Origin: Bacteroidales bacterium
GTDB lineage: Bacteria > Bacteroidota > Bacteroidia > Bacteroidales > P3
Assembly (NCBI GenBank): GCA_017479385.1
Contig: JAFVCE010000017.1
Coordinates: 310,001-374,000, forward strand
Direction of reading: 5' to 3'
DNA: 64,000 nt
Shown: positions 1-64,000 of the stretch, one piece after another
Position numbering within the stretch: the stretch's first letter is position 1
Layout of the letters: every line of letters begins with the position of its first letter
Program-made: the position numbers and the translations under genes
The notes under the pieces: model-generated
Told to the model about the DNA's origin: nothing
Databases searched by the model: none
What the model saw: only the letters and a program-made list of their open reading frames with translations

Positions 1-784
1 ACACCGGAACACCTTGGGGGTTGACCACCAGCTGGCGCTCCTGCGTACCAACAATGAGGTCGGCCACGTCGCGCTCGCGCGGGTCGGTGGCGAGGCTGAT
101 AATCATATCGGGCCGCGCCTGGGCAACCACGTCGAGGTCGATGCGCGCCCCACGACCGCTCAACTCGCACATACTGAACCCTATGCCGAGCGAAGTGAAC
201 ATTTTTTTAAGAAACACCATATTGTTACGCCAACGTTGGCGCAACCCCTCGTCGCGATAGTCGCGGTAACACACCTCGACCTCGCTGTGGTTGAACCGAG
301 CCATATACGACGCCCACAGCAACTTCTCTTTGCTCTCGCGCCGGTGGTCTACGCTTAGCGACACGTGGCGCAAAGTGTTCTCAACCCCGAGCGGCTGCTG
401 AACCACGAGGTAAGCCACCTTGCACTCGGCAAAACCGACAAGCATAGTGGCAGGGTTCAGAGGGCTGCGGCGCGGTGCTTTGGGGTCGACCGCCGTCACC
501 ACAATCACCGCGCCGAGCAGCGTCGGCAAGTCGGTCACCACCTGGCGCGTGGCCCCTTTGAGCACCATGTAGGGCAGCGAGGCTCGACTCATAGCCTGTT
601 CCGCCTCCTCGGCCGAAGGGCCATCGAGCGCGGGGTCGACAATGTGGAGGGCTATAAGCCCCTTGTCTAAAGCCTTTGCTATGCGCTGCGCGAAGCTCAT
701 CACCACCTCGGCACGAGCAATATCGGCCACGTTGGCAATAACAAACTGGTCTCGCTTGGGCTTGGATGGTTGGGTGCTCGGCAT
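1..784 (-). CDS. Universal-stress-protein-like protein (3' end cut off by the window)
   Basis: The reading frame starts at ATG 784-782 and stays open to the window edge, about 261 codons, so its C-terminus is missing. The N-terminus (QFVIANVADIARAEVVMSFA, then LIALHIVDP) and a second segment after about residue 140 (LRHVSLSVDHRRES, then ASYMARFNHSEVEV) look like two tandem alpha/beta nucleotide-binding (USP) folds; the family call is by resemblance only. No signal peptide or membrane segment is seen, so it should be cytoplasmic. It begins three bases after the stop of the upstream surface-protein gene and is probably co-transcribed with it. Tandem USP proteins are common in Bacteroidetes, with generally unclear roles. 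Confidence 0.6.
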   Translation of the reverse strand, partial: MPSTQPSKPKRDQFVIANVADIARAEVVMSFAQRIAKALDKGLIALHIVDPALDGPSAEEAEQAMSRASLPYMVLKGATRQVVTDLPTLLGAVIVVTAVDPKAPRRSPLNPATMLVGFAECKVAYLVVQQPLGVENTLRHVSLSVDHRRESKEKLLWASYMARFNHSEVEVCYRDYRDEGLRQRWRNNMVFLKKMFTSLGIGFSMCELSGRGARIDLDVVAQARPDMIISLATDPRERDVADLIVGTQERQLVVNPQGVPV

Positions 785-787
785 GGG

Positions 788-3700
788 TCAACGAATTAGG
801 GTTATGTCGCCCTTGAACGAGTTGGTGAGGCCCGCCTCGCAGGTGATGGTACAAGTATAGGTGTATACGCCCGGCAGGCACCAATTGTCGTGGTAACGGC
901 CGTCCCAACACTCGTTTATGTCGTGGCTCTCATAAACCTTCTCGCCCCAACGGGTAAAGATGGCAATATAGAACGAGGTGATATACTCGCCGTTGAAGCA
1001 AAGGCGGTCATTGCGGCCATCGCTGTTTGGCGTAAAGGCATTGGGAATTACAAAGTTAGGGGCGCCGCAAACCACCTCGGTTCCGCGCAGACACACCGTA
1101 TCGAAGGCAGTGCAGCCATCGGCCGAAGTAACGGTCACGGTGTATACGGTAACCGAGTCGGTGGGTGTGGCCACAGGCGACTGGACGGTGGGATTATTGA
1201 GCGACGTAGCCGGACTCCATAGGTAGGTCGCGCCCGAAATGTCGGTAGCGTGCAAGCGCGTCGAGGTGCCAAGAAACAGGTTGTAACTGTCGGCCCAAGC
1301 GCGCAGGCCGTCGAGGTCGTGGCTGCGACGAATGGTAACAGCATGGGTGTAGGGACAATTATTCGTATCGGTCAGCGTCACCTCGTAGTTTCCGGGGCAA
1401 AGGTTGGCCAACATGGTGTCGTTAGTAATGCCGTCCCAAACGTGGAACCAACCCAAACACGAGTCGGAGCAGAGCACACTGTTAGACTCCTTGTCGAAAT
1501 GAGTCACAGGTGGTTGCGGAACTGTTATGGTTCTATTCAGACGGCAATTGCCATTTTCCAACTCGACAATATGCACACTGCCCGAGGCGAGGCCGGCAAA
1601 GAGGGTATCGGTCGTTGCAAGACCATCGAAAGTTATGGCCGAGCCAACGCCGTCGTCGGTGAGGTGGAGCGCAATCTCGCCATCCATATTGCTCGGGCAG
1701 GAAGGGGCTTTGGCGATGATGGTATCGACCAAAGCCACGAAGTTGACGCGGAACGTATCGGTCTGACTACAGCCCGAAGCCACACTTGTGCGCAGCACAT
1801 AGGTGCCTGTAGTGGTAACCCACGGGTTGGCCACCGAGGGGTCGCTCACTGAGCCCCCAGTCCACGCATAGGCGCAGCCTGTGAGCGGTTTCGAACCCAG
1901 TTGCAGCGCGCTGCCGCTACATGCTATGAGTTCTTCGTGCGAATATGCCAAACTGCCGAGAACGGTAACTTCGTGCATGACAGTGTCGGCAGTGGTGCAG
2001 CCGTCGGCCATTGCTGCAACAAGCGTCACCTTGTATTTTCCTGGGTCGGTGTAGGTGTGCGATGGCGACTCTTGGGTTGAGGTAGTGCCGTCGCCAAAAT
2101 CCCAGTGGAACGAGGTTCCGCGGCCGGTATTGACAAAACTGATAGTGTAGGGCGCGCAGCCCACGGGGGGAATGATGTATTCGGCAACAGGAAAGTCGTT
2201 GTGAACGCTGAAGCGGAATATGGCGTTGTTGCAGTTGTTACTGTTGTTGCTTTCTGACCACACGCCAGGAGTGACCGGAAAGCCGTTGCTACCGCCACAC
2301 GAGGCACAGACCGACTGGTAGAGCGTTCCCAACTTGTCGAAACGGCTTGTACCGCCGTCAACGTGGTCGGCTCCGTCGTTACGGTTACCGGTGTGCGGTT
2401 CGCCAAAAAACGAAGCGTAGTCGAGCGTCGAGGCATCGCTGCTCAAACTTATGATGTAGAAATCCTGCCCGTCGGTGGTCGATTGGTAAGCGTCGGCCGT
2501 TACCTCCATGCCAGCCGTGCCGGCTTGCCCCCACCCCACTCCGGGCACATGACCCACGAAGTCGCGGCCCCAACCGACGGCGTAAATACGGTTACAAATA
2601 TCGGCACAAAAGGCTGTGGGCGAAAGGTTTATGCGATATGGCGTACCAAACACCGTCGACCACCGCCGCTCGGTCAGTGTGCTATTGAAGCGTGCCAACA
2701 GCATTCCGGCACTGGGCGTGTTGTAGGCAGCATTAAATATCATCGTGCTGCCAGTCGCGGCAGTTTGGCCAAAAATAAGCACCTCGTCGTTTTTGCCGTT
2801 ACGAACAAAATAACATTGGTCATACTCGGTGCTGCCAAAATAGGTCGAAGCCAACAGGCGGTCGCCATAGTACGACAGTTTGGCAATGAAGCCGTCGGCC
2901 GAGCCGCCGCCATACGTAGACTGAAAAGTTCCTGGCGATAACGGGAAGTTGGTCGAATTAGTGCCTCCGCAGATGAGGAGGTTATACTCGTTGTCGACGT
3001 CGATGGAATAGACCGCGTCGTCGCCACTCCCACCTATGTATGTGCTCCACAGCATATTGCGCAGGTTATAGTCGAGCTTGAACACCACACCATCCTGCTT
3101 GCCACAGCAGTACTCGCGGACGGCTCCTCGTGTGGTCGGGAAATCGGTCGAGAAGGTTGTCGAACCCACGTAGACGTTGTTTTGGTCGTCGGTAATGATT
3201 TCGCCGCGAGCGCCATCGCTGTAGTTATAATACAGCGAATCGTTGCCAACATAAATTGTTTGTTGACTCGACGCATAGGTAAAATAGGGCTTGTAGTTCA
3301 ATCCGTCGTTGCCCGAACCGCCTATGTAGGTCGAGGCTTGCAGCGAAGTTCCGTCGCTGCTTAGGCGACTGATGAAGAAGTCGCTGCCATTGGGAAACGA
3401 CATGGATGAGAACAGGTATGAAAAATTCTGACCTCCGCTGTGAGTGCGGCTGTAGGCGTCGCTCGTGGTTGGGAAATTGGTCGAGCCGGTGGTACCAAAA
3501 ATCAGCAATTCGTCGAACGAGTTGACGAAAATGCTGTGTGGCATATCGGTTCCCGAGCCACCGAGGTAGGTGGCATATAGACGGCGGTCGCCAGTGCTGT
3601 TGAACTTGAAGATACCTATGTCGGCCTGGCCGTTGAAGTCTACGTCGTAGGCCCCGACCGTGGTTGGGTAGTCTTCGGCAAAGACAAGGCCAGCGGTGTA

Positions 3701-4504
3701 TACGTTTTGGTGCGAATCGTAGGCCGAGGCCGTGCCCCAGTTGTCGGCTGTAGAGCCTGTATAGGTCGAGAAATAGAGCACGGGGTCTATCACCAGGGGG
3801 AGAGAATGGTCGTAGTCGCCAATTTCGAATGTTAGCACGTTGTTTTTCAGACGGAAAGAACTTTTCACCTCCACCTGTTTGCCTCGGTTGTTTTGTTGGT
3901 AGACGTAGGGGCGTAATTCCACCACGTCGCGCACGGTAGTGCCAATGATTAGGTTGCCGTTGGGGGCAAGGCGTAGCGAACTCTGCCCGTCGTAGCTGAG
4001 TTTGATGACCGAAGGGTCTGCCTCTGGGGCAACTCTAAATTCGTATTTGACCATGTTTTTGGCCGAAAAAATACGGAAGTCTACGCCGTCGTAGATGTTG
4101 CCGAACTCGACCGCCGCGAACGATGATACACCAGTTGCCCAACGGGCTGGGTCTGGGCCGATAAAGTAGTTAGAATAGCCCTGCTCGGGTTCGTATCCGC
4201 TGGGCGAAGACCATTTGTTTCCGCCATCAAATGCCACACGAAAAGCGTGGCGATGGGTACCCATTTGGTGCGAATTGAGGCCTTGTTGGGCTTCGCGCAA
4301 GGTAACCACAAAGCCTTGACGTTCAACGAATATGGCTGCGTTGTGGAGCTGTGCGGCAAAGAACACATCGCTCTCCCACTGTCCACGGTTTTCGGTGAAC
4401 GAAATTGAGGGGCCTGCCGAGAGCGTGTCGCGTTCGGTTCGAGCCTCGGCCGAGGTAACAAACACGAGGCACATTAGTAGCGCTATTATCCCTATTCGTT
4501 TCAT
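788..4504 (-). CDS. Type IX secreted beta-propeller/PKD protein with gliding-motility-type C-terminal domain
   Basis: About 1238 residues, predicted to be exported and then carried across the outer membrane by the type IX system. I chose ATG 4504 because a Sec signal follows at once (MKRIGIIALLMCLVFVTSAEA); the frame is open 53 codons further upstream, but those codons cover the promoter. After the signal comes an N-terminal domain of the FTENRGQW type. Several SBBP propeller repeats follow (YLGGSGTD, YIGGSGND, YIGGSGDD, YFGSTEYD). A PKD domain (FHWDFGDGTTST) lies near the middle-to-C-terminal part. The last ~90 residues (PNAFTPNSDGRNDRLCF to FKGDITLIR) match the gliding-motility-associated C-terminal domain, a T9SS sorting signal. 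The cargo function is unknown; an adhesin or matrix role is inferred. Confidence 0.85.
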   Translation of the reverse strand: MKRIGIIALLMCLVFVTSAEARTERDTLSAGPSISFTENRGQWESDVFFAAQLHNAAIFVERQGFVVTLREAQQGLNSHQMGTHRHAFRVAFDGGNKWSSPSGYEPEQGYSNYFIGPDPARWATGVSSFAAVEFGNIYDGVDFRIFSAKNMVKYEFRVAPEADPSVIKLSYDGQSSLRLAPNGNLIIGTTVRDVVELRPYVYQQNNRGKQVEVKSSFRLKNNVLTFEIGDYDHSLPLVIDPVLYFSTYTGSTADNWGTASAYDSHQNVYTAGLVFAEDYPTTVGAYDVDFNGQADIGIFKFNSTGDRRLYATYLGGSGTDMPHSIFVNSFDELLIFGTTGSTNFPTTSDAYSRTHSGGQNFSYLFSSMSFPNGSDFFISRLSSDGTSLQASTYIGGSGNDGLNYKPYFTYASSQQTIYVGNDSLYYNYSDGARGEIITDDQNNVYVGSTTFSTDFPTTRGAVREYCCGKQDGVVFKLDYNLRNMLWSTYIGGSGDDAVYSIDVDNEYNLLICGGTNSTNFPLSPGTFQSTYGGGSADGFIAKLSYYGDRLLASTYFGSTEYDQCYFVRNGKNDEVLIFGQTAATGSTMIFNAAYNTPSAGMLLARFNSTLTERRWSTVFGTPYRINLSPTAFCADICNRIYAVGWGRDFVGHVPGVGWGQAGTAGMEVTADAYQSTTDGQDFYIISLSSDASTLDYASFFGEPHTGNRNDGADHVDGGTSRFDKLGTLYQSVCASCGGSNGFPVTPGVWSESNNSNNCNNAIFRFSVHNDFPVAEYIIPPVGCAPYTISFVNTGRGTSFHWDFGDGTTSTQESPSHTYTDPGKYKVTLVAAMADGCTTADTVMHEVTVLGSLAYSHEELIACSGSALQLGSKPLTGCAYAWTGGSVSDPSVANPWVTTTGTYVLRTSVASGCSQTDTFRVNFVALVDTIIAKAPSCPSNMDGEIALHLTDDGVGSAITFDGLATTDTLFAGLASGSVHIVELENGNCRLNRTITVPQPPVTHFDKESNSVLCSDSCLGWFHVWDGITNDTMLANLCPGNYEVTLTDTNNCPYTHAVTIRRSHDLDGLRAWADSYNLFLGTSTRLHATDISGATYLWSPATSLNNPTVQSPVATPTDSVTVYTVTVTSADGCTAFDTVCLRGTEVVCGAPNFVIPNAFTPNSDGRNDRLCFNGEYITSFYIAIFTRWGEKVYESHDINECWDGRYHDNWCLPGVYTYTCTITCEAGLTNSFKGDITLIR

Positions 4505-4516
4505 AATTTCAAACTG

Positions 4517-4524
4517 CAAAAATA
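4517..4524 (-). promoter_or_regulatory. -7 element for the T9SS surface-protein gene
   Basis: TATTTTTG on the minus strand matches the Bacteroidetes TAnnTTTG consensus and lies 13 bases before ATG 4504, predicting a very short leader. It supports the choice of 4504 as the start. Confidence 0.55.
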
Positions 4525-4587
4525 CACAAAAATTTTGAAATATCTGAAATATCCCAACTTTTTTGGTCGCAAATTGGATTTTTTTTG

Positions 4588-4595
4588 TATATTTG
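4588..4595 (+). promoter_or_regulatory. -7 element for the decayed lipoprotein gene
   Basis: TATATTTG on the plus strand matches TAnnTTTG and lies about 80 bases before ATG 4674. It is divergent from the promoter at 4517, so the pseudogene pair may still be transcribed. Confidence 0.45.
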
Positions 4596-4673
4596 TAGGC
4601 AAAATACTGAACACATAACGTCATTAACATCCTAACAAACTGATGGTTATAAATTTTTAACACCTAAGTTTTT

Positions 4674-4980
4674 ATGAAAAAAGGTACTTTTAAGGAAAAA
4701 AAATCCTCAAAAATCTTCCGCGTAGGTGCGCTGGTGCTGGCCGTCGCTGCAACACTCTTTTCAGCCTGCAACAAGGAGCAAGTACTAAAAGCTGCTCTAA
4801 GTGGAACCCTTCCGCAGTGATAAAAGTTTGGGACGATGCTTTGAACAGAATGGTCCCTCTGTATGGTGTTGCTGTTGTGGTAAAGAGAGTAATGTGTTGG
4901 GCTACAATGAATCCTATAATGATTTAGGTTTTTAAGAATTATCTATCTATTGATAAAATCCAAATACTAAATACAAAATG
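4674..4980 (+). pseudogene. Frameshifted Bacteroidetes lipoprotein gene
   Basis: ATG 4674 opens a 48-codon frame with a convincing lipoprotein signal (VLAVAATLFSAC, lipobox cysteine at residue 32) that stops at 4818-4820. Homology-like sequence continues in other frames. From 4814, one frame reads AVIKVWDDALNRMVPLYGV, which resembles the start of a beta-sandwich module seen in Bacteroidales surface lipoproteins. Another frame then gives GYNESYNDLGF, and a third FKNYLSIDKIQILNTK before a stop at 4978-4980. At least two indels are therefore needed to restore one protein of about 100 residues. The family likeness is from memory. A tiny intact 48-residue lipoprotein is possible but would not explain the coding-like downstream text. 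Confidence 0.5.
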
Positions 4981-5467
4981 AAAAAATAGTTACAATAATT
5001 ATAATTCCTATCGCTATCATGGCAATTATGACAGGGTGCGAAGATAACACAATAGTTTGCTACGGTGAACCCGAACAGCATTACTGTGTCTATAACGAAA
5101 GCAGCCATGAGGTTAGTGTTGATGGCTTATCAATTGCCCCCATGCAAACTAAAAGAGTGTCCACCGACAATAACCCTTTCGCTGGCGGCTCGTGTAACGA
5201 CAGGGGCGACACGGTTATTACAAAGAAATTGAACTAACATTCGACGATACAATATCGTGCACCCACTGGTTTGCCACCACTGTGGAAGTTAAATCAAATG
5301 GAAATTCACTATACAGAGACTTTTACCAGCCTTTGCAGCACAATATAACATTCTTAGGAGAGTGGAAGTATATCCCAGACGACGGCGGAAAGTATTATAA
5401 TACATATATTTACACCATCACCGACCAGGACTACGAAACCGCACTTGATATGCAGCAAAACCGCTGA
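4978..5467 (+). pseudogene. Second frameshifted lipoprotein gene
   Basis: The gene appears to start at ATG 4978, but a run of six A residues is one base short, giving ATG AAA AAA TAG. With one more A the frame would read a lipoprotein signal (MKKIVTIIIIPIAIMAIMTGC) and run into the open frame 5019-5237. That frame stops at 5235-5237. The text before and after continues in the +2 frame from about 5205 (YYKEIELTFDDTISCTHWF) through 5467. Two single-base lesions therefore break one protein of about 160 residues. The mature part is polar and tyrosine-rich, like small exposed lipoproteins; I do not recognise the family. Neighbouring long genes show no frameshifts, which argues against poor sequence quality. 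Confidence 0.6.
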
Positions 5468-5522
5468 AATTCTGACAACGTGCCGAGACATAACAAAAAC
5501 TATAAGAAAAAAATACAACGCC

Positions 5523-5549
5523 GTCCCACGCCCTTTTGTGGTGTGGGAC
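5523..5549. terminator. Hairpin between pseudogenes and dnaG
   Basis: GTCCCAC at 5523-5529 pairs with GTGGGAC at 5543-5549, and the stem extends inward by three more pairs including a G-U. There is no clear T-tract on either side, so terminator function is a weak inference. Confidence 0.35.
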
Positions 5550-5649
5550 TGTTATCTAAAAAAGCCTATCTCACCAGCCTAATAGCCACACAAAAAAACG
5601 TACCGCGAAAAAAAATATGTTTTTTTAGTTCTAATTTTCTTTTTTTTCG

Positions 5650-5657
5650 TAACTTTG
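5650..5657 (+). promoter_or_regulatory. -7 element for dnaG
   Basis: TAACTTTG is a perfect TAnnTTTG match and ends only 9 bases before ATG 5667. The predicted transcript would start within a few bases of the start codon, which also rules out the upstream in-frame TTG at 5655 as the start because it lies inside the promoter. Confidence 0.7.
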
Positions 5658-5666
5658 CAGCTTGCT

Positions 5667-7628
5667 ATGATTGACCACGAGACCATAGGACGGATTATGG
5701 ATGCCTCTCGTATTGAGGAGGTTATTGGCGATTTCGTGTCGCTCAAAAAACGTGGAGGCAACCACATCGGCTGCTGCCCGTTCCACAACGAGAAAACGCC
5801 CTCGTTCTACGTCTCGCCCTCGAAGGGGATTTACAAGTGCTTTGGTTGTGGCGAGGCTGGCGACGTGGTCACCTTCCTCATGAAGCACGAGCACTACACC
5901 TATCCCGAGGCGCTGCGCTACCTGGCCAAGAAATATAACATCGAAATTCGCGAAGAGGAGATGACAGACGAGCAGCGCGAGCGCCAGAACGAGCGCGACG
6001 CCCTGTTCCACGTGTCTGAATTTGCGCAAAAGTATTTTGCCGACACCCTTTTCAACAACGAGATGGGGCGCGCCGTGGGGCTGAGCTACTTTCACAGCCG
6101 CGGCTTGAGCGACGAGGTTATCAAGGCTTTTGGCCTCGGCTTTTGCCTCGACGAATGGTCGGCCTTTACCGACCACGCCCTGCGCAACGGCTACTCGCTC
6201 AACGTGCTCGAAAAAACAGGCCTCACCATTGTTAAAGAGGAGGGGCAGCGCCGTTTCGACCGCTTCCGCGCGCGCGTCATGTTCCCCATCTACAGCATCT
6301 CGGGCCGCGTGCTCGGCTTCAGCGGACGCATACTGACCAAAGACAAACAGATTGCCAAATACGTCAACTCGCCCGACTCCGACATCTACAACAAAAGCCA
6401 CGCCCTCTACGGCCTATACCAAGCTCGCAACGCCATTGGCCGCGCCGGCAAGTGCTACCTTGTGGAGGGGAACATAGACGTTATTTCGATGTACCAATCG
6501 GGCGTACAAAACACCGTAGCCTCGTGCGGAACATCGCTCACCGTAGACCAAATACGCCTCATTAAGCGCTACACCAACAACATCACCGTGCTCTACGACG
6601 GCGACCAAGCCGGAATCAAGGCCGCCTTGCGCGCCGTCAATATGCTCTTCGAAGAGGGAATGCACGTGCGCGTGGTACTCTTCCCCGACGGCGAAGACCC
6701 CGACAGCTACGCCCAAAAATACGGCTCGACACAATTGCAGCAATACCTATCCGAAAACGAGGACAACTTTATTGTCTACAAAACCAAGGTCATGCTTGGC
6801 GACGTTAAAGACGACCCCATTCGCAAAAGCGAAACGGTGAAAGAAATAGTGAACACCATAGCCCTCGTGCCCGACCTGCTCGAGCGGCAAGCCTATGTGT
6901 CGCAATGCGCCTCGCTGTTCGATATGCCCGAGGCGGTGCTCGCCAACGAACTGAACCGAACCATGCTGCGCCGCCAGTCTAAGGCCGAACCCCAACCCAC
7001 CGAAGTCGACCAGCAACCCACTGAACCTCAGCCACAAAACCCCACCACACAGCCAAAGCCCGCCCAGCCCACCAACGCCTTTGCCGACCCCCACGAGGTA
7101 CAACTCATACGCCTACTGCTCAACTATGGCGACAGCCCCATAGCCGTGCCCCAACCGGCCGGAGGCGACCAGCCACAAACGCTCACCCAGAGCCTGGCAC
7201 AAATTCTGGTCGAAAACCTCGAGAGCGACGAACTGACATTCGACAACGCCGCCTGCCAACAAATATTCGATATGTACTCGGCAGGCGTCAAAAACGGCCA
7301 CCTGCCCACTACCACCGACCTCGCCTCGGCCGACCCCGCAGTGCGCACCCTCGCCTTCTCGCTCATGGTCGACACCTATCGCATAAGCGACCTATGGAAA
7401 GGCAAAAACATCTACGTCCCCACCATCGAGTCGCGCCTCGTAGCCGACCTCGAAGAGTCGCTCAACAGCTTCAAACTCTTCAAGATAGACCACCTCATAG
7501 CCATCACCGACCAAAAACTCAAAAACCTACAGCCCGACGACGACGTCATGCTCATCCTCGCCGAGCGCAAACAACTCAACGACCTGCGCCAGCAACTGGG
7601 CAGCTGCCTACACCGCGTCGTAACCTGA
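5667..7628 (+). CDS. dnaG: DNA primase
   Basis: 653 residues, normal for DnaG, which makes the RNA primers for replication and is recruited by the replicative helicase. The CHC2-type zinc finger is complete: C37 and H40 (CCPFHNEKTPSF), then C58 and C61 (CFGCGEAGDVVTF). The catalytic core follows, with a TOPRIM domain at roughly 255-345 (VEGNIDVISMYQSG, later LYDGDQAGIKAA and DGEDPDSY). VEGNID replaces the more usual VEGYMD but keeps the acidic residues. A Pro/Gln-rich linker at about 430-465 leads to a C-terminal helical region presumed to bind the helicase. It stands alone on the plus strand with its own promoter and no SD sequence. Confidence 0.97.
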   Translation: MIDHETIGRIMDASRIEEVIGDFVSLKKRGGNHIGCCPFHNEKTPSFYVSPSKGIYKCFGCGEAGDVVTFLMKHEHYTYPEALRYLAKKYNIEIREEEMTDEQRERQNERDALFHVSEFAQKYFADTLFNNEMGRAVGLSYFHSRGLSDEVIKAFGLGFCLDEWSAFTDHALRNGYSLNVLEKTGLTIVKEEGQRRFDRFRARVMFPIYSISGRVLGFSGRILTKDKQIAKYVNSPDSDIYNKSHALYGLYQARNAIGRAGKCYLVEGNIDVISMYQSGVQNTVASCGTSLTVDQIRLIKRYTNNITVLYDGDQAGIKAALRAVNMLFEEGMHVRVVLFPDGEDPDSYAQKYGSTQLQQYLSENEDNFIVYKTKVMLGDVKDDPIRKSETVKEIVNTIALVPDLLERQAYVSQCASLFDMPEAVLANELNRTMLRRQSKAEPQPTEVDQQPTEPQPQNPTTQPKPAQPTNAFADPHEVQLIRLLLNYGDSPIAVPQPAGGDQPQTLTQSLAQILVENLESDELTFDNAACQQIFDMYSAGVKNGHLPTTTDLASADPAVRTLAFSLMVDTYRISDLWKGKNIYVPTIESRLVADLEESLNSFKLFKIDHLIAITDQKLKNLQPDDDVMLILAERKQLNDLRQQLGSCLHRVVT

Positions 7629-7697
7629 AGCGCCACCGCCACCCCACCCCTACCCCACCCTAAACCATAAACAAAACCACAACTCCCCACTCACTCC

Positions 7698-7808
7698 AAA
7701 AACAAACGGTTTGCCTCGCCCCAACCGCCCAACAACAAGAGACCAACCACTTCCACTTTCGATAAAAACAAACGGTTCTCCCCGACCCAACCGAGCAACA
7801 ACAAGAGG
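7698..7808. repeat. Two-copy imperfect direct repeat
   Basis: A 45-base unit at 7698-7742 recurs at 7764-7808 with about seven mismatches and a 66-base period. Both copies begin AAAAACAAACGGTT and end CAACAACAAGAG. It is non-coding and its function is unknown. Confidence 0.75.
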
Positions 7809-7925
7809 AGCGGCGACCAACTTTCGCCACCCCGAAGCGCCCACCAACTACCCATTTCCCAAACAAAAGCACCCCCAACGACCGACCTATATTTTGCCCC
7901 CGAAAAACGGCTAAATTGTGCAATT

Positions 7926-8016
7926 GTAACTACCTGATATTCAGGGATGCGGTCGTATTAAAGAGGGGTTAAGGTCGTATTGAGGTCGAACAACGCTTGA
8001 TATTCAGCCAGTTAAC
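7926..8016 (-). repeat. Dispersed intergenic repeat, copy A
   Basis: Read on the minus strand, this 91-base segment begins GTTAACTGGCTGAATATCA, holds the shared core CGACCTCAATACGACC followed by TTAACCCCTCTTTAA, and ends ATATCAGGTAGTTAC. The two ends are imperfect inverted repeats of each other. It lies between two convergent genes and is related to copies at 28234, 37052, 43566, 52147 and 58307. Confidence 0.8.
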
Positions 8017-8125
8017 ACCCCAAAATTCCCCCTCCAAACCCCGCCCCCACAGCGATGGCTATCCCTGTTTGAAGGCTCCTTCTTATTGATAATTCGGACC
8101 GACTACGAAAGCCGTACCGAAAGTC

Positions 8126-9454
8126 TCAACTTGCTTGGTAACTCAATGAACATTGTTTTAGTATCTCTTCCAGACGGCTGTTCATTCCTGAATTATGCTG
8201 ATATTTGCGTCTTAGAATGCCATCACACCCTTTGGGAGAAATATAGAACTGCTCGTCTGGCTCTGTGTCAACAATGTCTAACATACTACTTACGGTGTAA
8301 TCATAGCAGGTATCTGAGGCATTGAGATAGCCATGCCCTTGGTCTGTAAAATCGTCTAATAGTATGATTTGGTAATTTTCCTTATCGACGAATGGCGGTA
8401 ACGCGGTCTTTGGCAGAGTGTTGTATGCTATCAACCTCTTCATTATCCAACTTATTACAGGAACTGCCCAAGAGTTTCCGGTAGCCTGATAACGATTTGT
8501 GGGCGTGCAATGTGGAAGATACGTATAGTTGTCGGGAAATCCCATTAGGCGCTCACATTCTAATGGTGTCAGTCGTCGTAGTCGCCCATTCTGCGCAAAA
8601 TACAACGAACCATTATTTGCAGCTGCATTGCCATTCCATTTCGTACCGTATGCGGCATACAAACAATCCGAATAGCAGCGAAATGCTTCAATTTTTATAT
8701 CATTGACGACCTTGCACAGCTTATTGACAACCGTTCCAGTGGTCCCCTTATCGGCAGTGCCTGTGGGAAATAGCGAGAGTTGTTGGGCTCTGTTGTCGGT
8801 AGTTTTGTACGGGTCGCTGATAATGCCGCCTTCTTCCAATAGTACCCTTTCTGGATAGAAATCCTTGCCACCACCAACTACATATATCCTTCGCCTTTGT
8901 TGTGGGACTCCAAAATATTTTGCATCGAGAACTCGCCATGCAATATTTCTGTCTTTTCCATAGACCACACCTGCACTTTTCCATTTTTCCACAATCAGAG
9001 GCTCCTCTAACCCAGCCAATCCTGCAATAAAACAACCAAAAGCGTTACTTTTATCGGTCAACACACCCTCAACATTTTCCCAAAAGAATATTGCTCGTTC
9101 TTTACCATACTCTAATCTTATTGAGTCAATCTCGTTTAATATGTCGATATATTTCAGTGTAAGCTGTCCACGTTTGTCATCTAATCCGTTTTTCCACCCT
9201 GCTAAAGAAAACGCTTGACATGGGGTTCCTCCGCATAGGAGGTCTGGAACATCTGCAACCCTACTATTAATCAACTCTGGTATGTTGTTCATATCGCCAA
9301 GATTTGGCGAGTCTGGGTATTTTTCTGCCAAAAAGCGCGAAGGGTATTCTGCAATTTCAGACACCCAGATTGGCATCACCCCCAATGGCTTTAAGACAAA
9401 ACTTGCTGCCTCAATGCCAGAACAGACACTTCCGAAAGTTTTTATATCAGTCAT
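8126..9454 (-). CDS. DNA (cytosine-5-)-methyltransferase of a restriction-modification system
   Basis: 442 residues, a complete C5-cytosine methyltransferase that uses S-adenosylmethionine. Visible motifs: I (FGSVCSGIEAASFV, residues 7-20), IV with the catalytic cysteine C79 (GGTPCQAFSLAG), VI (FFWENVEGV, 124-131), VIII (QQRRRIYVVG, 185-194), and IX-X near the C-terminus (LTPLECERLMGFPDNY, then YQATGNSWAVPVI). The target-recognition region falls between VIII and IX, and the site it recognises cannot be read from sequence. Its start overlaps the stop of the endonuclease candidate by four bases, so the two are co-translated. Base composition is clearly more AT-rich than dnaG or dxs, which suggests horizontal acquisition. 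Confidence 0.93.
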   Translation of the reverse strand: MTDIKTFGSVCSGIEAASFVLKPLGVMPIWVSEIAEYPSRFLAEKYPDSPNLGDMNNIPELINSRVADVPDLLCGGTPCQAFSLAGWKNGLDDKRGQLTLKYIDILNEIDSIRLEYGKERAIFFWENVEGVLTDKSNAFGCFIAGLAGLEEPLIVEKWKSAGVVYGKDRNIAWRVLDAKYFGVPQQRRRIYVVGGGKDFYPERVLLEEGGIISDPYKTTDNRAQQLSLFPTGTADKGTTGTVVNKLCKVVNDIKIEAFRCYSDCLYAAYGTKWNGNAAANNGSLYFAQNGRLRRLTPLECERLMGFPDNYTYLPHCTPTNRYQATGNSWAVPVISWIMKRLIAYNTLPKTALPPFVDKENYQIILLDDFTDQGHGYLNASDTCYDYTVSSMLDIVDTEPDEQFYISPKGCDGILRRKYQHNSGMNSRLEEILKQCSLSYQAS

Positions 9455-10365
9455 AATCCATTTTGTTTGAGTGCATTGTTCAACTGGTTACGCCATTCCT
9501 CAATATCATACCATGGGCAGCCTTCGCACCCCTTCTCGGCCTCTTTTCCTGTGGTAGGAATATTTTTGTCCCACAGATTGGTTCCCTTATAAAAGTAGTC
9601 TATTCCATAGATAGTGCCTCTAACACCTTCTTGAAAGCATTTTCTACATATTTCTCTTTTTTGCTGATTTCTTTGGTTGTCTAGCAGTTGGAACTTCTTT
9701 ATTATTTCGTCGTCGGTCATATTAATTGAGTTTTCGCCCTTGGTCTCTTCGTTCCATCTAACTTCTGAAAACTTATGGTCTGGTATCAATGATTTTTTTG
9801 CTGTTGCTCTTGCCTCAAAAGCATTTCTCTCATTAAGGAGCCTTATTACTCGCGCCTTGAACTGTGCAGAGAATGTTTCATAACTCATTTCTGTATGTAA
9901 AGGTATGGGTAGAAGGATTCTATTGTAACCTTTCGTGCCATCAAGTCTTGGGACAGAAGCTACCGTGTAACCTGCATCCTTGATATCTTGTATTCTTCGA
10001 GCCGGATTTGGATTTGCCGGAAAACGTTCAAACTCCTCTTTGAACGACAATAAGATGTTGAAAAAAGCAGACGTTACTGGTCCACTAATTAACCCTCTTG
10101 CAATCTCGGTTTGACGCCATTCTCTCATTGCCTCTTTGGTAAAGTACTGCTTTAAAGATTTTAAATACCCTGCTAAAGCTTGCTCTACTACTATGTTAAG
10201 TCCAGCCCTTCTATCAACATATGGCACATATGTGTCCCATTCAAAACCATTGTCTTGAACGAACTTGGTCTTTACATAAACCTCACTTGCCTTATTGTTT
10301 TCTACTATTTCCGATACAATAATACCTGTATCTCCTAATAGCACCTGAAGAGCGCCTAAATCCAT
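9451..10365 (-). CDS. HNH-like type II restriction endonuclease candidate
   Basis: 304 residues, not matched to a named endonuclease. A possible ββα-metal (HNH-type) core is visible in the C-terminal half: D196-H197 in LIPDHKFSEVRW, then N230, N233 and K236 in FQLLDNQRNQQKR. It is followed by a four-cysteine cluster, C240/C243 (ICRKC) and C280/C283 (CEGCPWYD), which could bind structural zinc. The N-terminal ~180 residues are unassigned and may recognise DNA. The gene sits between an XRE controller and a C5-methyltransferase in the order controller, endonuclease, methyltransferase, which is typical of C-protein-regulated systems. Function is inferred mainly from this context; an accessory role is the alternative. 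Confidence 0.65.
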   Translation of the reverse strand: MDLGALQVLLGDTGIIVSEIVENNKASEVYVKTKFVQDNGFEWDTYVPYVDRRAGLNIVVEQALAGYLKSLKQYFTKEAMREWRQTEIARGLISGPVTSAFFNILLSFKEEFERFPANPNPARRIQDIKDAGYTVASVPRLDGTKGYNRILLPIPLHTEMSYETFSAQFKARVIRLLNERNAFEARATAKKSLIPDHKFSEVRWNEETKGENSINMTDDEIIKKFQLLDNQRNQQKREICRKCFQEGVRGTIYGIDYFYKGTNLWDKNIPTTGKEAEKGCEGCPWYDIEEWRNQLNNALKQNGL

Positions 10366-10366
10366 T

Positions 10367-10645
10367 TCATTTCTTTTTAGATATTATTTCAACAATGTCT
10401 TTCTTGCTTATGGGATACAAAATGCCATCTAATTTTGCATATAATTCCACATCATTTTTTTCTTTGAACAACTCTGCCAACTCAATGTTTAACGTTGTCG
10501 CCATCTTTTTTAAGGTATCTAATGTTGGGGAAATATTACCACTAAGATAGTTGCTTAGATTTGACTGACTAATGCCAGACAGTGTCGCAAAATCCTTCAT
10601 TGTAATACCTCTTTGTGCAAGAATTTCCTTTAGTTTCAAATCCAT
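10367..10645 (-). CDS. XRE-family controller (C protein) of the restriction-modification island
   Basis: 92 residues with an N-terminal helix-turn-helix: MKDFATLSGISQSNLSNYLS is the core, and TLDTLKKMATTLNIEL completes the five-helix XRE fold. C-proteins are small dimeric regulators that delay endonuclease expression until the host is methylated. The gene lies one base upstream of the endonuclease candidate, so it would drive it as part of one transcript. A perfect 14-base sequence, TTATTTAAAATAAT, is present near its own promoter and again near the divergent promoter, as expected for an autoregulator. The C-terminal extension (about residues 65-92, ELYAKLDGILYPISKK) is not typical of minimal C-proteins. 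Confidence 0.8.
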   Translation of the reverse strand: MDLKLKEILAQRGITMKDFATLSGISQSNLSNYLSGNISPTLDTLKKMATTLNIELAELFKEKNDVELYAKLDGILYPISKKDIVEIISKKK

Positions 10646-10668
10646 ATTTTCTTTGATACTTTATTTTG

Positions 10669-10769
10669 CAAAGATAGTAATTTTATTTAAAATAATTATT
10701 TTTTATCACAACATTTTGCTATTTTTATTATTTTTAGTAATTTTGCAATTTAAAATTATTTAAAATAAT
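10669..10769. promoter_or_regulatory. Divergent promoters with duplicated operator-like site
   Basis: The minus-strand -7 element TATCTTTG is at 10669-10676 and the plus-strand element TAATTTTG at 10738-10745. TTATTTAAAATAAT occurs exactly twice here, at 10683-10696 (between the -7 and -33 positions of the minus promoter) and at 10756-10769 (just after the plus transcription start). The copies start 73 bases apart, close to seven helical turns. Binding by the XRE protein is inferred. Confidence 0.65.
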
Positions 10770-10775
10770 ACAAAA

Positions 10776-11087
10776 ATGAAACTATCAAAAGATATTAGAA
10801 GCCTGCTTGTTACCTTTTTAAGTAATCGAAGTGTTGTTGCCTCATGGGGTATTAGCAATATACACATTAATGAAAACAGTGTTTGCTTTACTGTTAGCGG
10901 GATGAAGCACCATGGCAGAGTATCTATAAATCGGACAGAGGGAACTGTCTATGATGTTAAAATTGGGGAGATGTTGCTCGTGTCTTTGAAAAAAGAGGAC
11001 GTGATAACCGCGATAGATAATTACATTGAACACACAGATAACTACAACGAAGACATTGCGAAATGGCTATCACAAAAAATAGGTTGA
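10776..11087 (+). CDS. Small protein of unknown function, divergent from the R-M genes
   Basis: 103 residues, soluble, with no recognised domain. The sequence alternates beta-like segments (VCFTVSG, GRVSINRTEG, VYDVKIGEML) and ends in a helical stretch (ITAIDNYIEHTDNYNEDIAKWLSQ), suggesting a compact alpha/beta fold. It has a clear Bacteroidetes promoter 31-38 bases upstream of ATG 10776 and an operator-like site in its leader shared with the XRE controller. Co-regulation suggests it belongs to the island, perhaps as an accessory or anti-restriction factor, but nothing in the sequence proves this. Its AT-rich composition matches the island, not the flanks. Confidence 0.7.
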   Translation: MKLSKDIRSLLVTFLSNRSVVASWGISNIHINENSVCFTVSGMKHHGRVSINRTEGTVYDVKIGEMLLVSLKKEDVITAIDNYIEHTDNYNEDIAKWLSQKIG

Positions 11088-11120
11088 GCGATGTTAGGGT
11101 ATCTTTCATTTGGAGAACCT

Positions 11121-13025
11121 CTACCGCGCGTTGAGCAACTTGGTTATGGTGGACACAATGTCGTCGGCGTCGTAACCGCAGTCGTGCTTTAGGCGAGCTA
11201 CGGGGCCGTGGGGCACAAACGCGTCGCCCACGCCGAGTATGGCGAAGCGAGGCAGGCGGTCGTGGTGGTGGCTCTCGAAGTATTCGAGAACCGACGAGCC
11301 GAAACCTCCGGCTTTGACGCCGTCTTCGACCGTCACTATGGCTCGATAGTTGGCCGCGGCAATGGTATCGAGTAACTGCTCGTCGAGGGGTTTGACGAAA
11401 CGCATATCGAACACCGCTGCACTGATTTGCAGTTCACTCATGAGCCTCTTGGCTGCCTCGAGGGCGTCGTTGCCACTGTGGCCTATGGACAGTATGGCCA
11501 CGTCGGTACCATCTGCAAGCTGGCGGCCACGCCCAATGGCGAGTGGGCTCATCTCATTGTGCCAGTCGGGCAGCACTCCGCAGCCGCGTGGGTAGCGTAT
11601 AACCCACGGCCCAGCGTCTGGCAGCTGGGCGGTGAACATCATATTGCGCAATTCGTGTTCGTTCATTGGGGCGGCAATGGTGAGGTTGGGCACAGGGCGC
11701 AAGGCGGCAATATCGAACACACCGTGGTGGGTTGGACCATCGTCGCCCACAATGCCAGCGCGGTCGAGACACAATACCACCGGCAACTGCTGAAGAGCCA
11801 CGTCGTGGATAACCTGGTCGAAAGCGCGTTGGGCAAACGACGAATAGATGTTGCAAAACGGCACCATGCCTTGTGCCGCGAGGCCTGCCGCAAAGGTCAC
11901 GGCGTGGGGTTCGGCAATTCCCACATCGAAAGCACGGTCGGGCATTTCGGCCATCATGATGTTGAGCGAGCAGCCTGTTGGCATGGCTGGAGTTATGCCT
12001 ACAATGCGGTTGTTGGCTTTGGCAAGTTCGACGATAGTTTGACCAAAAACATCTTGATAACGAGGCGGTTGACCATCTGCCTGGTGACTAATCTGACGGC
12101 CGGTGATGGCGTCGTAGCGTCCTGGCGCATGGTAAACCACTGGGTTGCGCTCGGCGCTGTCGAGGCCTTTGCCTTTGATTGTTATTACGTGTAACAACTT
12201 GGGACCTGGCAGGCTGCGGAGCTTGGTGAGCATTTCGACCATTTGGGCGATGTCGTGCCCATCGATGGGGCCGAAGTAGCGAATGCCGAGCGACTCGAAG
12301 AGATTGCTTCCGCCCAAGAGCGCCGTTTTGGCGGTGAAGGTGAGGCGTTGAATGAGCGAACGCGAACGATTGTGAGTGCGTGTGCCAGGGCGGACGCCGC
12401 TCAGGCGAGCCCACACCTCGTCCTTAAGGCGGTTATAGTGGGTCGAAGCGGTGAGGCGCGTGAGGTATCGGTCGAGACCGCCCACCGCTTTGTCGATAGA
12501 AATACCGTTGTCGTTGAGCACCACAAGAATGTTAGCCTTAGAGTCGCCGGCCGCATTGAGGGCTTCGAAAGCTTCGCCACCGGTCAGCGCGCCGTCGCCA
12601 ATGATGGCAATGTGTTGGCGTGTGGTGTTGCCCTGCAGTTTAGAAGCGGTGGCCATACCGAGGGCGGCCGAGATGGAGGTAGAGCTGTGTCCGGTGCCAA
12701 AAGCGTCATAAGGGCTTTCGCTGGGGCGCGGAAAGCCACTCAAGCCGCCGTAGGTGCGAATGGTGTCGAAACGGTCGCGGCGGCCGGTTATTATTTTGTG
12801 GGCATAGGACTGGTGGCCTACGTCCCAAATGAGCTTGTCGTCGGGAGTGTTAAAAACATAGTGCAGTGCCAGAGTTAGCTCAACAGTGCCGAGGCTCGAA
12901 GCAAGGTGACCAGGGTGTGTGGCAAGGGTATTGATAATGAAGTGGCGCAACTCGTCGGCCAGTGGCAAAAGGTCGCTGGGCGCAAGCTGGCGCAAGTCGT
13001 TGGGGGAGTCGATGTGGTCGAGCAT
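11121..13025 (-). CDS. dxs: 1-deoxy-D-xylulose-5-phosphate synthase
   Basis: 634 residues. Condenses pyruvate and glyceraldehyde-3-phosphate with thiamine diphosphate, the first step of the MEP isoprenoid pathway. ATG 13025 (MLDHIDSPNDLRQLAP) is chosen; the open frame runs 42 codons further but that part is proline/arginine-rich and overlaps the upstream gene. Family motifs are present: the N-terminal HPGHLASSLGTVELTLALH, the thiamine-diphosphate signature GDGALTGGEAFEALN with NDNGISID, the transketolase pyrimidine-domain segment DRAGIVGDDGPTHHGVFD, and the C-terminal VTVEDGVKAGGFGSSV. It lies 23 bases after the preceding exported-protein gene on the same strand. This start also matches the usual family length. 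Confidence 0.95.
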   Translation of the reverse strand: MLDHIDSPNDLRQLAPSDLLPLADELRHFIINTLATHPGHLASSLGTVELTLALHYVFNTPDDKLIWDVGHQSYAHKIITGRRDRFDTIRTYGGLSGFPRPSESPYDAFGTGHSSTSISAALGMATASKLQGNTTRQHIAIIGDGALTGGEAFEALNAAGDSKANILVVLNDNGISIDKAVGGLDRYLTRLTASTHYNRLKDEVWARLSGVRPGTRTHNRSRSLIQRLTFTAKTALLGGSNLFESLGIRYFGPIDGHDIAQMVEMLTKLRSLPGPKLLHVITIKGKGLDSAERNPVVYHAPGRYDAITGRQISHQADGQPPRYQDVFGQTIVELAKANNRIVGITPAMPTGCSLNIMMAEMPDRAFDVGIAEPHAVTFAAGLAAQGMVPFCNIYSSFAQRAFDQVIHDVALQQLPVVLCLDRAGIVGDDGPTHHGVFDIAALRPVPNLTIAAPMNEHELRNMMFTAQLPDAGPWVIRYPRGCGVLPDWHNEMSPLAIGRGRQLADGTDVAILSIGHSGNDALEAAKRLMSELQISAAVFDMRFVKPLDEQLLDTIAAANYRAIVTVEDGVKAGGFGSSVLEYFESHHHDRLPRFAILGVGDAFVPHGPVARLKHDCGYDADDIVSTITKLLNAR

Positions 13026-13048
13026 GGCGTAGTAGGTATAGTTCAGGT

Positions 13049-14026
13049 TTATCGGGTTGAATAGGAAGGGGCCTGCTTCTCGATTGGTTCGAATGGTTTG
13101 TTGAGGCGCTTGTCGTCGAGGCGGCCTTCGGCGCCGCGGCGAAGTTCCCACTTGCCACCAACAAAGGCGTAGGCCATTTCCTCGCCCGAGGGTACGTAGT
13201 ATTGATATAAGCCCTCCATACCCTCGACTTGCGGGGCGACCTCGTCGAACATTATCATCTTTTCTTTGTGCTCGTGCACCACCTCGACGGTACGATAGCG
13301 GTTCTTGGAGCCTTTGACCTTGACGCGTTTGCGCTCAACTTCGCGCACAAACTGCTCCTCGAAGCGGAGGTTGACCATAACGCTGTTAGAATATTCGAGC
13401 ACCACACGGCGCAGGTTGCGCTCGCGGCGAAAGAGGGCTTGGCCAAACTGGGGTTTGCCGGTCGATGGCTTGAACCACACGGGCTCGATGACCTTACGCT
13501 GGGTGATGTTGTCAACGCCGTTGTACCCCAAGAGTGTATAGTAGGTTTTGCCATCGTTCGAAGTCTGAATAATTTCTTGATAGACTGCGCCGTACCAATT
13601 AGAGGGGTCGACTATGGTTTCCTCGCGGTTGATGAGTTCGTCGGATTTGTCGTTCAGCTCGGCAAACTCCACCTTGCCAGTGGCAGCGTTGAGGTACTGG
13701 ATGAAGCCAAAACACTCCCACTCGCCGTTGTCGCGCAAGACGGGCCAAGTAATAAGGCGAACCTTCTTGTCGGGCGAAGTGAGCACCGACACCTTGTCGC
13801 CAAAATTCCACTTCCAACTCATAGAACCCTCTGTGTTCAGAGCTTCGGCCATGAGTTGCACGGCCTGCTCGCTGGCCAAGTAACGTTGGTTGTCGGTAGG
13901 GGCATAGCGCGCCGTACCAAAAAGGGTATCGAGCTGGGCGGCGAAGTCGGCCATTCGGGCTTTATCCTGCGCGTTGATACACAGGGCAATAAATCCAAAG
14001 ACGAGTGCAAGAACAAACTTCTTCAT
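13049..14026 (-). CDS. Exported protein of unknown function
   Basis: 325 residues. ATG 14026 is chosen because it starts a Sec signal (MKKFVLALVFGFIALCINAQ) with a likely cleavage after INA; an earlier in-frame ATG at 14068 adds only 14 atypical residues. The mature part has a helical N-terminal segment (ARMADFAAQLDTLFG) and then beta-rich text with repeated Trp and Tyr (SWKWNFGDK, GEWECFGFIQYL, YYTLLGYNGVD), followed by a basic loop. No lipobox is seen, so it should be periplasmic. Family not recognised, although similar periplasmic proteins are frequent in Bacteroidales. It is followed 23 bases later by dxs, likely in one transcript. Confidence 0.75.
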   Translation of the reverse strand: MKKFVLALVFGFIALCINAQDKARMADFAAQLDTLFGTARYAPTDNQRYLASEQAVQLMAEALNTEGSMSWKWNFGDKVSVLTSPDKKVRLITWPVLRDNGEWECFGFIQYLNAATGKVEFAELNDKSDELINREETIVDPSNWYGAVYQEIIQTSNDGKTYYTLLGYNGVDNITQRKVIEPVWFKPSTGKPQFGQALFRRERNLRRVVLEYSNSVMVNLRFEEQFVREVERKRVKVKGSKNRYRTVEVVHEHKEKMIMFDEVAPQVEGMEGLYQYYVPSGEEMAYAFVGGKWELRRGAEGRLDDKRLNKPFEPIEKQAPSYSTR

Positions 14027-14117
14027 ACTTACATTAACGCAAGAAGTGACAAAATATTGTGCCGCCAAAACAATATTTATTACTCACTGGTCGTGGTCGT
14101 AAAGAAATCGCCCACGA

Positions 14118-15245
14118 TTATCGGCCAACCGGCATACGGTAGCGAGTGCTGCTGGTGCCGAAATTGTAGATGTAGCCAAAGGTGAGCGAAGCCATGCCGC
14201 AGCCGTAGCGCGAAGTTTCGCTCGCACTCTGGGCTATGTAGCGAGGCAAGAGGGTGTACTTGAGGTCGGCAAAAATGTCGGACTGCGGCGTAAGGTAGTA
14301 GCGCAAAAAGAGACCTCCGTCGGCCGACATGGTGAACATTGGGTTGTCGTAGCGCCACACAGGGCCAGCCCCAAGATAGGGCATTACACCCAAACGGCGA
14401 CCGCGAGCAAAGTCGAGTACATTGGAGACGTTGAAGAGCACGTCGGCATGGAAAGCGGTGAAGCGGTAAAGCTCTTGGTCTTGAGTACGGCCGAAGAGAC
14501 CCGAAAGTTCGAATCGGATGGTCCAGCGGGGCGTGTAGTTACGGCCAACCATAAGTTCGGGCATAAGGCTGTAGTTGTCGAACGAGTCCCACCCTTTGAA
14601 GTTGAAGAGCGACACGTTGGCTCCCATGGCGTAGCCAATAAACCAGTCCTCGCTAAAACCGTGGGTGGCAAACTCGGAGCGGCGGCTGTAGGGAAAATAC
14701 AAAAAGTTGTAGGTGGCACCGAGCGAGATGGTGTGGGTGTAGCTCACCCAATCGCCGTGAGGCAAAATAAAGCTTTTGTATTCGGCAAAGACCTGCCAGC
14801 CATTACTGAGGCTGAATGGAACGTGGAGGCCGAGCATGGTCTGGATGTTCGATGTAGACTGGCCGGCCATTTGGCTGTAGACGCCGAGACCGACAAAGGG
14901 GTAGACGTTGATTCGGCGCTCATTTGGGGTGCCAAAGGCCGAGAAGATGTCCCACATGAGTTCGGCCGAGGCAAAGAGGTTGGTTTGCGACTCGTCATTC
15001 ACTGTGAGCATAGCGGCATCGACACCAACGCGCAGAGCGAGGGGTTGCAGTATCCACTTGCCATACGACACACCTCCGCCGAAACCCATCTGCGAGTTGC
15101 TTTCACCACCGGTGCGACTATAGAAACTCAATCCAAAATTGCCCGAAAGGAATGTGTTCGCCGCAAAGGGTGCTCTGTCCTGTTGCGCCACGGCTGGGGC
15201 GAGCGTAGAGAGGAGGATGAGGAGCGGAAGTAATATCTTTTTCAT
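14118..15245 (-). CDS. Predicted outer-membrane beta-barrel protein
   Basis: 375 residues with a Sec signal (MKKILLPLLILLSTLAPAVAQ). The mature protein alternates short amphipathic strands rich in Gly, Tyr and Phe (FLSGNFGLSFYSR, MGFGGGVSYGKW, WQVFAEYKSFIL, GGLFLRYYLTPQSDIFADLK), typical of a barrel of perhaps 14-18 strands. Two similar halves, each with Y-P/M-P-F/Y-GLG text (VYPFVGLGVYSQ and VMPYLGAGPVW), suggest an internal duplication. No substrate can be assigned. The protein ends in PVGR rather than the aromatic residue that often closes outer-membrane barrels. A hairpin separates it from tig upstream. Confidence 0.75.
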   Translation of the reverse strand: MKKILLPLLILLSTLAPAVAQQDRAPFAANTFLSGNFGLSFYSRTGGESNSQMGFGGGVSYGKWILQPLALRVGVDAAMLTVNDESQTNLFASAELMWDIFSAFGTPNERRINVYPFVGLGVYSQMAGQSTSNIQTMLGLHVPFSLSNGWQVFAEYKSFILPHGDWVSYTHTISLGATYNFLYFPYSRRSEFATHGFSEDWFIGYAMGANVSLFNFKGWDSFDNYSLMPELMVGRNYTPRWTIRFELSGLFGRTQDQELYRFTAFHADVLFNVSNVLDFARGRRLGVMPYLGAGPVWRYDNPMFTMSADGGLFLRYYLTPQSDIFADLKYTLLPRYIAQSASETSRYGCGMASLTFGYIYNFGTSSTRYRMPVGR

Positions 15246-15300
15246 TTTGTATGGTTAATGGTTTTGTTCTGAAAAAAAGTGTTAATCCGTACCCCTTGGC

Positions 15301-15345
15301 CTGGCAGTCGCGTCTTTGATTGTAAACTCGAGGCTCGACTGCCAG
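15301..15345. terminator. Intergenic hairpin after tig
   Basis: CTGGCAGTCG (15301-15310) and CGACTGCCAG (15336-15345) form a perfect 10-bp stem with a 25-base loop, just after the tig stop on the minus strand. There is no strong T-tract; it may be a weak terminator or an mRNA-stability element. Confidence 0.45.
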
Positions 15346-15369
15346 ACTGCGGGAATGCGGCTATGATTT

Positions 15370-16731
15370 TTAGATTTGAGCAGCTTTCTCGGCAAACTGC
15401 TTGGCGGTCATCTCTTCAACCTCGGGTTTGAGCTGGTCGATGAAGAGTTTGGCCAAGTTGTCGCTGAAGAGGCGATCTACGATATTAGAGACATTGTTGC
15501 GGTCTTTGGCGATAGTTTCGGCAGCGGCGGCAATCTCTTTTTCGCGCTTTTCGGGGTCGGCGACAGGCTCGCCACTGTGTTCGGCATTGTCGGTAAGTAT
15601 CTTTTTCACCATCTCGACAACATCGTTGTGGGTAGGCTCGATGGGGCTTATTTTCTCCAACTCGTTTTGCAAGAGTTCCCACTTGATGGAGGGGAGGTAG
15701 CGGTCTGCCCATTCGCTGTCTACACTTTCGGCAGTGGCTTTTTCGTCGTTGCGGAGAATCCAACGTTTGAGGAATGCTTCGGGGAGGGGAGCATCGAAGT
15801 TGTCGAGCAAAGTCTTGTAAACCTTGTTGGAAAAGACGGTCTTGCATTGTTCGTCGTTCATCTCGTTGATTTGCTCGGTGATGGCTTTGCGGAAGTCTTT
15901 TTCGGTCTTAATGCCGCGGCCAGGGAAGGCTTTTTCGAATAACTCTTCATTGACTTCGGCCGGCGAAATGAGCGAGCAACTGGAAGCAACGAAACGTATT
16001 TTGGATTTGAAGTCTTTGGCCTGTTCCTGGGTCATGCGGAACTTGTTTACGAGCGTGTCGGTGCTGAAAGCTTTAGCGGCATCGATAACGAGGGTATCGG
16101 TAGCGGCCTTGCCGAGGATAGAAGCACGAATGTCGTCGTCATTGATGTCGGCTGTATTGAACATGGCGTAGGTAGAGAGACCACCCTCTTTCACTTCGCC
16201 GTTCTCGTCAAGTTCCTCGGCTTTGCCGTAGACCATGGCGCCATCGACGATGGTGTCGGGTGTTTCGAATTTACCATAACGGCGCGAGAGGGCTTCGACT
16301 TGCTCGTCGACCTCTTTCTTACCGACCTTGATGTGAGAAAGTTTGATATCAATTTTGCTCCAGTCAATCTCGACTTTGGGGCGCAGTGCGGCGTCGAAAT
16401 AGAAGTCGAAGGTTGTTTGTTTCTCAAAGTCGAGGTTAGAGTTCTTTTCGTCGTTGAGGATGGGGTATGCGAAGATGTCGAGCTTTTCGTCGTCGACATA
16501 TTTGAAGATAGCGTCGTTGATGATGCGTTGCACTTCGTCGGCAACAACGCTGGTACGGTATTTGCGCGAAATGAGGGCTAACGGAGCTTTGCCTTTGCGG
16601 AAGCCAGGCTCGACAGCGTTTTGTTGCATACGTTTCAGCGATTTATTTACGGCCTCGATGTAGTCGTTTTCTTCAATCTCAACCTTGATATTGAGGTCCA
16701 AATCGCTTAAATTTTCTCTTGTAATGTTCAT
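15370..16731 (-). CDS. tig: Trigger factor (ribosome-associated chaperone)
   Basis: 453 residues. Trigger factor binds nascent chains at the ribosomal exit. The N-terminal ribosome-binding domain carries the signature region (EPGFRKGKAPLALISRKY, about residues 42-59), matching the GFRxGKxP loop. A central domain follows; its PPIase-like part is divergent, as usual in Bacteroidetes. The long helical C-terminal domain contains the arm (FEKAFPGRGIKTEKDFRKAI). There is no signal peptide. A TAATTTTG promoter lies about 54-61 bases upstream of the start. The gene is transcribed alone or with the barrel gene downstream, from which it is separated by a hairpin. Confidence 0.94.
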   Translation of the reverse strand: MNITRENLSDLDLNIKVEIEENDYIEAVNKSLKRMQQNAVEPGFRKGKAPLALISRKYRTSVVADEVQRIINDAIFKYVDDEKLDIFAYPILNDEKNSNLDFEKQTTFDFYFDAALRPKVEIDWSKIDIKLSHIKVGKKEVDEQVEALSRRYGKFETPDTIVDGAMVYGKAEELDENGEVKEGGLSTYAMFNTADINDDDIRASILGKAATDTLVIDAAKAFSTDTLVNKFRMTQEQAKDFKSKIRFVASSCSLISPAEVNEELFEKAFPGRGIKTEKDFRKAITEQINEMNDEQCKTVFSNKVYKTLLDNFDAPLPEAFLKRWILRNDEKATAESVDSEWADRYLPSIKWELLQNELEKISPIEPTHNDVVEMVKKILTDNAEHSGEPVADPEKREKEIAAAAETIAKDRNNVSNIVDRLFSDNLAKLFIDQLKPEVEEMTAKQFAEKAAQI

Positions 16732-16784
16732 CTGTATTGTTAATTAGTTGATTTTTAATTATTTTCTCAAAAGCATATTATTTG

Positions 16785-16792
16785 CAAAATTA
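16785..16792 (-). promoter_or_regulatory. -7 element for tig
   Basis: TAATTTTG on the minus strand in an AT-rich gap, 54 bases upstream of the tig start at 16731. Confidence 0.6.
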
Positions 16793-16835
16793 CATATTTT
16801 TCTTCATTCTGCAATAATAATTTATGAAAAACTTT

Positions 16836-17834
16836 TCACTGAAAGTTCAGACCGAGTTTTAGCAACTCTTGATAGAGGCTTCGAGGACCGTTCGAAGGGT
16901 CGGCATCTATGGTTTGGTGCAAGTGAGTCCTTCGAGCGGCAAAAATGCCTATACCTTTGCCATTGTTTATGTTAGAGTAGGTTCTGTGGAACTGGTCGAC
17001 CCCTCCTATCGACGACGAGTTGATGTAGGCATTGAGGTCTTCGTTGCAGGCGGTAATGAAGACGTCGACCGTTTTCAAGTAATTTTTCGGTGCTGGGTCG
17101 TCTTTCAAAGCTTCCTTTAGGTCGGCAAGGAAGAGGTGCTGCCCGTAGTATAACATCTGAACATAAGAGGAGCCGTTGTGCAGAACACTGCCACAAGGGA
17201 TGTCTGCGTATAGGGTGTCTTGCCCACTGTTTTCGGAATAATAGAACCTGATTACGGGCTCGTAGCGGCGCGCATTGGTCAGTCCATTCCACTGAATGTT
17301 GTACTGATTTCTCGACTGGCTGGACTGGAACGAAAAGAGTGGACGACCGTGGTTTACATATAGCAACTCACTGTTTTCGTTCGAGATAAGGTTCGTAGTA
17401 GCTTCGGCAATAATATCGCGCCCAGCGGTATGGCGCACAATGAGCCTATAAGTAACAGCAGAATCAAGCTTACGAGACGGCACATAATAATACATTGGTT
17501 GATTTTCGCGGGCAAAAGAACCGGTATCGATGGTTTTGGTAGTATAGTCGAAATGGAACGAATCGACCACCGAGTTACCATTCATAGCAAGCATATCGAC
17601 AGTGATGTATCCCTGTGGGAAATTGATAGAATCGCTTATCATGGCAGGCTCTTGAATGTCACCATTGGGGAGGTAGCAGCGCTGCACCCGCGCCCAAATG
17701 GTGTCTTCGTCTTGGTCAAGCACACAAAAAACTATCGGTATTTCCTTCCACTCAGCATTGGGGGAGAAATCAACTTTGCACGCTTGGAATGTGAAGAGAA
17801 CTATAATGGACAGTAAGAGCGATATTTTTTTCAT
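16836..17834 (-). CDS. DUF4249-type lipoprotein
   Basis: 332 residues. A lipoprotein signal is clear (MKKISLLLSIIVLFTFQAC; lipid attached to C19). The body resembles DUF4249, a family of Bacteroidetes surface lipoproteins of unknown function often encoded beside TonB-dependent or barrel proteins. The resemblance rests on the early FCVLDQDEDTIWARVQR segment, the central YNIQWNGLTNARRYEPVI and the late VDVFITACNEDLNAYINSSS. The start overlaps the stop of the GH2-like gene by four bases (ATGA), implying translational coupling in an operon of barrel, GH2-like protein and this lipoprotein. No SusC-like partner is in the cluster, which is unusual for a nutrient-uptake locus. Confidence 0.75.
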   Translation of the reverse strand: MKKISLLLSIIVLFTFQACKVDFSPNAEWKEIPIVFCVLDQDEDTIWARVQRCYLPNGDIQEPAMISDSINFPQGYITVDMLAMNGNSVVDSFHFDYTTKTIDTGSFARENQPMYYYVPSRKLDSAVTYRLIVRHTAGRDIIAEATTNLISNENSELLYVNHGRPLFSFQSSQSRNQYNIQWNGLTNARRYEPVIRFYYSENSGQDTLYADIPCGSVLHNGSSYVQMLYYGQHLFLADLKEALKDDPAPKNYLKTVDVFITACNEDLNAYINSSSIGGVDQFHRTYSNINNGKGIGIFAARRTHLHQTIDADPSNGPRSLYQELLKLGLNFQ

Positions 17835-20800
17835 TGTTTTAAACTTTCTATAACGGTTATTTCATCAGTTAACAGCCACGGTTTCAACCCTTTGGCCCGA
17901 TGCCAATCTGGTATGTGTGGCAGCGTTGCTATGTTTATTTTTATGAATTGAATTTGCTCGCTCTCGATTGGTATGGCGAGTTTCACGACCTGTTCCTCCA
18001 TATCGGCAACCGCAGGATTGTAAATAATCGTGGCAGGAACAGGGAGCGAATAGGTAGTACCATCTACCGAGACCGAAACCTCGACCGCCGTGGGAGCAAA
18101 AACCCACACATTGGGGTTATGAGCAAATCGGAGTTCGACCTGTTCTACATCGACCTTTTTCGACAATGTGGCCACTATCTCGACACCTGTCCCAGAAAAG
18201 CCAAGCCACCCATGAGCAAGGTCTGTCACCACACCTGTCTCACCATCAAACAAAACCTTGTCGGCATTTTTATTGTATGGCGTGTTCGGTTTTCGCGAAT
18301 AGGAAACAGCTTGCACATAGTCAAAACTGAAATGTTTTTGCACGGTGAACGAAGGTGTTCCGTCTTTCGAGAAAGCCCGAGCCTTGACAAGAGTTGTATT
18401 TTCTATCGAAAACGGGGTTGTATATAGTGGCGACGACGCAGTTGGGTCCGAGCCATCAATGGTGTATCGCAATGTTGACTCTTGGTCAGGAGAGGTTATT
18501 GTGATGGTCATCGGCGAGTCGAATCGCACTTTGTTCGAAACAATGGTGGGTTGAGCAGGCAACGTCGACTTGTGTTGTGGGTAGACTGTGCGGTAAAAGT
18601 CGTATGGGGCGTTTTCATACGTATCGAACGCGCGGTAATGCAGCCGGACTACCGACGTGGTATCCGAATCAAGTTTCACGCTGATTAACAGTTTGTTATC
18701 CTCAACTGCAAAATCGAACATTTTGTCTATGATTTCTATGTAAAGTCCCGACGCCTGGTTTGTTAATGCCAACCAGCGAGTCTCGGTTCTGCGAGCACCA
18801 TCGGTGGTATCAGCAAAACGAACTATTGGTAACTTGTTGTGGTCGATTGTTCCAATAGGACTGCTACCGAAGTGCGAACATAGGCTACGCCCAAACCACT
18901 CCAGTGTGTCGAACGACTCTGGTAGAGGAATTGAAACGACACAATAGGGCGACGACGACTTGCGTTGCGGAATTTCTGTCGTATAAATAATGTCGCCCGA
19001 CTGGAAAATCTCTACGGACTGGTATACATCGAGCGAAGTACCGAAGCGAGATATGTGTTCGAGTGTGAGGCAATATGGGTCTCGCATAGAGAACGAGGAG
19101 GCAAGTGTCCCTGAACTCTGAGGTAATTCATAGGCCGAAAAGACAGGCAACGGGAGTTTCCCATCTTGCCCAAAGGAATAGGAACGTAAAGCACAGGTGG
19201 CAGAATCGAATTCAACGGCGAAATTGCTAACAGAAACCTTATAGTTAGCCCCCTCTGTAGCGTCCTTCTCTAATTTCAGAGGCGAGCGATTTAATTCAGA
19301 CGGCGCCTTTTTTGCCACACGGGAGGCTACCAGTGGGAACTCGGTAGTGCCAACGATGGTTCCTGCTGGCGAAAAAGCGGTGGCTTGACGCTGCTTTACG
19401 GTGAATGTGATGAAGAGTTCCTCGTCGGCATAGAGCGTTAACTGTGGCAGGCGTAGTTTGAACGACTCTGACTCGCCAGGGCCGAGCGTGAGAGGAAGGT
19501 CGCCTTCGACTATGCGCGGTTTGTGGTTGGTGCGGACAGTATATTCGAGAATGAGGTTCGACATGGACGAAAAGTCCGACGTGTTGCGAACCTCAAATTC
19601 GCCTTGGTCGGCACTATTTTCAACCATTCTGATGTCGTATGTGCGGAACAAATATCTCAATGAAGGCAGTATTGGCAACGGTTTTCGCGTCTCGGTTACG
19701 AGTCCACCGTGCTTTTTTGTGGTCGAAGTAGTAACGTCGAAAGTCGATACAGGCAGCCACGAATCGAGGAAACAGCCTTGTACATTCGGCTTGGTGTGGA
19801 CGAGGGTCCACAGTTCATCGAACGTAGATGAGAAAGTGGCCGAAGCGGCATCGTAGGCCAAAATAATCATTGGACGAGTCTGCTGCTTTGCGGCGAATTC
19901 ACGAACTTGGTCGGTGGTGGGATTAGCAGTAGCTATGACGTCGGTATTGTCAGAATAGAGAGCGCCACTATAGAGTATCGGGCGAGATTTCTCTATGGCT
20001 TTCAACGACTTATATGCGTCGTCCATACAAATGCCATTGTCGCGGCCTGGTCCGAGAGACCAAGCTATTATGGAGGTATGATTTTTGAGTTGTCCATACA
20101 TACCGGTCACTCTTTGCACGAATGCTGGCGAGAAGTCCCTATCGGTGGCCACGGCTTTGGCTTTGGTTGAATAGGGTTGAAGATTAGCGTCGCACACAAC
20201 GTAGAAGCCCAACTGGTCGCAAAGTTCATAAAATTCGGGTGAGGCTGGCGAACGATAGGCTGTACGAATGGCGTTGAAGCCGTAGCGCTTCATCTGTAGA
20301 AGGTCTTGACGCATACGTATATATGTCGCCTCGCCCTCGATTTGTGGTTCGCAATAGACAGCACCTTTGAGCGTGATAGGGACACCATTAAGACGCAAAA
20401 GTCCGTCGGTAACCTCGACAGAGCGGAAACCAAAACGTGTCCCTACAGTCTCGATGAGTTTCATATTCTCATCGCGCAAACGCATGACAACGGTGTAAAG
20501 ATTCGGGGTTTCGGCAGTCCACGGCTGTACCGAGGCGTAGTTGGCCGAAAGCGAGAGACGGTTGTCGGAACGTTTGTCGAAGAGTACCCACTTTCCCATT
20601 TTGTCGAACTGATGGCCCTGGGGGTCCCAAAGTTCGACCTCGAGGTAGTAGCGACCTTTTTTTTGCTTGGTATGTAGGTCGGCTAAAAGGGTAATCGAAG
20701 CGGTCGATGTTCGATGTTGATACGACCTTAATAGGGTGTAATCCCGAACATGGGTCTCTGGTTTTAGGGTAATGAAAACTGCCCCATCGATGTCGAAACA

Positions 20801-21241
20801 GGTGCGGATAGTTTCGCTTTCGAGGAGGTCCGCCTCCGAATGCTTGACTATGCGGACCGTCAATGTGTTTCTTTTTCCAAATTTAAGGTGGGGCGTTAAG
20901 TCAAATTCGTGCCAAAGTCTTGAGTCGGAGGCACTGGCAATAGGTGCTGCGTCAACTTCGAGGCGGCAAGTTGCAGAAGTTCTGAGGTTGAGGTAGGCGT
21001 AATAATTTTTCCAAGCCTTTGGAACCTCGATTTCTTTTGTTAGCGTAACTGCGGTGTCGTTCTCTTCGCGCTTCCAGCCACCATTGAGCGACACGTAGTA
21101 TGGGGAGTCTTTATATTTGAGTTTTTCGATGTCGTTTTCGTCAGCATAAGGCACAATATTGGCGCGAGGACTCTCTTGCGCATAGGCTACAATAGCCATG
21201 AGCGTAATAGCAACTGCTGCAATAATCCGTCGCCACAACAT
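17831..21241 (-). CDS. GH2 (LacZ-like) family protein predicted to be catalytically inactive
   Basis: 1136 residues with a Sec signal (RRIIAAVAITLMAIVAYAQ). Domains in order: sugar-binding jelly roll (about 45-165), immunoglobulin-like domain (170-275), TIM barrel (280-520), further immunoglobulin-like and LacZ small-chain-like domains (to about 930), a chitobiase C-terminal-like module (TLRYTIDGSDPTASSPLYTT), and a discoidin-like end. In the barrel, the acid/base motif WSLGNES is WSLGPGR, with G399 at the glutamate position, and the nucleophile motif LCEY is ILAY, with A462 at the glutamate position. The histidines of RTSHYP and ETHG are also lost. It should bind, not hydrolyse, glycans. Alignment to LacZ was done by eye. 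Confidence 0.82.
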   Translation of the reverse strand: MLWRRIIAAVAITLMAIVAYAQESPRANIVPYADENDIEKLKYKDSPYYVSLNGGWKREENDTAVTLTKEIEVPKAWKNYYAYLNLRTSATCRLEVDAAPIASASDSRLWHEFDLTPHLKFGKRNTLTVRIVKHSEADLLESETIRTCFDIDGAVFITLKPETHVRDYTLLRSYQHRTSTASITLLADLHTKQKKGRYYLEVELWDPQGHQFDKMGKWVLFDKRSDNRLSLSANYASVQPWTAETPNLYTVVMRLRDENMKLIETVGTRFGFRSVEVTDGLLRLNGVPITLKGAVYCEPQIEGEATYIRMRQDLLQMKRYGFNAIRTAYRSPASPEFYELCDQLGFYVVCDANLQPYSTKAKAVATDRDFSPAFVQRVTGMYGQLKNHTSIIAWSLGPGRDNGICMDDAYKSLKAIEKSRPILYSGALYSDNTDVIATANPTTDQVREFAAKQQTRPMIILAYDAASATFSSTFDELWTLVHTKPNVQGCFLDSWLPVSTFDVTTSTTKKHGGLVTETRKPLPILPSLRYLFRTYDIRMVENSADQGEFEVRNTSDFSSMSNLILEYTVRTNHKPRIVEGDLPLTLGPGESESFKLRLPQLTLYADEELFITFTVKQRQATAFSPAGTIVGTTEFPLVASRVAKKAPSELNRSPLKLEKDATEGANYKVSVSNFAVEFDSATCALRSYSFGQDGKLPLPVFSAYELPQSSGTLASSFSMRDPYCLTLEHISRFGTSLDVYQSVEIFQSGDIIYTTEIPQRKSSSPYCVVSIPLPESFDTLEWFGRSLCSHFGSSPIGTIDHNKLPIVRFADTTDGARRTETRWLALTNQASGLYIEIIDKMFDFAVEDNKLLISVKLDSDTTSVVRLHYRAFDTYENAPYDFYRTVYPQHKSTLPAQPTIVSNKVRFDSPMTITITSPDQESTLRYTIDGSDPTASSPLYTTPFSIENTTLVKARAFSKDGTPSFTVQKHFSFDYVQAVSYSRKPNTPYNKNADKVLFDGETGVVTDLAHGWLGFSGTGVEIVATLSKKVDVEQVELRFAHNPNVWVFAPTAVEVSVSVDGTTYSLPVPATIIYNPAVADMEEQVVKLAIPIESEQIQFIKINIATLPHIPDWHRAKGLKPWLLTDEITVIESLKQ

Positions 21242-21249
21242 GCCAATTA

Positions 21250-21834
21250 TCAGAAGTTTATGCCTGCGCCAACGCGGAACATATGGAACAAGATGGCATC
21301 GTTGAGGGCAGGAATGCCGTTGGGGTCACACTGGCGAACATCGTTCATAAAAATGAGCTGATATCCAACATTGAGGTTGACGCCCACGTTGCGTGTTATG
21401 GCATAGCGAACACCTCCATTGAGGCCAAAATAAAGGCCGCCTTCTTCGATTGACACCGATTTGGGAGCAGGTCCAGTAGTGCCAAGCGGAATGGTGTAGC
21501 CCAATTGTAATACAGAGAACGGCGAGAGGCGACTGCGCGAATAGTGGCTACGCAACTCGAAGAACACTGGCAGTTGAGTAAACGAGCCTCGAGGGTCGGA
21601 GAGGAATGTAAAACCCAAGCCCAGACCTGCCTCTTTGCGGAACTGGAAGCCCGAGACGAAAGTAAATCCGTTAAGGTTCGCCGTGTCATTATATTTTGTT
21701 GTGTTGAGGTTTGTCATGAAAGCATATTCGCCCACGCCATAGTAGCCGTGCCAACGAAACTCTATGTGGTTTTGGGCCGAAGCCGACACGACGCCTACCA
21801 GTACCGCTGCAAACAGAAGAAGTTTTTTTGCCAT
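21250..21834 (-). CDS. Small outer-membrane beta-barrel protein
   Basis: 194 residues with a Sec signal (KKLLLFAAVLVGVVSASAQ). Mature strands alternate polar and aromatic residues (HIEFRWHGYYGVGEYAFM, KEAGLGLGFTFLSD, GVNLNVGYQLIFMND), and the protein ends in phenylalanine (FRVGAGINF), the classic barrel-assembly signal. The size fits an eight-stranded OmpA/OmpX-like or PorT-like barrel. It is first in the operon, eight bases before the GH2-like gene. Specific function is unknown; it may anchor or assist the GH2-like and DUF4249 partners at the surface. Confidence 0.75.
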   Translation of the reverse strand: MAKKLLLFAAVLVGVVSASAQNHIEFRWHGYYGVGEYAFMTNLNTTKYNDTANLNGFTFVSGFQFRKEAGLGLGFTFLSDPRGSFTQLPVFFELRSHYSRSRLSPFSVLQLGYTIPLGTTGPAPKSVSIEEGGLYFGLNGGVRYAITRNVGVNLNVGYQLIFMNDVRQCDPNGIPALNDAILFHMFRVGAGINF

Positions 21835-22000
21835 ACCTTATATATTATGTTTTAAGAGTTGAGCCATACCTATTGTTTGTTCCATACCAGCATTTTTTGT
21901 CTGATTTTGCCTCAACCTTTTTATTGTCTGCCGGCGAAAGCCTAATTCTGCTTGCTTGCGAACAGAGTTGTGCCGCCACCGGCCTTTTGATTTTTTGTTT

Positions 22001-22038
22001 TTAAAAAAGAGAGGGCGAGTCGTTGAGGACTCACCCTC
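22001..22038 (-). terminator. Rho-independent terminator of the lysine-fermentation operon
   Basis: On the minus strand GAGGGTGAGTC (22038-22028) pairs with GACTCGCCCTC (22021-22011) with one G-U pair and a 6-base loop, and is followed by TCTTTTTTAA. Position and T-tract fit termination after the CoA-transferase gene. Confidence 0.85.
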
Positions 22039-22053
22039 ATACTTATAATCTGA

Positions 22054-22710
22054 TTATTTCATCTCTTTGAGGTCGGGGCTGATGATGAGTGTTGCCTCGG
22101 TTGCGGCCTGAACCTGCTCGACGGTGAATTCGGGGTTAATTTCGGTCAGAACAATGCCTTCCGGAGTAACTTCCATCACACCCATCTCGGTGATAATCAT
22201 ATTCACCTGGCCTTTTGCGGTGAGGGGAAGACGGCATTTTTTCAGAATCTTGGGGTTGCCTTTAGCGGTATGTTCCATGGCGAGGATAACCTTTTTGGCA
22301 CCGACCAAGAGGTCCATTGCACCACCCATACCGGGGGTCTTCTTGCCAGGAATCATCCAGTTAGCCAAATCGCCCTGCTCGTCGACTTCCATAGCGCCGA
22401 GAACCGATACGTCGACGTGACCGCCGCGGATGATACCGAACGAAGTGGCACTATCGAATGTGCTTGCGCCCTCGACGGCAGTGATAAATCCGCCACCAGC
22501 ATTGATGAACCAAGGGTCTTCCTTACCCTCTTCGGGGGTGGGCCCCATACCAATCATACCATTTTCGGACTGCAAGACGACTTTGACGCCTTCGGGAAGA
22601 AAATTCGGGATGAGGGTCGGCAGACCGATACCAAGATTGACAACATCGCCATCGTGAAGCTCTTTGGCAGCGCGACGAGCAATAAAGGGTTTGATTTCGT
22701 TTTTGTCCAT
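22054..22710 (-). CDS. 3-oxoacid / acetoacetate CoA-transferase, subunit B
   Basis: 218 residues, the usual length of the beta subunit. The family signature around the catalytic glutamate is present (SENGMIGMGP; the Glu forms the thioester with CoA), as are GDVVNLGIGLPTLIPNF near the N-terminus and the glycine-rich INAGGGFITAVEGASTFDS. In lysine fermentation this enzyme moves CoA between acetoacetate and butyryl-CoA. It lies 41 bases after kamE and is last in the operon. Subunit A, which the active enzyme needs, is not adjacent and not elsewhere in the window, so it must be encoded elsewhere or the operon is rearranged. Confidence 0.9.
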   Translation of the reverse strand: MDKNEIKPFIARRAAKELHDGDVVNLGIGLPTLIPNFLPEGVKVVLQSENGMIGMGPTPEEGKEDPWFINAGGGFITAVEGASTFDSATSFGIIRGGHVDVSVLGAMEVDEQGDLANWMIPGKKTPGMGGAMDLLVGAKKVILAMEHTAKGNPKILKKCRLPLTAKGQVNMIITEMGVMEVTPEGIVLTEINPEFTVEQVQAATEATLIISPDLKEMK

Positions 22711-22751
22711 GACTATATTATTATTGTGTTAATTCTTTGATTGTCTTTTAG

Positions 22752-23540
22752 TTATTTCACGCCGCGCTTAACCATTTCTTGCGCCACATACGAGGCAACA
22801 TCGTCGGCATAGGTGTTGGCACCAAAACCTGCGTCGTAGCCCAACTCTTTGGCCAACTCGTGGCTTACACGTGGACCACCACAAACGAGTATAATTTTGT
22901 CGCGCAGGCCCTCGGCTTCGAGCATTTCGACCAACTCGGTAAGGTTCTGAATGTGCACATCTTTTTGCGTTACGGTCTGGCTCACAAGGAGTGCATCGGC
23001 ATGGAGTTCAACAGCTTTGGCAATAAACTCGTCGTTGGGGACCTGGCTGCCCAAGTTGTAGGCTTCAATCATATCGTAGCGTTCCAGGCCGTAGTGACCG
23101 GCGTAGCCCTTCATGTTCATGATGGCGTCGATACCAACGGTATGGGCATCGGTGCCGGTCGAGGCCCCTACACATACTATTGGGCGGCCGATGTGCTCGC
23201 GAATATATTCGTCACACTCTTTCATCTCCATCGTTGTACTTTCCACCTTTGGAACGTGGATGTTGGTATAGTCGACGGTATGGGTTAGCGAGCCGTAGCA
23301 GTTCATAAAACAGAAGCCCTCGGTGAGTTCTTTTTGGAACACCACGAGTGGATTTTCGAATCCCATTTTTTTGAGCAGTTGCTTGGCGGCCTCTTCGGCC
23401 TCGGCACCTGCGGGTACGGGCAGGGTGAAACTGAGTTGCACCTTGCCATCGTTCATTGTATCGCCATATGGTTTTATTTTGGTTAGGTCTAAGGTTTTGT
23501 CGTAATCCTTAGCCTCCATTGAATATAGACCTTCGCTCAT
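22752..23540 (-). CDS. kamE: Lysine 5,6-aminomutase, beta subunit (B12- and PLP-binding)
   Basis: 262 residues. With KamD it moves the terminal amino group of beta-lysine or D-lysine to carbon 5, using adenosylcobalamin and pyridoxal phosphate. The cobalamin motif DxHxxG is present as DAHTVG, with the base-off ligand H133. K144 in MNMKGYAGHYGLERY sits exactly at the position of the PLP Schiff-base lysine of the clostridial enzyme. The C-terminal half is a Rossmann-like B12-binding domain (ILVCGGPRVSHELAKELG). An N-terminal dimerisation domain precedes it. It follows kamD in an operon, separated by a 96-base gap with a strong hairpin. Confidence 0.95.
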   Translation of the reverse strand: MSEGLYSMEAKDYDKTLDLTKIKPYGDTMNDGKVQLSFTLPVPAGAEAEEAAKQLLKKMGFENPLVVFQKELTEGFCFMNCYGSLTHTVDYTNIHVPKVESTTMEMKECDEYIREHIGRPIVCVGASTGTDAHTVGIDAIMNMKGYAGHYGLERYDMIEAYNLGSQVPNDEFIAKAVELHADALLVSQTVTQKDVHIQNLTELVEMLEAEGLRDKIILVCGGPRVSHELAKELGYDAGFGANTYADDVASYVAQEMVKRGVK

Positions 23541-23574
23541 AATAAATTTCGATTTTTTGCGTTATTGTGTTATA

Positions 23575-23619
23575 ACATCGGTGCGACGACTGTCGTGTTG
23601 GCGCTCCGTCGCCCGATGT
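23575..23619. other. Hairpin between kamD and kamE
   Basis: ACATCGG plus GCGACG (23575-23588, one bulged base) pair with CGTCGC plus CCGATGT (23607-23619), enclosing an 18-base loop. It lies within the kam transcript and could protect kamD mRNA or reduce read-through. There is no T-tract. Confidence 0.55.
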
Positions 23620-23636
23620 GCGAGCACTTTGACGTA

Positions 23637-25193
23637 TTATTTTTTTCCTTTCATTAGTTCAACAAATGGGTTGAAGTAGTTCTCGGCTTTGGCACTGACG
23701 CCGTCGAGACCTTTACCGCCATTTTTCGGGCGCTTGACGTTGGCAAAGATACCTTTTTCGAGCGCAGTGAAGAGGCCTTCGCTCTCCATTTGCTCAAGGA
23801 GCGCAGTGGCTTTATCGAGCACCTCTTTGGCGCGGCTGCGAATAATGCCGCCCTCTTTGAACTCGACCTCTTCGCCAATGTCTTTCATATTGTTGAATAT
23901 GTATTTAGCATTTTCGATAGAGAGGTAACGGTCGCTCATGAATGGTGTGTGGATAGCCTCGGTTGGCATACCGAGCAGCTGCAAGCCCTGGTGGGTCCAT
24001 TGGCCTATGATGTTGAACAGGGCATCTTGGATGTGGCCCCTGAAGATGTTGCCAGTCATGAACTTGGTTGGCGGCATATATTTCAGCGGGGCTTTGGGGA
24101 ATATTTCGCGAATCATCTGAGCCTGGGCCAATTCGTAGAGGAAGCCGTTTTCGAGCATGGGGTCCATCTCGAAAGCGTGGCCCAAACCTTGCTGCTCTTC
24201 GGGCAAGCCAGCCAATAGTGCAAGTTGCTCGTTAATCAGGTCCGAAGCCAAAACGGTGTGGGCCTCTTCGTAAGCGTCGGCAGTGGTGAGGTAGTTGTCT
24301 TCGCCGGTGTTGATAATGACGCCAGCAAAGCCGTTGATAATGCGCGAGATATATTGGTCGATAAGTGTACGCTGCATATTGATGTCGCGGAAGAGGATAC
24401 CGTAGAGAGCATCGTTGAGCATAACGTCGAGGCCTTCGAGAGCACCCATGGCAGCAATTTCGGGCATACAAAGGCCCGAGCAGTAGTTACACAAGCGGAT
24501 GTAGCGGCCAACCTCTTCGCCAACCTCGTCGAGGGCTTTGCGCATGATGCGGAAGTTTTCTTGAGTGGCGAATGTGCCGCCAAAGCCTTCGGTGGTTGCA
24601 CCGTAGGGCACATAGTCGAGCAAGCTCTGACCCGTGGTACGGATAACGGCAATGATGTCGGCACCTTGGCGTGCACCGGCCTGGGCCTGCACAACATCTT
24701 CGTAGATGTTGCCCGTTGCCACGATGATGTAAAGATAGGGCTTGGAGCCTTCGCCGATGGTTTCGATGTAGTGTTCGCGGCGCAGACGGTTGGCACGAAT
24801 GCGGTCTATTGTCTTGTTGATATAGGGGTTGAGGCAACTTTGGATTTCGCTCATCGGGTGGATTGGGAGACGGGTAATGTCGAGCGTACCGGCCGATATG
24901 GCTTCGGCTATCTCTTGGGGCGACTTGCCGGTCTCGGCAATGGCGTTGCCGATGAAGAACATAACGCCCTGACCGAGTTGGCCTTTGCTCTTAATTTCGT
25001 CTACAACCACATTGGGCAGCGGGACACCGTTTTCGTCAATATCGTCAATGCCAAGCAATCGGCACAAGGTGCGCTCGACGGCGACAGTTGTGTATCCTCC
25101 CACAAAATCTTGCACTTGGCCTGCGATGTTGCGAGCTACCGAACGAGCATGTTCAACTTTTGTAAAATCAAGTCCTACTTTACTTTTCTGCAT
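23637..25193 (-). CDS. kamD: Lysine 5,6-aminomutase, alpha subunit
   Basis: 518 residues, close to the usual length of about 516. The large subunit forms the TIM-barrel that shelters the radical chemistry of the B12/PLP aminomutase. Start ATG 25193 (MQKSKVGLDFTKVEHAR) is preferred; upstream in-frame codons to 25271 overlap the promoter. Recognisable family text includes IHPMSEIQSCLNPYINKTI, RTTGQSLLDYVPYGATTEG and CNYCSGLCMPEIAAMGALEG. The operon order is kamD, kamE, CoA-transferase B. The other lysine-fermentation genes (kamA, kdd, kce, kal) are not in the window. It implies anaerobic amino-acid fermentation and a need for cobalamin. Confidence 0.95.
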   Translation of the reverse strand: MQKSKVGLDFTKVEHARSVARNIAGQVQDFVGGYTTVAVERTLCRLLGIDDIDENGVPLPNVVVDEIKSKGQLGQGVMFFIGNAIAETGKSPQEIAEAISAGTLDITRLPIHPMSEIQSCLNPYINKTIDRIRANRLRREHYIETIGEGSKPYLYIIVATGNIYEDVVQAQAGARQGADIIAVIRTTGQSLLDYVPYGATTEGFGGTFATQENFRIMRKALDEVGEEVGRYIRLCNYCSGLCMPEIAAMGALEGLDVMLNDALYGILFRDINMQRTLIDQYISRIINGFAGVIINTGEDNYLTTADAYEEAHTVLASDLINEQLALLAGLPEEQQGLGHAFEMDPMLENGFLYELAQAQMIREIFPKAPLKYMPPTKFMTGNIFRGHIQDALFNIIGQWTHQGLQLLGMPTEAIHTPFMSDRYLSIENAKYIFNNMKDIGEEVEFKEGGIIRSRAKEVLDKATALLEQMESEGLFTALEKGIFANVKRPKNGGKGLDGVSAKAENYFNPFVELMKGKK

Positions 25194-25241
25194 TGCTATC
25201 AGGTATGTTGTGTTAGTTTTTTTATAATATAAATCAGGCTG

Positions 25242-25249
25242 CAAAGTTA
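25242..25249 (-). promoter_or_regulatory. -7 element for the kam operon
   Basis: TAACTTTG on the minus strand, 49 bases before the kamD start. No obvious cobalamin riboswitch is visible in the short leader. Confidence 0.65.
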
Positions 25250-25449
25250 CGAAATTTTTCTGAATTGGCAAAAAAAACCTACATTACGCGCCAAAATTAC
25301 GATTTTTCGCCCAATTCGAGAGGTGGAAACAGACACTCTCGAGGTCGTATTTTTTAGGCCAGAAGATGAGTTTTTCGTTAGACTGTTTTTTTTCGTTGGA
25401 GTGTAACGAATTGTAACGATATTTATTTGGACAAACGACAAAATGTTGC

Positions 25450-25667
25450 TAACTTTGCAGTTGGTTTTGGCAAGAGGTGAGCGCACATAGCGAATTAGCG
25501 AACTCGCTTATTGTCAAGACCATATAGGCGCCACGACCACCCGCCTATCGCTATGAGAACGGGTCAGAAGTCGGGTTATAGGCCGAGACAGGATTGAAGG
25601 CTGTGTTGTCCCCGATAGCGCCGAAAATAGTTCATCGTATAAGTGCGGCTCGCTTCGCTCGCCGCCC
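25450..25667 (+). ncRNA. Candidate structured non-coding RNA with its own promoter
   Basis: TAACTTTG at 25450-25457 is a strong promoter with no gene downstream on the plus strand. The following ~200 bases fold locally: ATAGGCG (25524-25530) with CGCCTAT (25542-25548); CGCTAT (25549-25554) with ATAGCG (25615-25620); TCGG/CCGA and ACAG/CTGT helices nested inside. A GC-rich hairpin-like segment ends it at 25645-25665, without a T-tract. I looked for SRP, RNase P, tmRNA and cobalamin-riboswitch signatures and found no complete match; 6S-like is possible. Identity is unknown, and the folding was done by eye. Confidence 0.5.
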
Positions 25668-25784
25668 GAAATCATGAACCAAACACTGCACCGATTCGCT
25701 ACAATGCTTGTGAAGCGATTTTTTCACTCCCCCACCCTCGTGGTTGTGGTGCCGAGCGCCCATATAGCCCCATCCTCGCAACGA

Positions 25785-26678
25785 TTAGTCGGCCATATGA
25801 GCCTCGCGCGAAGCTGCGAGCACACACGACGAAAATTCATCGACGGCGCGGCGGCTGTACTTGCCCACTATGGTGAGCAGCGAGGCCTGCATGGGCCGAG
25901 TCGACTCGCGGATGGGGAGCGTTCTGATGTCGTCTTCGTCGAAGACGCTGCTCCGCGTGTGTAGCGCCACGATTTGGCACGAGTGGACCATGTGTATCAT
26001 CGTGTAAATCTCGTTCAGTTCCATCAGCGGCTGCAGCGCGAAACCCGTTTGCCGCAGCAACTCGTCGAGCAGATAGCGACTGCTCATGCCACGCGCCGGT
26101 ATGGCCACCTGCCACGGGGCGAGCTCGGGTAGCGAAACATCGCCGCGCAGGGCTAACGGGTGCTGTGGGTCGACCAGCGCGCAGAGGCACGACGAGAAGA
26201 GCGGCGTGGCCTGCACGTCGTCGCCAAACGGACCGTGGCAGTAGGCCAGTGCGAGGTCGAGGTCGCCACTTCGCAGCAGGGGCAATATGTCGTTGGTGCG
26301 CTCGAAACGGATGTCGAACTGCACACCAGGGTAGCGTGGGCAGAAAAGTTGTAGAGCGCGAGTGAGGAGCACCGATAGGCCATAGGTAACACCCACACGC
26401 AAACGCCCGCTCTTCAGCTGTTCCATATCCTTTAGTTGCTGACGGCCTTCCTCGGCTGCGGCCACCGTGGCACGCGCCAGCGGCAGGAAGACACGCCCAG
26501 CCTCGGTGAGCGCAACACGCTTGCCCACGCGGTCGAAGAGCGTCACCCCCAAATCGGTCTCGAGTTGCTTGATTTGGTGCGACAGGGTGCTCTGCACCAC
26601 GAAGCATTCTTGTGCCGCCACCGAGAAATTTTCGCTCTCTGCGCTCTTGATGAAGTATTTCAACTGCCTGAGTTCCAT
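25785..26678 (-). CDS. LysR-family (OxyR/CynR-like) transcription regulator
   Basis: 297 residues. The N-terminal winged helix-turn-helix is typical (MELRQLKYFIKSAESENFSV, then AQECFVVQSTLSHQIKQLE with GVTLFDRVGKRVALTEAG). The effector domain follows (LRVGVTYGLSVLLTRALQLF, ILPLLRSGDLDLALAY). It is divergent from the DsbA-like gene, with promoters facing each other across 108 bases, so it probably controls that pair and itself. Cysteines are present in the effector domain (SSCLCALV and HSCQIVAL), but the OxyR peroxide-sensing pair cannot be confirmed. A redox or thiol signal is inferred from context only. Confidence 0.88.
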   Translation of the reverse strand: MELRQLKYFIKSAESENFSVAAQECFVVQSTLSHQIKQLETDLGVTLFDRVGKRVALTEAGRVFLPLARATVAAAEEGRQQLKDMEQLKSGRLRVGVTYGLSVLLTRALQLFCPRYPGVQFDIRFERTNDILPLLRSGDLDLALAYCHGPFGDDVQATPLFSSCLCALVDPQHPLALRGDVSLPELAPWQVAIPARGMSSRYLLDELLRQTGFALQPLMELNEIYTMIHMVHSCQIVALHTRSSVFDEDDIRTLPIRESTRPMQASLLTIVGKYSRRAVDEFSSCVLAASREAHMAD

Positions 26679-26724
26679 TACTTATTCGTCTTTTCGATTT
26701 AGTAAATCTAATTTTTTCAGAATG

Positions 26725-26751
26725 CAAATTTACGAATTAATTGTAATTTTG
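26725..26751. promoter_or_regulatory. Overlapping divergent promoters of LysR and DsbA-like genes
   Basis: The minus-strand element TAAATTTG is at 26725-26732 and the plus-strand element TAATTTTG at 26744-26751. With -7 boxes this close, binding of the LysR protein to the gap could control both directions. Confidence 0.55.
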
Positions 26752-26786
26752 CAGACAGAAATCGATAACAGAAAGGAATAACAGAT

Positions 26787-27485
26787 ATGAAAATCACCTA
26801 CTGGAGCGACTACGCCTGCCCCTACTGCTACATCGGCGAGACCCGCCTGAAACACGCCATCGACGAGATGGGTATTGCCAACCAAGTCGAAATAGAGAGC
26901 CTCGCGTTCGAGCTCGACCCCAACGCCCCTTTCGAGGTGCAGACACGCACCGACGAGCGTTTTGCGCGCAAATATCAACTTAGCCTCGACGACGCCCGCG
27001 CCCAAATCGAACACATCTCGCAACTGGGCCGCGACGAGGGCCTTGACTTCCGCTACGCTTCGACGCTCTATACCAACACCCGCGACGCACACCGCCTTGC
27101 CAAGTTGGCCCACGACGAGGGTGGCTGGCAGCTGGCCGACCGAATAAGCGAGAAGCTGTTCGACGCCTATTTTACTCGCAACGAGAAACTTGCCAACCGC
27201 GACGTGCTTCTGCGCATAGCCACCGAGGTTGGGATGGATGGCACAAAAGTAGGTGCCATACTCGACAGCGACCGCTACACAGACGAGGTGCGCTACGACG
27301 AGCGCGAAGCCGCCATCAGGGGCATACATGGTGTGCCTTATTTTGTTATAAATGGCGACGTAGCCATACCCGGGGCAGTCAGCGTGCGCGCTATGAAGAA
27401 CGCCCTCGAACGTGCCCTCAAGAAGAGCGCCGCCAACAGCGAGGAGCACCCACACCAATGCGGTCCGGAGGGCTGCGCGCTATGA
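26787..27485 (+). CDS. DsbA-family (FrnE-like) thiol oxidoreductase
   Basis: 232 residues, cytoplasmic (no signal peptide). The thioredoxin-fold active site is C11-P-Y-C14 in SDYACPYCYIGE, followed by a long helical insertion and the cis-proline segment GVPYFVINGDVAIPGA, as in FrnE/2-hydroxychromene-2-carboxylate-isomerase-like DsbA proteins. It ends with a second cysteine pair (HQCGPEGCAL), a tail seen in many FrnE homologues that may act as a redox relay. It overlaps the metallo-hydrolase gene by four bases (ATGA) and is divergent from a LysR regulator. A role in oxidative-stress thiol repair is inferred. A Bacteroidetes promoter lies 36 bases upstream. Confidence 0.88.
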   Translation: MKITYWSDYACPYCYIGETRLKHAIDEMGIANQVEIESLAFELDPNAPFEVQTRTDERFARKYQLSLDDARAQIEHISQLGRDEGLDFRYASTLYTNTRDAHRLAKLAHDEGGWQLADRISEKLFDAYFTRNEKLANRDVLLRIATEVGMDGTKVGAILDSDRYTDEVRYDEREAAIRGIHGVPYFVINGDVAIPGAVSVRAMKNALERALKKSAANSEEHPHQCGPEGCAL

Positions 27486-28114
27486 TTCGCAGCGTGGTTG
27501 TGCGCGACGTGTTCGGGGTGTTTTGCTACTTCTGCATAGACGGCGAGTCGCGCCGCGGCTTCGTTGTCGACCCCGGCGCCGAGGCCTCGCGACTGCTGGC
27601 ACTCATCGAGCGCAACGGCTGGACGATAGAACGCATACTGCTCACCCACGGCCACTTCGACCACACGGGGGCAGTATGCGAACTCTCGCAGCGGCTGGGC
27701 ATTCCATACAGCATTCATCGCAATGGGCAGCAATATTTGCTCGACACACAACTAAACCTCAGCGCCTACTGCCAGCGCAACGTGGTGTTGCGCGACGCCG
27801 AGTTTTTCGACGACGGAGCCCTCTTCGTAGCTGGCCAAATGCGCCTGCAGGCCATACACACACCAGGCCACACGCCCGACAGCGTGGTCTACCTCTGTCC
27901 GGCAGAACAGGCAGCCCTGGTGGGCGACACCATTTTCCGTGGCTCGCCCGGCACAACCGAATATGAGGGTGGCGACCCAGTGGCCCTGCGCGAAAGCTTG
28001 TCGAAAATACTCTCGCTGCCAGCCGCCACACGCCTCTTCCCAGGCCACTCTTCGCCCACCACCGTGGCCACAGAGCGACCGCTCTACGGAGCTCAACTTA
28101 CCCCCAAACGGTAG
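27482..28114 (+). CDS. Metallo-beta-lactamase-fold hydrolase (glyoxalase II-like)
   Basis: 210 residues from ATG 27482. This ATGA overlaps the previous stop, and an in-frame ATG at 27458 inside the upstream gene is less likely. The binuclear metal site is visible: THGHFDHTG (HxHxDH), the second histidine in HTPGHTPDS, the bridging aspartate in GDTIFRGSPG and a final histidine in LFPGHSSPTTV. This matches the YcbL/GloB-like hydroxyacylglutathione-hydrolase subgroup, cytosolic thioester hydrolases. The substrate is unknown; Bacteroidales usually lack glutathione, so another thiol ester is likely. Coupling to the DsbA-like gene suggests a thiol-stress module. Confidence 0.88.
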   Translation: MIRSVVVRDVFGVFCYFCIDGESRRGFVVDPGAEASRLLALIERNGWTIERILLTHGHFDHTGAVCELSQRLGIPYSIHRNGQQYLLDTQLNLSAYCQRNVVLRDAEFFDDGALFVAGQMRLQAIHTPGHTPDSVVYLCPAEQAALVGDTIFRGSPGTTEYEGGDPVALRESLSKILSLPAATRLFPGHSSPTTVATERPLYGAQLTPKR

Positions 28115-28185
28115 TACGAACTCATCGACGTTTGCTAAAAACAACTATCCCTCGACCACCACAAACGGCAACTCGGCGCTGCCAA

Positions 28186-28226
28186 CTGGCCGACCTTGCC
28201 CCCCCAGAGGGCTCAAGGTCGGCCAG
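28186..28226. terminator. Hairpin between convergent genes
   Basis: CTGGCCGACCTTG (28186-28198) and CAAGGTCGGCCAG (28214-28226) form a perfect 13-bp stem with a 15-base loop. It sits just after the metallo-hydrolase gene and before repeat copy B, so it could end transcripts from either side. Confidence 0.6.
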
Positions 28227-28233
28227 AAATCGA

Positions 28234-28326
28234 TAGCTAATCGCCTCAGTATCAAGCGTTGTTCGACCTCAATACGACCCTAACCCCTCTTTAACCCCTC
28301 CTCAACCCTGTTTTTCAGGTAGTTAC
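28234..28326 (+). repeat. Dispersed intergenic repeat, copy B
   Basis: It starts near AGCTAATCGCCTCAGTATCA, has the core CGACCTCAATACGACC and TAACCCCTCTTTAACCCC, and ends TTTTTCAGGTAGTTAC. It lies between the convergent metallo-hydrolase and GH25 genes. The minus strand reads NYLKNRVEEGLKRG then stop across its right half. Confidence 0.85.
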
Positions 28327-28362
28327 AAAAACAAATATAACCTTTTTTTTTGAGTGGTGCTG

Positions 28363-29025
28363 CTATTGCTTTTTGGGCTTGGGAAGCTTGATGTCGGCCA
28401 ACGAATGGTTGCGGTTGAAACGGCTGAAGTCGACCTTGCCTTTTATGCCCGGGCAGCGGCCGCTCTCTGTGTATTGCCACAGGGTGAAGCGTGTGCTGGG
28501 GTAGGAACGATAGTTGGCGATGAAGATATGGTATTTGGCGTATTTTTTGCCGCTGAAGTGGGTTTTGTAGAGCCGTTCGCTGGTGTAAATCATGGGCTTG
28601 ACCCCGTATTCGTTCTCCATGAGTTCGAGCAGTTTGTCGACGCGCGCCATATAGAGTTTGTCGCAGTGGTGCCCCTCTATATCGAGCACCGGAATGAGGT
28701 CTTGTTGTTTTTTATTGACAACCGACTTGAAGTTGCCAAACTGCTGGTAGGCAGTGGTTTTGCTGCTATAGAGGTGGTAGCTGCCCACCAGCAGGCCGGC
28801 TTCTTTGGCTTTCTTGACGTTGGTGGCGTACTGAGGGTCGCGGATTGAGGTACCCTCGGTGGCTTTGATGTAGACAAAGCGTATGGTAGAATCTTTGGCC
28901 ACCTTGGTCCAGTTGATGGTTTCTTGGTAGCGCGAGACATCAATTCCGCGCACTTTTTGTGCGTGGAGCGGCAGCTGGACGAGTAGCAGAGCCGCAAATG
29001 TCAGACTACATAGAAATTTCTTCAC
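28363..29025 (-). CDS. Glycoside hydrolase family 25 muramidase
   Basis: 220 residues with a Sec signal (KKFLCSLTFAALLLVQLPLHA). The GH25 barrel is recognisable: GIDVSRYQ with D29, VYIKATEGTS, PVLDIEG carrying the catalytic acid pair near 118-121, and FTLWQYTESG near the end. Such enzymes cut the MurNAc-GlcNAc bond of peptidoglycan; this one would act in the periplasm or outside, possibly in cell-wall turnover. Its start overlaps the last 20 bases of RNase G, so it is translated from the same mRNA. It ends with a short basic tail (LPKPKKQ). Confidence 0.9.
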   Translation of the reverse strand: MKKFLCSLTFAALLLVQLPLHAQKVRGIDVSRYQETINWTKVAKDSTIRFVYIKATEGTSIRDPQYATNVKKAKEAGLLVGSYHLYSSKTTAYQQFGNFKSVVNKKQQDLIPVLDIEGHHCDKLYMARVDKLLELMENEYGVKPMIYTSERLYKTHFSGKKYAKYHIFIANYRSYPSTRFTLWQYTESGRCPGIKGKVDFSRFNRNHSLADIKLPKPKKQ

Positions 29026-30559
29026 CTTTCGAGTTAAAAAACTTGTATTCCAAGAGGTTAAATTTCTCCGATTTGGTGAAAACCAGCACGGTTTTGTAGC
29101 GCCACATCCATTTGAACCACAGCGAACGGAGGCCGCCTTTGGTTATGTAGGAGTGGACGTAGGGGTGGGTGGTGATGGCCAAGCGGCGCTCGCCCTGAGT
29201 CTGGACCAGGTAGCGCAGGTTCGACTCAATGTCATCGACTACCACGAGGCTCGATTTGATAGTTCCGGTGCCTTCGCAGAAGGGGCATTTTTCTTGCACG
29301 TCGACCTCAATAACGGGGCGTACGCGTTGGCGGGTTATCTGCATCAAGCCGAACTTGCTGAGCGGGAGAATGGTGTGGCGAGCCTTGTCTTTAGACATCT
29401 CTTCGGTCATGAATTCGAAGAGGGCTTTGCGGTTTTCGGCCTTAACCATGTCGATGAAGTCGACGATTACGATGCCGCCCATGTCGCGCAGGCGCAGCTG
29501 GCGCGCAATCTCTTTGGCACTCTCTATATTGACTTGCAGGGCGGTGTCTTCTTGGCCGGTGCCGAACTTTATGTGGTTGCCGCTGTTAACGTCGATGACG
29601 TGCATGGCCTCGGTGTGCTCGATATATAGGTACACACCCGAGCGGATGGTGACAATGCGACCAAAGGCGCGGCGAATGTCGCGCTGAATGCCGAATTGCT
29701 CGAAGATGGGGGTCTCGAGCTTGTAGAGGCGCACAATGTCGTCCTTATCGGGCGAAACGGTGTGGACATAGCGTTTTGCCTCCTCGTAAACCGATGGGGT
29801 GTCGATATAGATGGCGCTAACATCGTCGGTTAGCACGTCGCGCAAAACGGCTGTGGTGGGGCTGAGTTCAGAGTGAACCTTTCGCGGCGAGTTCACCTTC
29901 TTGATAGCTTCGGTCATGCTGGCCCACGAATCGAGCAACAGGCGCAGGTCGGCGTCGAGTTCGGCCACGGTGCGGCCCTCGGCCACGGTGCGCACAATAA
30001 CGCCAAACCCCTCGGGCCTAATGCTTTGCATAAGGCGGCGCAGGCGGCTACGCTCTTCGCGGCTCCTGATTTTTTGAGATACCGAAATCTTGCTCGAGAA
30101 AGGGGTCAGCACAAGAAAATGGCCCGCAAGCGATATGTCGCCCGTCAGTTTAGGGCCTTTGGTGGAGATGGGCTCTTTAGAGATTTGTACAAGCACATAC
30201 TGGCCCAAAGTTAGCAACTCGGAGAGGTTGCCCTCCTTTGCGAGCACCGGCTCGGGTTTAACACCTTTGAGGGTGGCGGCATTGCGGTCGCCATTCATGG
30301 CCAGTTTCAAGTATTTGTTAAAGCTATTATAGTCGGGGCCGAGGTCGAGGTAGTGCATAAAGCCGTCTTTCTCGTCGCCCAAGTCGACGAAAGCTGCGTT
30401 GAGGCCCTGCATTATTTTGCGCACACGTCCCACATATATATCCCCCACCGAGAAGCGCGAAGCGAGCTTCTCTTTGTGCAGTTCGACAAGCAGTTTGTCC
30501 TCGGTCAGGGCTATCTGTATCTCTTTGTCGTTGGCGGATATGATAAGTTCTTTTGTCAC
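29006..30559 (-). CDS. rng: Ribonuclease G/E family endoribonuclease
   Basis: 517 residues, RNase G-like (no long RNase E scaffold). An S1 domain opens the protein (SVGDIYVGRVRKIMQGLNAAFVD). The DNase I-like catalytic part shows the metal-binding motif in VIDVNSGNHIKFGTGQ and IVIVDFIDM, followed by the zinc-link CPFCEGTG. It processes 16S rRNA and turns over mRNA in the cytoplasm. Downstream of an HU gene, as is common in Bacteroidales, but a terminator-like hairpin at 30614-30666 separates it from the small ribosomal-type gene, so rng may have its own promoter. It overlaps the GH25 gene at its 3' end. Confidence 0.95.
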   Translation of the reverse strand: MTKELIISANDKEIQIALTEDKLLVELHKEKLASRFSVGDIYVGRVRKIMQGLNAAFVDLGDEKDGFMHYLDLGPDYNSFNKYLKLAMNGDRNAATLKGVKPEPVLAKEGNLSELLTLGQYVLVQISKEPISTKGPKLTGDISLAGHFLVLTPFSSKISVSQKIRSREERSRLRRLMQSIRPEGFGVIVRTVAEGRTVAELDADLRLLLDSWASMTEAIKKVNSPRKVHSELSPTTAVLRDVLTDDVSAIYIDTPSVYEEAKRYVHTVSPDKDDIVRLYKLETPIFEQFGIQRDIRRAFGRIVTIRSGVYLYIEHTEAMHVIDVNSGNHIKFGTGQEDTALQVNIESAKEIARQLRLRDMGGIVIVDFIDMVKAENRKALFEFMTEEMSKDKARHTILPLSKFGLMQITRQRVRPVIEVDVQEKCPFCEGTGTIKSSLVVVDDIESNLRYLVQTQGERRLAITTHPYVHSYITKGGLRSLWFKWMWRYKTVLVFTKSEKFNLLEYKFFNSKGEEISM

Positions 30560-30613
30560 AAAAATAGAGTGGTGTTATGTTTAAATATTATGGTGGTGTT
30601 TATTCTACGTAAA

Positions 30614-30666
30614 AAACAAATCACACTCACGGCACCATCGAGGCACCCGTTCCGTGTAATTTGTTT
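30614..30666 (-). terminator. Terminator between the bS22-like and rng genes
   Basis: On the minus strand AAACAAAT (30666-30659) pairs with ATTTGTTT (30621-30614), with an inner ACACGG/CCGTGAGTGT helix, and is followed by a T-run (30615-30611 region). It should end the HU/bS22-like transcript. Confidence 0.6.
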
Positions 30667-30714
30667 TAGTTTTAGATTGTTTCTGACGACACTTAAAAGA
30701 GATAGGTGTTTAGC

Positions 30715-30804
30715 CTATTTCTTTTTATGTCTGTTCTTGCGCAGACGTTTTTTGCGCTTGTGGGTAGACATTTTGTGTCTCTTGTGCTTCTTTCCGTTAG
30801 GCAT
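30715..30804 (-). CDS. bS22/mS38-like (AURKAIP1/COX24 domain) small ribosomal protein
   Basis: 29 residues and extremely basic (it starts MPNGKKHKRHKMSTHKRKKR and ends KNRHKKK). The KRxKMSTHKRKKRLRK pattern matches the COX24/AURKAIP1 domain of mitochondrial mS38 and mycobacterial bS22, which thread into 16S rRNA near the decoding centre. Annotated Bacteroidetes genomes carry short proteins of this type. It lies 21 bases after the HU stop and is probably co-transcribed with it. Too short for most gene callers. The call rests on composition and motif; confirmation would need ribosome structure or proteomics. Confidence 0.8.
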   Translation of the reverse strand: MPNGKKHKRHKMSTHKRKKRLRKNRHKKK

Positions 30805-30825
30805 AATGTTTAGATTTTTTATAGT

Positions 30826-31113
30826 TTATTTTACTGAGTTCTTTTTCACATCGACGACAAACGTCTTGGCCGGCTTGAAAGCGGGGATATTGTGCGCAGG
30901 AATGATTATAGTGGTATTCTTGCTGATATTGCGACCAGTCTTTTCGGCTCTTTTCTTAACGATAAAACTGCCGAATCCACGGAGGTAGACGTTCTCACCG
31001 CGAGAGAGCGACTCCTTGATGACAGTCATAAACTCCTCAACCGTGGCTTGAATGGCAACTTTCTCTATGCCTGTTTTCTGAGCAATATCTGCTACGATTT
31101 CTGCCTTTGTCAT
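30826..31113 (-). CDS. HU/IHF-family DNA-binding protein
   Basis: 95 residues. The N-terminal dimerisation helices (MTKAEIVADIAQKTGIEK) and the core (LRGFGSFIVKKRAEKTGRNI) match the HU signature GFGxFxxxxRxxRxGRNP, and the DNA-contacting arm follows (TTIIIPAHNIPAFKPAKTF; PAHN takes the place of the usual PAxxVPxFKPGK). It compacts and bends chromosomal DNA. It has a clear TAATTTTG promoter about 60 bases upstream and is followed by the bS22-like gene. Confidence 0.93.
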   Translation of the reverse strand: MTKAEIVADIAQKTGIEKVAIQATVEEFMTVIKESLSRGENVYLRGFGSFIVKKRAEKTGRNISKNTTIIIPAHNIPAFKPAKTFVVDVKKNSVK

Positions 31114-31172
31114 AATAATGGTCTTTTATTTTAATTACTGATAATCTTTATGTTTCATGTCAAAACAGATTG

Positions 31173-31180
31173 CAAAATTA
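31173..31180 (-). promoter_or_regulatory. -7 element for the HU gene
   Basis: TAATTTTG on the minus strand, 59 bases upstream of ATG 31113, in an AT-rich leader. Confidence 0.6.
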
Positions 31181-31316
31181 AGATTTTTTTTTGAAATCAA
31201 AAAATAAAAAATGCAATTTGCCTATCGAAAATCTTTTTACCACAGCGAAACTACTGAAAATCAAACACTTGCAACTTGAACATTTTTTTTGCAATTTGGC
31301 GCTAACGCGCTGACTT

Positions 31317-32192
31317 TTAAGGTTTCAATGATGGTTTGCGAACAATTTTTTCGCCCATATAGCCTCCGAAGAGCAGCAAGGCCGAGAGGGTGGCCAAAAC
31401 CACGACCCACCATGGTAGGGTGTAAGTATCGAGCGCACTATAGTCTATTACGCCACGAGCCGACAAGAATCCAAACAAAACAACGAGGGCATTGTTTACG
31501 AAATGGGCGCTGGCGCTAACCAATATCGACCCCGAAGCGTAGAACAGGTAACCCAACACGATGCCCATTGCGAAACGCGTTAGAAAAGCAAAAATATCGC
31601 CATGAGCAATACTGAAGATGGCTGCGGTGATGACGATGGCCCAGTGCGGATTGCGAAGCCATTTGGTCATCAGCTGCTGCATACAACCACGGAAGAAAAG
31701 TTCTTCGCAGATGGCTGGCAAGACAGCAATAACCAATAGGTTAACAATCAAGCCCCAAACGCTTTCGGTGGCAAGGAATTTTTCTATCAAGTTGTTCGAT
31801 AAGTCTGCCATAGTACGGAAGTATTCTTCGAACTTTGCCCACACGCCACCAAAATGCCAAGAGTCGTTAAAGCTTGTGATAACATCGTTCAGCGGGGAGA
31901 AAGCAACCATAATTATGGCGCTAACAAGGGCCAGTTTCCACTTCGGTGCAGAGAAATCGAGCTGCCACATAGTTTTGTAGTCGTGGCCGTAGAGGACTGC
32001 CAGCAGAACCACTGGCACCACGAAGAGCGCGGCCCCGCCTATGGCCTGAGTTGCAAGCAGGAATGAGGTCGACGTGATGTCTACCCCAAATATCGAGAGC
32101 GCAAGAGCAGCAATCGAGATTGCGAACTCGATTCCTACTGCAAAACAGATAAGTACAAAGATTTGGAGAAGCGGAGAGGTTTCTTGTTTCAT
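31317..32192 (-). CDS. CPBP-family (CAAX-like) intramembrane protease
   Basis: 291 residues with about eight hydrophobic segments. The three conserved motifs of the CPBP/Abi family are visible: EELFFRG (about residues 168-174), FSIAHGD (about 195-201) and HFVNN (about 236-240). Together they form the metal-dependent glutamate/histidine site in the membrane. Bacterial members act in bacteriocin self-immunity or protein sorting; the substrate is unknown here. The gene begins 22 bases after the 3' end of tRNA-Arg on the same strand and is probably transcribed with it. Confidence 0.9.
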   Translation of the reverse strand: MKQETSPLLQIFVLICFAVGIEFAISIAALALSIFGVDITSTSFLLATQAIGGAALFVVPVVLLAVLYGHDYKTMWQLDFSAPKWKLALVSAIIMVAFSPLNDVITSFNDSWHFGGVWAKFEEYFRTMADLSNNLIEKFLATESVWGLIVNLLVIAVLPAICEELFFRGCMQQLMTKWLRNPHWAIVITAAIFSIAHGDIFAFLTRFAMGIVLGYLFYASGSILVSASAHFVNNALVVLFGFLSARGVIDYSALDTYTLPWWVVVLATLSALLLFGGYMGEKIVRKPSLKP

Positions 32193-32213
32193 CTTGCTGT
32201 AGAGTTTTATTTG

Positions 32214-32287
32214 TGACCCCGGAGGGATTCAAACCCCCGACTTTCGGAACCGGAATCCGACGTTCTATTCAGCTGAACTACGAGGCC
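32214..32287 (-). tRNA. tRNA-Arg (anticodon CCG)
   Basis: A complete 74-base cloverleaf on the minus strand: acceptor GGCCTCG with CGGGGTC (two G-U pairs), D-stem GTTC/GAAC, anticodon stem TCGGA/TCCGA with loop TTCCGGT giving anticodon CCG (reads CGG), T-stem GGGGG/CCCTC with loop TTTGAAT, and discriminator A. CCA is not encoded (the next bases are CAA). No integration signature is seen at its ends. Confidence 0.95.
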
Positions 32288-32438
32288 AAATTCAGTATTA
32301 ATAACGACACTTCTGTCGTTTTATTGTGCAGATTTTAATTTTTTTTCAATTTTTTTTCATTTCAACGTCGCTGCACACATTATTTTAATGAATATATGTG
32401 TTTTTGAAAAAAAATTTTAGTAATTAAAAAAAAAGGTG

Positions 32439-32446
32439 TACCTTTG
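32439..32446 (+). promoter_or_regulatory. -7 element for the lipoprotein/barrel pair
   Basis: TACCTTTG matches TAnnTTTG, 26 bases before ATG 32472, and lies after a long A-rich tract. Confidence 0.6.
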
Positions 32447-32471
32447 CAAAAAATTTAACACAAAAATTTTT

Positions 32472-33851
32472 ATGAAAAAAGGACTATACTTGGTTGCAGC
32501 AATGGTAATAGTTTGCTTTACCTCCTGCCTGCGCGATTCAGACAAAGACCTGCTCCGCAATCCAATCCATGTGCATGGCGATTTCTCGCCAAAATTCGGA
32601 GTTCCAGTGGGTTACGGCAGCGTAGCCCTCAACGACCTGCTCAATATGCTCGACGGTTCGTCGACAGGTATCGTCGATATGCAGGCCGATGTGTTGACCA
32701 TCGATTTCGACACAACTTTCTCTGGCACAATCAACACCGAGAGCAATAAAAAGAAGTCTTTCACCCCCACTTTCAAACCCAATTTCGGGCTTAAAGCAAG
32801 CGACACGCTCTCGTATCGCGACACAACGCTTGTCCTTTTCGACGACGACCTCAACATCTTCCAGACTCTGCCCATGCCGGCCGACTCGCTGAAGATTTGG
32901 TTCGACTCGGTGTTGCTCAAACTCAACGTCCGCATCAACGCCAACGCCAACATCAACGACACCTTGTCGCAACACGCAAAACTCAACATAGACAGCCTGA
33001 TAATAGACTACGTCGACAACCAGGGTCACCCTCAAACTTACAACGGTCTGAAGACGGTTACACTCATCGACAACGAGGCCATTCTCGACGGTGCCCACAT
33101 CGACACCACTATTAATATTAAAGATGTGGTCAACGCGCTGCCACAACACATTAAGGTAACTGTGCGTATGCGCATACTCATCGAGAGCCGCATTTTGCAG
33201 TACCTCAACGTTAGCGACATGAGCTTCGTCGACTTCTCCGACCTCATCTCGATTTCGTCTATCGACTACGACGCCAATGTCGGCGTGCGCGTCCCCTTCC
33301 AGTTGAAAATCGAAAGCATCCCCTACTCCACCAAGATAGCCATGTCGACCAGCAACATTAACTTCGACTCTATCCTCAGCCAGATTACTTCGCGATTTGG
33401 CGACGATATGTCGCTCGGCATTGGCGCCGACAGCATTAGCCTCAACTTGCTGGTAAAGAACAATATTCCTCTCAATCTGAGAATCACGGCCGACGCCCTC
33501 GACGAGAACGACAACGTACTGATAGCTAATGTGTTCGACCAAGACATCCTCGGCTCGCTGCTTACCGATACCGAGCCCGCCCAATCGGCCGGTCCAAACC
33601 CAAATCAACAGCCGCTCAAGTTCGACATTCAGGACACTGCCACTCTCCACACCCTGCTCAACGCCTCGGCGTTGCAAGTCACCATACGCCTCCAAACCAC
33701 CGACCAGAAACGCGTTGTTGTGCGCCGCCAAGACTTTATTGATATGCGTATATACTTGAAGCTGGCCTCTTTCATCAACGTGGATATGCCGTTGACCAAC
33801 GAGCCTCTCCCGATTTTTAACAGCATTAACAACAATTCTGACAACGAATAA
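32472..33851 (+). CDS. Surface lipoprotein of unknown function, partner of a barrel protein
   Basis: 459 residues. ATG 32472 opens a lipoprotein signal (KKGLYLVAAMVIVCFTSC; lipid on the cysteine). The open frame extends 12 codons upstream from a GTG inside the promoter, which is rejected. The mature part is asparagine/aspartate-rich and strand-rich, with SPKFGVPVGYGSVALNDLL near its start, and has repeated modules of the type FDTTFSGTIN and IDTTINIKDVVNALP, resembling BIL/LEA-like beta sandwiches. No known domain is recognised. It is followed 20 bases later by a barrel gene with a strong Shine-Dalgarno sequence, so the two probably form an outer-membrane complex. There is no SusC/D resemblance. 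Confidence 0.8.
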   Translation: MKKGLYLVAAMVIVCFTSCLRDSDKDLLRNPIHVHGDFSPKFGVPVGYGSVALNDLLNMLDGSSTGIVDMQADVLTIDFDTTFSGTINTESNKKKSFTPTFKPNFGLKASDTLSYRDTTLVLFDDDLNIFQTLPMPADSLKIWFDSVLLKLNVRINANANINDTLSQHAKLNIDSLIIDYVDNQGHPQTYNGLKTVTLIDNEAILDGAHIDTTINIKDVVNALPQHIKVTVRMRILIESRILQYLNVSDMSFVDFSDLISISSIDYDANVGVRVPFQLKIESIPYSTKIAMSTSNINFDSILSQITSRFGDDMSLGIGADSISLNLLVKNNIPLNLRITADALDENDNVLIANVFDQDILGSLLTDTEPAQSAGPNPNQQPLKFDIQDTATLHTLLNASALQVTIRLQTTDQKRVVVRRQDFIDMRIYLKLASFINVDMPLTNEPLPIFNSINNNSDNE

Positions 33852-33856
33852 GTTAT

Positions 33857-33862
33857 AGGAGG
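33857..33862 (+). promoter_or_regulatory. Strong Shine-Dalgarno sequence of the barrel gene
   Basis: AGGAGG inside ATAGGAGGAA, nine bases before ATG 33872. This is unusual because Bacteroidetes ribosomes mostly sequester the anti-SD. Confidence 0.65.
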
Positions 33863-33871
33863 AACCAACTG

Positions 33872-35407
33872 ATGAAAAAGATACTGAAATACGCATTTTG
33901 CCTAACCATTGCCGCCACGCTCACTGCCACAGCTACGGCTCAGAACTATAACGAAGAAAACAACCTCTTCTACCACGCTTTCCGCGTGCCGCAGAGCAAC
34001 GACCTCAACCCCGCTTTCTTCCCAGCAAGCAACACCCTCTACATTTCGCTGCCTGGCTTAACCAGACTACAGTTCGGTGCTCCGCTGGCCATTGGCGATA
34101 TGTTGAGCATTGACACGGTGAACCACATCACCAACATCGACCTCAACAAAATTAGCGATGCCATGAGCGAAAACAGCCAACTCAACTTTGGCTTGAATAT
34201 GAACCTTATTGGCGGCGGATTGCGCATTGGCAACACCTTTATCACCGCCAGTTTGGGACTGAAAACCAAGTTCGATTTCACCATTCCCTACAGCACGGTC
34301 GACTTCCTCCTCCACGGCAACTTGGATGAAAATGGCGTTGCTGGCCGCAGCGCCGAAATCCTTACTGGCGACCTATTTAATATGCACGTCTACGGCGAAG
34401 CCGGCATCGGCATCGGACACAGAATCCCGATTATCAACCTCACCATTGGCGCACGCGCCAAGATTTACTACGGTTTGGCCCACATCTCGTTCCGCCCCGA
34501 CATTAAGCTTACCACCGACCAAAACATCGACGCCATAAACGCCACAATCAATTATCAACTTGGCATCTCCAGCCCAATACCTATCAATCTTGGTGGCAAT
34601 GGCTTGAGCGACCTCATCGACATCAACGCCCTGCGCAACAAAGGCGTGATGGGTGCCCTCAAATACCTCGTCAGCCCCGAAGTGGCCAACATGAGCGTAG
34701 GCTTCGACCTCGGCGCCAAATACCAGATTGGCCCATTCGCCATCTCGGCTTCGGTCATCGACCTCACCAGCGGCCTCCATTGGCACAACAACGTCTACTC
34801 TATCGGCCCCTCGGGTGGCGCTGTCGACACCTCGTTCGCAGGCTTCGACGTGCAACAGTTGCTCAACAATGGCTCGCTCCAACTCGACACGCTTTTGGAT
34901 AGTTATGCCTCGCTTTTAGGCCGCTTGGTACCCGACTCGGTGCTCAGCAAGGGCGGCGACTACTACTACACCATCCCCACCAAAATCAACATTGGCGCCT
35001 CGGTTAGCCTCGGCACTTTTGTGCGCGCCGGCATTCTGTTCCACGGACAGTTCGACCGCGGTCTGCTCACCAACAAGAACGACTACGACCTCTACACCCT
35101 CAACAACTATCATATAGATTTCGACAAAAAGAAAGACAAATTCCGCTACAACACCACCCTGTCGGCCAACGTCAACCTACTGAACTGGCTCGAAGTCGTA
35201 GCAGGCTCGTCGATTGTGTATGACGGCTCAAAGATAGACCCCCTCAACCCAGGCGTTGGCTTTATCATCACGCCGCTTTCGGCCGCACAGTTCTACCTGA
35301 TGGCCGACTATGTGTCGAGCATCTACTTGGTGGAGGAGAAGGGCTTGAACATCAAGTTCGGCTTCAACCTCCTGATTGGCCACGGCGGACGCCGCAAAAT
35401 GTTATAA
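33872..35407 (+). CDS. DUF5723-type outer-membrane beta-barrel protein
   Basis: 511 residues with a Sec signal (AFCLTIAATLTATATAQ). The start of the mature region (NPAFFPASNTLYISLPGL) resembles the DUF5723 family: a loop of the N-P-A-x-x-P type followed by a long barrel of the FadL/PorV style. Glycine-rich strands follow (NFGLNMNLIGGGLRIGNTFI, GAKYQIGPFAISASVIDL, VRAGILFHGQFDRG), and a late strand (LNIKFGFNLLIGHGG) comes just before a basic end, RRKML. The function is unknown; a channel or secretion accessory role is possible. It forms a two-gene operon with the preceding lipoprotein. Confidence 0.8.
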   Translation: MKKILKYAFCLTIAATLTATATAQNYNEENNLFYHAFRVPQSNDLNPAFFPASNTLYISLPGLTRLQFGAPLAIGDMLSIDTVNHITNIDLNKISDAMSENSQLNFGLNMNLIGGGLRIGNTFITASLGLKTKFDFTIPYSTVDFLLHGNLDENGVAGRSAEILTGDLFNMHVYGEAGIGIGHRIPIINLTIGARAKIYYGLAHISFRPDIKLTTDQNIDAINATINYQLGISSPIPINLGGNGLSDLIDINALRNKGVMGALKYLVSPEVANMSVGFDLGAKYQIGPFAISASVIDLTSGLHWHNNVYSIGPSGGAVDTSFAGFDVQQLLNNGSLQLDTLLDSYASLLGRLVPDSVLSKGGDYYYTIPTKINIGASVSLGTFVRAGILFHGQFDRGLLTNKNDYDLYTLNNYHIDFDKKKDKFRYNTTLSANVNLLNWLEVVAGSSIVYDGSKIDPLNPGVGFIITPLSAAQFYLMADYVSSIYLVEEKGLNIKFGFNLLIGHGGRRKML

Positions 35408-35432
35408 ACCAGAATATTAATACTGTCAGATA

Positions 35433-35472
35433 TTGGAGCAGTTGCTACGCACTGGCGCGGCAACTGCTCCAA
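35433..35472. terminator. Hairpin after the barrel gene
   Basis: TTGGAGCAGTTGC (35433-35445) and GCAACTGCTCCAA (35460-35472) form a perfect 13-bp stem with a 14-base loop, 26 bases after the barrel stop. No T-tract follows. Confidence 0.55.
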
Positions 35473-35527
35473 CAAATAGAATGCCACACCAGTTCAACCA
35501 ACCTCGTACTAACAACAACTCACCAGC

Positions 35528-36832
35528 ATGAACCTCGTAGCAATAGTAGGACGCCCCAACGTGGGCAAATCGACGCTCTTTAACCGCCTCACGCAGACGC
35601 GCACTGCCATCGTTGACGAAACGGCCGGCGTAACGCGCGACCGCCAGTATGGCCACTCCGACTGGAACGGGAAGAAATTCTCTATCATCGACACCGGCGG
35701 CTACGTGGTGGGAAGCGACGACGCCTTCGAAACCGAAATCCGCAAGCAAGTTGCGCTCGCCATCGACGAGGCCGATGCCATACTCTTTCTGGTCGACGCA
35801 CGCGAAGGGCTAACCCCAATGGACGAGGATGTGGCCAATATGCTCCGCCGTTGCACCAAGCCCGTCTTTCTCGTGGCCAACAAGGTCGACAACTCGCGCG
35901 AGATGGACGCCCTGGGCGAGTTCTACGCCCTGGGTCTGGGCGACCCCTACCCCATTGCCGGCATCAGCGGAAGCGGCACCGGCGACCTGCTCGACGCTCT
36001 GGTGAAAGACTTCGACAGCGGCGAGGACGACCCCACCGAAGGCCTTCCAAGAATAACCGTCGTAGGCCGCCCCAACGTGGGCAAAAGCTCGTTCATCAAC
36101 ACCATCACCGGCCAGCAACGCAACATCGTCACCCCCATCGCCGGCACCACGCGCGACAGCATCTACTCTCACTACAATATGTTCGGGTTCGACTTCAACT
36201 TTGTCGACACCGCCGGCCTGCGCCGCAAACAGAAAGTCGAAGAAGACCTCGAGTTCTACTCCGTCATGCGGTCGGTGCGCGCAATCGAATCGAGCGACGT
36301 ATGCATACTCATGCTCGACGCTTCACAAGGCATTGAACAACAAGACCTTAACATCTTCTCGCTCATTCAGCGCAACAACAAAGGCGTAGTCATCGTGGCC
36401 AACAAATGGGACCTCATCGAGAAAGACAACCACACCCACCGCCAATACGAAGACCTCATCCGCGAGCGCATTGCTCCATTCACCGATGTGCCAATCATCT
36501 TTACAAGCGTCATCAACAAACAACGCATCTACCGAGTGCTCGAAATGGCCAAACAGGTCTACGAGGCTCGCTCGCGACGCATACCCACCGCCCAACTCAA
36601 CGATGTGCTGCTCCCCATCGTCAAAGAGCAGAACCCGCCACCATCGGTCAAAGGCAAATGGGTAAAAATCAAATATATAACACAACTACCCACGGCCTAC
36701 CCTCAGTTTGTCTTCTTCTGCAACCTGCCGCAGTATGTTCGCGACCCCTACCGCCGCTTTGTCGAAAACCGTATGCGCGAGCTGTGGGACTTCCACGGCG
36801 TGCCCATCAAAATCCACTTCCGCGCCAAATAA
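35528..36832 (+). CDS. der: Ribosome-biogenesis GTPase Der (EngA)
   Basis: 434 residues. The tandem GTPase domains are clear: [20 protein letters not shown] (G1, residues 7-26) and [20 protein letters not shown] (G1 of the second, near residue 179). DTGGYV and DTAGLRRK are the G3 motifs, and NKVD and NKWD the G4 motifs. The C-terminal KH-like domain is present ([18 protein letters not shown]). Der helps 50S maturation in the cytoplasm. It is flanked by a hairpin upstream and a terminator downstream, so it is probably a single-gene unit. Confidence 0.97.
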
Positions 36833-37020
36833 TGAGGCGTTTTCTGCCGACTGGAAAAGTAATAAATCAACCGTTCAACCACAAGCGCCAAACACCAACC
36901 AGCGGTAAACCTACGGCAGAAATCGAGACAAAGTCGAACAACGCTCAACAAAATTTTGGGGGAGCGCCCCACAAAATTAGTTCGCAAAAGCCCCTAAATA
37001 CCAATTACAAACTACGATAG

Positions 37021-37040
37021 AAGCCCCTAACATCGGGCTT
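37021..37040 (+). terminator. Terminator after der
   Basis: AAGCCC (37021-37026) and GGGCTT (37035-37040) form a short stem followed by TTATCG. It is weak, but sits 190 bases after der and just before repeat copy C. Confidence 0.5.
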
Positions 37041-37051
37041 TTATCGTCATA

Positions 37052-37140
37052 TAACTATCTGAATATCAAGGCCTGCTCGACCTCAATACGACCCTAACCC
37101 CTCCTTAACACGACCCCAACCCTGATAATCAAGCAATTAC
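37052..37140 (+). repeat. Dispersed intergenic repeat, copy C
   Basis: It begins TAACTATCTGAATATCAAGG, has the core CGACCTCAATACGACC with TAACCCCTCCTTAAC, and ends CCTGATAATCAAGCAATTAC. The ends are inverted repeats. This is the only clear copy between two genes on the same strand. Confidence 0.85.
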
Positions 37141-37210
37141 AAAATTACTACTTAACATAATATTAACTAAAAGTTTGTGCAACGATAGTTACATTATTAT
37201 TAGATATTTT

Positions 37211-37343
37211 TCGACGTTTTGCAGACACCGCAAGCCGTGGATTTCGTTTTTTACGGAGAGCTGCAACGTCAGGGAATGGTTTCTAGAACAAACATTGAGC
37301 GAAATTTTGGGGCAATGTGCGGCGGCCCAAAGGGCCGCCGCAC
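37211..37343 (+). other. Structured intergenic segment, possible small RNA
   Basis: Pairings seen by eye: ACGTTTTGCAG (37214-37224) with CTGCAACGT (37261-37269), CCGT/ACGG inside it, and GTGCGGCGGCCC (37317-37328) with GGGCCGCCGCAC (37332-37343), a perfect 12-bp stem with an AAA loop. There is no clear promoter or T-tract. Function unknown. Confidence 0.4.
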
Positions 37344-37451
37344 CACCTCGACAAACAAAAAATCTAACAATAACGACCTGAGAAACAAACAATTAACATG
37401 AAATTTGGAAATATTATTAAACTTTTTGGTCCGTATGTCAGAAAAAAATCA

Positions 37452-37459
37452 TAACTTTG
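37452..37459 (+). promoter_or_regulatory. -7 element for the DUF3127 gene
   Basis: TAACTTTG, 63 bases before ATG 37522. Confidence 0.6.
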
Positions 37460-37521
37460 TAATTTGTCAACCGAGCAGCGTTGGCACACAAATTATTGAC
37501 AATTAAATACATATAATAAAA

Positions 37522-37974
37522 ATGGAAATAACCGGAAGACTCATAAAAATATTGCCCGAAACTCGCGGCGAATCGGCTCGTGGCCCCTGGGTACGTGGCG
37601 GCTTTGTTATCGAAACCGACGGTGAGTATCCTCGCCAGGTGGCTTTCACCTGCTTCGGCGAAGACCGCGTGGCCATGATTCAGAGCGTGCAGCTCAACAG
37701 CCCTGTTGCTGTGACATTCACCCCCGAGTCGCGAGAATTTAACGAGCGCTGGTACACCGACCTGCGCTGCACACGCATCCAAAACTACGTTCCTGGCCAA
37801 ATGCCGCCCGTCTCGAACGGCTACCAGTGGAACGGTGCACCACAACAAGTGGCTCCTGCACCCCAACCCACTGCCCAACCAGCCGCGGCCGCACATCAGC
37901 AACAAGCCGCAACGCCATTTGCCTCGACACCAACCAACGCTATGCCCAACACGGAGGACGACCTCCCTTTCTAA
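37522..37974 (+). CDS. DUF3127 protein, SSB-like
   Basis: 150 residues. The first ~100 residues form an OB-fold-like DUF3127 domain (MEITGRLIKILPETRG, then RQVAFTCFGEDRVAMI and WYTDLRCTRI). A low-complexity Pro/Gln/Ala linker (VAPAPQPTAQPAAAAH) leads to the acidic tip NTEDDLPF. That tip is the classic single-stranded-DNA-binding-protein signature (DDLPF) that recruits repair and replication partners. It is probably an SSB paralogue acting on ssDNA in the cytoplasm; the canonical SSB is not in the window. It is followed by the formyl-THF cyclo-ligase gene. Confidence 0.85.
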   Translation: MEITGRLIKILPETRGESARGPWVRGGFVIETDGEYPRQVAFTCFGEDRVAMIQSVQLNSPVAVTFTPESREFNERWYTDLRCTRIQNYVPGQMPPVSNGYQWNGAPQQVAPAPQPTAQPAAAAHQQQAATPFASTPTNAMPNTEDDLPF

Positions 37975-38007
37975 CCAGCATATAGGCTGATAATCAACAT
38001 TTTGCAC

Positions 38008-38547
38008 ATGGACAAGAAGCAGTTGCGTAAACATATCCGCGAGCTTAAAAACGAGGTCAGCCTGGCCGAAAAAATAGACCGCTCGCGCTGCATTATGCAG
38101 CAATTGGAGCAACTGCCCCAATTTGTCGAGGCGCCTATCGTGCTAACCTACTGGTCTATGGACGACGAGGTGTTCACCCACGAGTTCGTAGAACGCTGGC
38201 ACCGCGAAAAAACGATACTCTTGCCTTGCGTAGACGGCGACGACCTACGGCTGCGCCAATACACAGGCCCCGAATCGCTGCGCGAAGGGCCACAGTTCGG
38301 CATCCCCGAACCGGTTGGCGAAGAATTTACCGCCCTCGACAACATCAGCCTCATCATTGTGCCCGGTGTTGCATTCGACAGACAAAACAACCGCATGGGA
38401 CGCGGCCGAGGCTTCTACGACCGGCTGCTCAAATCCACCACCAAGGCCTATAAAGTTGGTGTAGCGTTCCGATTCCAGCTGTTCGACAAAATACCAGTCG
38501 AGCCGTTTGATGTACCTATGAACCAAGTAGTTAGTGAACCCAAATAA
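38008..38547 (+). CDS. 5-formyltetrahydrofolate cyclo-ligase
   Basis: 179 residues. Converts 5-formyl-THF to 5,10-methenyl-THF with ATP, returning folate to the one-carbon pool. ATG 38008 is chosen over TTG 38002. Family motifs are visible: the N-terminal basic helix (MDKKQLRKHIRELKNE), the aromatic YWSMDDEVFTHEFVERW, and the C-terminal phosphate-binding PGVAFDRQNNRMGRGRGFYD. It lies 33 bases after the DUF3127 gene and before a small membrane protein gene, in a run of plus-strand genes likely to be co-transcribed. Confidence 0.92.
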   Translation: MDKKQLRKHIRELKNEVSLAEKIDRSRCIMQQLEQLPQFVEAPIVLTYWSMDDEVFTHEFVERWHREKTILLPCVDGDDLRLRQYTGPESLREGPQFGIPEPVGEEFTALDNISLIIVPGVAFDRQNNRMGRGRGFYDRLLKSTTKAYKVGVAFRFQLFDKIPVEPFDVPMNQVVSEPK

Positions 38548-38553
38548 CGCAAT

Positions 38554-38559
38554 AGGAGG
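38554..38559 (+). promoter_or_regulatory. Strong Shine-Dalgarno sequence of the small membrane-protein gene
   Basis: AGGAGG inside ATAGGAGGAA, eight bases before ATG 38568. It is identical in context to the sites at 33857 and 62440. Confidence 0.65.
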
Positions 38560-38567
38560 AAAGCCCA

Positions 38568-39038
38568 ATGCCGATGTTCTACACCCCCAAGCCACGCCAG
38601 TTCCACTACACACCGCGGTTCTATGACCCAGAAAAAGAACGATGGGAGGCCCTGAAAAAAAAGTACGCCGAAAGCCATCCTGCCGAGGTCGAACCCGAGG
38701 CGAAGACCCAAAGCCCAGCCGAAAGCGACGACGAACTGGCCTACTTCCAAGCCAAAGTGCGCGACCTGGACCGCCAACAACGGCAAAAAAAAGCCCAATT
38801 CACTGTCAAAGACCTCTTCCGTAGACGGCCAATGCCCACTTTCAACTACACACCTCGCTTTCAAACTCCAACCTCCAACACCGCCGAAACTGCTACCATC
38901 GACTCCACACGCAAAAACGTAAAAATCAAACGCCGCTTCGACATCGGCGACGACGACTACATGAAACCCATGCCCGCCGGCCGTATTATGCTCTACGCTC
39001 TCCTTGTCTGCGCCCTACTCTACTGGATACTCTTCTAA
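38568..39038 (+). CDS. Tail-anchored small protein of unknown function
   Basis: 156 residues. The N-terminal half contains a twice-used motif ([15 protein letters not shown] and [10 protein letters not shown]) separated by an acidic, coiled-coil-like stretch ([20 protein letters not shown]). The protein ends with one hydrophobic helix ([17 protein letters not shown]) at the very C-terminus, so it is probably anchored by its tail in the inner membrane with the bulk in the cytoplasm. Related short proteins are widespread in Bacteroidetes beside folate or panD genes; no function is known to me. It has one of only three strong SD sequences seen here. Confidence 0.75.
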
Positions 39039-39087
39039 CGCAAAATTAACAAAATTATTGCCCCGAACTACAAAAAAAACTAACCAG

Positions 39088-39432
39088 ATGCAAATCCAAG
39101 TCCTCAAATCCAAAATCCATCGCGTCACCGTCACCGAAGCCGACCTCAACTATATTGGCAGCATCACAATCGACGAGGACCTTATGGACGCCGCACAAAT
39201 AATTGAAAACGAACGCGTTGAGATATACAACATAACCAATGGCGAGCGCTTTGCCACCTATGCCATCCGTGGCCAGCGTGGTAGCGGCGAAATCTGTCTC
39301 AACGGAGCTGCCGCCCACAAAGCACCCGTCGGCAGCCTCATCATCATTGCCAGCTACGCAATCATGGACGCCGACGAAGCCCGCCAGTGGCACCCAACCG
39401 TAATTTTCCCGACCAACAACAAACTAACATGA
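39088..39432 (+). CDS. panD: Aspartate 1-decarboxylase
   Basis: 114 residues. Makes beta-alanine for pantothenate and coenzyme A. It is synthesised as a proenzyme that self-cleaves between G24 and S25 ([11 protein letters not shown]) to give the pyruvoyl group; both residues are present. The N-terminal [19 protein letters not shown] and the later [20 protein letters not shown] are typical. ATG 39088 is chosen because the upstream extension has unrelated composition. Its stop overlaps the next gene by four bases (ATGA). Confidence 0.96.
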
Positions 39433-40460
39433 CCATGGCCCAAGCTGAGACCAAAAGCAAAAAACGCATAGGCGACATACTCAAATTCTCGCTCTTTCTC
39501 GGCATAGGGCTATTCTTCATCTACTGGTTCCTAATCAAACTTGAACCAGACCAAAAAAAGGCCATCTGGGACTCATTTCTCCAAGCCAACTACTGGTGGG
39601 TCGCAGTCGTTATCATAATGGGCCTCATCAGCCATCTGACGCGCGCTGCTCGCTGGCAACTACTCTATAAATCAATGGGTTATAAGACCAGCCTACTAAA
39701 CATTTACGGTTCTGTCGTCATCAGCTACTTGGCCAATATGGCCTTCCCCAGGCTGGGCGAAGTAATGCGCTGCGTGACAATGCGCACCAGCGAAAAAATC
39801 CCACTCGACAAATCGCTCGGAACTGTCGCCACCGAACGCCTTGTCGACGTGCTCTCCTTCGTCGTCATCGTCCTCGTCGGTATGGTATTCCTTTTCGGCG
39901 ACGCCAAAGACTGGCTCTACAACACCCTTTCAGAAAAATACGAATCACTCCCCAACATCTGGCTACTCGCCGCTATCGGCATAATCGTATTAGCTCTCAT
40001 ATTCTTAAGTTACAAACTCTTCTGGACTAAACTACTGAAATACAAGATATTTCGCAAAATCAACGACTTCGCCAAAGGCTGCATCGACGGCCTTAAAAGC
40101 ATACTATTTCTCTCTCCCACCGACGTTTTCCTCTTCATTATCTACAGCCTTTTGACCTATGGTCTGTACATAATGTCGGGCTACGTCATCTGCCTCGCAT
40201 TCAACGAAACAGCCAATCTGCCTCTGATCGTGGCATTCGTAATCTATCTCTTCGGCACAGTTGGCATGACCTTGTCGCAAGGAGGAATCGGTGTCTACCC
40301 CGTTTTGATACAAATGGCACTCGCCATCTACGGCATTAGCTCTGCCGTTGGTACAGCCGCTGGCTGGCTGCTCTGGGGTTGCCAACAAATAACAGTAATT
40401 ATCGTCGGACTACTGTTTTTAATCTACTTCTCATTCAAGAAAAAACATTCAAACACTTGA
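39429..40460 (+). CDS. Lysylphosphatidylglycerol synthase/flippase-like integral membrane protein
   Basis: 343 residues with about eight transmembrane segments. The segment [19 protein letters not shown] and the later [17 protein letters not shown] match the UPF0104 / LPG-synthase TM-region family (YbhN/AglD-like), whose members flip or attach groups to lipids; the C-terminal synthase domain of MprF is absent. [21 protein letters not shown] is a further conserved block. ATG 39429 overlaps the panD stop; ATG 39435 is also possible. It is encoded between panD and trxB in a long plus-strand run. The substrate is unknown. Confidence 0.85.
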
Positions 40461-40465
40461 CAAAT

Positions 40466-41395
40466 ATGGAACACACACGTTGTCTGATAATTGGCTCAGG
40501 CCCTGCAGGTTACACTGCCGCTATCTACACTGGCCGCGCCGACATTAAACCCGTACTCTACGAAGGAATGCTCCCTGGAGGGCAACTCACAATCACAACC
40601 GAAATCGAGAACTTCCCCGGCTACCCCGAAGGCATTTCGGGAACCGAGATGATGGCCGACTTGAAAAAACAGGCCAGTCGTTTCGGTGCTGACATTAGGA
40701 GCGGCTACATCGAAAAAGCAGACCTCAGCCACCGTCCATTTATCTGCTCTGACGACCACGGCAACACCATCGAAGCCGAAACAATCATTATTGCCACCGG
40801 TGCTTCCGCCAAGTGGCTCGGACTGCCAAGCGAAAAGAAATTCTATGGACAAGGAGTATCGGCATGTGCCACCTGCGACGGCTACTTCTATAAAAATCAA
40901 GATGTTGCCGTAGTTGGAGGAGGCGACACGGCTTGCGAAGAGGCCAACTACCTCGCCACACTTTGCAACAAGGTATACCTTATACACCGCCGCGATGAGC
41001 TGCGCGCCTCGAAAGCAATGCAGAGCAGAGTGCTGAATAACCCAAAAATTGAAATGGTTTGGAACAGCCGCATTGCCGAAATTAAAGGTACCGACCTCGA
41101 TGGTGTCGAAGCTATTGATATAGAGAACGTTGAAACTGGCGAGCACACAGAAAAATCTGTCACCGGAGTCTTTGTTGCCATTGGTCACAACCCAAACACA
41201 GCGTTCCTCGATGGCCAAATAGAAGTCGACGAACAAGGCTACATAAAAATCAACAATCCCCACTGCGCCACAAATGTCGAGGGCGTTTTCGCCGCTGGCG
41301 ACGTATGCGACCCGAACTTCCGCCAAGCAATCGTTGCTGCCGGACGAGGCTGTATGGCAGCAATGGACGTTGAACGATTTCTTCAAAACCAGTAA
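40466..41395 (+). CDS. trxB: Thioredoxin-disulfide reductase
   Basis: 309 residues. The flavoenzyme transfers electrons from NADPH to thioredoxin. ATG 40466 is chosen; the FAD-binding Rossmann motif follows at once (IIGSGPAGYTAAIY). The redox-active pair is C134-A-T-C137 (SACATCDGYFY). The NADPH motif is VVGGGDTACEEANYLA with HRRDELRASK, and GVFAAGDVCDPNFRQAIVAA closes the FAD site. It is the main cytoplasmic thiol reductase in organisms that lack glutathione. It lies five bases after the membrane-protein gene and five before the porin gene, inside one transcript. Confidence 0.96.
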   Translation: MEHTRCLIIGSGPAGYTAAIYTGRADIKPVLYEGMLPGGQLTITTEIENFPGYPEGISGTEMMADLKKQASRFGADIRSGYIEKADLSHRPFICSDDHGNTIEAETIIIATGASAKWLGLPSEKKFYGQGVSACATCDGYFYKNQDVAVVGGGDTACEEANYLATLCNKVYLIHRRDELRASKAMQSRVLNNPKIEMVWNSRIAEIKGTDLDGVEAIDIENVETGEHTEKSVTGVFVAIGHNPNTAFLDGQIEVDEQGYIKINNPHCATNVEGVFAAGDVCDPNFRQAIVAAGRGCMAAMDVERFLQNQ

Positions 41396-41400
41396 TTTAA

Positions 41401-43452
41401 TTGTTGAAAATCAACAAATTAAACACACTTCGCAAGCTATGGCTGACGTTGCTGACAATCGTCGCAACATCGGCTATTTGGGCGCAATCTGCACCAATCG
41501 ACATTCAACGTGGAAGAGTAAACACCCGCGGAGGAGTTGGTCTGCCAGGAGTTAATTCTTCTGGTAGCAGCAACAACTTGTGGCCAACCGACACTAACAG
41601 AACCGTAGATACCTCGATGAAAGGTCTAATAGACTACGTAGCAATACCTGACTCGATTCTTCAAGCTGGAGTTTATATATTCCACTATAACCCAATGGAT
41701 GTCAAGATATTAAAGTACAGTCATCCTACCCTATCGCCAACAGGGAGTCAATTTGCCGACAAGCTGGACGCTCTGAACAGCAACTACTACCTGTCGAAAG
41801 GTGTTGTTGGGCAATCGCACCTGCCACTTCTATTCACAAGAGGAGACGGCATAGACTTTGAGCCAAAACCGGACATTAATATTGGATACAAGAAGAGCCA
41901 ACGGACTGTAAATATGCTGATTGCGCAAAATCCATATTCTCGACTTAGTTACGGAAGTTCACTCAACAACGACTATCAGGTTAGCGTAAGCCACTCACAA
42001 AATGTAGCACCGCGTTGGAACGTGGCTTTCGACTACACACTTATAAACCCCGAAGGTGTTTACGCACATTCAAGCTCTACAAACCACTACCTCGACTTCA
42101 CAACTAACTATTATTCAAGGGATTCGCGCTACCAAGTGCAAGGAGGAGTAATTTGGCAACATTTCACAATGGAGGAGAACGGAGGTTTGGCTGCCGACTC
42201 TGTTTTCACAATGAGACTGCAATCTAACCGCGCTGGAATACCCGTAACATACGAGGACCTGGTCAGCAAAGACAAGGAACTGATAATTTTTGCGCACCAA
42301 AGTTTCAATACAGTAAGGCAACTGCCTCGTTATGAATATCATACTGAGGTAGTTATGTTAGACAGCATTGCCGACTCGACAACGACTGTTGACACCATTC
42401 CGGCACCGAGACCAAAAGTGCTTAACAGCGGCGTATTCGGCTTCGATATAGCTGTAGAGAGCGACACGCTGCACTATGGCCGGCGCCAACTATGGCAACA
42501 CTATTCGTCGCTACTGTATTGGACAAACGATGCATACATGAACTACAGATGGCCTAACCCACTGAAAATCACCATTGGAGCAAAGCCCGAACACTTCAAG
42601 TCGCACATCGACTCTATTGGGACCGACGAGTTTGCGAGCATATCGCCTTTTGCTAAAGCCGAACTAAATATAACAAATCGTTTTAGCCTGATTTTCAGTG
42701 GAGAAAAGCGTTTTGCATCGAACAAAAATATGAATGCACTAAGGCTCGCTATTGAAACAGCGTTCGAGATGGATAGCATACGCCGAGTGGCCGCCTCGGT
42801 TGCTCTTCAACAAGCACCAGCCGAGTTGATTTTTCACCAACACGCTGCAATAATGAGCCTGCCTTTGGCACTAATGAAAGTGAACAAGTATGAACTTGGC
42901 TACACAAGAGACTCGGTACTGGACTTGAGGCTGACGGCAAGGAACGTGGCAAACAACGTATGGATAGAGAGCAATGGAATAACCACACAATCAACCGCTA
43001 ACGCCTGGTTACTTCAAGCCAAGATGAAAATGACATTGAAGTGGCACCACTGGCACTACGATATGCAGCAAATACTGCAATACAGCACCGATGAGGAGCA
43101 AATAAGGGTGCCACTGTGGGCAACAAAGAACTCTATTTATGCCGACGTTGACTTGTTTGCAAAGGCATTGAAGGTACAAATTGGGTTAGATGTGAGGTAC
43201 CACACAGCCTACTACGCCGACGCTTACCAGCCCTACGGAGGTTACTTCTACCGCCAAAACGAGACGAAGATTGGCAACTACATTTGGGGCGATGTGTTTA
43301 TAAATCTGCAAGTTAAGCGCGCCACGATATATGCAAAAGTAGGCCATTTGAACGCTGTTTGGGAGACTTCGCCAAACTACTTTCTCCTACCCCACTACCC
43401 AGGGCAAAAGCTTGGGCTGATTTATGGTGTAGTGTGGCGCTTCTTTGACTAA
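41401..43452 (+). CDS. Putative porin (Bacteroidetes large barrel)
   Basis: 683 residues. The signal peptide is NTLRKLWLTLLTIVATSAIWAQ. There is no ATG before it: TAA at 41398-41400 directly precedes TTG TTG at 41401-41406, so a TTG start is forced and translation is probably coupled to trxB. The early IFHYNPMDVKILKYS, the TRGDGIDFEPKPDINIGYKK block and the tyrosine-rich strands (YGSSLNNDYQVSVSHSQN) resemble the putative porin family of Bacteroidetes outer membranes. It ends GLIYGVVWRFFD, with an aromatic barrel end. The cargo is unknown. Confidence 0.8.
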   Translation: MLKINKLNTLRKLWLTLLTIVATSAIWAQSAPIDIQRGRVNTRGGVGLPGVNSSGSSNNLWPTDTNRTVDTSMKGLIDYVAIPDSILQAGVYIFHYNPMDVKILKYSHPTLSPTGSQFADKLDALNSNYYLSKGVVGQSHLPLLFTRGDGIDFEPKPDINIGYKKSQRTVNMLIAQNPYSRLSYGSSLNNDYQVSVSHSQNVAPRWNVAFDYTLINPEGVYAHSSSTNHYLDFTTNYYSRDSRYQVQGGVIWQHFTMEENGGLAADSVFTMRLQSNRAGIPVTYEDLVSKDKELIIFAHQSFNTVRQLPRYEYHTEVVMLDSIADSTTTVDTIPAPRPKVLNSGVFGFDIAVESDTLHYGRRQLWQHYSSLLYWTNDAYMNYRWPNPLKITIGAKPEHFKSHIDSIGTDEFASISPFAKAELNITNRFSLIFSGEKRFASNKNMNALRLAIETAFEMDSIRRVAASVALQQAPAELIFHQHAAIMSLPLALMKVNKYELGYTRDSVLDLRLTARNVANNVWIESNGITTQSTANAWLLQAKMKMTLKWHHWHYDMQQILQYSTDEEQIRVPLWATKNSIYADVDLFAKALKVQIGLDVRYHTAYYADAYQPYGGYFYRQNETKIGNYIWGDVFINLQVKRATIYAKVGHLNAVWETSPNYFLLPHYPGQKLGLIYGVVWRFFD

Positions 43453-43565
43453 CGACGAAACAGCAGCAAGGTCGAAGTAGAGCCTGCATGACAAGCGGGG
43501 GGGGGGTAGAAAAATCGTTGTAATTGGGAGGGGTAAAAATTGGGCTAAACCGGGTAAAAATCGTT

Positions 43566-43620
43566 GCACTACTCGATGTTAATACGACCTTAACCCGACC
43601 TTAACCCGACCCAAGAGTGA
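43566..43620 (+). repeat. Dispersed intergenic repeat, degenerate copy D
   Basis: Only the core is clear: CTACTCGATGTTAATACGAC followed by CTTAACCCGACCTTAACCCG. Terminal inverted repeats are not clear. A run of about ten G residues lies nearby at 43497-43506. It lies between the convergent porin and mntP genes. Confidence 0.55.
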
Positions 43621-43680
43621 GTGTGGAAAAAGTGTGGTAACGATAATTTTGTAACGACAAAAACGCACCATTAACGAAAA

Positions 43681-44256
43681 TTATGCAGCTTGGAGGAAAA
43701 GATGCTCGATTAGGATTTTTAGGCCGAGGAGAATCAATACTATTCCGGCTACTATGCCTGCCGCCTTGCCACGTATAGCTATGTGGCGACAGCCAAGCCA
43801 ACCACCTATAAACGAGACTATGAATGTGAAAAGCAGGGTAACAGACGAGGCTATAACAACTTGATTTGTATGGTATTGCAGTCCCCAAGTAATGCCAACA
43901 ACAAAGGCATCGATGCTGGTAGCAATGGCGAGGAGACAGATTATACGGAACCGAGATATGTCGAAGCGGTTTTCTTTTTCTGATTCTGACGAGAATGCGT
44001 CGCTAATCATCTTGGCACCAATCAATGCGAGCAGCCCGAAAGCAATCCAGTGGTCAACCGACTCGACAACTGTCTTGAAAGCTTCGCCAAGCAAAGCTCC
44101 GAGGAGAGGAAAAAGGCCTTGAAAAATCGCGAAGACGAGGGCAATGAGTAGCCGGCGCCGTAGCGGCGGTTTTTGCTGAAGAGAAACGGCAGTAGAGACA
44201 AAAAACGAGTCTACACATAGGGCAAGGGCAAAGAGTACTATTTCGGCAAAAGTCAT
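43681..44256 (-). CDS. mntP: Manganese efflux pump
   Basis: 191 residues with six hydrophobic segments arranged as two repeats. Each repeat carries the metal-binding aspartate motif: ALALCVDSFFVSTAV in the first and AIATSIDAFVVGITWGL in the second. This matches MntP, which exports Mn2+ across the inner membrane. It lies 15 bases after the ATP-grasp gene on the same strand. The yybP-ykoY manganese riboswitch common upstream of mntP elsewhere is not visible; any control would have to act through the upstream gene. Confidence 0.92.
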   Translation of the reverse strand: MTFAEIVLFALALCVDSFFVSTAVSLQQKPPLRRRLLIALVFAIFQGLFPLLGALLGEAFKTVVESVDHWIAFGLLALIGAKMISDAFSSESEKENRFDISRFRIICLLAIATSIDAFVVGITWGLQYHTNQVVIASSVTLLFTFIVSFIGGWLGCRHIAIRGKAAGIVAGIVLILLGLKILIEHLFLQAA

Positions 44257-44271
44257 AGCAATGGTCTGATT

Positions 44272-45126
44272 TTAAGATAGATGAAGATTATTAATGCGAC
44301 AGTGAGCAACCATACCCATAGTGTGACGAAGGTTGATTTCGGCCACGAAAACCCGACCGCACTGCTCTACCATGAGGTCGACCCCAAGCGGTCCTGAATA
44401 TAGTGGGAAGATGTTGACGGCGAGCCAGTTTTCAACCTTACGGCGGACTGCCTGCAAATCGGTATTAGCAAATATTTTTTCTATCTCATTGTCGTTCAAC
44501 GAGATATTCTGACTATAGACAGCTTTTTCGACCTCGAAAAGAGAGTAACCGCAGAAACGGCCTCCAACGTATTCGAGAGCGAGGTTGTGCCACACTTTGC
44601 GCTGTGGTTCGACAATGACACATTGTTGGGCAGATACGGTTTTTGCCACCCAAGCACGGTCCTGAGGGGTAAGCGGCAGAGAGGCCCAGTGTAAGCCGCG
44701 GCCAGCGCCTGACCACGGGGCCTTCATCACAGCATGGGGAGCGACTTCGGCGAGGAAGGCCTCGACTTCGCCGACCGAATGGGCGGCAATGCAATCGGGC
44801 TGGAGGGACAGAACGGTGCTACGATGTTGTAGGCGACGAATGGTTGATAACTCACCGTCGGTGGGGAGAAAAGCCTGTGGCACGCCGAGTTTTAAGAGTT
44901 GATGTTTGAGCGTGGCGTTCCACCCCCAAGCAATTATCGACGAATAGGTGTCTGCTGAGGGGAGAGATTGGTAGGCCGAAGTGGCAATACCATCGCGATA
45001 GAGCGTGTTCATCAATCCCAACGAGGTGCGGGCAAAACTGACAGCCGAGTGTGGCGGAACGTAGCTGGGGCTGCCGTTGGCCAGGCAGAGGTCGTGTTCT
45101 GGGTTGAATATGAGCAACTTAGTCAT
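44272..45126 (-). CDS. ATP-grasp-like protein of unknown function
   Basis: 284 residues. The N-terminus (MTKLLIFNPEHDLCLANGSP) and the central MKAPWSGAGRGLHWA resemble the glycine-rich ATP-binding loop of ATP-grasp ligases, and AEINLRHTMGM near the end fits the metal-binding Glu/Asn segment. Such enzymes join a carboxylate to an amine or thiol using ATP. No substrate can be named. Similar proteins occur widely in Bacteroidales as uncharacterised genes. It starts right after the serA terminator and is probably co-transcribed with mntP downstream. Confidence 0.75.
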   Translation of the reverse strand: MTKLLIFNPEHDLCLANGSPSYVPPHSAVSFARTSLGLMNTLYRDGIATSAYQSLPSADTYSSIIAWGWNATLKHQLLKLGVPQAFLPTDGELSTIRRLQHRSTVLSLQPDCIAAHSVGEVEAFLAEVAPHAVMKAPWSGAGRGLHWASLPLTPQDRAWVAKTVSAQQCVIVEPQRKVWHNLALEYVGGRFCGYSLFEVEKAVYSQNISLNDNEIEKIFANTDLQAVRRKVENWLAVNIFPLYSGPLGVDLMVEQCGRVFVAEINLRHTMGMVAHCRINNLHLS

Positions 45127-45142
45127 TGCAATGGCATAAAAT

Positions 45143-45171
45143 TAAGGGAAGGCCCGAAGGCTCTTCCCTTA
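45143..45171 (-). terminator. Terminator after serA
   Basis: TAAGGGAAG (45171-45163 on the minus strand) pairs with CTTCCCTTA (45151-45143), with an inner GCC-TTCG-GGC helix capped by a stable tetraloop, followed by ATTTTAT. It separates serA from the ATP-grasp gene. Confidence 0.8.
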
Positions 45172-45196
45172 TAATAACGCCCAAAGGGCCGATTTA

Positions 45197-46117
45197 TTAT
45201 TTGTTGACCTGGAATTTTTTGTTACCAGTCTTGAAGAAATCGGCAATCTGGTTGGCGGCGGCAATACCGGCGTTGATGTTGGCCTCTTCGGTCTGGGCAC
45301 CCATCTTCTTGGGGGTAGCGAAGTAGCGGCCTTCGAAAGCGCGGAAGTCGGCGTCGGCATCGGGCATGATGTCGGTGATGTACTTCAGGTCGGTACGCTC
45401 GGCCATGAGTTTGAGCAGGCCGGCTTCGTCAATGACCTCTTTACGAGCACTGTTGACGAGGATACCACCCTTGTGCATCTTGCCCACGAGAGCATAGTTG
45501 ATGCTCTGCTTGGTCTCGGCGGTGGCGGGGATGTGGAGCGAAACGATGTCGCACTGCTCGAAGAGAGCCTCCTGGTTGGCGACGGCGGTAGCCATACCTG
45601 TTGCGTTGATTTGGTCGGCGGTCATGAAAGCGTCGTAGGCGTAGACTTCCATACCGAAGCCCTTGGCGATGCGGGCCACATTGCGTCCCACGTTACCGAA
45701 TGCGAGGATACCGAGTTTTTTGCCCATGAGTTCGCTGCCACTCTTGCCGTTATAGAAGTTGCGAACTGCGTAGACCAACATACCCATGACCAATTCGGCC
45801 ACGGCGTTGCTGTTCTGGCCAGGGGTATTCATGGCCACAATGCCACGAGCGGTGCAAGCCTCGAGGTCGAGGTTGTCGTAACCGGCACCAGCACGGACAA
45901 CGATTTTGAGGTTTTTGGCGTGGTCGATAACCTCTTTGGTCACTTTGTCGCTACGGACAATGAGGGCATCGGCGTCTGCGACGGCGGCGTAGAAATCGTT
46001 CACGTCGGTATATTTCTCGAGGAGGGCGAACTGATGGCCATTCTCCTCGACCACTTTTTTAATTCCATCAACGGCTACCTTTGCGAAAGGTTTCTCCGTT
46101 GCTACGAGAATTTTCAT
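45197..46117 (-). CDS. serA: D-3-phosphoglycerate dehydrogenase
   Basis: 306 residues, the short form without an ACT domain. Oxidises 3-phosphoglycerate with NAD as the first step of serine synthesis. ATG 46117 (MKILVATEKPFAKVAVDG) is chosen. The frame is open 35 codons upstream with coding-like text (FVIADDVNDARGFINKV), so a longer form is not excluded. The Rossmann motif is LGILAFGNVGRNVARIA, the catalytic Arg/Glu/His region is present in VVRAGAGYDNLDLEAC and later segments, and RYFATPKKMGAQTEEA is the C-terminal block; the usual histidine of the HxGxxT motif is replaced by K in PKKMGAQT. It follows serC, 120 bases away. Confidence 0.9.
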   Translation of the reverse strand: MKILVATEKPFAKVAVDGIKKVVEENGHQFALLEKYTDVNDFYAAVADADALIVRSDKVTKEVIDHAKNLKIVVRAGAGYDNLDLEACTARGIVAMNTPGQNSNAVAELVMGMLVYAVRNFYNGKSGSELMGKKLGILAFGNVGRNVARIAKGFGMEVYAYDAFMTADQINATGMATAVANQEALFEQCDIVSLHIPATAETKQSINYALVGKMHKGGILVNSARKEVIDEAGLLKLMAERTDLKYITDIMPDADADFRAFEGRYFATPKKMGAQTEEANINAGIAAANQIADFFKTGNKKFQVNK

Positions 46118-46237
46118 TTTTTTCTTGTTTTTGGATATGGATTTTACCTTATTTATGAAGCCACGGGCATCATTGACGTCGTCTGCAATGACAAACATAT
46201 CGATGAGGTCAATGATGTCCATGACGGCATTAATGCT

Positions 46238-47350
46238 TTACTTGTTGGCTTTCTCGAAGTCCTGCATGCACTGGACGAGAGCCTCGACGGCCTCGATGGG
46301 GCAAGCATTGTAGAGGCTGGCGCGGAAACCACCAACCGAGCGGTGACCCTTAATACCAACCATGCCACGCTCTTTGGCGAAGGCCATGAAAGCGTCTTGC
46401 AGGTTTTCGCGGCCAGGAGCCATGACGAAGCAGTGGTTCATAATGGAGCGGCTGTCCTTCTCGGCGGTGCCGATGAACATACTGTTGCGGTCGATTTCTT
46501 CGTAAAGGAGGTTGGACTTCTTGACGTTGATTTTGTTCATTTCTGCAACGCCACCAAGCTCTTTGACCCATTTCAGAGTTTCGTACATCATGAAGATGTT
46601 GATGACCGGCGGGGTGTTGAACATGGAGATATTCTTGGCTTCTTCGGCAGCGTGGGTGCGGAAGTCGACCATTGTGGGCAGGGGGTTCATGTATTGACGG
46701 TCGGTAATCTTGCCGAGGATGTCTTTACGGACGATGTAGAAAGTGACGCCAGCAGGGCCAACATTCTTCTGGGCACCACCATAGATGAGGCCGTATTTCT
46801 TCACGTCGACGGGGCGGCTCATGATGTCGGAGCTCATATCGGCAACGAGCATAACGTTGTTGATTTCGTTAGCATCCATGTCGCGACGGATTTCGGTGCC
46901 GTAGATGGTGTTGTTGGTAGTGATGTGGAAGTAGTCGGCGTCGGCTGGGACGGTCCATCCTTTAGGAATGTAGCTGTAGGTCTTGTCTTCGCTGCTGGCG
47001 ACGATAACGGTTTCGCCGAACAGTTTGGCCTCTTTGGCAGCTTTTTTTGCCCACACACCAGTCTGCAGATAGGCAGCTTTCTTGTTGAGCAGGTTGGCGG
47101 GAACATCCATGAAACCGGTGCTGGCACCACCACCGAGGAAGAGAACCTCGTACTCTTCGGGGATACCGAGCAGGTCGCGCCACAACTGACGGGTGTCGGC
47201 CATCAGTTTCTCCCAACCGGGGGTACGGTGGCTGATTTCGGCAATACCGATACCGGTGTTATCGAAGTCGTACAGAGCCTTGACGGTGTTTTCAATGGCT
47301 TGTTTCGGCAGGACGCAAGGACCTGCGTTGAAGTTATAGGCTGTTTTCAT
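46238..47350 (-). CDS. serC: Phosphoserine aminotransferase
   Basis: 370 residues. A PLP enzyme converting 3-phosphohydroxypyruvate and glutamate to phosphoserine, and acting also in pyridoxal synthesis. The PLP lysine is in GAQKNVGPAGVTFYIV, the N-terminus NFNAGPCVLPKQAIENT is typical, and EVLFLGGGASTGFMDVPANLL and KGHRSVGGFRASLYNA are family blocks. It is upstream of serA on the same strand, making a serine-synthesis pair; serB is not in the window. Its promoter is about 70 bases upstream. Confidence 0.96.
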   Translation of the reverse strand: MKTAYNFNAGPCVLPKQAIENTVKALYDFDNTGIGIAEISHRTPGWEKLMADTRQLWRDLLGIPEEYEVLFLGGGASTGFMDVPANLLNKKAAYLQTGVWAKKAAKEAKLFGETVIVASSEDKTYSYIPKGWTVPADADYFHITTNNTIYGTEIRRDMDANEINNVMLVADMSSDIMSRPVDVKKYGLIYGGAQKNVGPAGVTFYIVRKDILGKITDRQYMNPLPTMVDFRTHAAEEAKNISMFNTPPVINIFMMYETLKWVKELGGVAEMNKINVKKSNLLYEEIDRNSMFIGTAEKDSRSIMNHCFVMAPGRENLQDAFMAFAKERGMVGIKGHRSVGGFRASLYNACPIEAVEALVQCMQDFEKANK

Positions 47351-47417
47351 TGCGTTTGTTGTTAAATGTATTGTTATTCAATTGGTTAAACAGTTCTTCT
47401 CAATCATTTTGAGACTA

Positions 47418-47425
47418 CAAAGATA
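47418..47425 (-). promoter_or_regulatory. -7 element for serC-serA
   Basis: TATCTTTG on the minus strand, 67 bases before the serC start at 47350. Confidence 0.6.
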
Positions 47426-48199
47426 CACTATTTTTCTGACATAAAGTCATTTATGATAAAAAAAATATCAACAAAACTTTTCTCACGCCGTAACCAATCT
47501 GAAAGCCAACAAGTTAGACAATTAATTATAGTACGCGCGCGAAAGGGTGATAAAAAAATCATACGAACAGTGGTGAATAAAAAAATTAGGCAGAAAGCGA
47601 GAACTGAGCGCAACAATTGTGAGCCGGCCTACGTAGAAAACAAATCTCTTTTTCGAGACAGGATGTTGAGGAGCTATTTTTTTCAAAAAAAAATTCTGTT
47701 GAAAACAATAAATAATTCCTAACAGTATTTTGTGGATAAAAAGCCAAACAGATGATTTTTTGAGAGTTACAAATAAGGTGCCGGATAATTACCGCTGATT
47801 GTCAACACTTTAAAAAAAGTAGCTAAAAATGAGCAAGTTACGAGCATTATGATTTTACAAACAGTTGAATATCAGAATGCTCTGGTGGATGTTAACATTT
47901 TTAGAATGTGAACATAAAATTTGCGAAAAAACATTCAAAATATTCAGATTTTTTTCGTATATTAAGAGGCGTGGACAGAGAGGGTTTTGAGGTTAAGTAG
48001 GTTATTTTTCAGTCATTTGAGAAAATGAGTTAAAGGGGGAACACAACACATTGGCGCAAAACTTTACAAAAAAAAGTTGATATATGCAAATTTATTTTTC
48101 ATCATAGAAGCTGATTTTTTGGTGCATTTTTGCAATGTCAAACGAAAACGACGCAAAACTCGTAACATATAGAAAAACCAGGAAATTAGACAAATCACA
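47426..48199. other. AT-rich gap upstream of dnaA, candidate replication origin
   Basis: About 770 bases with no convincing gene; an 89-codon open frame at 47453-47722 has a composition unlike its neighbours. The strand is AT-rich with long A and T runs. One perfect DnaA box is at 47731-47739 (TGTGGATAA, the reverse of TTATCCACA), and a near match lies at 47886-47894 (GTGGATGTT). The position beside dnaA and between divergent genes is typical of oriC, but a single perfect box is thin evidence. Confidence 0.45.
47731..47739 (-). promoter_or_regulatory. DnaA box
   Basis: The minus strand reads TTATCCACA, a perfect consensus DnaA-binding site, 461 bases before dnaA. Confidence 0.6.
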
Positions 48200-49645
48200 A
48201 TGGCGCAAGATTACAAGACAGTTTGGGCAAATTGCCTCGAAATAATAAAAGATAACCTCGGCAAGGACAATGAAAAAATTTTCAAGACCTGGTTCGAACC
48301 TATCATACCTGTGCAACTCGAGGACTCGGTACTGACCATCCAAGTACCCAGTTTCTTCTTCTACGAATGGCTCGAAGAGCATTTCATCGACCTGCTACGC
48401 AGAACCATTCGCCTGCAACTTGGCCCTTCGGGAATGCTTAAGTACAGCATTGCCGTGGACCAAAGCATTTCGGACACCCCCATTGTGACCAACATTCCAT
48501 CGACTGGTCACCAACTGACGCAGAATCAACCGAAAGATGTTCCTATAAATATAAATAAGGAGAATGCAAGCGAGTTCCCGAACCCGTTCATTATTCCCGG
48601 TATACAGAAGGTGAGAATCAACTCGCAGTTGAGCGACAAAAAGACGTTCGACAACTTTGTTGAGGGCGACTGTAACCGCCTTGCGAGGGCTGCCGGCTAT
48701 GCCGTTGCCGAAAATCCGGGCACGACGGCCTTCAACCCACTGCTTCTCCACAGCAGCGTGGGGCTGGGCAAAACCCACTTGGCCAACGCTATTGGCTTAA
48801 AAACTCGCGAGTTGCACCCAGACAAGACCGTTTTGTACGTCAGTTCAGAGCAGTTTGCACAACAATACACCGAGGCCGGAAAGAACAAGACAATCAACGA
48901 CTTCATACACTTCTACGAGATGATAGACGTGTTGATTGTGGACGACATTCAGTTCTGGGAGAATAAATTTGCTGGTACGCAAGACGCTTTCTTCCACATA
49001 TTCAACTACTTGCACCAACACAACTGCCAGATAATAATTACCTCTGACAAGGCTCCGAGCGAGATGCGCGACCTCAATCCCCGCCTGCTTTCGCGTATGA
49101 AGTGGGGCTTGGCCGCCGACTTGCAGATACCCGACGCAGAAACTCGCATTCGCATTCTGCAACAAAAACTTTCGAGCGACGGCATAGAGATGCCCTACGA
49201 TGTAATTGAATACATAGCCTACAACATCAACACCAACGTGCGCGAACTCGAAGGCGCCCTAATATCGCTCATTGCACAAAGTTCGCTCAACAAGAAGCAA
49301 ATTACGCTCGACCTTGCCAAGCAGATGATAGACAAGTTTGTGAAGAACACCTCGCGCGAGATAACAATAGAATATATACAAAAAGTGGTGTGCGACTACT
49401 TTAACCTCCCCATCGAGAGCATACAGTCGCGCACACGTAAGCGCGAGATTGTTCAGGCTCGACAACTGACGATGTATTTTGCAAAAAAGATGACAAAGTC
49501 GTCGTTGGCCATCATTGGACTGCAATGTGGCAACAAGGACCACGCCACAGTGCTCCACGCCTGCAAGACCATTGCCAACCTGAACGAGACCGACAAACAG
49601 TTCCATTTTTGGGTAGAAGAGCTTGAGAAAAAGTTCAAAGAATGA
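48200..49645 (+). CDS. dnaA: Chromosomal replication initiator protein DnaA
   Basis: 481 residues. Domain I (WANCLEIIKDNLGKDNEKIF) and a linker lead to the AAA+ domain, with Walker A HSSVGLGKTHLANAIG (about residues 181-196) and Walker B VLIVDDIQFW (about 243-252). Domain IV ends the protein with the DNA-binding signature GNKDHATVLHACKTI, which reads the DnaA box. It opens oriC to start replication. The start ATG 48200 is preceded by a CATTTTTG sequence, one mismatch from the promoter consensus. It overlaps the flavin reductase gene by four bases (ATGA), a coupling not seen in most other phyla. Confidence 0.97.
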   Translation: MAQDYKTVWANCLEIIKDNLGKDNEKIFKTWFEPIIPVQLEDSVLTIQVPSFFFYEWLEEHFIDLLRRTIRLQLGPSGMLKYSIAVDQSISDTPIVTNIPSTGHQLTQNQPKDVPININKENASEFPNPFIIPGIQKVRINSQLSDKKTFDNFVEGDCNRLARAAGYAVAENPGTTAFNPLLLHSSVGLGKTHLANAIGLKTRELHPDKTVLYVSSEQFAQQYTEAGKNKTINDFIHFYEMIDVLIVDDIQFWENKFAGTQDAFFHIFNYLHQHNCQIIITSDKAPSEMRDLNPRLLSRMKWGLAADLQIPDAETRIRILQQKLSSDGIEMPYDVIEYIAYNINTNVRELEGALISLIAQSSLNKKQITLDLAKQMIDKFVKNTSREITIEYIQKVVCDYFNLPIESIQSRTRKREIVQARQLTMYFAKKMTKSSLAIIGLQCGNKDHATVLHACKTIANLNETDKQFHFWVEELEKKFKE

Positions 49646-50211
49646 AAACCGCGTTCAAACCTGGCACGATGATTTATCCGTTGCCAGCGGTTATGGTGAG
49701 TTGCGGAGACTGTGCCGAGAACTACAACATCATCACCGTGGCTTGGACTGGCACTATTTGTAGCGACCCTCCACTCTGCTACGTCTCGATACGGCCGAGC
49801 AGATATAGCCACGAACTGATAGAACGCACTGGCGAGTTCGTAATCAACCTGACGACAGAAAGATTGGCTTTTGCCACCGACTGGTGTGGGGTGAAGAGTG
49901 GACGCGACTGCAACAAGTTCAAAATGATGGGTTTGCATACTGAACAAGGGCAAGTGGTGAAGGCTCCGCTCATTGCAGAGAGCCCACTCAACATAGAGTG
50001 CCGTGTTGTTGAGACGAAGAAATTAGGGTCGCACGATATGTTTATTGCCGAAGTTGTGGCAATCGATGCCGAAGAGGGTTTGATTGACAAGAGTACCGGA
50101 CAATTTCAGCTTAACCACGCTGCACCATTAGCCTACAGCCACGGCAAATACTACGGCTTGGGCGAACGGATTGGCGGCTTCGGCTTCTCGGTCCGGAAGA
50201 AGAGGAAATAA
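49642..50211 (+). CDS. Flavin reductase-like (FMN-binding split-barrel) protein
   Basis: 189 residues. The early MVSCGDCAENYNIITVAWTG and CYVSIRPSRYSHELIERTG, and the central CGVKSGRDCNKFKMMGL, match the flavin-reductase-like FMN-binding family. These proteins bind FMN without a signal peptide and act as NAD(P)H:flavin or related reductases. The N-terminal PLPAVMVSCGD is a common Bacteroidetes and Clostridia variant. It is translationally coupled to dnaA and followed by a GC-rich hairpin. The physiological substrate is unknown. Confidence 0.88.
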   Translation: MKTAFKPGTMIYPLPAVMVSCGDCAENYNIITVAWTGTICSDPPLCYVSIRPSRYSHELIERTGEFVINLTTERLAFATDWCGVKSGRDCNKFKMMGLHTEQGQVVKAPLIAESPLNIECRVVETKKLGSHDMFIAEVVAIDAEEGLIDKSTGQFQLNHAAPLAYSHGKYYGLGERIGGFGFSVRKKRK

Positions 50212-50246
50212 CAATAATATATTGGGAAACAGATACGAAAAAGAAA

Positions 50247-50271
50247 GGGCGGCTCGCTTCGCTCGCCGCCC
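50247..50271. terminator. GC-rich hairpin between convergent genes
   Basis: GGGCGGC (50247-50253) and GCCGCCC (50265-50271) form a perfect 7-bp stem with an 11-base loop, between the convergent flavin reductase and hydG genes. A 23-base stretch (50249-50271) is identical to 25645-25667. Confidence 0.55.
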
Positions 50272-50296
50272 CTCGACTATATGAAACCACAGGCGA

Positions 50297-51691
50297 TTAG
50301 AAGTACAGGTCGCGCTCACCCTCGCCGATTTTGCACAGATTGCCTTCGACTTTGCGCTTAAGCTCCTCTTTGCTAAACGTTTGGGTGAGTTCTTTGAGAA
50401 GTTTTAGGCCTTTGGCCTTGGTCTCGGGCGAGGCATAATCCTCGAGATATTCGCGGAAGGTGAACATCGCGTTGGGCTTGCAATACTCTTTTATAAGGCC
50501 CGGTTTGGCGAGGTCCATGAAGTCGGCACCCACACGCCCTTTGCGATAGCAGCCGGTGCAGAAACTCGGGATGTAGCCGCCGTCAATCATCATGCTGATA
50601 ACCTCGTCGAGCGAGCGATGGTCGCCCAAAGTGAATTGGGCTCCGGTGCTGGCCTCTTCGTCGTAGCCGCCGGGGTTGGTCTCGCTGGCAGCGCTGATTT
50701 GGCTGACGCCGTACTTAACCAGCTGGTCGCGCATCTCGGGACGCTCGCGCGTGCTGATGATGATGCCGGTATAGGGCATGGCAATGCGGATGATGGCGAT
50801 GATTTTCATGAGATCTTTGTCGTTCACGGGGTGCGGGATGTTCTCTGGCAGACTGAACGGGGTGCCTTCGGCCGGCTCGATGCGGGGGAACGAAACGGTG
50901 TGAGGGCCGCAACCGTAATCCTCTTCGAGGTGACGGGCGTGCTCCATGATGGCGAGGATTTCGAACCGATAGTCGACCAGTCCGAAGAGGACACCGAGTC
51001 CTACGTCGTCGATACCGCCTTCCATAGCGCGGTCCATGCAGGTGAGGCGGTAGAGGTAGTCGCCTTTAGGAGTGTTGGCGGGGTGGAATTTGGCATACTC
51101 TACAGGGTCGTAGGTTTCTTGGAAACAGACGTAGGTGCCAATTTTTTCGGCCTTGAGTTTGGCAAAATCTTCGACGCTCATAGGGGCAAGTTCGACGTTG
51201 ATGCGGCGGATGGAACTACCCTTCTCGTCGCGAGCGGCATAGGTGCGACGGATTGCTTCGACCATATAGTCGGCGTCGTTGCGCGGACTTTCGCCACAGA
51301 TGAGGAGGGCACGCTTGTGGCCCATTCGCAGCAGGTGTTGAGTCTCGGTCTCGATTTCGTCGAGCGTGAGAATTTTGCGTTTAAGTTGTTTGTTGTCGCG
51401 ACGGAAACCACAGTACACGCAGTTGTTGACGCACGCGTTTCCGGTATAGATGGGGGCGAAAAGCACGAGGCGTTTGCCGTAGATTTCTTCCTTGCAGTAG
51501 TGAGCGGTGTCGAGGATTTTGGCAATATCGGCCTCGTTTTCAACGCATAGCAGCTTGGCCACATCCTCGAGTTTGAGGCCCTTGAGCTTGCGGGCACGGT
51601 TCAGGATTTCGTCGAGTTGGTCGGCTGTCGGGGCGTTGTTTTCGAGCATTCCGTAGAGCTTGTCGCGGTCTATGAAGTTTTGGTGTTTCAT
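50297..51691 (-). CDS. hydG: [FeFe]-hydrogenase H-cluster radical-SAM maturase HydG
   Basis: 464 residues. Cleaves tyrosine to supply CO and cyanide for the H-cluster. The radical-SAM cluster motif CxxxCxxC is C87, C91, C94 (NACVNNCVYCGFRRDN). The C-terminal auxiliary cluster has exactly the CX2CX22C spacing (FCTGCYRKG to KEYC), which separates HydG from ThiH. ETYDPVEYAKFHP and GLGVLFGLVDYRFEILA are other family blocks. It is downstream of a TM1266-type regulator gene in one transcript. HydE, HydF and the hydrogenase itself are not in the window. It implies anaerobic hydrogen metabolism. Confidence 0.97.
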   Translation of the reverse strand: MKHQNFIDRDKLYGMLENNAPTADQLDEILNRARKLKGLKLEDVAKLLCVENEADIAKILDTAHYCKEEIYGKRLVLFAPIYTGNACVNNCVYCGFRRDNKQLKRKILTLDEIETETQHLLRMGHKRALLICGESPRNDADYMVEAIRRTYAARDEKGSSIRRINVELAPMSVEDFAKLKAEKIGTYVCFQETYDPVEYAKFHPANTPKGDYLYRLTCMDRAMEGGIDDVGLGVLFGLVDYRFEILAIMEHARHLEEDYGCGPHTVSFPRIEPAEGTPFSLPENIPHPVNDKDLMKIIAIIRIAMPYTGIIISTRERPEMRDQLVKYGVSQISAASETNPGGYDEEASTGAQFTLGDHRSLDEVISMMIDGGYIPSFCTGCYRKGRVGADFMDLAKPGLIKEYCKPNAMFTFREYLEDYASPETKAKGLKLLKELTQTFSKEELKRKVEGNLCKIGEGERDLYF

Positions 51692-51724
51692 TGGGTATTG
51701 CGTTTTGGGATTAATAAAATTCGG

Positions 51725-51970
51725 TTACGATTTGATGAGAACCGCCTTGCAAACCACGTCGCGCAGGCGGCCAAGACGACCTGTGAGGGCATTAACCTCG
51801 TCGGAGGTGCCTTGAACGATGAGCGAGATGACGGCAGTTTGGCTTTCGCGGAACGGCAGCCCTTGGCGGGCAAGGATGATGCGGCCATGGTCGGCAAGGA
51901 TGTCGTTGATTTGGCGCGCGGCTTCGCGGTTGGATATGAGTATGGTTATGGTTCCTATTTTCTTCTCCAT
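51725..51970 (-). CDS. TM1266-type iron-only hydrogenase system regulator
   Basis: 81 residues with an ACT-like fold: KIGTITILISNREAARQIND, a histidine-containing turn (LADHGRIILARQGLPFR), then AVISLIVQGTSDEVNALTGR. This matches the small TM1266 family found beside hydrogenase maturation genes; its regulatory role is putative. It precedes hydG by 33 bases on the same strand, and a TAACTTTG promoter lies 58 bases upstream, so the two are a transcription unit. Ligand unknown. Confidence 0.9.
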   Translation of the reverse strand: MEKKIGTITILISNREAARQINDILADHGRIILARQGLPFRESQTAVISLIVQGTSDEVNALTGRLGRLRDVVCKAVLIKS

Positions 51971-52027
51971 CAGGTGTTAGGCTTTTGGATTAGAGATTGG
52001 TTGCAGTCGTGGTGGCGATTGCGAGTG

Positions 52028-52035
52028 CAAAGTTA
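52028..52035 (-). promoter_or_regulatory. -7 element for the TM1266-hydG unit
   Basis: TAACTTTG on the minus strand, 58 bases before ATG 51970. Confidence 0.65.
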
Positions 52036-52146
52036 CAACTATTTTTTGATTTGGCGAAAAAAAGTTTTGTAGGCTACCTGTTTTGTGGTAAAAAACGGGT
52101 AAATATCGGGCTGGCAAGGGGTAAATATTGGGTAAAAATCGGGGTT

Positions 52147-52234
52147 TATATGTCTGAATATCAATGCTTATTCGACCTCAATACGACCTTAACCCCTCTT
52201 TAACCCCTCCTCAACCATGTTTTCCAGGTAGTTA
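52147..52234 (+). repeat. Dispersed intergenic repeat, copy E
   Basis: It begins TATATGTCTGAATATCAATG, has the core CGACCTCAATACGACC with TTAACCCCTCTTTAACCCC, and ends TTTCCAGGTAGTTA. It lies in the long gap between the hydG unit and the four-helix-bundle gene, both on the minus strand. Confidence 0.85.
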
Positions 52235-52261
52235 TGAGTGGGTTGCTGGGGGTAAGACAAT

Positions 52262-52288
52262 TGCGCGCCGGCCTGCGGCCGGCGCGCA
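52262..52288. other. Very strong GC-rich hairpin
   Basis: TGCGCGCCGGCC (52262-52273) and GGCCGGCGCGCA (52277-52288) form a perfect 12-bp stem with a three-base loop. A-runs follow, so it is not a standard terminator in the plus direction; on the minus strand the T-run precedes it. A second inverted repeat, TTTTTGTCTC (52323-52332) with GAGACAAAAA (52361-52370), lies nearby. The rest of 52289-52538 shows no gene. Confidence 0.6.
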
Positions 52289-52538
52289 TAAAAAAAATAC
52301 GAAAAAAATCTAATTTTTGCGGTTTTTGTCTCCCGATTAAGGTCTTTTTCGACCCACCGTGAGACAAAAATTGGAGCCTCGACACTCTTAGCATCATGCC
52401 CGAGACGTTGACAACCCACCTCTACCCTGCCCTGCTGACGGCGACTGCTGGCTTGGTCGGCGAGGCTTGGCGTGGAGAGGCTGCGGCTTTATGCACCGAG
52501 AAGTGCATCGGACCAACCTCGTGCAGCCGTTGGGGAGT

Positions 52539-53021
52539 TTAGAAGTCGGTGTTTATCGAGTCGAGCGGGTCGTAGGCTTCGGCGTTAGTGACGTCGCGAG
52601 TTTCGTAGGTCTGCGAATCCTCGTCGCGACGGCGCGAGCCGCGTTGCAGCGAGATGATGAGGGCGCCAATCATGCGAGTCAGCTCCATGAGGTACTCGCG
52701 CGACTGGTTGGTTTGTTCTTCGTCGAACAGGCCACGGGCCGAGGCCAAAGTGGTGTAGACTATGCACTCGCGGATTGCGGTTTTTGCAATTTTCAGATAG
52801 TGGTCGAACTGGTTCTTGTTGCGAGCAGAGCCTTCGGCAATGTTGAGGGCGATGTCGAATGCCGAGGTAGAGAAAGTTTTGATAAGGCTCTTGTCGGCAG
52901 CGGTTTGTGGGGTGCCGATATTGGTTAGGAGCCATTGGGCGTAGTCGGTTGCTTTGGCGTATACACGGAGGTCTTCGAAGCGGAAGAAGCTCATAGTGCG
53001 GTCTTGTTGCTGGTTGTCCAT
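52539..53021 (-). CDS. Four-helix-bundle protein (23S rRNA intervening-sequence protein family)
   Basis: 160 residues, all helical. RFEDLRVYAKATDYAQWLL and FDIALNIAEGSARNKNQFDH are diagnostic of the TIGR02436 four-helix-bundle family, named after proteins encoded inside 23S rRNA intervening sequences but mostly free-standing, as here. Function is unproven; some bind nucleic acids. Its C-terminal extension after about residue 130 is acidic and disordered (DSQTYETRDVTNAEAYD). It is a single gene upstream of a long gap with a repeat. Homologues are common and patchily distributed in Bacteroidetes, which suggests mobility. Confidence 0.88.
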   Translation of the reverse strand: MDNQQQDRTMSFFRFEDLRVYAKATDYAQWLLTNIGTPQTAADKSLIKTFSTSAFDIALNIAEGSARNKNQFDHYLKIAKTAIRECIVYTTLASARGLFDEEQTNQSREYLMELTRMIGALIISLQRGSRRRDEDSQTYETRDVTNAEAYDPLDSINTDF

Positions 53022-53098
53022 AGGATTTGTAATAATATGCTTATTGATGTAAAGTTAATTCTTTTCGGTGTTTAAGGATTCGGTTGGCACCCACAGCT

Positions 53099-53120
53099 GC
53101 CGCCCGGGGTGATGGGCGGC
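53099..53120 (-). terminator. Hairpin after the dihydroorotate-dehydrogenase-like gene
   Basis: GCCGCCC (53099-53105) and GGGCGGC (53114-53120) form a 7-bp GC stem in the gap between two minus-strand genes. No T-tract. Confidence 0.45.
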
Positions 53121-53257
53121 TGGGCTGGGCGTTGGTTCTTCTTTGGTTGGGTCGTGTGGTTGGTGTTGATGGCCGGCGCTGTGGCGGCCGCTGTGGATTT
53201 TGGTTTGGTGATGGTTAGTGGGTTGTGTTGACGATGGTTCAAGACCGCTGTGGAGGG

Positions 53258-54241
53258 TTAGCCTATTTCGGCGAAATATTTCATAAACTGAGTGCGCATC
53301 CAGAGCGATGTATTGTCGTTCGGCTTGACGGCCAGTTTGCCTCTGAATTGGTCAATCGAGGTGTAGCCCTTGTCAGCCATCCACTGCTTGAGGCCATCAT
53401 TGAGGGTGCGCATATGGTCTAAACCATTGATGTATAGGCTCGAAACCACCTGCACAGTACCAGCGCCGGCGAGGAGCATTTTGACCACATCGATTGGGGT
53501 GAAGACGCCCGTAGAGGCCGAAATGTCGCAACGTGTGGCTTTGCTCAAAATGGCAACCCAGCGCAGGGTGTTGTACTTCTCGTCGGGGTTGGAGAGTTTG
53601 GGTGCGTTGACCACTTCGAGCTTGTCGACATCAATGTCCATCTGCATCGACTTGTTGAAGATGGTCAAGCCTTGAATACCCATCCACGAGAGCTGTTGCA
53701 TCGATTTGGCCATATCGGTAAAATAGGGGCCGACCTTGATGCTAATGGGTATCGAAACCGACTTGCGAAGCGTGTTGATGATGTTGGTGTAGGTGCGTTC
53801 TACGTCGTCGGCCGAAGTCGAAGTCTCGGTCGCCATGATGGCCATATTCAACTCTATGGCGTCGCAGCCGGCGTCGACAAACTTACTGGCATAGGTGAGC
53901 CAATTCTCGTACGAGAAGCAGTTGATGCTGCCAATAACGGGTATGCTGAGGCGCTTTTTGGCTTCGCTCACAAGCTTGAAATACTTGGCAAGCGAGTCGT
54001 CGGCCACGTGCTGAGCAATATATTCATACGAAATGCCGTAGTTATCCGTGTCCACGACGGCCTGGGTGTTGCGCCTAATGTCGTGCATTATTTGCTCTTC
54101 GAAAATGGATTTCAGAATCACAGCGCCGGCACCGGCCTGTTCGAGTTTTTCAAGTTTGTCGACATCGGCGGTGAGTCCGCAACTGCCGGCAATGATAGGG
54201 CTATTGAGTTGTAAGCCGAGATATTTAGTTGTAGTATCCAT
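53258..54241 (-). CDS. Dihydroorotate-dehydrogenase-like protein
   Basis: 327 residues. An FMN-binding TIM barrel of the DHOD family: MDTTTKYLGLQLNSPIIAGS at the N-terminus, GAGAVILKSIFEEQI, DAIELNMAI, SIKVGPYFTDM and GTVQVVSSLYINGLDHM. ATG 54241 is chosen because it starts the conserved barrel strand. The text matches the Bacteroidetes DHOD-like paralogue, which is distinct from PyrD; its real substrate is uncertain. It stands alone with its own promoter and no pyrK. Cytoplasmic. Confidence 0.88.
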   Translation of the reverse strand: MDTTTKYLGLQLNSPIIAGSCGLTADVDKLEKLEQAGAGAVILKSIFEEQIMHDIRRNTQAVVDTDNYGISYEYIAQHVADDSLAKYFKLVSEAKKRLSIPVIGSINCFSYENWLTYASKFVDAGCDAIELNMAIMATETSTSADDVERTYTNIINTLRKSVSIPISIKVGPYFTDMAKSMQQLSWMGIQGLTIFNKSMQMDIDVDKLEVVNAPKLSNPDEKYNTLRWVAILSKATRCDISASTGVFTPIDVVKMLLAGAGTVQVVSSLYINGLDHMRTLNDGLKQWMADKGYTSIDQFRGKLAVKPNDNTSLWMRTQFMKYFAEIG

Positions 54242-54578
54242 TCTGTTCTTAATACTATAATAATCCAATGCAAAGATATGTAAAAAAAATTGATATTCGG
54301 ACTTTTTTTTGAAAAATATTTTTTTCTCAACAATTTCTCGCTGATTATCAATAATTTATGAAAAATAATTCAACCAGCAACTTCAACCTTTTTGCTTGCT
54401 CTATGGTCCGGAGCGGAGGCCTTTTTGAGCACTTTTCGAGCAGGTTACACATTAAATATAAAGTTATTTACATCCACGGTTGAAAAAAAATTTTGGTTCA
54501 TATATGTGTATTTCGAAAAAAAATACTAACTTTGCAAAGTTTTTTAACATAGAAAAATAGAGCAAAACACATAACCCC
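54242..54578. other. AT-rich divergent intergenic region with two promoters
   Basis: No gene seen. The minus-strand element TATCTTTG is at 54271-54278 (for the DHOD-like gene) and the plus-strand element TAACTTTG at 54527-54534 (for the TPR gene). The middle is mostly A/T. Confidence 0.65.
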
Positions 54579-55250
54579 ATGAAAGACCAGAAAGAAGAAA
54601 CAGCACTGGAAACCAACGACTTACTAACCAAAGGCCAGTTGTTTTTCGAGAAAAACGGCAAACTCATCATCATCATCGTATGCGCCATTTTGGTGATATT
54701 GGCCCTCATTTTTGGGTTGCGCAAGTGGTACTTCCAACCCCGCGACGTGCAAGCCTCCGAAGAAATGTTCGCCGCCGAGCAATGGTTCGGGCAAGGCAAC
54801 TACGAGTTGGCCCTCAACGGCAACGACAACCACCTCGGTTTTCTCGGCATGATAGACGAATATGGCAACACCAAAGCCGGCAACCTCGCCCACTACTATG
54901 CCGGTGTGAGCCAGCTGCGCCTCGGCAACTACGACGAAGCCATCAGCCAACTCAAGAAATATAAAGCCACCGACCTCTTCACCAAGCCCATGGCCCTCAT
55001 GTGCCAAGCCGACGCCCAAATGGAGGCTGGCCGCACCCAAGAGGCTATCGACCTCTACCTCAAAGCCGCCAAAGCAAGCGACAACTTTGTGAGCGCCCCC
55101 ACCGCACTCTTCAAAGCCGGCATGGGCTACATCATCCTCGGCAACGGGGCCAAAGCCATCGACTGCTTCAAACAAATCAAGGCCAACTACCCCGAAAGTT
55201 CCGAGTGGAGCGAAGTCGACAAATACATGGCCTACGCCGAAAATATGTAA
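54579..55250 (+). CDS. Membrane-anchored TPR protein (YfgM-like)
   Basis: 223 residues. One transmembrane helix near the N-terminus (LIIIIVCAILVILALIFGL, about residues 29-47) anchors a periplasmic domain with tetratricopeptide repeats (LAHYYAGVSQLRLGNYDEAI, ALFKAGMGYIILGNGAKAID). The layout matches the YfgM / TPR_21-type proteins that associate with chaperones or BamB in the envelope. There is no catalytic motif. It has a TAACTTTG promoter and is followed by a good terminator, so it is a single-gene unit. Confidence 0.85.
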   Translation: MKDQKEETALETNDLLTKGQLFFEKNGKLIIIIVCAILVILALIFGLRKWYFQPRDVQASEEMFAAEQWFGQGNYELALNGNDNHLGFLGMIDEYGNTKAGNLAHYYAGVSQLRLGNYDEAISQLKKYKATDLFTKPMALMCQADAQMEAGRTQEAIDLYLKAAKASDNFVSAPTALFKAGMGYIILGNGAKAIDCFKQIKANYPESSEWSEVDKYMAYAENM

Positions 55251-55279
55251 ACCGTCACATTCCATAACAACAATAACGC

Positions 55280-55315
55280 GAAGCGGCTCACAAAATTGTG
55301 CGCCGCTTCCTTTTT
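55280..55315 (+). terminator. Rho-independent terminator of the TPR gene
   Basis: GAAGCGGC (55280-55287) pairs with GCCGCTTC (55302-55309), with an inner CACAA/TTGTG helix, followed by CTTTTTA. Confidence 0.85.
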
Positions 55316-55366
55316 ATATATAATTTAACATTATATATTGTGGATTGAATTTTGTTAAAAAAAAGC

Positions 55367-55396
55367 AAGGCGGAAACAAAATAAAGTTTCCGCCTT
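55367..55396 (-). terminator. Rho-independent terminator of the ElbB-like gene
   Basis: AAGGCGGAAAC (55367-55377) and GTTTCCGCCTT (55386-55396) form an 11-bp stem. On the minus strand it is followed by GCTTTTTTTT, so it ends transcripts from the ElbB-like side. Confidence 0.85.
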
Positions 55397-55420
55397 TGCG
55401 TTATTGCTTTTGCTATGGTT

Positions 55421-56113
55421 CTATTGCAACATGGTTTGGAGCGACGCAACGAGGTTTTCGGCTCCGTCGAAGATTTCGCTTATGCGGGTTGCCGCCATAT
55501 AGGCTGGGGTCGTGATGACACGATGGTCGTCGTCGACACAGACGGCCGTGGGGGCGCACTCTTCGACTATGCACCCCAACTCGAGGGCCACTTTGGCAGC
55601 TGGTATGCTGCGGTCTTGCCCAAGGGTGATGTGAATGCCGTATCGGCCCAGGACCTTGGCCAGGACCATGGGTGCAATACACATGGCCACCACAGGTTTG
55701 TGGGCGCGGTAGGTTTCGAGAATGGCGTCGGCAACACTGTCTATCACTGTCATGCGTGGGCCATCGAATGCGAAGGTGGAGAGGTTGCGAGCAGCACCCA
55801 TGCCGCCGGGCAAAGCCAACGCGTCGTAGTCGGCAGGGTTATACTGCTCGATTGGCAAGAGGTTGCCACGAGCAATGCGAGCGCTCTCTACAAAGATGTC
55901 GCGCTGTTCGACGTCGACAATAGAGCCTTCTTCGGCTTCATCGTCAGCGTCGGCCATTTCGACATGAGGCACCACTTCGAAGTAGCCTTCGGGCGCGAAG
56001 CATTGGTACTGCCAACCGCGGCGGTCGATGGCGAGCATGAGCGAGAGGCTTTCTTGGAGTTCGGAGCCGTCGCGATTGCCGCAGCCGGAGAGTATGATGG
56101 CTATTTTTTTCAT
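55421..56113 (-). CDS. ElbB-like DJ-1/PfpI-family protein (isoprenoid-associated glyoxalase)
   Basis: 230 residues. IAIILSGCGNRDGSELQESL at the N-terminus is characteristic of ElbB. The nucleophile-elbow cysteine is C145 (VVAMCIAPMVLAKV), and ALALPGGMGAARNLSTFA is the oxyanion loop. ElbB homologues are described as glyoxalase III-like; their physiological role is not settled. No signal peptide. It lies downstream of the Cys/Met PLP-enzyme gene across a 123-base gap full of palindromes and ends at a good terminator. Confidence 0.9.
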   Translation of the reverse strand: MKKIAIILSGCGNRDGSELQESLSLMLAIDRRGWQYQCFAPEGYFEVVPHVEMADADDEAEEGSIVDVEQRDIFVESARIARGNLLPIEQYNPADYDALALPGGMGAARNLSTFAFDGPRMTVIDSVADAILETYRAHKPVVAMCIAPMVLAKVLGRYGIHITLGQDRSIPAAKVALELGCIVEECAPTAVCVDDDHRVITTPAYMAATRISEIFDGAENLVASLQTMLQ

Positions 56114-56150
56114 GGGTTGGATGTTTTTGGGGAGGGTTTAGAGCGACCTA

Positions 56151-56222
56151 TATTTCCCAATTTTCGGGAATATCTGGAAATTCCGAGGTTCCCGGAAACT
56201 CCGAATGGGTCGGAGTTTCCGG
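56151..56222. repeat. Cluster of nested palindromes
   Basis: CCGGAAACTCCGA (56192-56204) pairs with TCGGAGTTTCCGG (56210-56222), a perfect 13-bp stem with a five-base loop. Just upstream, TTTCCC (56152-56157) pairs with GGGAA (56166-56170), and GGAAATTCC is itself a near-palindrome. Most of the gap is made of GGAA/TTCC arms. It may end transcription of the PLP-enzyme gene but has no T-tract. Confidence 0.6.
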
Positions 56223-56236
56223 TTTCTCGGTATTTT

Positions 56237-57442
56237 TTAGCGGCGGCTTTCTTCGACGCTTTCTTTGATGAGTTGGAAGGTTGCTTCGATGTCGTTGTCG
56301 AGACCCATCGAGAAGCGGATGAGGCCTTCGCTCATGCCCATTTCTTTCTGAATGTCTTCGGGGACTTCGCTACTGGTGCTCTTACCGCTGTTGCTGAAGA
56401 GGGTCTTGAAATAACCGAGGCTGACGGCGAGGTAGCCAACACCTTTCTGTTGCATGATTTCCATGATTTTGCTGGCGCTTTCGGCAGTACCCATGTCGAT
56501 ACTAATCATGCCACCAAAGCCGTAGCCTTCGTTCATCATGGAGCAGAAGAGCTGGTAATCGGGGTGCTCGGGGAGGCCGGGGTAGTTGTATTTGAAGCCC
56601 ACCTCTTTGAAGCGTTTGGCAAGGTACATTGCGTTCTCGCCGTGCTTTTTCATACGGATGTGGAGGGTGTGGAGGTTTTTGAGGATGGAGGCGCTGCGCA
56701 AGGGGTCGAGCACGGGGCCGAGGAGCATGCAGGTGCCGTTATTGACGTCGATGAGGCTGCCAATATACTCGGCCGAGCCGCAGATGGCGCCAGCCACGCA
56801 GTCGTTGGTGCCGTTGATGTATTTGGTCATGCTGTAGACGGTTACGTCGGCGCCCAGACGGCAGGGGTTGAAAATCATGGGGGTGAAGGTGTTGTCTACA
56901 ATGAGCTTGGCGCCGGCGGCGTGGGCCATCTTGCTCAGTTCGGGCACGTTGGCAATGCGCAGCAGGGGGTTGTTCATGGTCTCGGTGTAGACGACTTTGG
57001 TGTTGGGGTGGGCGGCAAGGGCTTTCTTAACGGCGTCGAGGTCCTGCATATTGACGAAGGTGCAGTCGACGTTGAACTTTTTGAGGTAGTTGGCCATGAA
57101 GGCGAAGGTGCCACCATAGGTTGTCATGCTGGCCACGATGTGGTCGCCAGCCTTCACTTCGTGAAGGAGGGCGCAGGTGATGGCGGCCAGACCGCTACCG
57201 GTAACCCAAGCGGCCTCGGTGCCTTCCATAGCGGCCAGGGCTTTGCAGAGTGCAAGGTTGGAGGGGTTCCAGTGGCGGCTGTAGAGGAAGTAGCCTTCGG
57301 TTTCGCCGTGGAAAGTCTCGGTCATCAGATGAGCCTCGGGGAAGATGAAGGTGGCGCTGTCGCAAATTGCGGGGTTCACACCACGGTTGGCGTCGCTTCC
57401 GTCGAGACGCTGGATAGCTGTTGCAGGATCGAATTTGTTCAT
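56237..57442 (-). CDS. Cys/Met metabolism PLP-dependent enzyme (methionine gamma-lyase/cystathionine lyase type)
   Basis: 401 residues, the usual length. The fold-type I PLP lysine is in YSMTKYINGTNDCVAGAI. GSGLAAITCALLHEVKAGDH, YTETMNNPLLRIANV and LIVDNTFTPMIFNPCRLGAD match the Cys/Met-metabolism family. Members cleave or form C-S bonds; whether this one is a methionine gamma-lyase, a cystathionine lyase or a homocysteine synthase cannot be settled. It is divergent from the methyltransferase gene, with facing promoters only 13 bases apart. Confidence 0.88.
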   Translation of the reverse strand: MNKFDPATAIQRLDGSDANRGVNPAICDSATFIFPEAHLMTETFHGETEGYFLYSRHWNPSNLALCKALAAMEGTEAAWVTGSGLAAITCALLHEVKAGDHIVASMTTYGGTFAFMANYLKKFNVDCTFVNMQDLDAVKKALAAHPNTKVVYTETMNNPLLRIANVPELSKMAHAAGAKLIVDNTFTPMIFNPCRLGADVTVYSMTKYINGTNDCVAGAICGSAEYIGSLIDVNNGTCMLLGPVLDPLRSASILKNLHTLHIRMKKHGENAMYLAKRFKEVGFKYNYPGLPEHPDYQLFCSMMNEGYGFGGMISIDMGTAESASKIMEIMQQKGVGYLAVSLGYFKTLFSNSGKSTSSEVPEDIQKEMGMSEGLIRFSMGLDNDIEATFQLIKESVEESRR

Positions 57443-57489
57443 TGTTAGGTAGTTTTATTTGGTTCTATATTTTTTTAAATAAGATTTTG

Positions 57490-57518
57490 CAAAATTACGA
57501 TTTTTTTTTGTATTTTTG
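57490..57518. promoter_or_regulatory. Divergent promoters, the plus one nearly leaderless
   Basis: The minus-strand element TAATTTTG is at 57490-57497 and the plus-strand element TATTTTTG at 57511-57518. The plus element ends four bases before ATG 57523, so the mRNA would begin at or next to the start codon. Confidence 0.6.
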
Positions 57519-57522
57519 CAAA

Positions 57523-58230
57523 ATGAATGGAAAATTATTTTTGTTTCCAGTAACCATTGGCGCCGAGGAGGTTACGCGTTCGCTGCCAGCAGCGAATGGC
57601 GAGTTGCTTGACCAATGTAGCGTTTTTGTGGTCGAAGAGTTGCGTTCGGCGCGCCGTTTTTTGCGTCGGGCGGGCTATTCTCGCCCTATTGACGAGACCA
57701 CTTTCTACCTGCTCAACGAGCATACTGCCGAGGCCGAGACGGCCCACTATTTGGACCCCATTTTCGATGGGCAGAACGTTGGCCTGCTGAGCGAGGCAGG
57801 CCTGCCCTGCGTGGCCGACCCAGGGGCTATGATAACTCGCCAGGCTCAGCGTTTGGGCATAGAGGTTGTGCCGCTGGTTGGCCCCTCGTCGCTGATGTTG
57901 GCCCTGATGGCCAGCGGCTTGAACGGGCAGAATTTTGCCTTTGTGGGCTACCTGCCGGTCGACCGCTCTGAGCGAGCCCACGCTTTGCGCCGGCTCGAGG
58001 AGCGCGCTTTGCGCGAAGGGCAGACGCAGATTTTTATCGAGGCTCCCTACCGCAACAACCAAATGCTCGAAGCCATCTGCCAAACGTTGCGGCCGGCAAC
58101 CCAGGTTTGCGTGGCTACCGACATCACGATGCCGACCCAGAGCATTCGCACCATGAGCGTGGCCCAGTGGGCACGCCTGCGGGTTGAGGTGAATTTGCAT
58201 AAGCGGAACACTGTGTTCCTCGTCGGATGA
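57523..58230 (+). CDS. SAM-dependent tetrapyrrole-methylase-family methyltransferase (RsmI-like, short form)
   Basis: 235 residues. ATG 57523 (MNGKLFLFPVTIGAEEVTRS) is chosen; the frame is open upstream but crosses the promoter. NVGLLSEAGLPCVADPGAM and VVPLVGPSSLMLALMASGLN are the family's SAM-binding blocks, and FIEAPYRNNQMLEAICQTL is typical of the RsmI group, which 2'-O-methylates C1402 of 16S rRNA. It is shorter than RsmI (about 280) and lacks the last domain; Bacteroidetes often carry this second paralogue, whose target is uncertain. No SD sequence is present. Confidence 0.85.
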   Translation: MNGKLFLFPVTIGAEEVTRSLPAANGELLDQCSVFVVEELRSARRFLRRAGYSRPIDETTFYLLNEHTAEAETAHYLDPIFDGQNVGLLSEAGLPCVADPGAMITRQAQRLGIEVVPLVGPSSLMLALMASGLNGQNFAFVGYLPVDRSERAHALRRLEERALREGQTQIFIEAPYRNNQMLEAICQTLRPATQVCVATDITMPTQSIRTMSVAQWARLRVEVNLHKRNTVFLVG

Positions 58231-58252
58231 AATTTAAGTGACAGGCCTCTCT

Positions 58253-58284
58253 ACCCCACTCTGCCATCGGGCAGCGGATGGGGT
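58253..58284. terminator. Hairpin after the methyltransferase gene
   Basis: ACCCCA (58253-58258) pairs with TGGGGT (58279-58284), with an inner CTGCC/GGCAG helix (58261-58274). No T-tract directly follows, but GGTATTTTT lies a few bases on. Confidence 0.5.
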
Positions 58285-58306
58285 GAGGAGGGTATTTTTG
58301 GGGGTG

Positions 58307-58395
58307 CTAAGTAGCTGAATATCAAGCGTTGTTCGACCTCAATACGACCTTAACCCCTCTTTAACCCCTCCTCACCCCTGTTTTTCAGCGAGTTA
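58307..58395 (+). repeat. Dispersed intergenic repeat, copy F
   Basis: It begins CTAAGTAGCTGAATATCAAG, has the core CGACCTCAATACGACC and TTAACCCCTCTTTAACCCC, and ends TTTTTCAGCGAGTTAG. It overlaps the last 46 bases of the HAD gene, which reads the minus strand into it and stops at 58350-58352. Confidence 0.85.
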
Positions 58396-58991
58396 GGAGG
58401 GAGCAATGTAGCCAGTTTTTGGCGCAGTTCGTCGGCCGTGGTGAAGCGCACTCCGAGCAGGCCGAGTGCGGTGGCGGCGGCCACATTGTCGGCATTGTCG
58501 TCGACGAAGATGGTCTCGGCCGGTTCGAGGTTGTAGCGTTGCAGGATGAGGCGGAAGATGGCAGGGTCGGGTTTGACGAGGCCCACGTCGCCCGACACAA
58601 CGTAGCGGTCTATCATTTGCAGCACTTCGAACCGACGCCTCGCGGCGGGGAAGGTCTCCATGCTCCAGTTGGTGAGCCCGAAGAGTTGTAGGCCAGGCAC
58701 TTGGCGCAGTTCGGCTACCAGGTGGCGCATTCCGGGCACCTCGCCGGGGAGCATCTCGTCCCAGCGCGAACGGTAGAGCTCGATGGCGTCGGCCTGGTCG
58801 GGGTATTGGCTTTTGAGTTGACTGAGGCAGAGGTCTTGGTTTAGGCCGGCATCGATACGGCTGCGCAATTCGGAGGTTAGCACGTGGCGCAGGAAGTACC
58901 AACTTTGGGCTTCGCTGCCAAAGAACTGGGTGTAGACCCGCTCGGGTTCCCAGCGCACAAGGACGTTGCCGTAGTCGAGAATGAGGTTCAT
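58350..58991 (-). CDS. HAD-superfamily hydrolase with a repeat-derived C-terminal tail
   Basis: 213 residues. HAD motifs: I (LDYGNVLV, nucleophile D6; the second aspartate is glycine, as in the GNV subgroup of YihX-like phosphatases), II (LFGLTNWS), III (K of GLVKPDPAIF) and IV (FVDDNADNVAAA). It should be a cytoplasmic sugar- or nucleotide-phosphate phosphatase. Its last ~15 residues (NSLKNRGEEGLKRG) lie inside repeat copy F and differ from normal HAD ends, so the stop codon appears to be supplied by the repeat. It overlaps rfbB by four bases (ATGA). Confidence 0.85.
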   Translation of the reverse strand: MNLILDYGNVLVRWEPERVYTQFFGSEAQSWYFLRHVLTSELRSRIDAGLNQDLCLSQLKSQYPDQADAIELYRSRWDEMLPGEVPGMRHLVAELRQVPGLQLFGLTNWSMETFPAARRRFEVLQMIDRYVVSGDVGLVKPDPAIFRLILQRYNLEPAETIFVDDNADNVAAATALGLLGVRFTTADELRQKLATLLPPNSLKNRGEEGLKRG

Positions 58992-60124
58992 CGACCGGAG
59001 TACATATCGTTATAGTATTTCATGTAGTCGCCACTTGTCACGCGGTCCATCCACTCTTGGTTTTCGAGGTACCAGGCAACGGTTTTTTCTATGCCCTCTT
59101 CGAATTGGAGGGTAGGTTCCCAGCCCAGTTCGCGTTGGAGTTTGCGGCTGTCGATGGCGTAGCGCAGGTCGTGGCCAGCGCGGTCGGTGACGTAGGTGAT
59201 GAGGTCCATGTCTTGCCCCTCGGGACGGCCCAGCAGGCGGTCGGTGGTTTGGATGAGCAGACGCACGATGTCGATGTTTTTCCACTCGTTGAAACCGCCA
59301 ATGTTGTAGGTCTCGGCCACCTGGCCGCGGTGGAAGATGAGGTCGATGGCGCGAGCGTGGTCTTCGACGTAGAGCCAGTCGCGCACGTTCTCGCCTTTGC
59401 CGTAGACGGGCAGCTGGCGGCGGTGGCGTATGTTGTTCACAAAGAGAGGGATAAGCTTTTCGGGGAACTGGTAGGGGCCGTAGTTGTTCGAGCAATTGGT
59501 GACGATGGTGGGCAGGCCGTAGGTGTCGTGGAAGGCGCGCACAAAGTGGTCGCTCGAGGCCTTGGAGGCGCTGTAGGGCGAGTGGGGCTGGTATTTAAGC
59601 TCTTCGGTGAAGAACTGCGAGCCGTAGGCCACGTGTTTTTTGCCGCTCGAGGCTTTGGTCGAGAAGGGGGGCTCGATGCCTTCGGGGTTGGTCACCTCGA
59701 GGGCGCCGTAGACCTCGTCGGTCGATATGTGGTAGAAGAGTTTGCCTTCGTAGTTCCCCTCCCACGCCGTTTTGGCGGCTTGGAGCAGCGAGAGGGTGCC
59801 CATGACGTTGGTCTGCGCAAAGGTGAAGGGGTCTTTTATGGAGCGGTCTACATGGCTTTCGGCCGCGAGGTGGATAATGCCGTCCACCTGTTCTTGGCGC
59901 ATGAGTTGCAGAACCCCCTCGAAGTCGCAAATATCCATCCGCACAAAGCGGTAGTTGGGGCGGCTTTCGATGTCTTTCAGGTTTTCGAGATTGCCGGCAT
60001 AGGTAAGCTTGTCGAGATTGATAATCCGATAGTCGGGATATTTATTCACGAGCAGGCGAACCACGTGGCTGCCAATAAAGCCGGCTCCGCCGGTGATGAT
60101 GATGGTGCGTTTAGTTTCGGTCAT
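58988..60124 (-). CDS. rfbB: dTDP-glucose 4,6-dehydratase
   Basis: 378 residues. Makes dTDP-4-keto-6-deoxyglucose for rhamnose and related sugars in surface polysaccharides. The NAD-binding motif is TGGAGFIGSHVVRLL, the catalytic YxxxK is in PYSASKASSDHFVRA, and HLAAESHVDRSI and NNYGPYQFPEKLIPL are signatures. The rest of the rml pathway is not in the window. It is first in a two-gene operon with the HAD gene and is driven by one arm of a mirror-symmetric divergent promoter. Confidence 0.96.
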   Translation of the reverse strand: MTETKRTIIITGGAGFIGSHVVRLLVNKYPDYRIINLDKLTYAGNLENLKDIESRPNYRFVRMDICDFEGVLQLMRQEQVDGIIHLAAESHVDRSIKDPFTFAQTNVMGTLSLLQAAKTAWEGNYEGKLFYHISTDEVYGALEVTNPEGIEPPFSTKASSGKKHVAYGSQFFTEELKYQPHSPYSASKASSDHFVRAFHDTYGLPTIVTNCSNNYGPYQFPEKLIPLFVNNIRHRRQLPVYGKGENVRDWLYVEDHARAIDLIFHRGQVAETYNIGGFNEWKNIDIVRLLIQTTDRLLGRPEGQDMDLITYVTDRAGHDLRYAIDSRKLQRELGWEPTLQFEEGIEKTVAWYLENQEWMDRVTSGDYMKYYNDMYSGR

Positions 60125-60180
60125 GACTACTGATTGTTATGTACGGAGGGCGAGCCCGTGGGACGCGACCCTTACGGGCT

Positions 60181-60250
60181 GCAAAGTTACACAAAAAAAT
60201 CGGAATATAGGATTTTTTTTTCGAACGTCGGTTTTTTTGTGTAACTTTGC
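60181..60250. promoter_or_regulatory. Mirror-symmetric divergent promoters
   Basis: A perfect 19-base inverted repeat, GCAAAGTTACACAAAAAAA at 60181-60199 and its complement at 60232-60250, encloses 32 bases. It carries the -7 elements of both genes: TAACTTTG at 60182-60189 on the minus strand for rfbB and at 60242-60249 on the plus strand for the OstA-like gene. Confidence 0.75.
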
Positions 60251-60274
60251 ATTTTTGCCACCACAGTGAAAACA

Positions 60275-61795
60275 ATGCGCAACTGGTTGAAAACAACGAT
60301 AATAGCGGCCGCAATGGTGCTCCTCGCAACCCAGGTCGAAGCCCAAAGGCTAATTGAATACACATCGGGCATGGGCGCCCGCGACGCCGAAAATCCCGAC
60401 GTTTGGATACTGTATAGCAAAGTTCGTGCCACACACGACGACATGACACTTTGGGCCGACTCTGCCCTGCTCAACACTGCGGTGAACGACTTCACGGCTT
60501 TTCGCAACATTGTGATTGAACTTTCAGACACGACCCACATCTATGGCGACCGGCTCTACTATGACGGCAACAGCCGCGTGGCCAACATTTGGGCCGACAC
60601 GGTGGTGCTTGTCGATGGCAACACGATGCTCTTCACCAACCACATAACCTACGACCGCAACCGCTCGGTGGCCTACTACACCGAATGGGGCCATGGCGAG
60701 AGCAACCAGCGCACGCTCGACAGCCGCAGCGGCCTCTACAACGCCGAACTCAAAGAGTTCTTCATCCACGGCGATGTGGTGCTGACCGACAGTTCGTCGC
60801 GCCTGCTCACCGACACGCTCACCTACAACACGGTAACCTCGCTGGCCTCGTTCAGTAGCCCGACCAATATTTACACCGACTCGACCCACATCTATAGCGA
60901 ACTCGGCACCTACAACACCGAGAACCGCTTTGCCGTGTCGCACCGCGCCTCACACGTAACCAACCGCGACGGCGAGCTCGCGGCCGATACCCTCATCTAT
61001 GATGAGGGCTACGAGTGGGCCGAAGGCTTCGGCCATGTGGCTATCAACCAGCCCGACAACGGCCTCGCCTGCTACGGCCACTACGGACTCTGGCGTGGCA
61101 AAGAGCGCTACAGCTACGTCACAGGCAGAGCCCTGGCCACATACGCCGAGAAGCCCGAAGACGACTCGCTCTACGTCCATGCCGACACCATCTGGCTCAC
61201 CCTCGACTCGGCGCGCAACGTCAGCTCCGTCTTTGCCTACGCCCATGTCAAAGCTTTCCGCACCGACGTCCAGGCCCTTTGCGACTCGGCCCACTACCGC
61301 GTGGCCGACTCGGTTGCCCTGCTTTTTGGCAGCCCCACACTATGGAACGAAGGCTACCAGTGTCAGGCCGACACAATCGAACTGCACCACGACAGCACCG
61401 GCGTCACGATGGTCTACCTCCGCACCGACTGCAAAACCATGCAGCGACTCGACCCCGAAAAGTTCAACCTCCTCAAAGGCAAGCAAGGCGTGGTTCACTT
61501 CGCTGGCGGCGAGCCCACCTTTGCCGACATCCTCGGCAACGCACAGATGGTGTTCCACATCACCGAAGAGGATTCGACTGGCAACGAGAGCGTTGTGGGT
61601 GTCAACGTGGGGGTAGGGTCCGATATGCGAATCTACTTCGACAGCACCCGAGCCCCGCGCCGCATGGTGGCATTCGGCAAACCCGATATGCGCACCTTCC
61701 CGCTCGACAAACTGCCCGACGAGCCGCGCCAGCTCCACACTCAATGGCTTGGTAGCAAAAGGCCTGCCAAACCCGAAGACATCTTCGAATGGTGA
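60275..61795 (+). CDS. OstA/LptA-like organic-solvent-tolerance domain protein
   Basis: 506 residues. ATG 60275 is chosen over GTG 60266; both keep the signal peptide (WLKTTIIAAAMVLLATQVEA). The mature part is a long run of short beta strands with the OstA/LptA look: DVWILYSKVRATHDDMTLWA, VFAYAHVKAFRTDVQALC, LADTLIYDEGYEWAEGF, each pairing a DxL/AD motif with a small strand. LptA/LptD-type domains bridge lipopolysaccharide to the outer membrane. The size fits the Bacteroidetes OstA_N-repeat proteins. Divergent from rfbB, which makes a sugar for the same surface; this suggests co-regulation. Confidence 0.82.
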   Translation: MRNWLKTTIIAAAMVLLATQVEAQRLIEYTSGMGARDAENPDVWILYSKVRATHDDMTLWADSALLNTAVNDFTAFRNIVIELSDTTHIYGDRLYYDGNSRVANIWADTVVLVDGNTMLFTNHITYDRNRSVAYYTEWGHGESNQRTLDSRSGLYNAELKEFFIHGDVVLTDSSSRLLTDTLTYNTVTSLASFSSPTNIYTDSTHIYSELGTYNTENRFAVSHRASHVTNRDGELAADTLIYDEGYEWAEGFGHVAINQPDNGLACYGHYGLWRGKERYSYVTGRALATYAEKPEDDSLYVHADTIWLTLDSARNVSSVFAYAHVKAFRTDVQALCDSAHYRVADSVALLFGSPTLWNEGYQCQADTIELHHDSTGVTMVYLRTDCKTMQRLDPEKFNLLKGKQGVVHFAGGEPTFADILGNAQMVFHITEEDSTGNESVVGVNVGVGSDMRIYFDSTRAPRRMVAFGKPDMRTFPLDKLPDEPRQLHTQWLGSKRPAKPEDIFEW

Positions 61796-61800
61796 CAAAA

Positions 61801-61834
61801 TGTCAGTCACTGACAATTTGGCACACCTTTTGAT
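61801..61834 (+). promoter_or_regulatory. Sigma-54-like promoter with palindrome upstream of grpE-dnaJ
   Basis: TGTCAGTCACTGACA (61801-61815) is a perfect 7-bp palindrome around one base. It is followed at once by TTGGCACACCTTTTGAT (61818-61834), which has the -24 GGCAC and -12 TTG elements at correct 12-base spacing; the -12 GC is GA. ATG of grpE is 47 bases further. Confidence 0.55.
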
Positions 61835-61880
61835 ATACATATCTCAAAAAAAAACCAACAACCGAAAAACATCAAGAACA

Positions 61881-62429
61881 ATGGACGACAAAAATATCGA
61901 AACACCCATGCCCGACATCGACACCACACAGCAGGCAGACACCACCAACCCAGACCCCACTACCGACAACCAAACCGCCGACAACAGCGACGAAATACAA
62001 AAACTGAACCAAAAGCTGGCCGAACTCAACGACAAATACATCAGAACCTATTCCGAATACGAAAACTATCGCAAACGCACCGCGGCCGAAAAAGCCAGCC
62101 TCATACTCAACGGTTCGGAAGACACCATCAAGGCCATCCTGCCCGTAGTCGACGACTTTGAGCGCGCCATTGCAGCCCTGCCCGACGACGACAAGGCCAA
62201 AGAAGGCGTGGTTCTGATTTACAAAAAACTCGTCAAAATCCTCAACCAAAAAGGACTCAAAGAAATCGAAGTCAAAGGCGCAAAATTCGACGAAGAGATA
62301 CACGAAGCCGTAGCCCAGTGCCCCGCGGCCGACAAGAAACAAAAAGGCACCGTGCTCGATGTCGTCGAAAAAGGCTACTACCTGAACGACAAAGTGTTGC
62401 GTCACCCCAAAGTGGTCGTAGCCGTCTGA
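61881..62429 (+). CDS. grpE: Nucleotide-exchange factor GrpE
   Basis: 182 residues. The acidic, disordered N-terminus ([15 protein letters not shown]) and long helix ([20 protein letters not shown]) lead to the core [14 protein letters not shown] and [12 protein letters not shown]. The beta-domain near the C-terminus has [19 protein letters not shown], the end signature. GrpE swaps nucleotide on DnaK. ATG 61881 is chosen because the upstream frame crosses the promoter and palindrome. It heads an operon with dnaJ; dnaK is not in the window. Confidence 0.94.
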
Positions 62430-62439
62430 TAAACCAAAT

Positions 62440-62445
62440 AGGAGG
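62440..62445 (+). promoter_or_regulatory. Strong Shine-Dalgarno sequence of dnaJ
   Basis: AGGAGG inside ATAGGAGGAA, nine bases before ATG 62455. It is one of three identical-context SD sites in the window. Confidence 0.65.
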
Positions 62446-62454
62446 AATAACGTA

Positions 62455-63609
62455 ATGGCAAAAAGAGATTACTACGAAGTGCTCGGGGTCGACAAGAATG
62501 TCACCCCCGACGAACTAAAAAAAGCCTACCGCAAAAAAGCCCTTCAATATCACCCCGACCGCAACCCCGGCGACAAAGAAGCCGAAGAAAAATTCAAAGA
62601 AGCCGCCGAGGCCTACGACGTGCTTAGCAACCCCGACAAAAAGGCTCGCTACGACCAGTTCGGCCATGCCGGAGTCGACGGCGCTGGTGGCTACGGTCAA
62701 GGTGGCATGAACATGAACGACATCTTCTCGCAATTTGGCGACATCTTTGGCGACCTGTTCGGAGGTGGCGGATTTCGCGGTTTCGGCGGCTTTGGTGGAG
62801 CTCAAGGTGGGCGGCGCGTTATGCGCGGCAGCAACCTCCGCATCAAAGTCAAACTCACCCTCGAAGAAATCGACAAAGGCTGCGAGAAAAAAATCAAGGT
62901 ATCAAAATACGTGCCATGCAAAACCTGCGGTGGTAGCGGCTCGAAAAACAACTCGTTCGAAACGTGCCAGCACTGCCACGGCACGGGAGTCATCACCGAG
63001 ATGAAACGGACCATACTTGGCCATATGCAAACCCAGTCGGCCTGCCCACATTGCGGAGGCGAAGGCCGTACAATCAAAGACAAATGTCACGACTGTAACG
63101 GCGACGGCATTGTGCGCTCCGAGGAAATCATATCCATCAACATACCCGCCGGTGTGCAAGACGGCATGCAACTCTCGCTTGCCGGCAAGGGCAACGCCGC
63201 TCCGCGCGGTGGCGTTCCTGGCGACTTGATTGTACTCATCGAAGAAATTCCGCACGAAATATTCGAGCGCCAAGAAAACAACCTATACTACAACACATTC
63301 GTCACCTTTAGCGAGGCCGCCATGGGCTCCTCTATCGAGATTCCAACCCTCTCGGGCAAAGTGAAAGTGAAAATAGAGCAAGGTACACCCTCGGGCAAAG
63401 TATTGAGACTCAAAGGTAAAGGCCTGCCAGACCCAGCTGGCTACGGTCGAGGCGACCTAATGGTCTGCATCAACGTGTGGATACCCAAAAGCCTCACACG
63501 CGAAGAAAAATCAATGCTCGAAACGTTGCAGAAAAGTCCCAACTTCAAGCCCAACCCTTCGAAACAAGAGCGTGGCTTCTTCGACAAGATGAAGGACCTT
63601 TTTAACTAA
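62455..63609 (+). CDS. dnaJ: Chaperone protein DnaJ
   Basis: 384 residues with every DnaJ part: the J domain with H33-P34-D35 ([16 protein letters not shown]), a G/F-rich linker ([14 protein letters not shown]), four zinc-binding CxxCxGxG repeats ([32 protein letters not shown]), and the client-binding C-terminal domains ([20 protein letters not shown]). It stimulates DnaK ATPase and delivers clients. It lies 25 bases after grpE with a strong SD sequence, so translation is well supported. Likely heat-shock or general-stress control through the sigma-54-like promoter. Confidence 0.97.
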
Positions 63610-63617
63610 ATTTTGTA

Positions 63618-64000
63618 ATGACCGAAGACTTCCTCCAATACTTGTGGCAACACCAACTGTTGCGAGGACCACTCGTCACCACCGACGGCAGGCTGGTGAC
63701 AGTGGAACGCGCTGGCGAGCTGAACCGCGATGCGGGTCCAGACTTTACCAACGCGATAGTCTTCATCGATAACATTCGTTGGGCTGGCAATATCGAAATA
63801 CACGTCAAAGCCTCCGACTGGAAGCAGCACCACCACGACAGCGACAAAGCCTACAACACCGTGGTTTTGCACGTCGTCTACGACCACGATGCCGACATAT
63901 CACTGCCTAACGGCCAGCCATTGCCCACTGTAGAAATCAGACAGTTCGTGCCAGAAAGTTTTTGGCAGAACTATCAAATGCTCGTCAACAGCATGAGCAC
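63618..64000 (+). CDS. DUF2851 protein (3' end beyond the window)
   Basis: The first ~127 residues from ATG 63618 are visible and the frame is open at the edge. MTEDFLQYLWQHQLLRGPL, NRDAGPDFTNAIVFIDNI and WAGNIEIHVKASDWKQHHHD match the DUF2851 family of Bacteroidetes and relatives, which resembles a metal-dependent nuclease-like fold (H/D-rich text) but has no proven role. It is nine bases after the dnaJ stop and probably part of that operon. Confidence 0.85.
   Translation, partial: MTEDFLQYLWQHQLLRGPLVTTDGRLVTVERAGELNRDAGPDFTNAIVFIDNIRWAGNIEIHVKASDWKQHHHDSDKAYNTVVLHVVYDHDADISLPNGQPLPTVEIRQFVPESFWQNYQMLVNSMS

Follow-up and report, generated by a model that had tools for sequence, protein, structure and literature searches.

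An intergenic element with 11-bp spacing, enriched between convergent genes of a Bacteroidales bacterium, as a possible protein-binding site

Why would one bacterium carry the same intergenic sequence of about 90 bp again and again, so often where two genes run towards each other? The question arose from a stretch of 64,000 nucleotides (positions 310,001 to 374,000 of contig JAFVCE010000017.1), hereafter the window, in which the original prediction described six related segments with a shared core and inverted ends, and proposed that they might be either a REP- or MITE-like element or a bidirectional terminator.

All six segments were found in the window. The core, TCGACCTCAATACGACC, matched six times at up to 3 mismatches, five times exactly and once, at 43573-43589, with 3 mismatches, compared with a mean of 0.09 matches in shuffled windows, none of which reached 6 in 100 shuffles. 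The imperfect inverted ends, TAACTGCCTGA and TCAGGCAGTTA, are real at the sequence level. Five of the segments are full length and measure 88 bp (8 x 11) from end to end; the sixth, at 43566..43620 on the plus strand between a Porin_10 gene (+) and an Mntp gene (-), is an array-only relative made of the 11-bp units TTAATACGACC TTAACCCGACC TTAACCCGACC, without end motifs. One full element lies on the minus strand (7927..8014, core 7973-7989), between dnaG (+) and a cytosine methylase gene (-). The others lie on the plus strand: 28238..28325 (core 28263-28279), between a metallo-beta-lactamase-fold gene (+) and a GH25 gene (-); 37052..37139 (core 37077-37093), 3' of an EngA-type GTPase gene (+), where convergence hinges on the ORF chosen for the next gene; 52147..52234 (core 52172-52188), in a tandem space with both neighbours on the minus strand; and 58308..58395 (core 58333-58349), which contains the stop codon of a HAD-hydrolase ORF (58350-58991, -). 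ORFs and Pfam matches bear out the claim that four of the six, those starting at 7927, 28238, 43566 and 58308, lie between convergent genes.

The family is dispersed over the whole genome, as had been supposed. The 17-bp core had 212 matches in 2.28 Mb, while the reversed control had 0, and the roughly two hundred core copies of this gut or rumen bacterium lie mostly inside full elements. The core gave background-level matches only in 36 congeners and 24 genomes of the same order; a 22-base pattern had no exact match in viral contigs, and blastn found no match in plasmids and phages at E 0.01. Among the matches listed in a scan of genome contigs, the only other named record was a contig of a roe-deer MAG (L054), which is 99.6% identical over 3298 bp to locus L217 of our genome and therefore belongs to the same species. 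Rfam reported only tRNA in the window and nothing for the repeat, in line with the expectation that no named family fits; at 28100-28450 it gave nothing credible, with four chance-level matches at E 0.28-0.97. Nor did we find the element described in the literature on repeats, 11-bp units, 11-bp periodicity, convergent genes, curvature, REPIN, gyrase and ParR, as far as our partial coverage, with few subscription journals, extended.

The distance between the end motifs is quantised. In 79 copies it was 88 bp in 59, 99 bp in 8, 98 bp in 2 and 87 bp in 1, and the right end was weak in 9. When the ends alone were searched for over 464 kb on both strands, 41 pairs lay at 88 bp, 4 at 99 bp and 5 elsewhere, compared with a chance expectation of 0.054 pairs per distance, many elements being counted twice, once per strand. 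All 41 pairs at 88 bp contain the core or its AACACGACC variant. A core of about 35 bp inside the element is nearly invariant; the ends are more diverged than this core.

The 11-bp step continues outside the element. The left flank from -110 to -27 is phase-locked to the core (chi2 1338 vs 47+-15 with random phase), and this left arm, although locus-specific in sequence, stays in phase for about 130 bp and fades by about -160; phasing of the right flank is weak. The period of the arm is 11.04 bp (bootstrap 10.98-11.09). Its pattern is base-specific, with G at 0.64 at one phase and an 11-mer consensus of T-C-G-G/A-S-Y-W-A-A-A-R, and the arm was found in the convergent class and in both tandem context classes. 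Extrapolated from averages over 79 copies in one analysis and 76 in a second, the arms in the window would span 8016..8125 on the minus strand (about -27 to -136 from the core) and, on the plus strand, 28115..28236, 36945..37050, 52040..52145 and 58231..58306, the last starting at the stop of the upstream gene. In the arm at 52040..52145 the 11-bp units GGGTAAATATT GGGTAAAAATC are visible by eye. The original prediction had included neither the 11-bp step and the phase-locked outer flank nor the total number of core matches.

The element was present at 20 of 30 convergent junctions but at only 9 of 129 others, in a survey from which 3 of the 79 copies, being without a neighbour, were dropped. 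None of the 31 divergent junctions carried it. In tandem spaces, 11 elements were on the same strand as the genes and 14 on the opposite strand, and thus no strand preference was seen. Synteny with congeners gave 45 conserved adjacencies among 190 junctions, none of them at an element, so that a comparison with empty sites was impossible. The family might also be a neutral minisatellite, in which slippage yields 11-bp arrays that then diverge without function. The genus does contain tandem arrays, and these have several periods (7, 11); slippage, however, would not set the ends at 88 or 99 bp or keep a 35-bp core near-invariant across dozens of loci, and it leaves both the phase locking of diverged flanks and the convergent occupancy unexplained. 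We consider this origin extremely improbable.

The step itself is shared across the genus. An intergenic lag-11 signal was present in all 13 members of the genus that were analysed, our own genome included, and in 0 of 9 genomes from other families. Three congeners (G004, G022 and G078), each searched for its own family in its own genome only, have dispersed 11-bp families with other sequences. Those of G022 and G078 are near-perfect palindromes and lie mostly between divergent genes, at 7 of 9 and 10 of 15 placed loci, respectively; these numbers come from 11 and 16 loci hand-picked from 30 listed loci each, with one count per element, of which 2 and 1 were not placed. A convergent role is therefore not general in the genus. 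One locus of 30 was not placed in G004.

A core of about 35 bp that hardly varies, the phased G/C-A/T arm and the convergent placement together resemble a strong DNA gyrase site. The E. coli gyrase motif has a 36-bp centre and two 47-bp arms with G/C phasing of 10.75 bp, and its cleavage sites occur in excess downstream of operons with high transcription (PMC6379681); a centre of about 36 bp, helically phased G/C arms and a position downstream of transcription units are features of the gyrase motif and of strong sites that recall our element (PMC6379681, PMC12393610), whose core and left arm fit this pattern. The right arm is weak, though, so that a strong arm exists on one side only; the period is 11.04 (10.98-11.09) rather than 10.75; the base-specific pattern goes beyond G/C content; and the gyrase motif is degenerate, far less strict than a near-invariant stretch of 35 bp. 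Moreover, the families of two congeners prefer divergent spaces, and what draws E. coli gyrase to regions downstream of operons is reportedly not fixed by the sequence (PMC6379681). A gyrase site seems to us an improbable reading. Curved DNA was rejected as an explanation, as the predicted curvature of the arm, computed from wedge parameters, was hardly above that of other intergenic DNA.

The inverted ends might be thought to pair, as in a hairpin. In 58 copies with 88-bp spacing, end-to-end base pairs numbered 712 compared with 733+-10 when the arms were permuted, and the palindrome of the right end scored 207 of 348 compared with 220 permuted. The ends do not co-vary, and a hairpin of the two ends was rejected. 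The same result weighs on the proposal that the element terminates transcription, either as a bidirectional intrinsic terminator or by Rho with the C-rich array as loading site. Convergent placement, a C-rich, G-poor strand with regular spacing and a Rho gene in the genome are consistent with termination, and the C-rich array with its 11-nt step makes a Rho-loading site attractive. Within the element, however, hairpins resembling terminators appeared in only 2 of 61 readings from the upstream gene and 2 of 64 from the downstream gene, contrary to the intrinsic bidirectional terminator first suggested; between gene and element, terminators were as frequent (21/61 and 18/64) as they were at other gene ends (24/87 and 7/20). 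A strand-specific Rho-loading site is not supported by the strand counts, either in tandem spaces of our genome, which show no preference, or in 13 genomes pooled (18 same, 14 opposite, 2 ambiguous); G004 alone, with 12 same and 4 opposite tandem copies (strands set against contexts by hand), would be compatible with one. Termination in either form appears very unlikely.

A selfish MITE- or REP-like miniature element, spread by some enzyme and surviving mostly where it is least harmful, between convergent genes, would account for the way unrelated loci carry so many near-identical cores, for their lack in the congeners searched and for the 31 empty divergent junctions. The imperfect inverted ends do correspond to the terminal inverted repeats of a MITE, whereas the four transposase families searched, a target duplication and co-variation of the ends were all missing. 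No excess of target-site duplication was seen for k = 2, 3, 4, 5, 6 and 8 (2-8 bp) at offsets -4 to +4 in 70 copies. Profiles of four Pfam families (Y1_Tnp, OrfB_IS605, rve and DDE_Tnp_1) had no match in the genome; for the RAYT-type profile Y1_Tnp (PF01797) the control was positive in 5 of 14. Because repeats may persist after their RAYT is lost, the lack of Y1_Tnp is not proof against REP or REPIN. Ends of the IS200/IS605 or REPIN type, with their GTAG and TTAC motifs, were rejected since the genome has neither a Y1 nor an OrfB gene. REP, BIME and REPIN elements are high-copy, species-specific, extragenic and frequent at gene ends, features that our element shares, but it has no RAYT transposase that we could find, no co-varying ends, no hairpin-forming conserved palindrome and an 11-bp array core. 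The BrickBuilt MITE of Porphyromonas gingivalis is a precedent in Bacteroidales, being intergenic and dispersed with tandem repeats and inverted ends; compared by description, it differs in its 23-nt unit, its 19 copies, ends close to ISPg1/ISPg9 and putative target duplications in 3 of 4 two-ended copies, and helical quantisation is not mentioned in the part of the account that we draw on (PMC4596501). Mobility also sits poorly with ends more diverged than the core, with a phase-locked array that runs on beyond them and with lengths varying by 11-bp steps. We regard a selfish origin as rather unlikely; even if it were correct, length in helix-turn steps is a feature that we did not find described for BrickBuilt or the REP, BIME and REPIN families.

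Because the congeners share the 11-bp step with other sequences, the element looks less like a mobile repeat or terminator of a known kind than like an unrecognised landmark to which a protein binds. The reading that we favour, and hold tentatively at somewhat less than an even chance, is a double-stranded DNA binding site in helical register. A putative sequence-specific protein would nucleate on both end motifs and the near-invariant core (about 35 bp), and would extend leftwards from the core across degenerate but similar 11-mers, adding one unit every 11 bp. The complex would sit mainly between converging transcription units in the present species and may act as an insulator or topological buffer, separating the units and their positive supercoils. 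We infer the protein, its growth as a filament and its insulating or topological role from the computed pattern, and an exact integer unit could also stem from tandem duplication. The ParR/parC centromere of plasmid R1 likewise has tandem direct 11-bp repeats, which ParR binds repeat by repeat with the DNA wrapped around the protein, but parC is a single plasmid locus beside parM, compared with about two hundred chromosomal core sites here (PMC9426499). General periodicity of 10-11 bp in bacterial genomes, also at about 11 bp, is described as a genome-wide dinucleotide bias, whereas here the elements are discrete, with a strict core and a fixed phase (PMC4132750, PMC7537859).

It is conceivable, although we find it doubtful, that this genus of gut and rumen Bacteroidales possesses an unrecognised insulator or supercoil-management system, with helically phased landmarks at operon boundaries, convergent in one species and mainly divergent in others, whose species-specific, fast-evolving recognition sequence presumably co-evolves with an altered topoisomerase or with a DNA-binding protein that polymerises. 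We know of no bacterium described as having a dedicated, helically phased sequence to mark where genes converge, nor did our literature searches show one. If a protein does read these sites, the genus would be a natural system for studying the separation of converging transcription, supercoiling and chromosome structure, and would raise the question of why the recognition sequence shifts between species while the 11-bp step stays. Two further observations weigh against our favoured reading. Judged by eye, each copy in G078 seems to have two matching arms, and for that species pairing would be favoured. In our own genome, the divergent spaces, which were without a full copy in the survey, showed some lag-11 excess too (+3.0 sd), for which lag values alone were used, the period fit being swamped by codon periodicity.

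The original prediction described six related intergenic segments in the window (7926-8016 on the minus strand; 28234-28326, 37052-37140, 43566-43620, 52147-52234 and 58307-58395 on the plus strand), and all six were present at these places. They have in common a 17-bp core, TCGACCTCAATACGACC, with at most 3 mismatches and exactly in five of the six (0.09 expected). Scanning the whole genome (G000; 2,277,571 bases in 24 contigs) for further copies, we allowed up to 2 mismatches to TCGACCTCAATACGACC and obtained 113 forward and 99 reverse matches, against 0 for the reversed-pattern control, so the family exceeds six. A 464-kb survey (280 kb plus the window from contig C5, and 120 kb from contig C1) held 47 core matches (28, 7 and 12 with 0, 1 and 2 mismatches). 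A profile search of it returned 29 full-length copies (>60 bits) and 22 shorter matches (E <0.001), most of which were arrays of similar 11-bp units. The survey, 12 loci from the genome-wide core search and 40 fetched copies together supplied 79 different copies scoring 55 bits or more; because the fetched copies were selected by an exact core, core identity was assessed from the survey copies alone, and 27 of the 29 full-length ones carried the exact core. Two survey copies, C5:25107-25202 and C5:130017-130114, have the core variant CAACACGACC and TTTTTATCGATAAA-like flanks on both sides, and may form a subfamily whose shared unit is longer.

Written in steps of 11, the 88-bp element reads TAACTGCCTGA ATATCAAGCCT TGTTCGACCTC AATACGACCYT AACCCCTCYTT AACMCSWCYYC AACCCTGAWWA TCAGGCAGTTA. 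The end-to-end distance among the 79 copies was 88 bp in 59, 99 in 8, 98 in 2 and 87 in 1, and the right end was weak in the other 9; by eye, the extra 11 bp of the 99-bp class is not a further copy of the unit. A search with the ends only, at distances of 40-140, gave 41 pairs at 88 (a count that includes elements read on both strands), 4 at 99, 2 at 52 and single pairs at 62, 63 and 118, where 0.054 was expected per distance. All 41 matches at 88 bp contain the core, ignored in this search, or its variant AACACGACC. The core is near-invariant from -3 to +31, with one Y position, most positions above 90% and a few at 70-90%; the element ends are less conserved.

The sequence of the left flank varies between copies, and yet its 11-bp pattern (T/A, C, G, G, G/C, T, T/A, A, A, A, G/A) keeps the register of the core. 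Compared with a control in which the phase of each copy was randomised, chi-square was 1338 versus 47±15 at -110..-27 and 650 versus 37±11 at -110..-60. In the intergenic part the signal weakened with distance: z was 58 close to the element, 12 at -159..-126 and about 2 at -192..-159. The period was 11.04 (10.98-11.09). The signal was present when the left gene pointed toward the element (z 52 in 50 convergent copies, 13.5 in 11 with both genes on the same strand) and when it pointed away (z 8.7 in 14 with both opposite); phasing of the right flank was weaker (chi-square 224 versus 30). An arm matrix built from one half of the copies found 27 stretches above 22 bits in the survey (reversed control, 5): 18 lay beside full copies, 5 beside partial arrays and 4 beside neither, three of these four in genes.

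Genes were called with a purpose-made codon-usage caller trained on this genome, which missed a C5-cytosine DNA methylase gene in the window (8126-9454, minus strand), possibly recently acquired. Neighbours could be placed for 76 of the 79 copies, three lacking a neighbour: 50 were convergent, 14 both opposite, 11 both same and 1 divergent. The convergent placement noted originally held in the survey, where a full copy lay in 20 of the 30 convergent junctions that measured 100 bp or more, versus 9 of 129 others (Fisher 1.2e-11); none of the 31 divergent junctions held one. In tandem spaces the element showed no strand preference (11 same versus 14 opposite), a result that favours DNA over RNA. 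In the window, a HAD-hydrolase ORF (58350-58991, minus strand) has its stop and last codons inside an element copy (58350-58395), and the repeat therefore provides the protein's end. A 23S rRNA-intervening-sequence protein gene (PF05635; 52539-53021) adjoins another copy.

The original prediction had considered a REP- or MITE-like element or a bidirectional terminator. No target-site duplications were found at the copies, and the RAYT-type transposase domain Y1_Tnp was absent from the genome, as were OrfB_IS605, rve and DDE_Tnp_1, each of which was detected in 5-9 of 14 control genomes. The inverted ends did not covary as a paired stem would, with 712 complementary pairs in 58 copies versus 733±10 when right ends were permuted. 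Terminator-like hairpins were rare inside the element (2/61 and 2/64). Between gene and element they occurred in 21/61 and 18/64, no rarer than where other genes end (24/87 in tandem and 7/20 in convergent spaces; 7/87 and 3/20 after shuffling). No Rfam family matched the element.

In 36 congeners and 24 genomes of the same order the core gave 0-2 matches each (reversed controls, 0-4), and neither an exact pattern search of viral contigs nor blastn against plasmids and phages found the element. The sampled congeners are not close relatives, since their primase identity is at most 68% over the full length (partial alignments reach 76%). One contig of 4 kb (L054, JAFVBF010000042.1), from a roe-deer rumen Bacteroidales MAG, shares 99.6% identity with locus L217 of G000 across 3298 bp and is therefore of the same species; the one core match of that MAG lies on this contig, which so may be mis-binned.

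Recurrence of intergenic 5-mers at lag 11 exceeded that at the median lag by a factor of 2.0-7.2 in all 13 genus genomes (G000 and 12 sampled congeners), lag 7 or 21 exceeding lag 11 in six of them. None of nine genomes from other families of the order showed this (0.3-1.6), six of these samples being just 1-5 kb of intergenic DNA. At base level, lag 11 stood at +5.9 sd in convergent and +3.0 in divergent spaces of G000, and at +1.3 in pooled controls. Units differ by congener (CTACCAGATAC in G004, CTCATCTCTTA in G073, GTTCTTCAGTA in G022, TGTACGGTATA in G078, CCAACTCCGTA-like in several). Dedicated searches gave 94 matches in G004, 242 in G022, where each element accounts for one to four of those listed, and 50 in G078, where most palindromes count twice; controls gave none. 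An end motif like TAACTGCCTGATACTAAG (≤2 mismatches) matched 17 times in the 12 congener samples, 8 of them ahead of 11-bp arrays (four in G009; one each in G021, G035, G070 and G073); because reversed motifs gave 0-2 per genome, this sequence likeness is suggestive only.

The 29 placed loci of G004 were 10 convergent, 16 tandem (12 same strand, 4 opposite, matched to contexts by hand) and 3 divergent. Divergent junctions held 7 of 9 placed copies in G022 (L257-L286; background 7/27) and 10 of 15 in G078 (L287-L316; background 8/29). Near-perfect palindromes occur in the G022 and G078 families and not in G000 or G004. Because palindromy and junction preference differ between species, what unites the families is not a single structure but their intergenic position and 11-bp register. 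The G078 palindromes are dispersed, about 100 bp long, with 11-bp periodic arms (e.g. L289 near 1500) that by eye match within a copy though copies differ; the G022 family has degenerate 11-bp arrays on both flanks. In G002 (L111 16003-16511, L113, L115) there are long tandem arrays, with a ~26-27-bp unit containing GGTTCGCTTCGCTTAAAAGGTTGAA, CACTCAT heptamers and ~250-bp arrays of 11-bp CACTCC units.

Quantised end spacing, a fixed phase that carries over into unlike flanks and indifference to the strand transcribed match what is expected of a protein that contacts one face of double-stranded DNA. We infer that the core would nucleate this candidate protein, which might extend leftward unit by unit. 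Architectures of this kind do exist, as precedents by analogy: R1 ParR requires at least two 11-bp repeats (PMC9426499), and E. coli gyrase recognises a 36-bp centre with phased arms (PMC6379681). The preference for convergent junctions suggests that the element's role in the G000 species is insulating or topological, which should not be generalised to the genus because the congeners' junction preferences differ.

Among the papers viewed in our literature searches, none described ends at 11-bp multiples together with an arm locked in phase, or a genus whose sampled species all have intergenic 11-bp arrays, several with their own units. Dispersed intergenic repeats, tandem units and helical phasing are already known separately; of the Bacteroidales elements that we found, BrickBuilt of P. 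gingivalis (PMC4596501) is the closest in kind. Elsewhere in G000, a called gene contains a 33-bp tandem repeat (L062 3119-3430, C5:123119-123430) in which one 14-mer occurs seven times.
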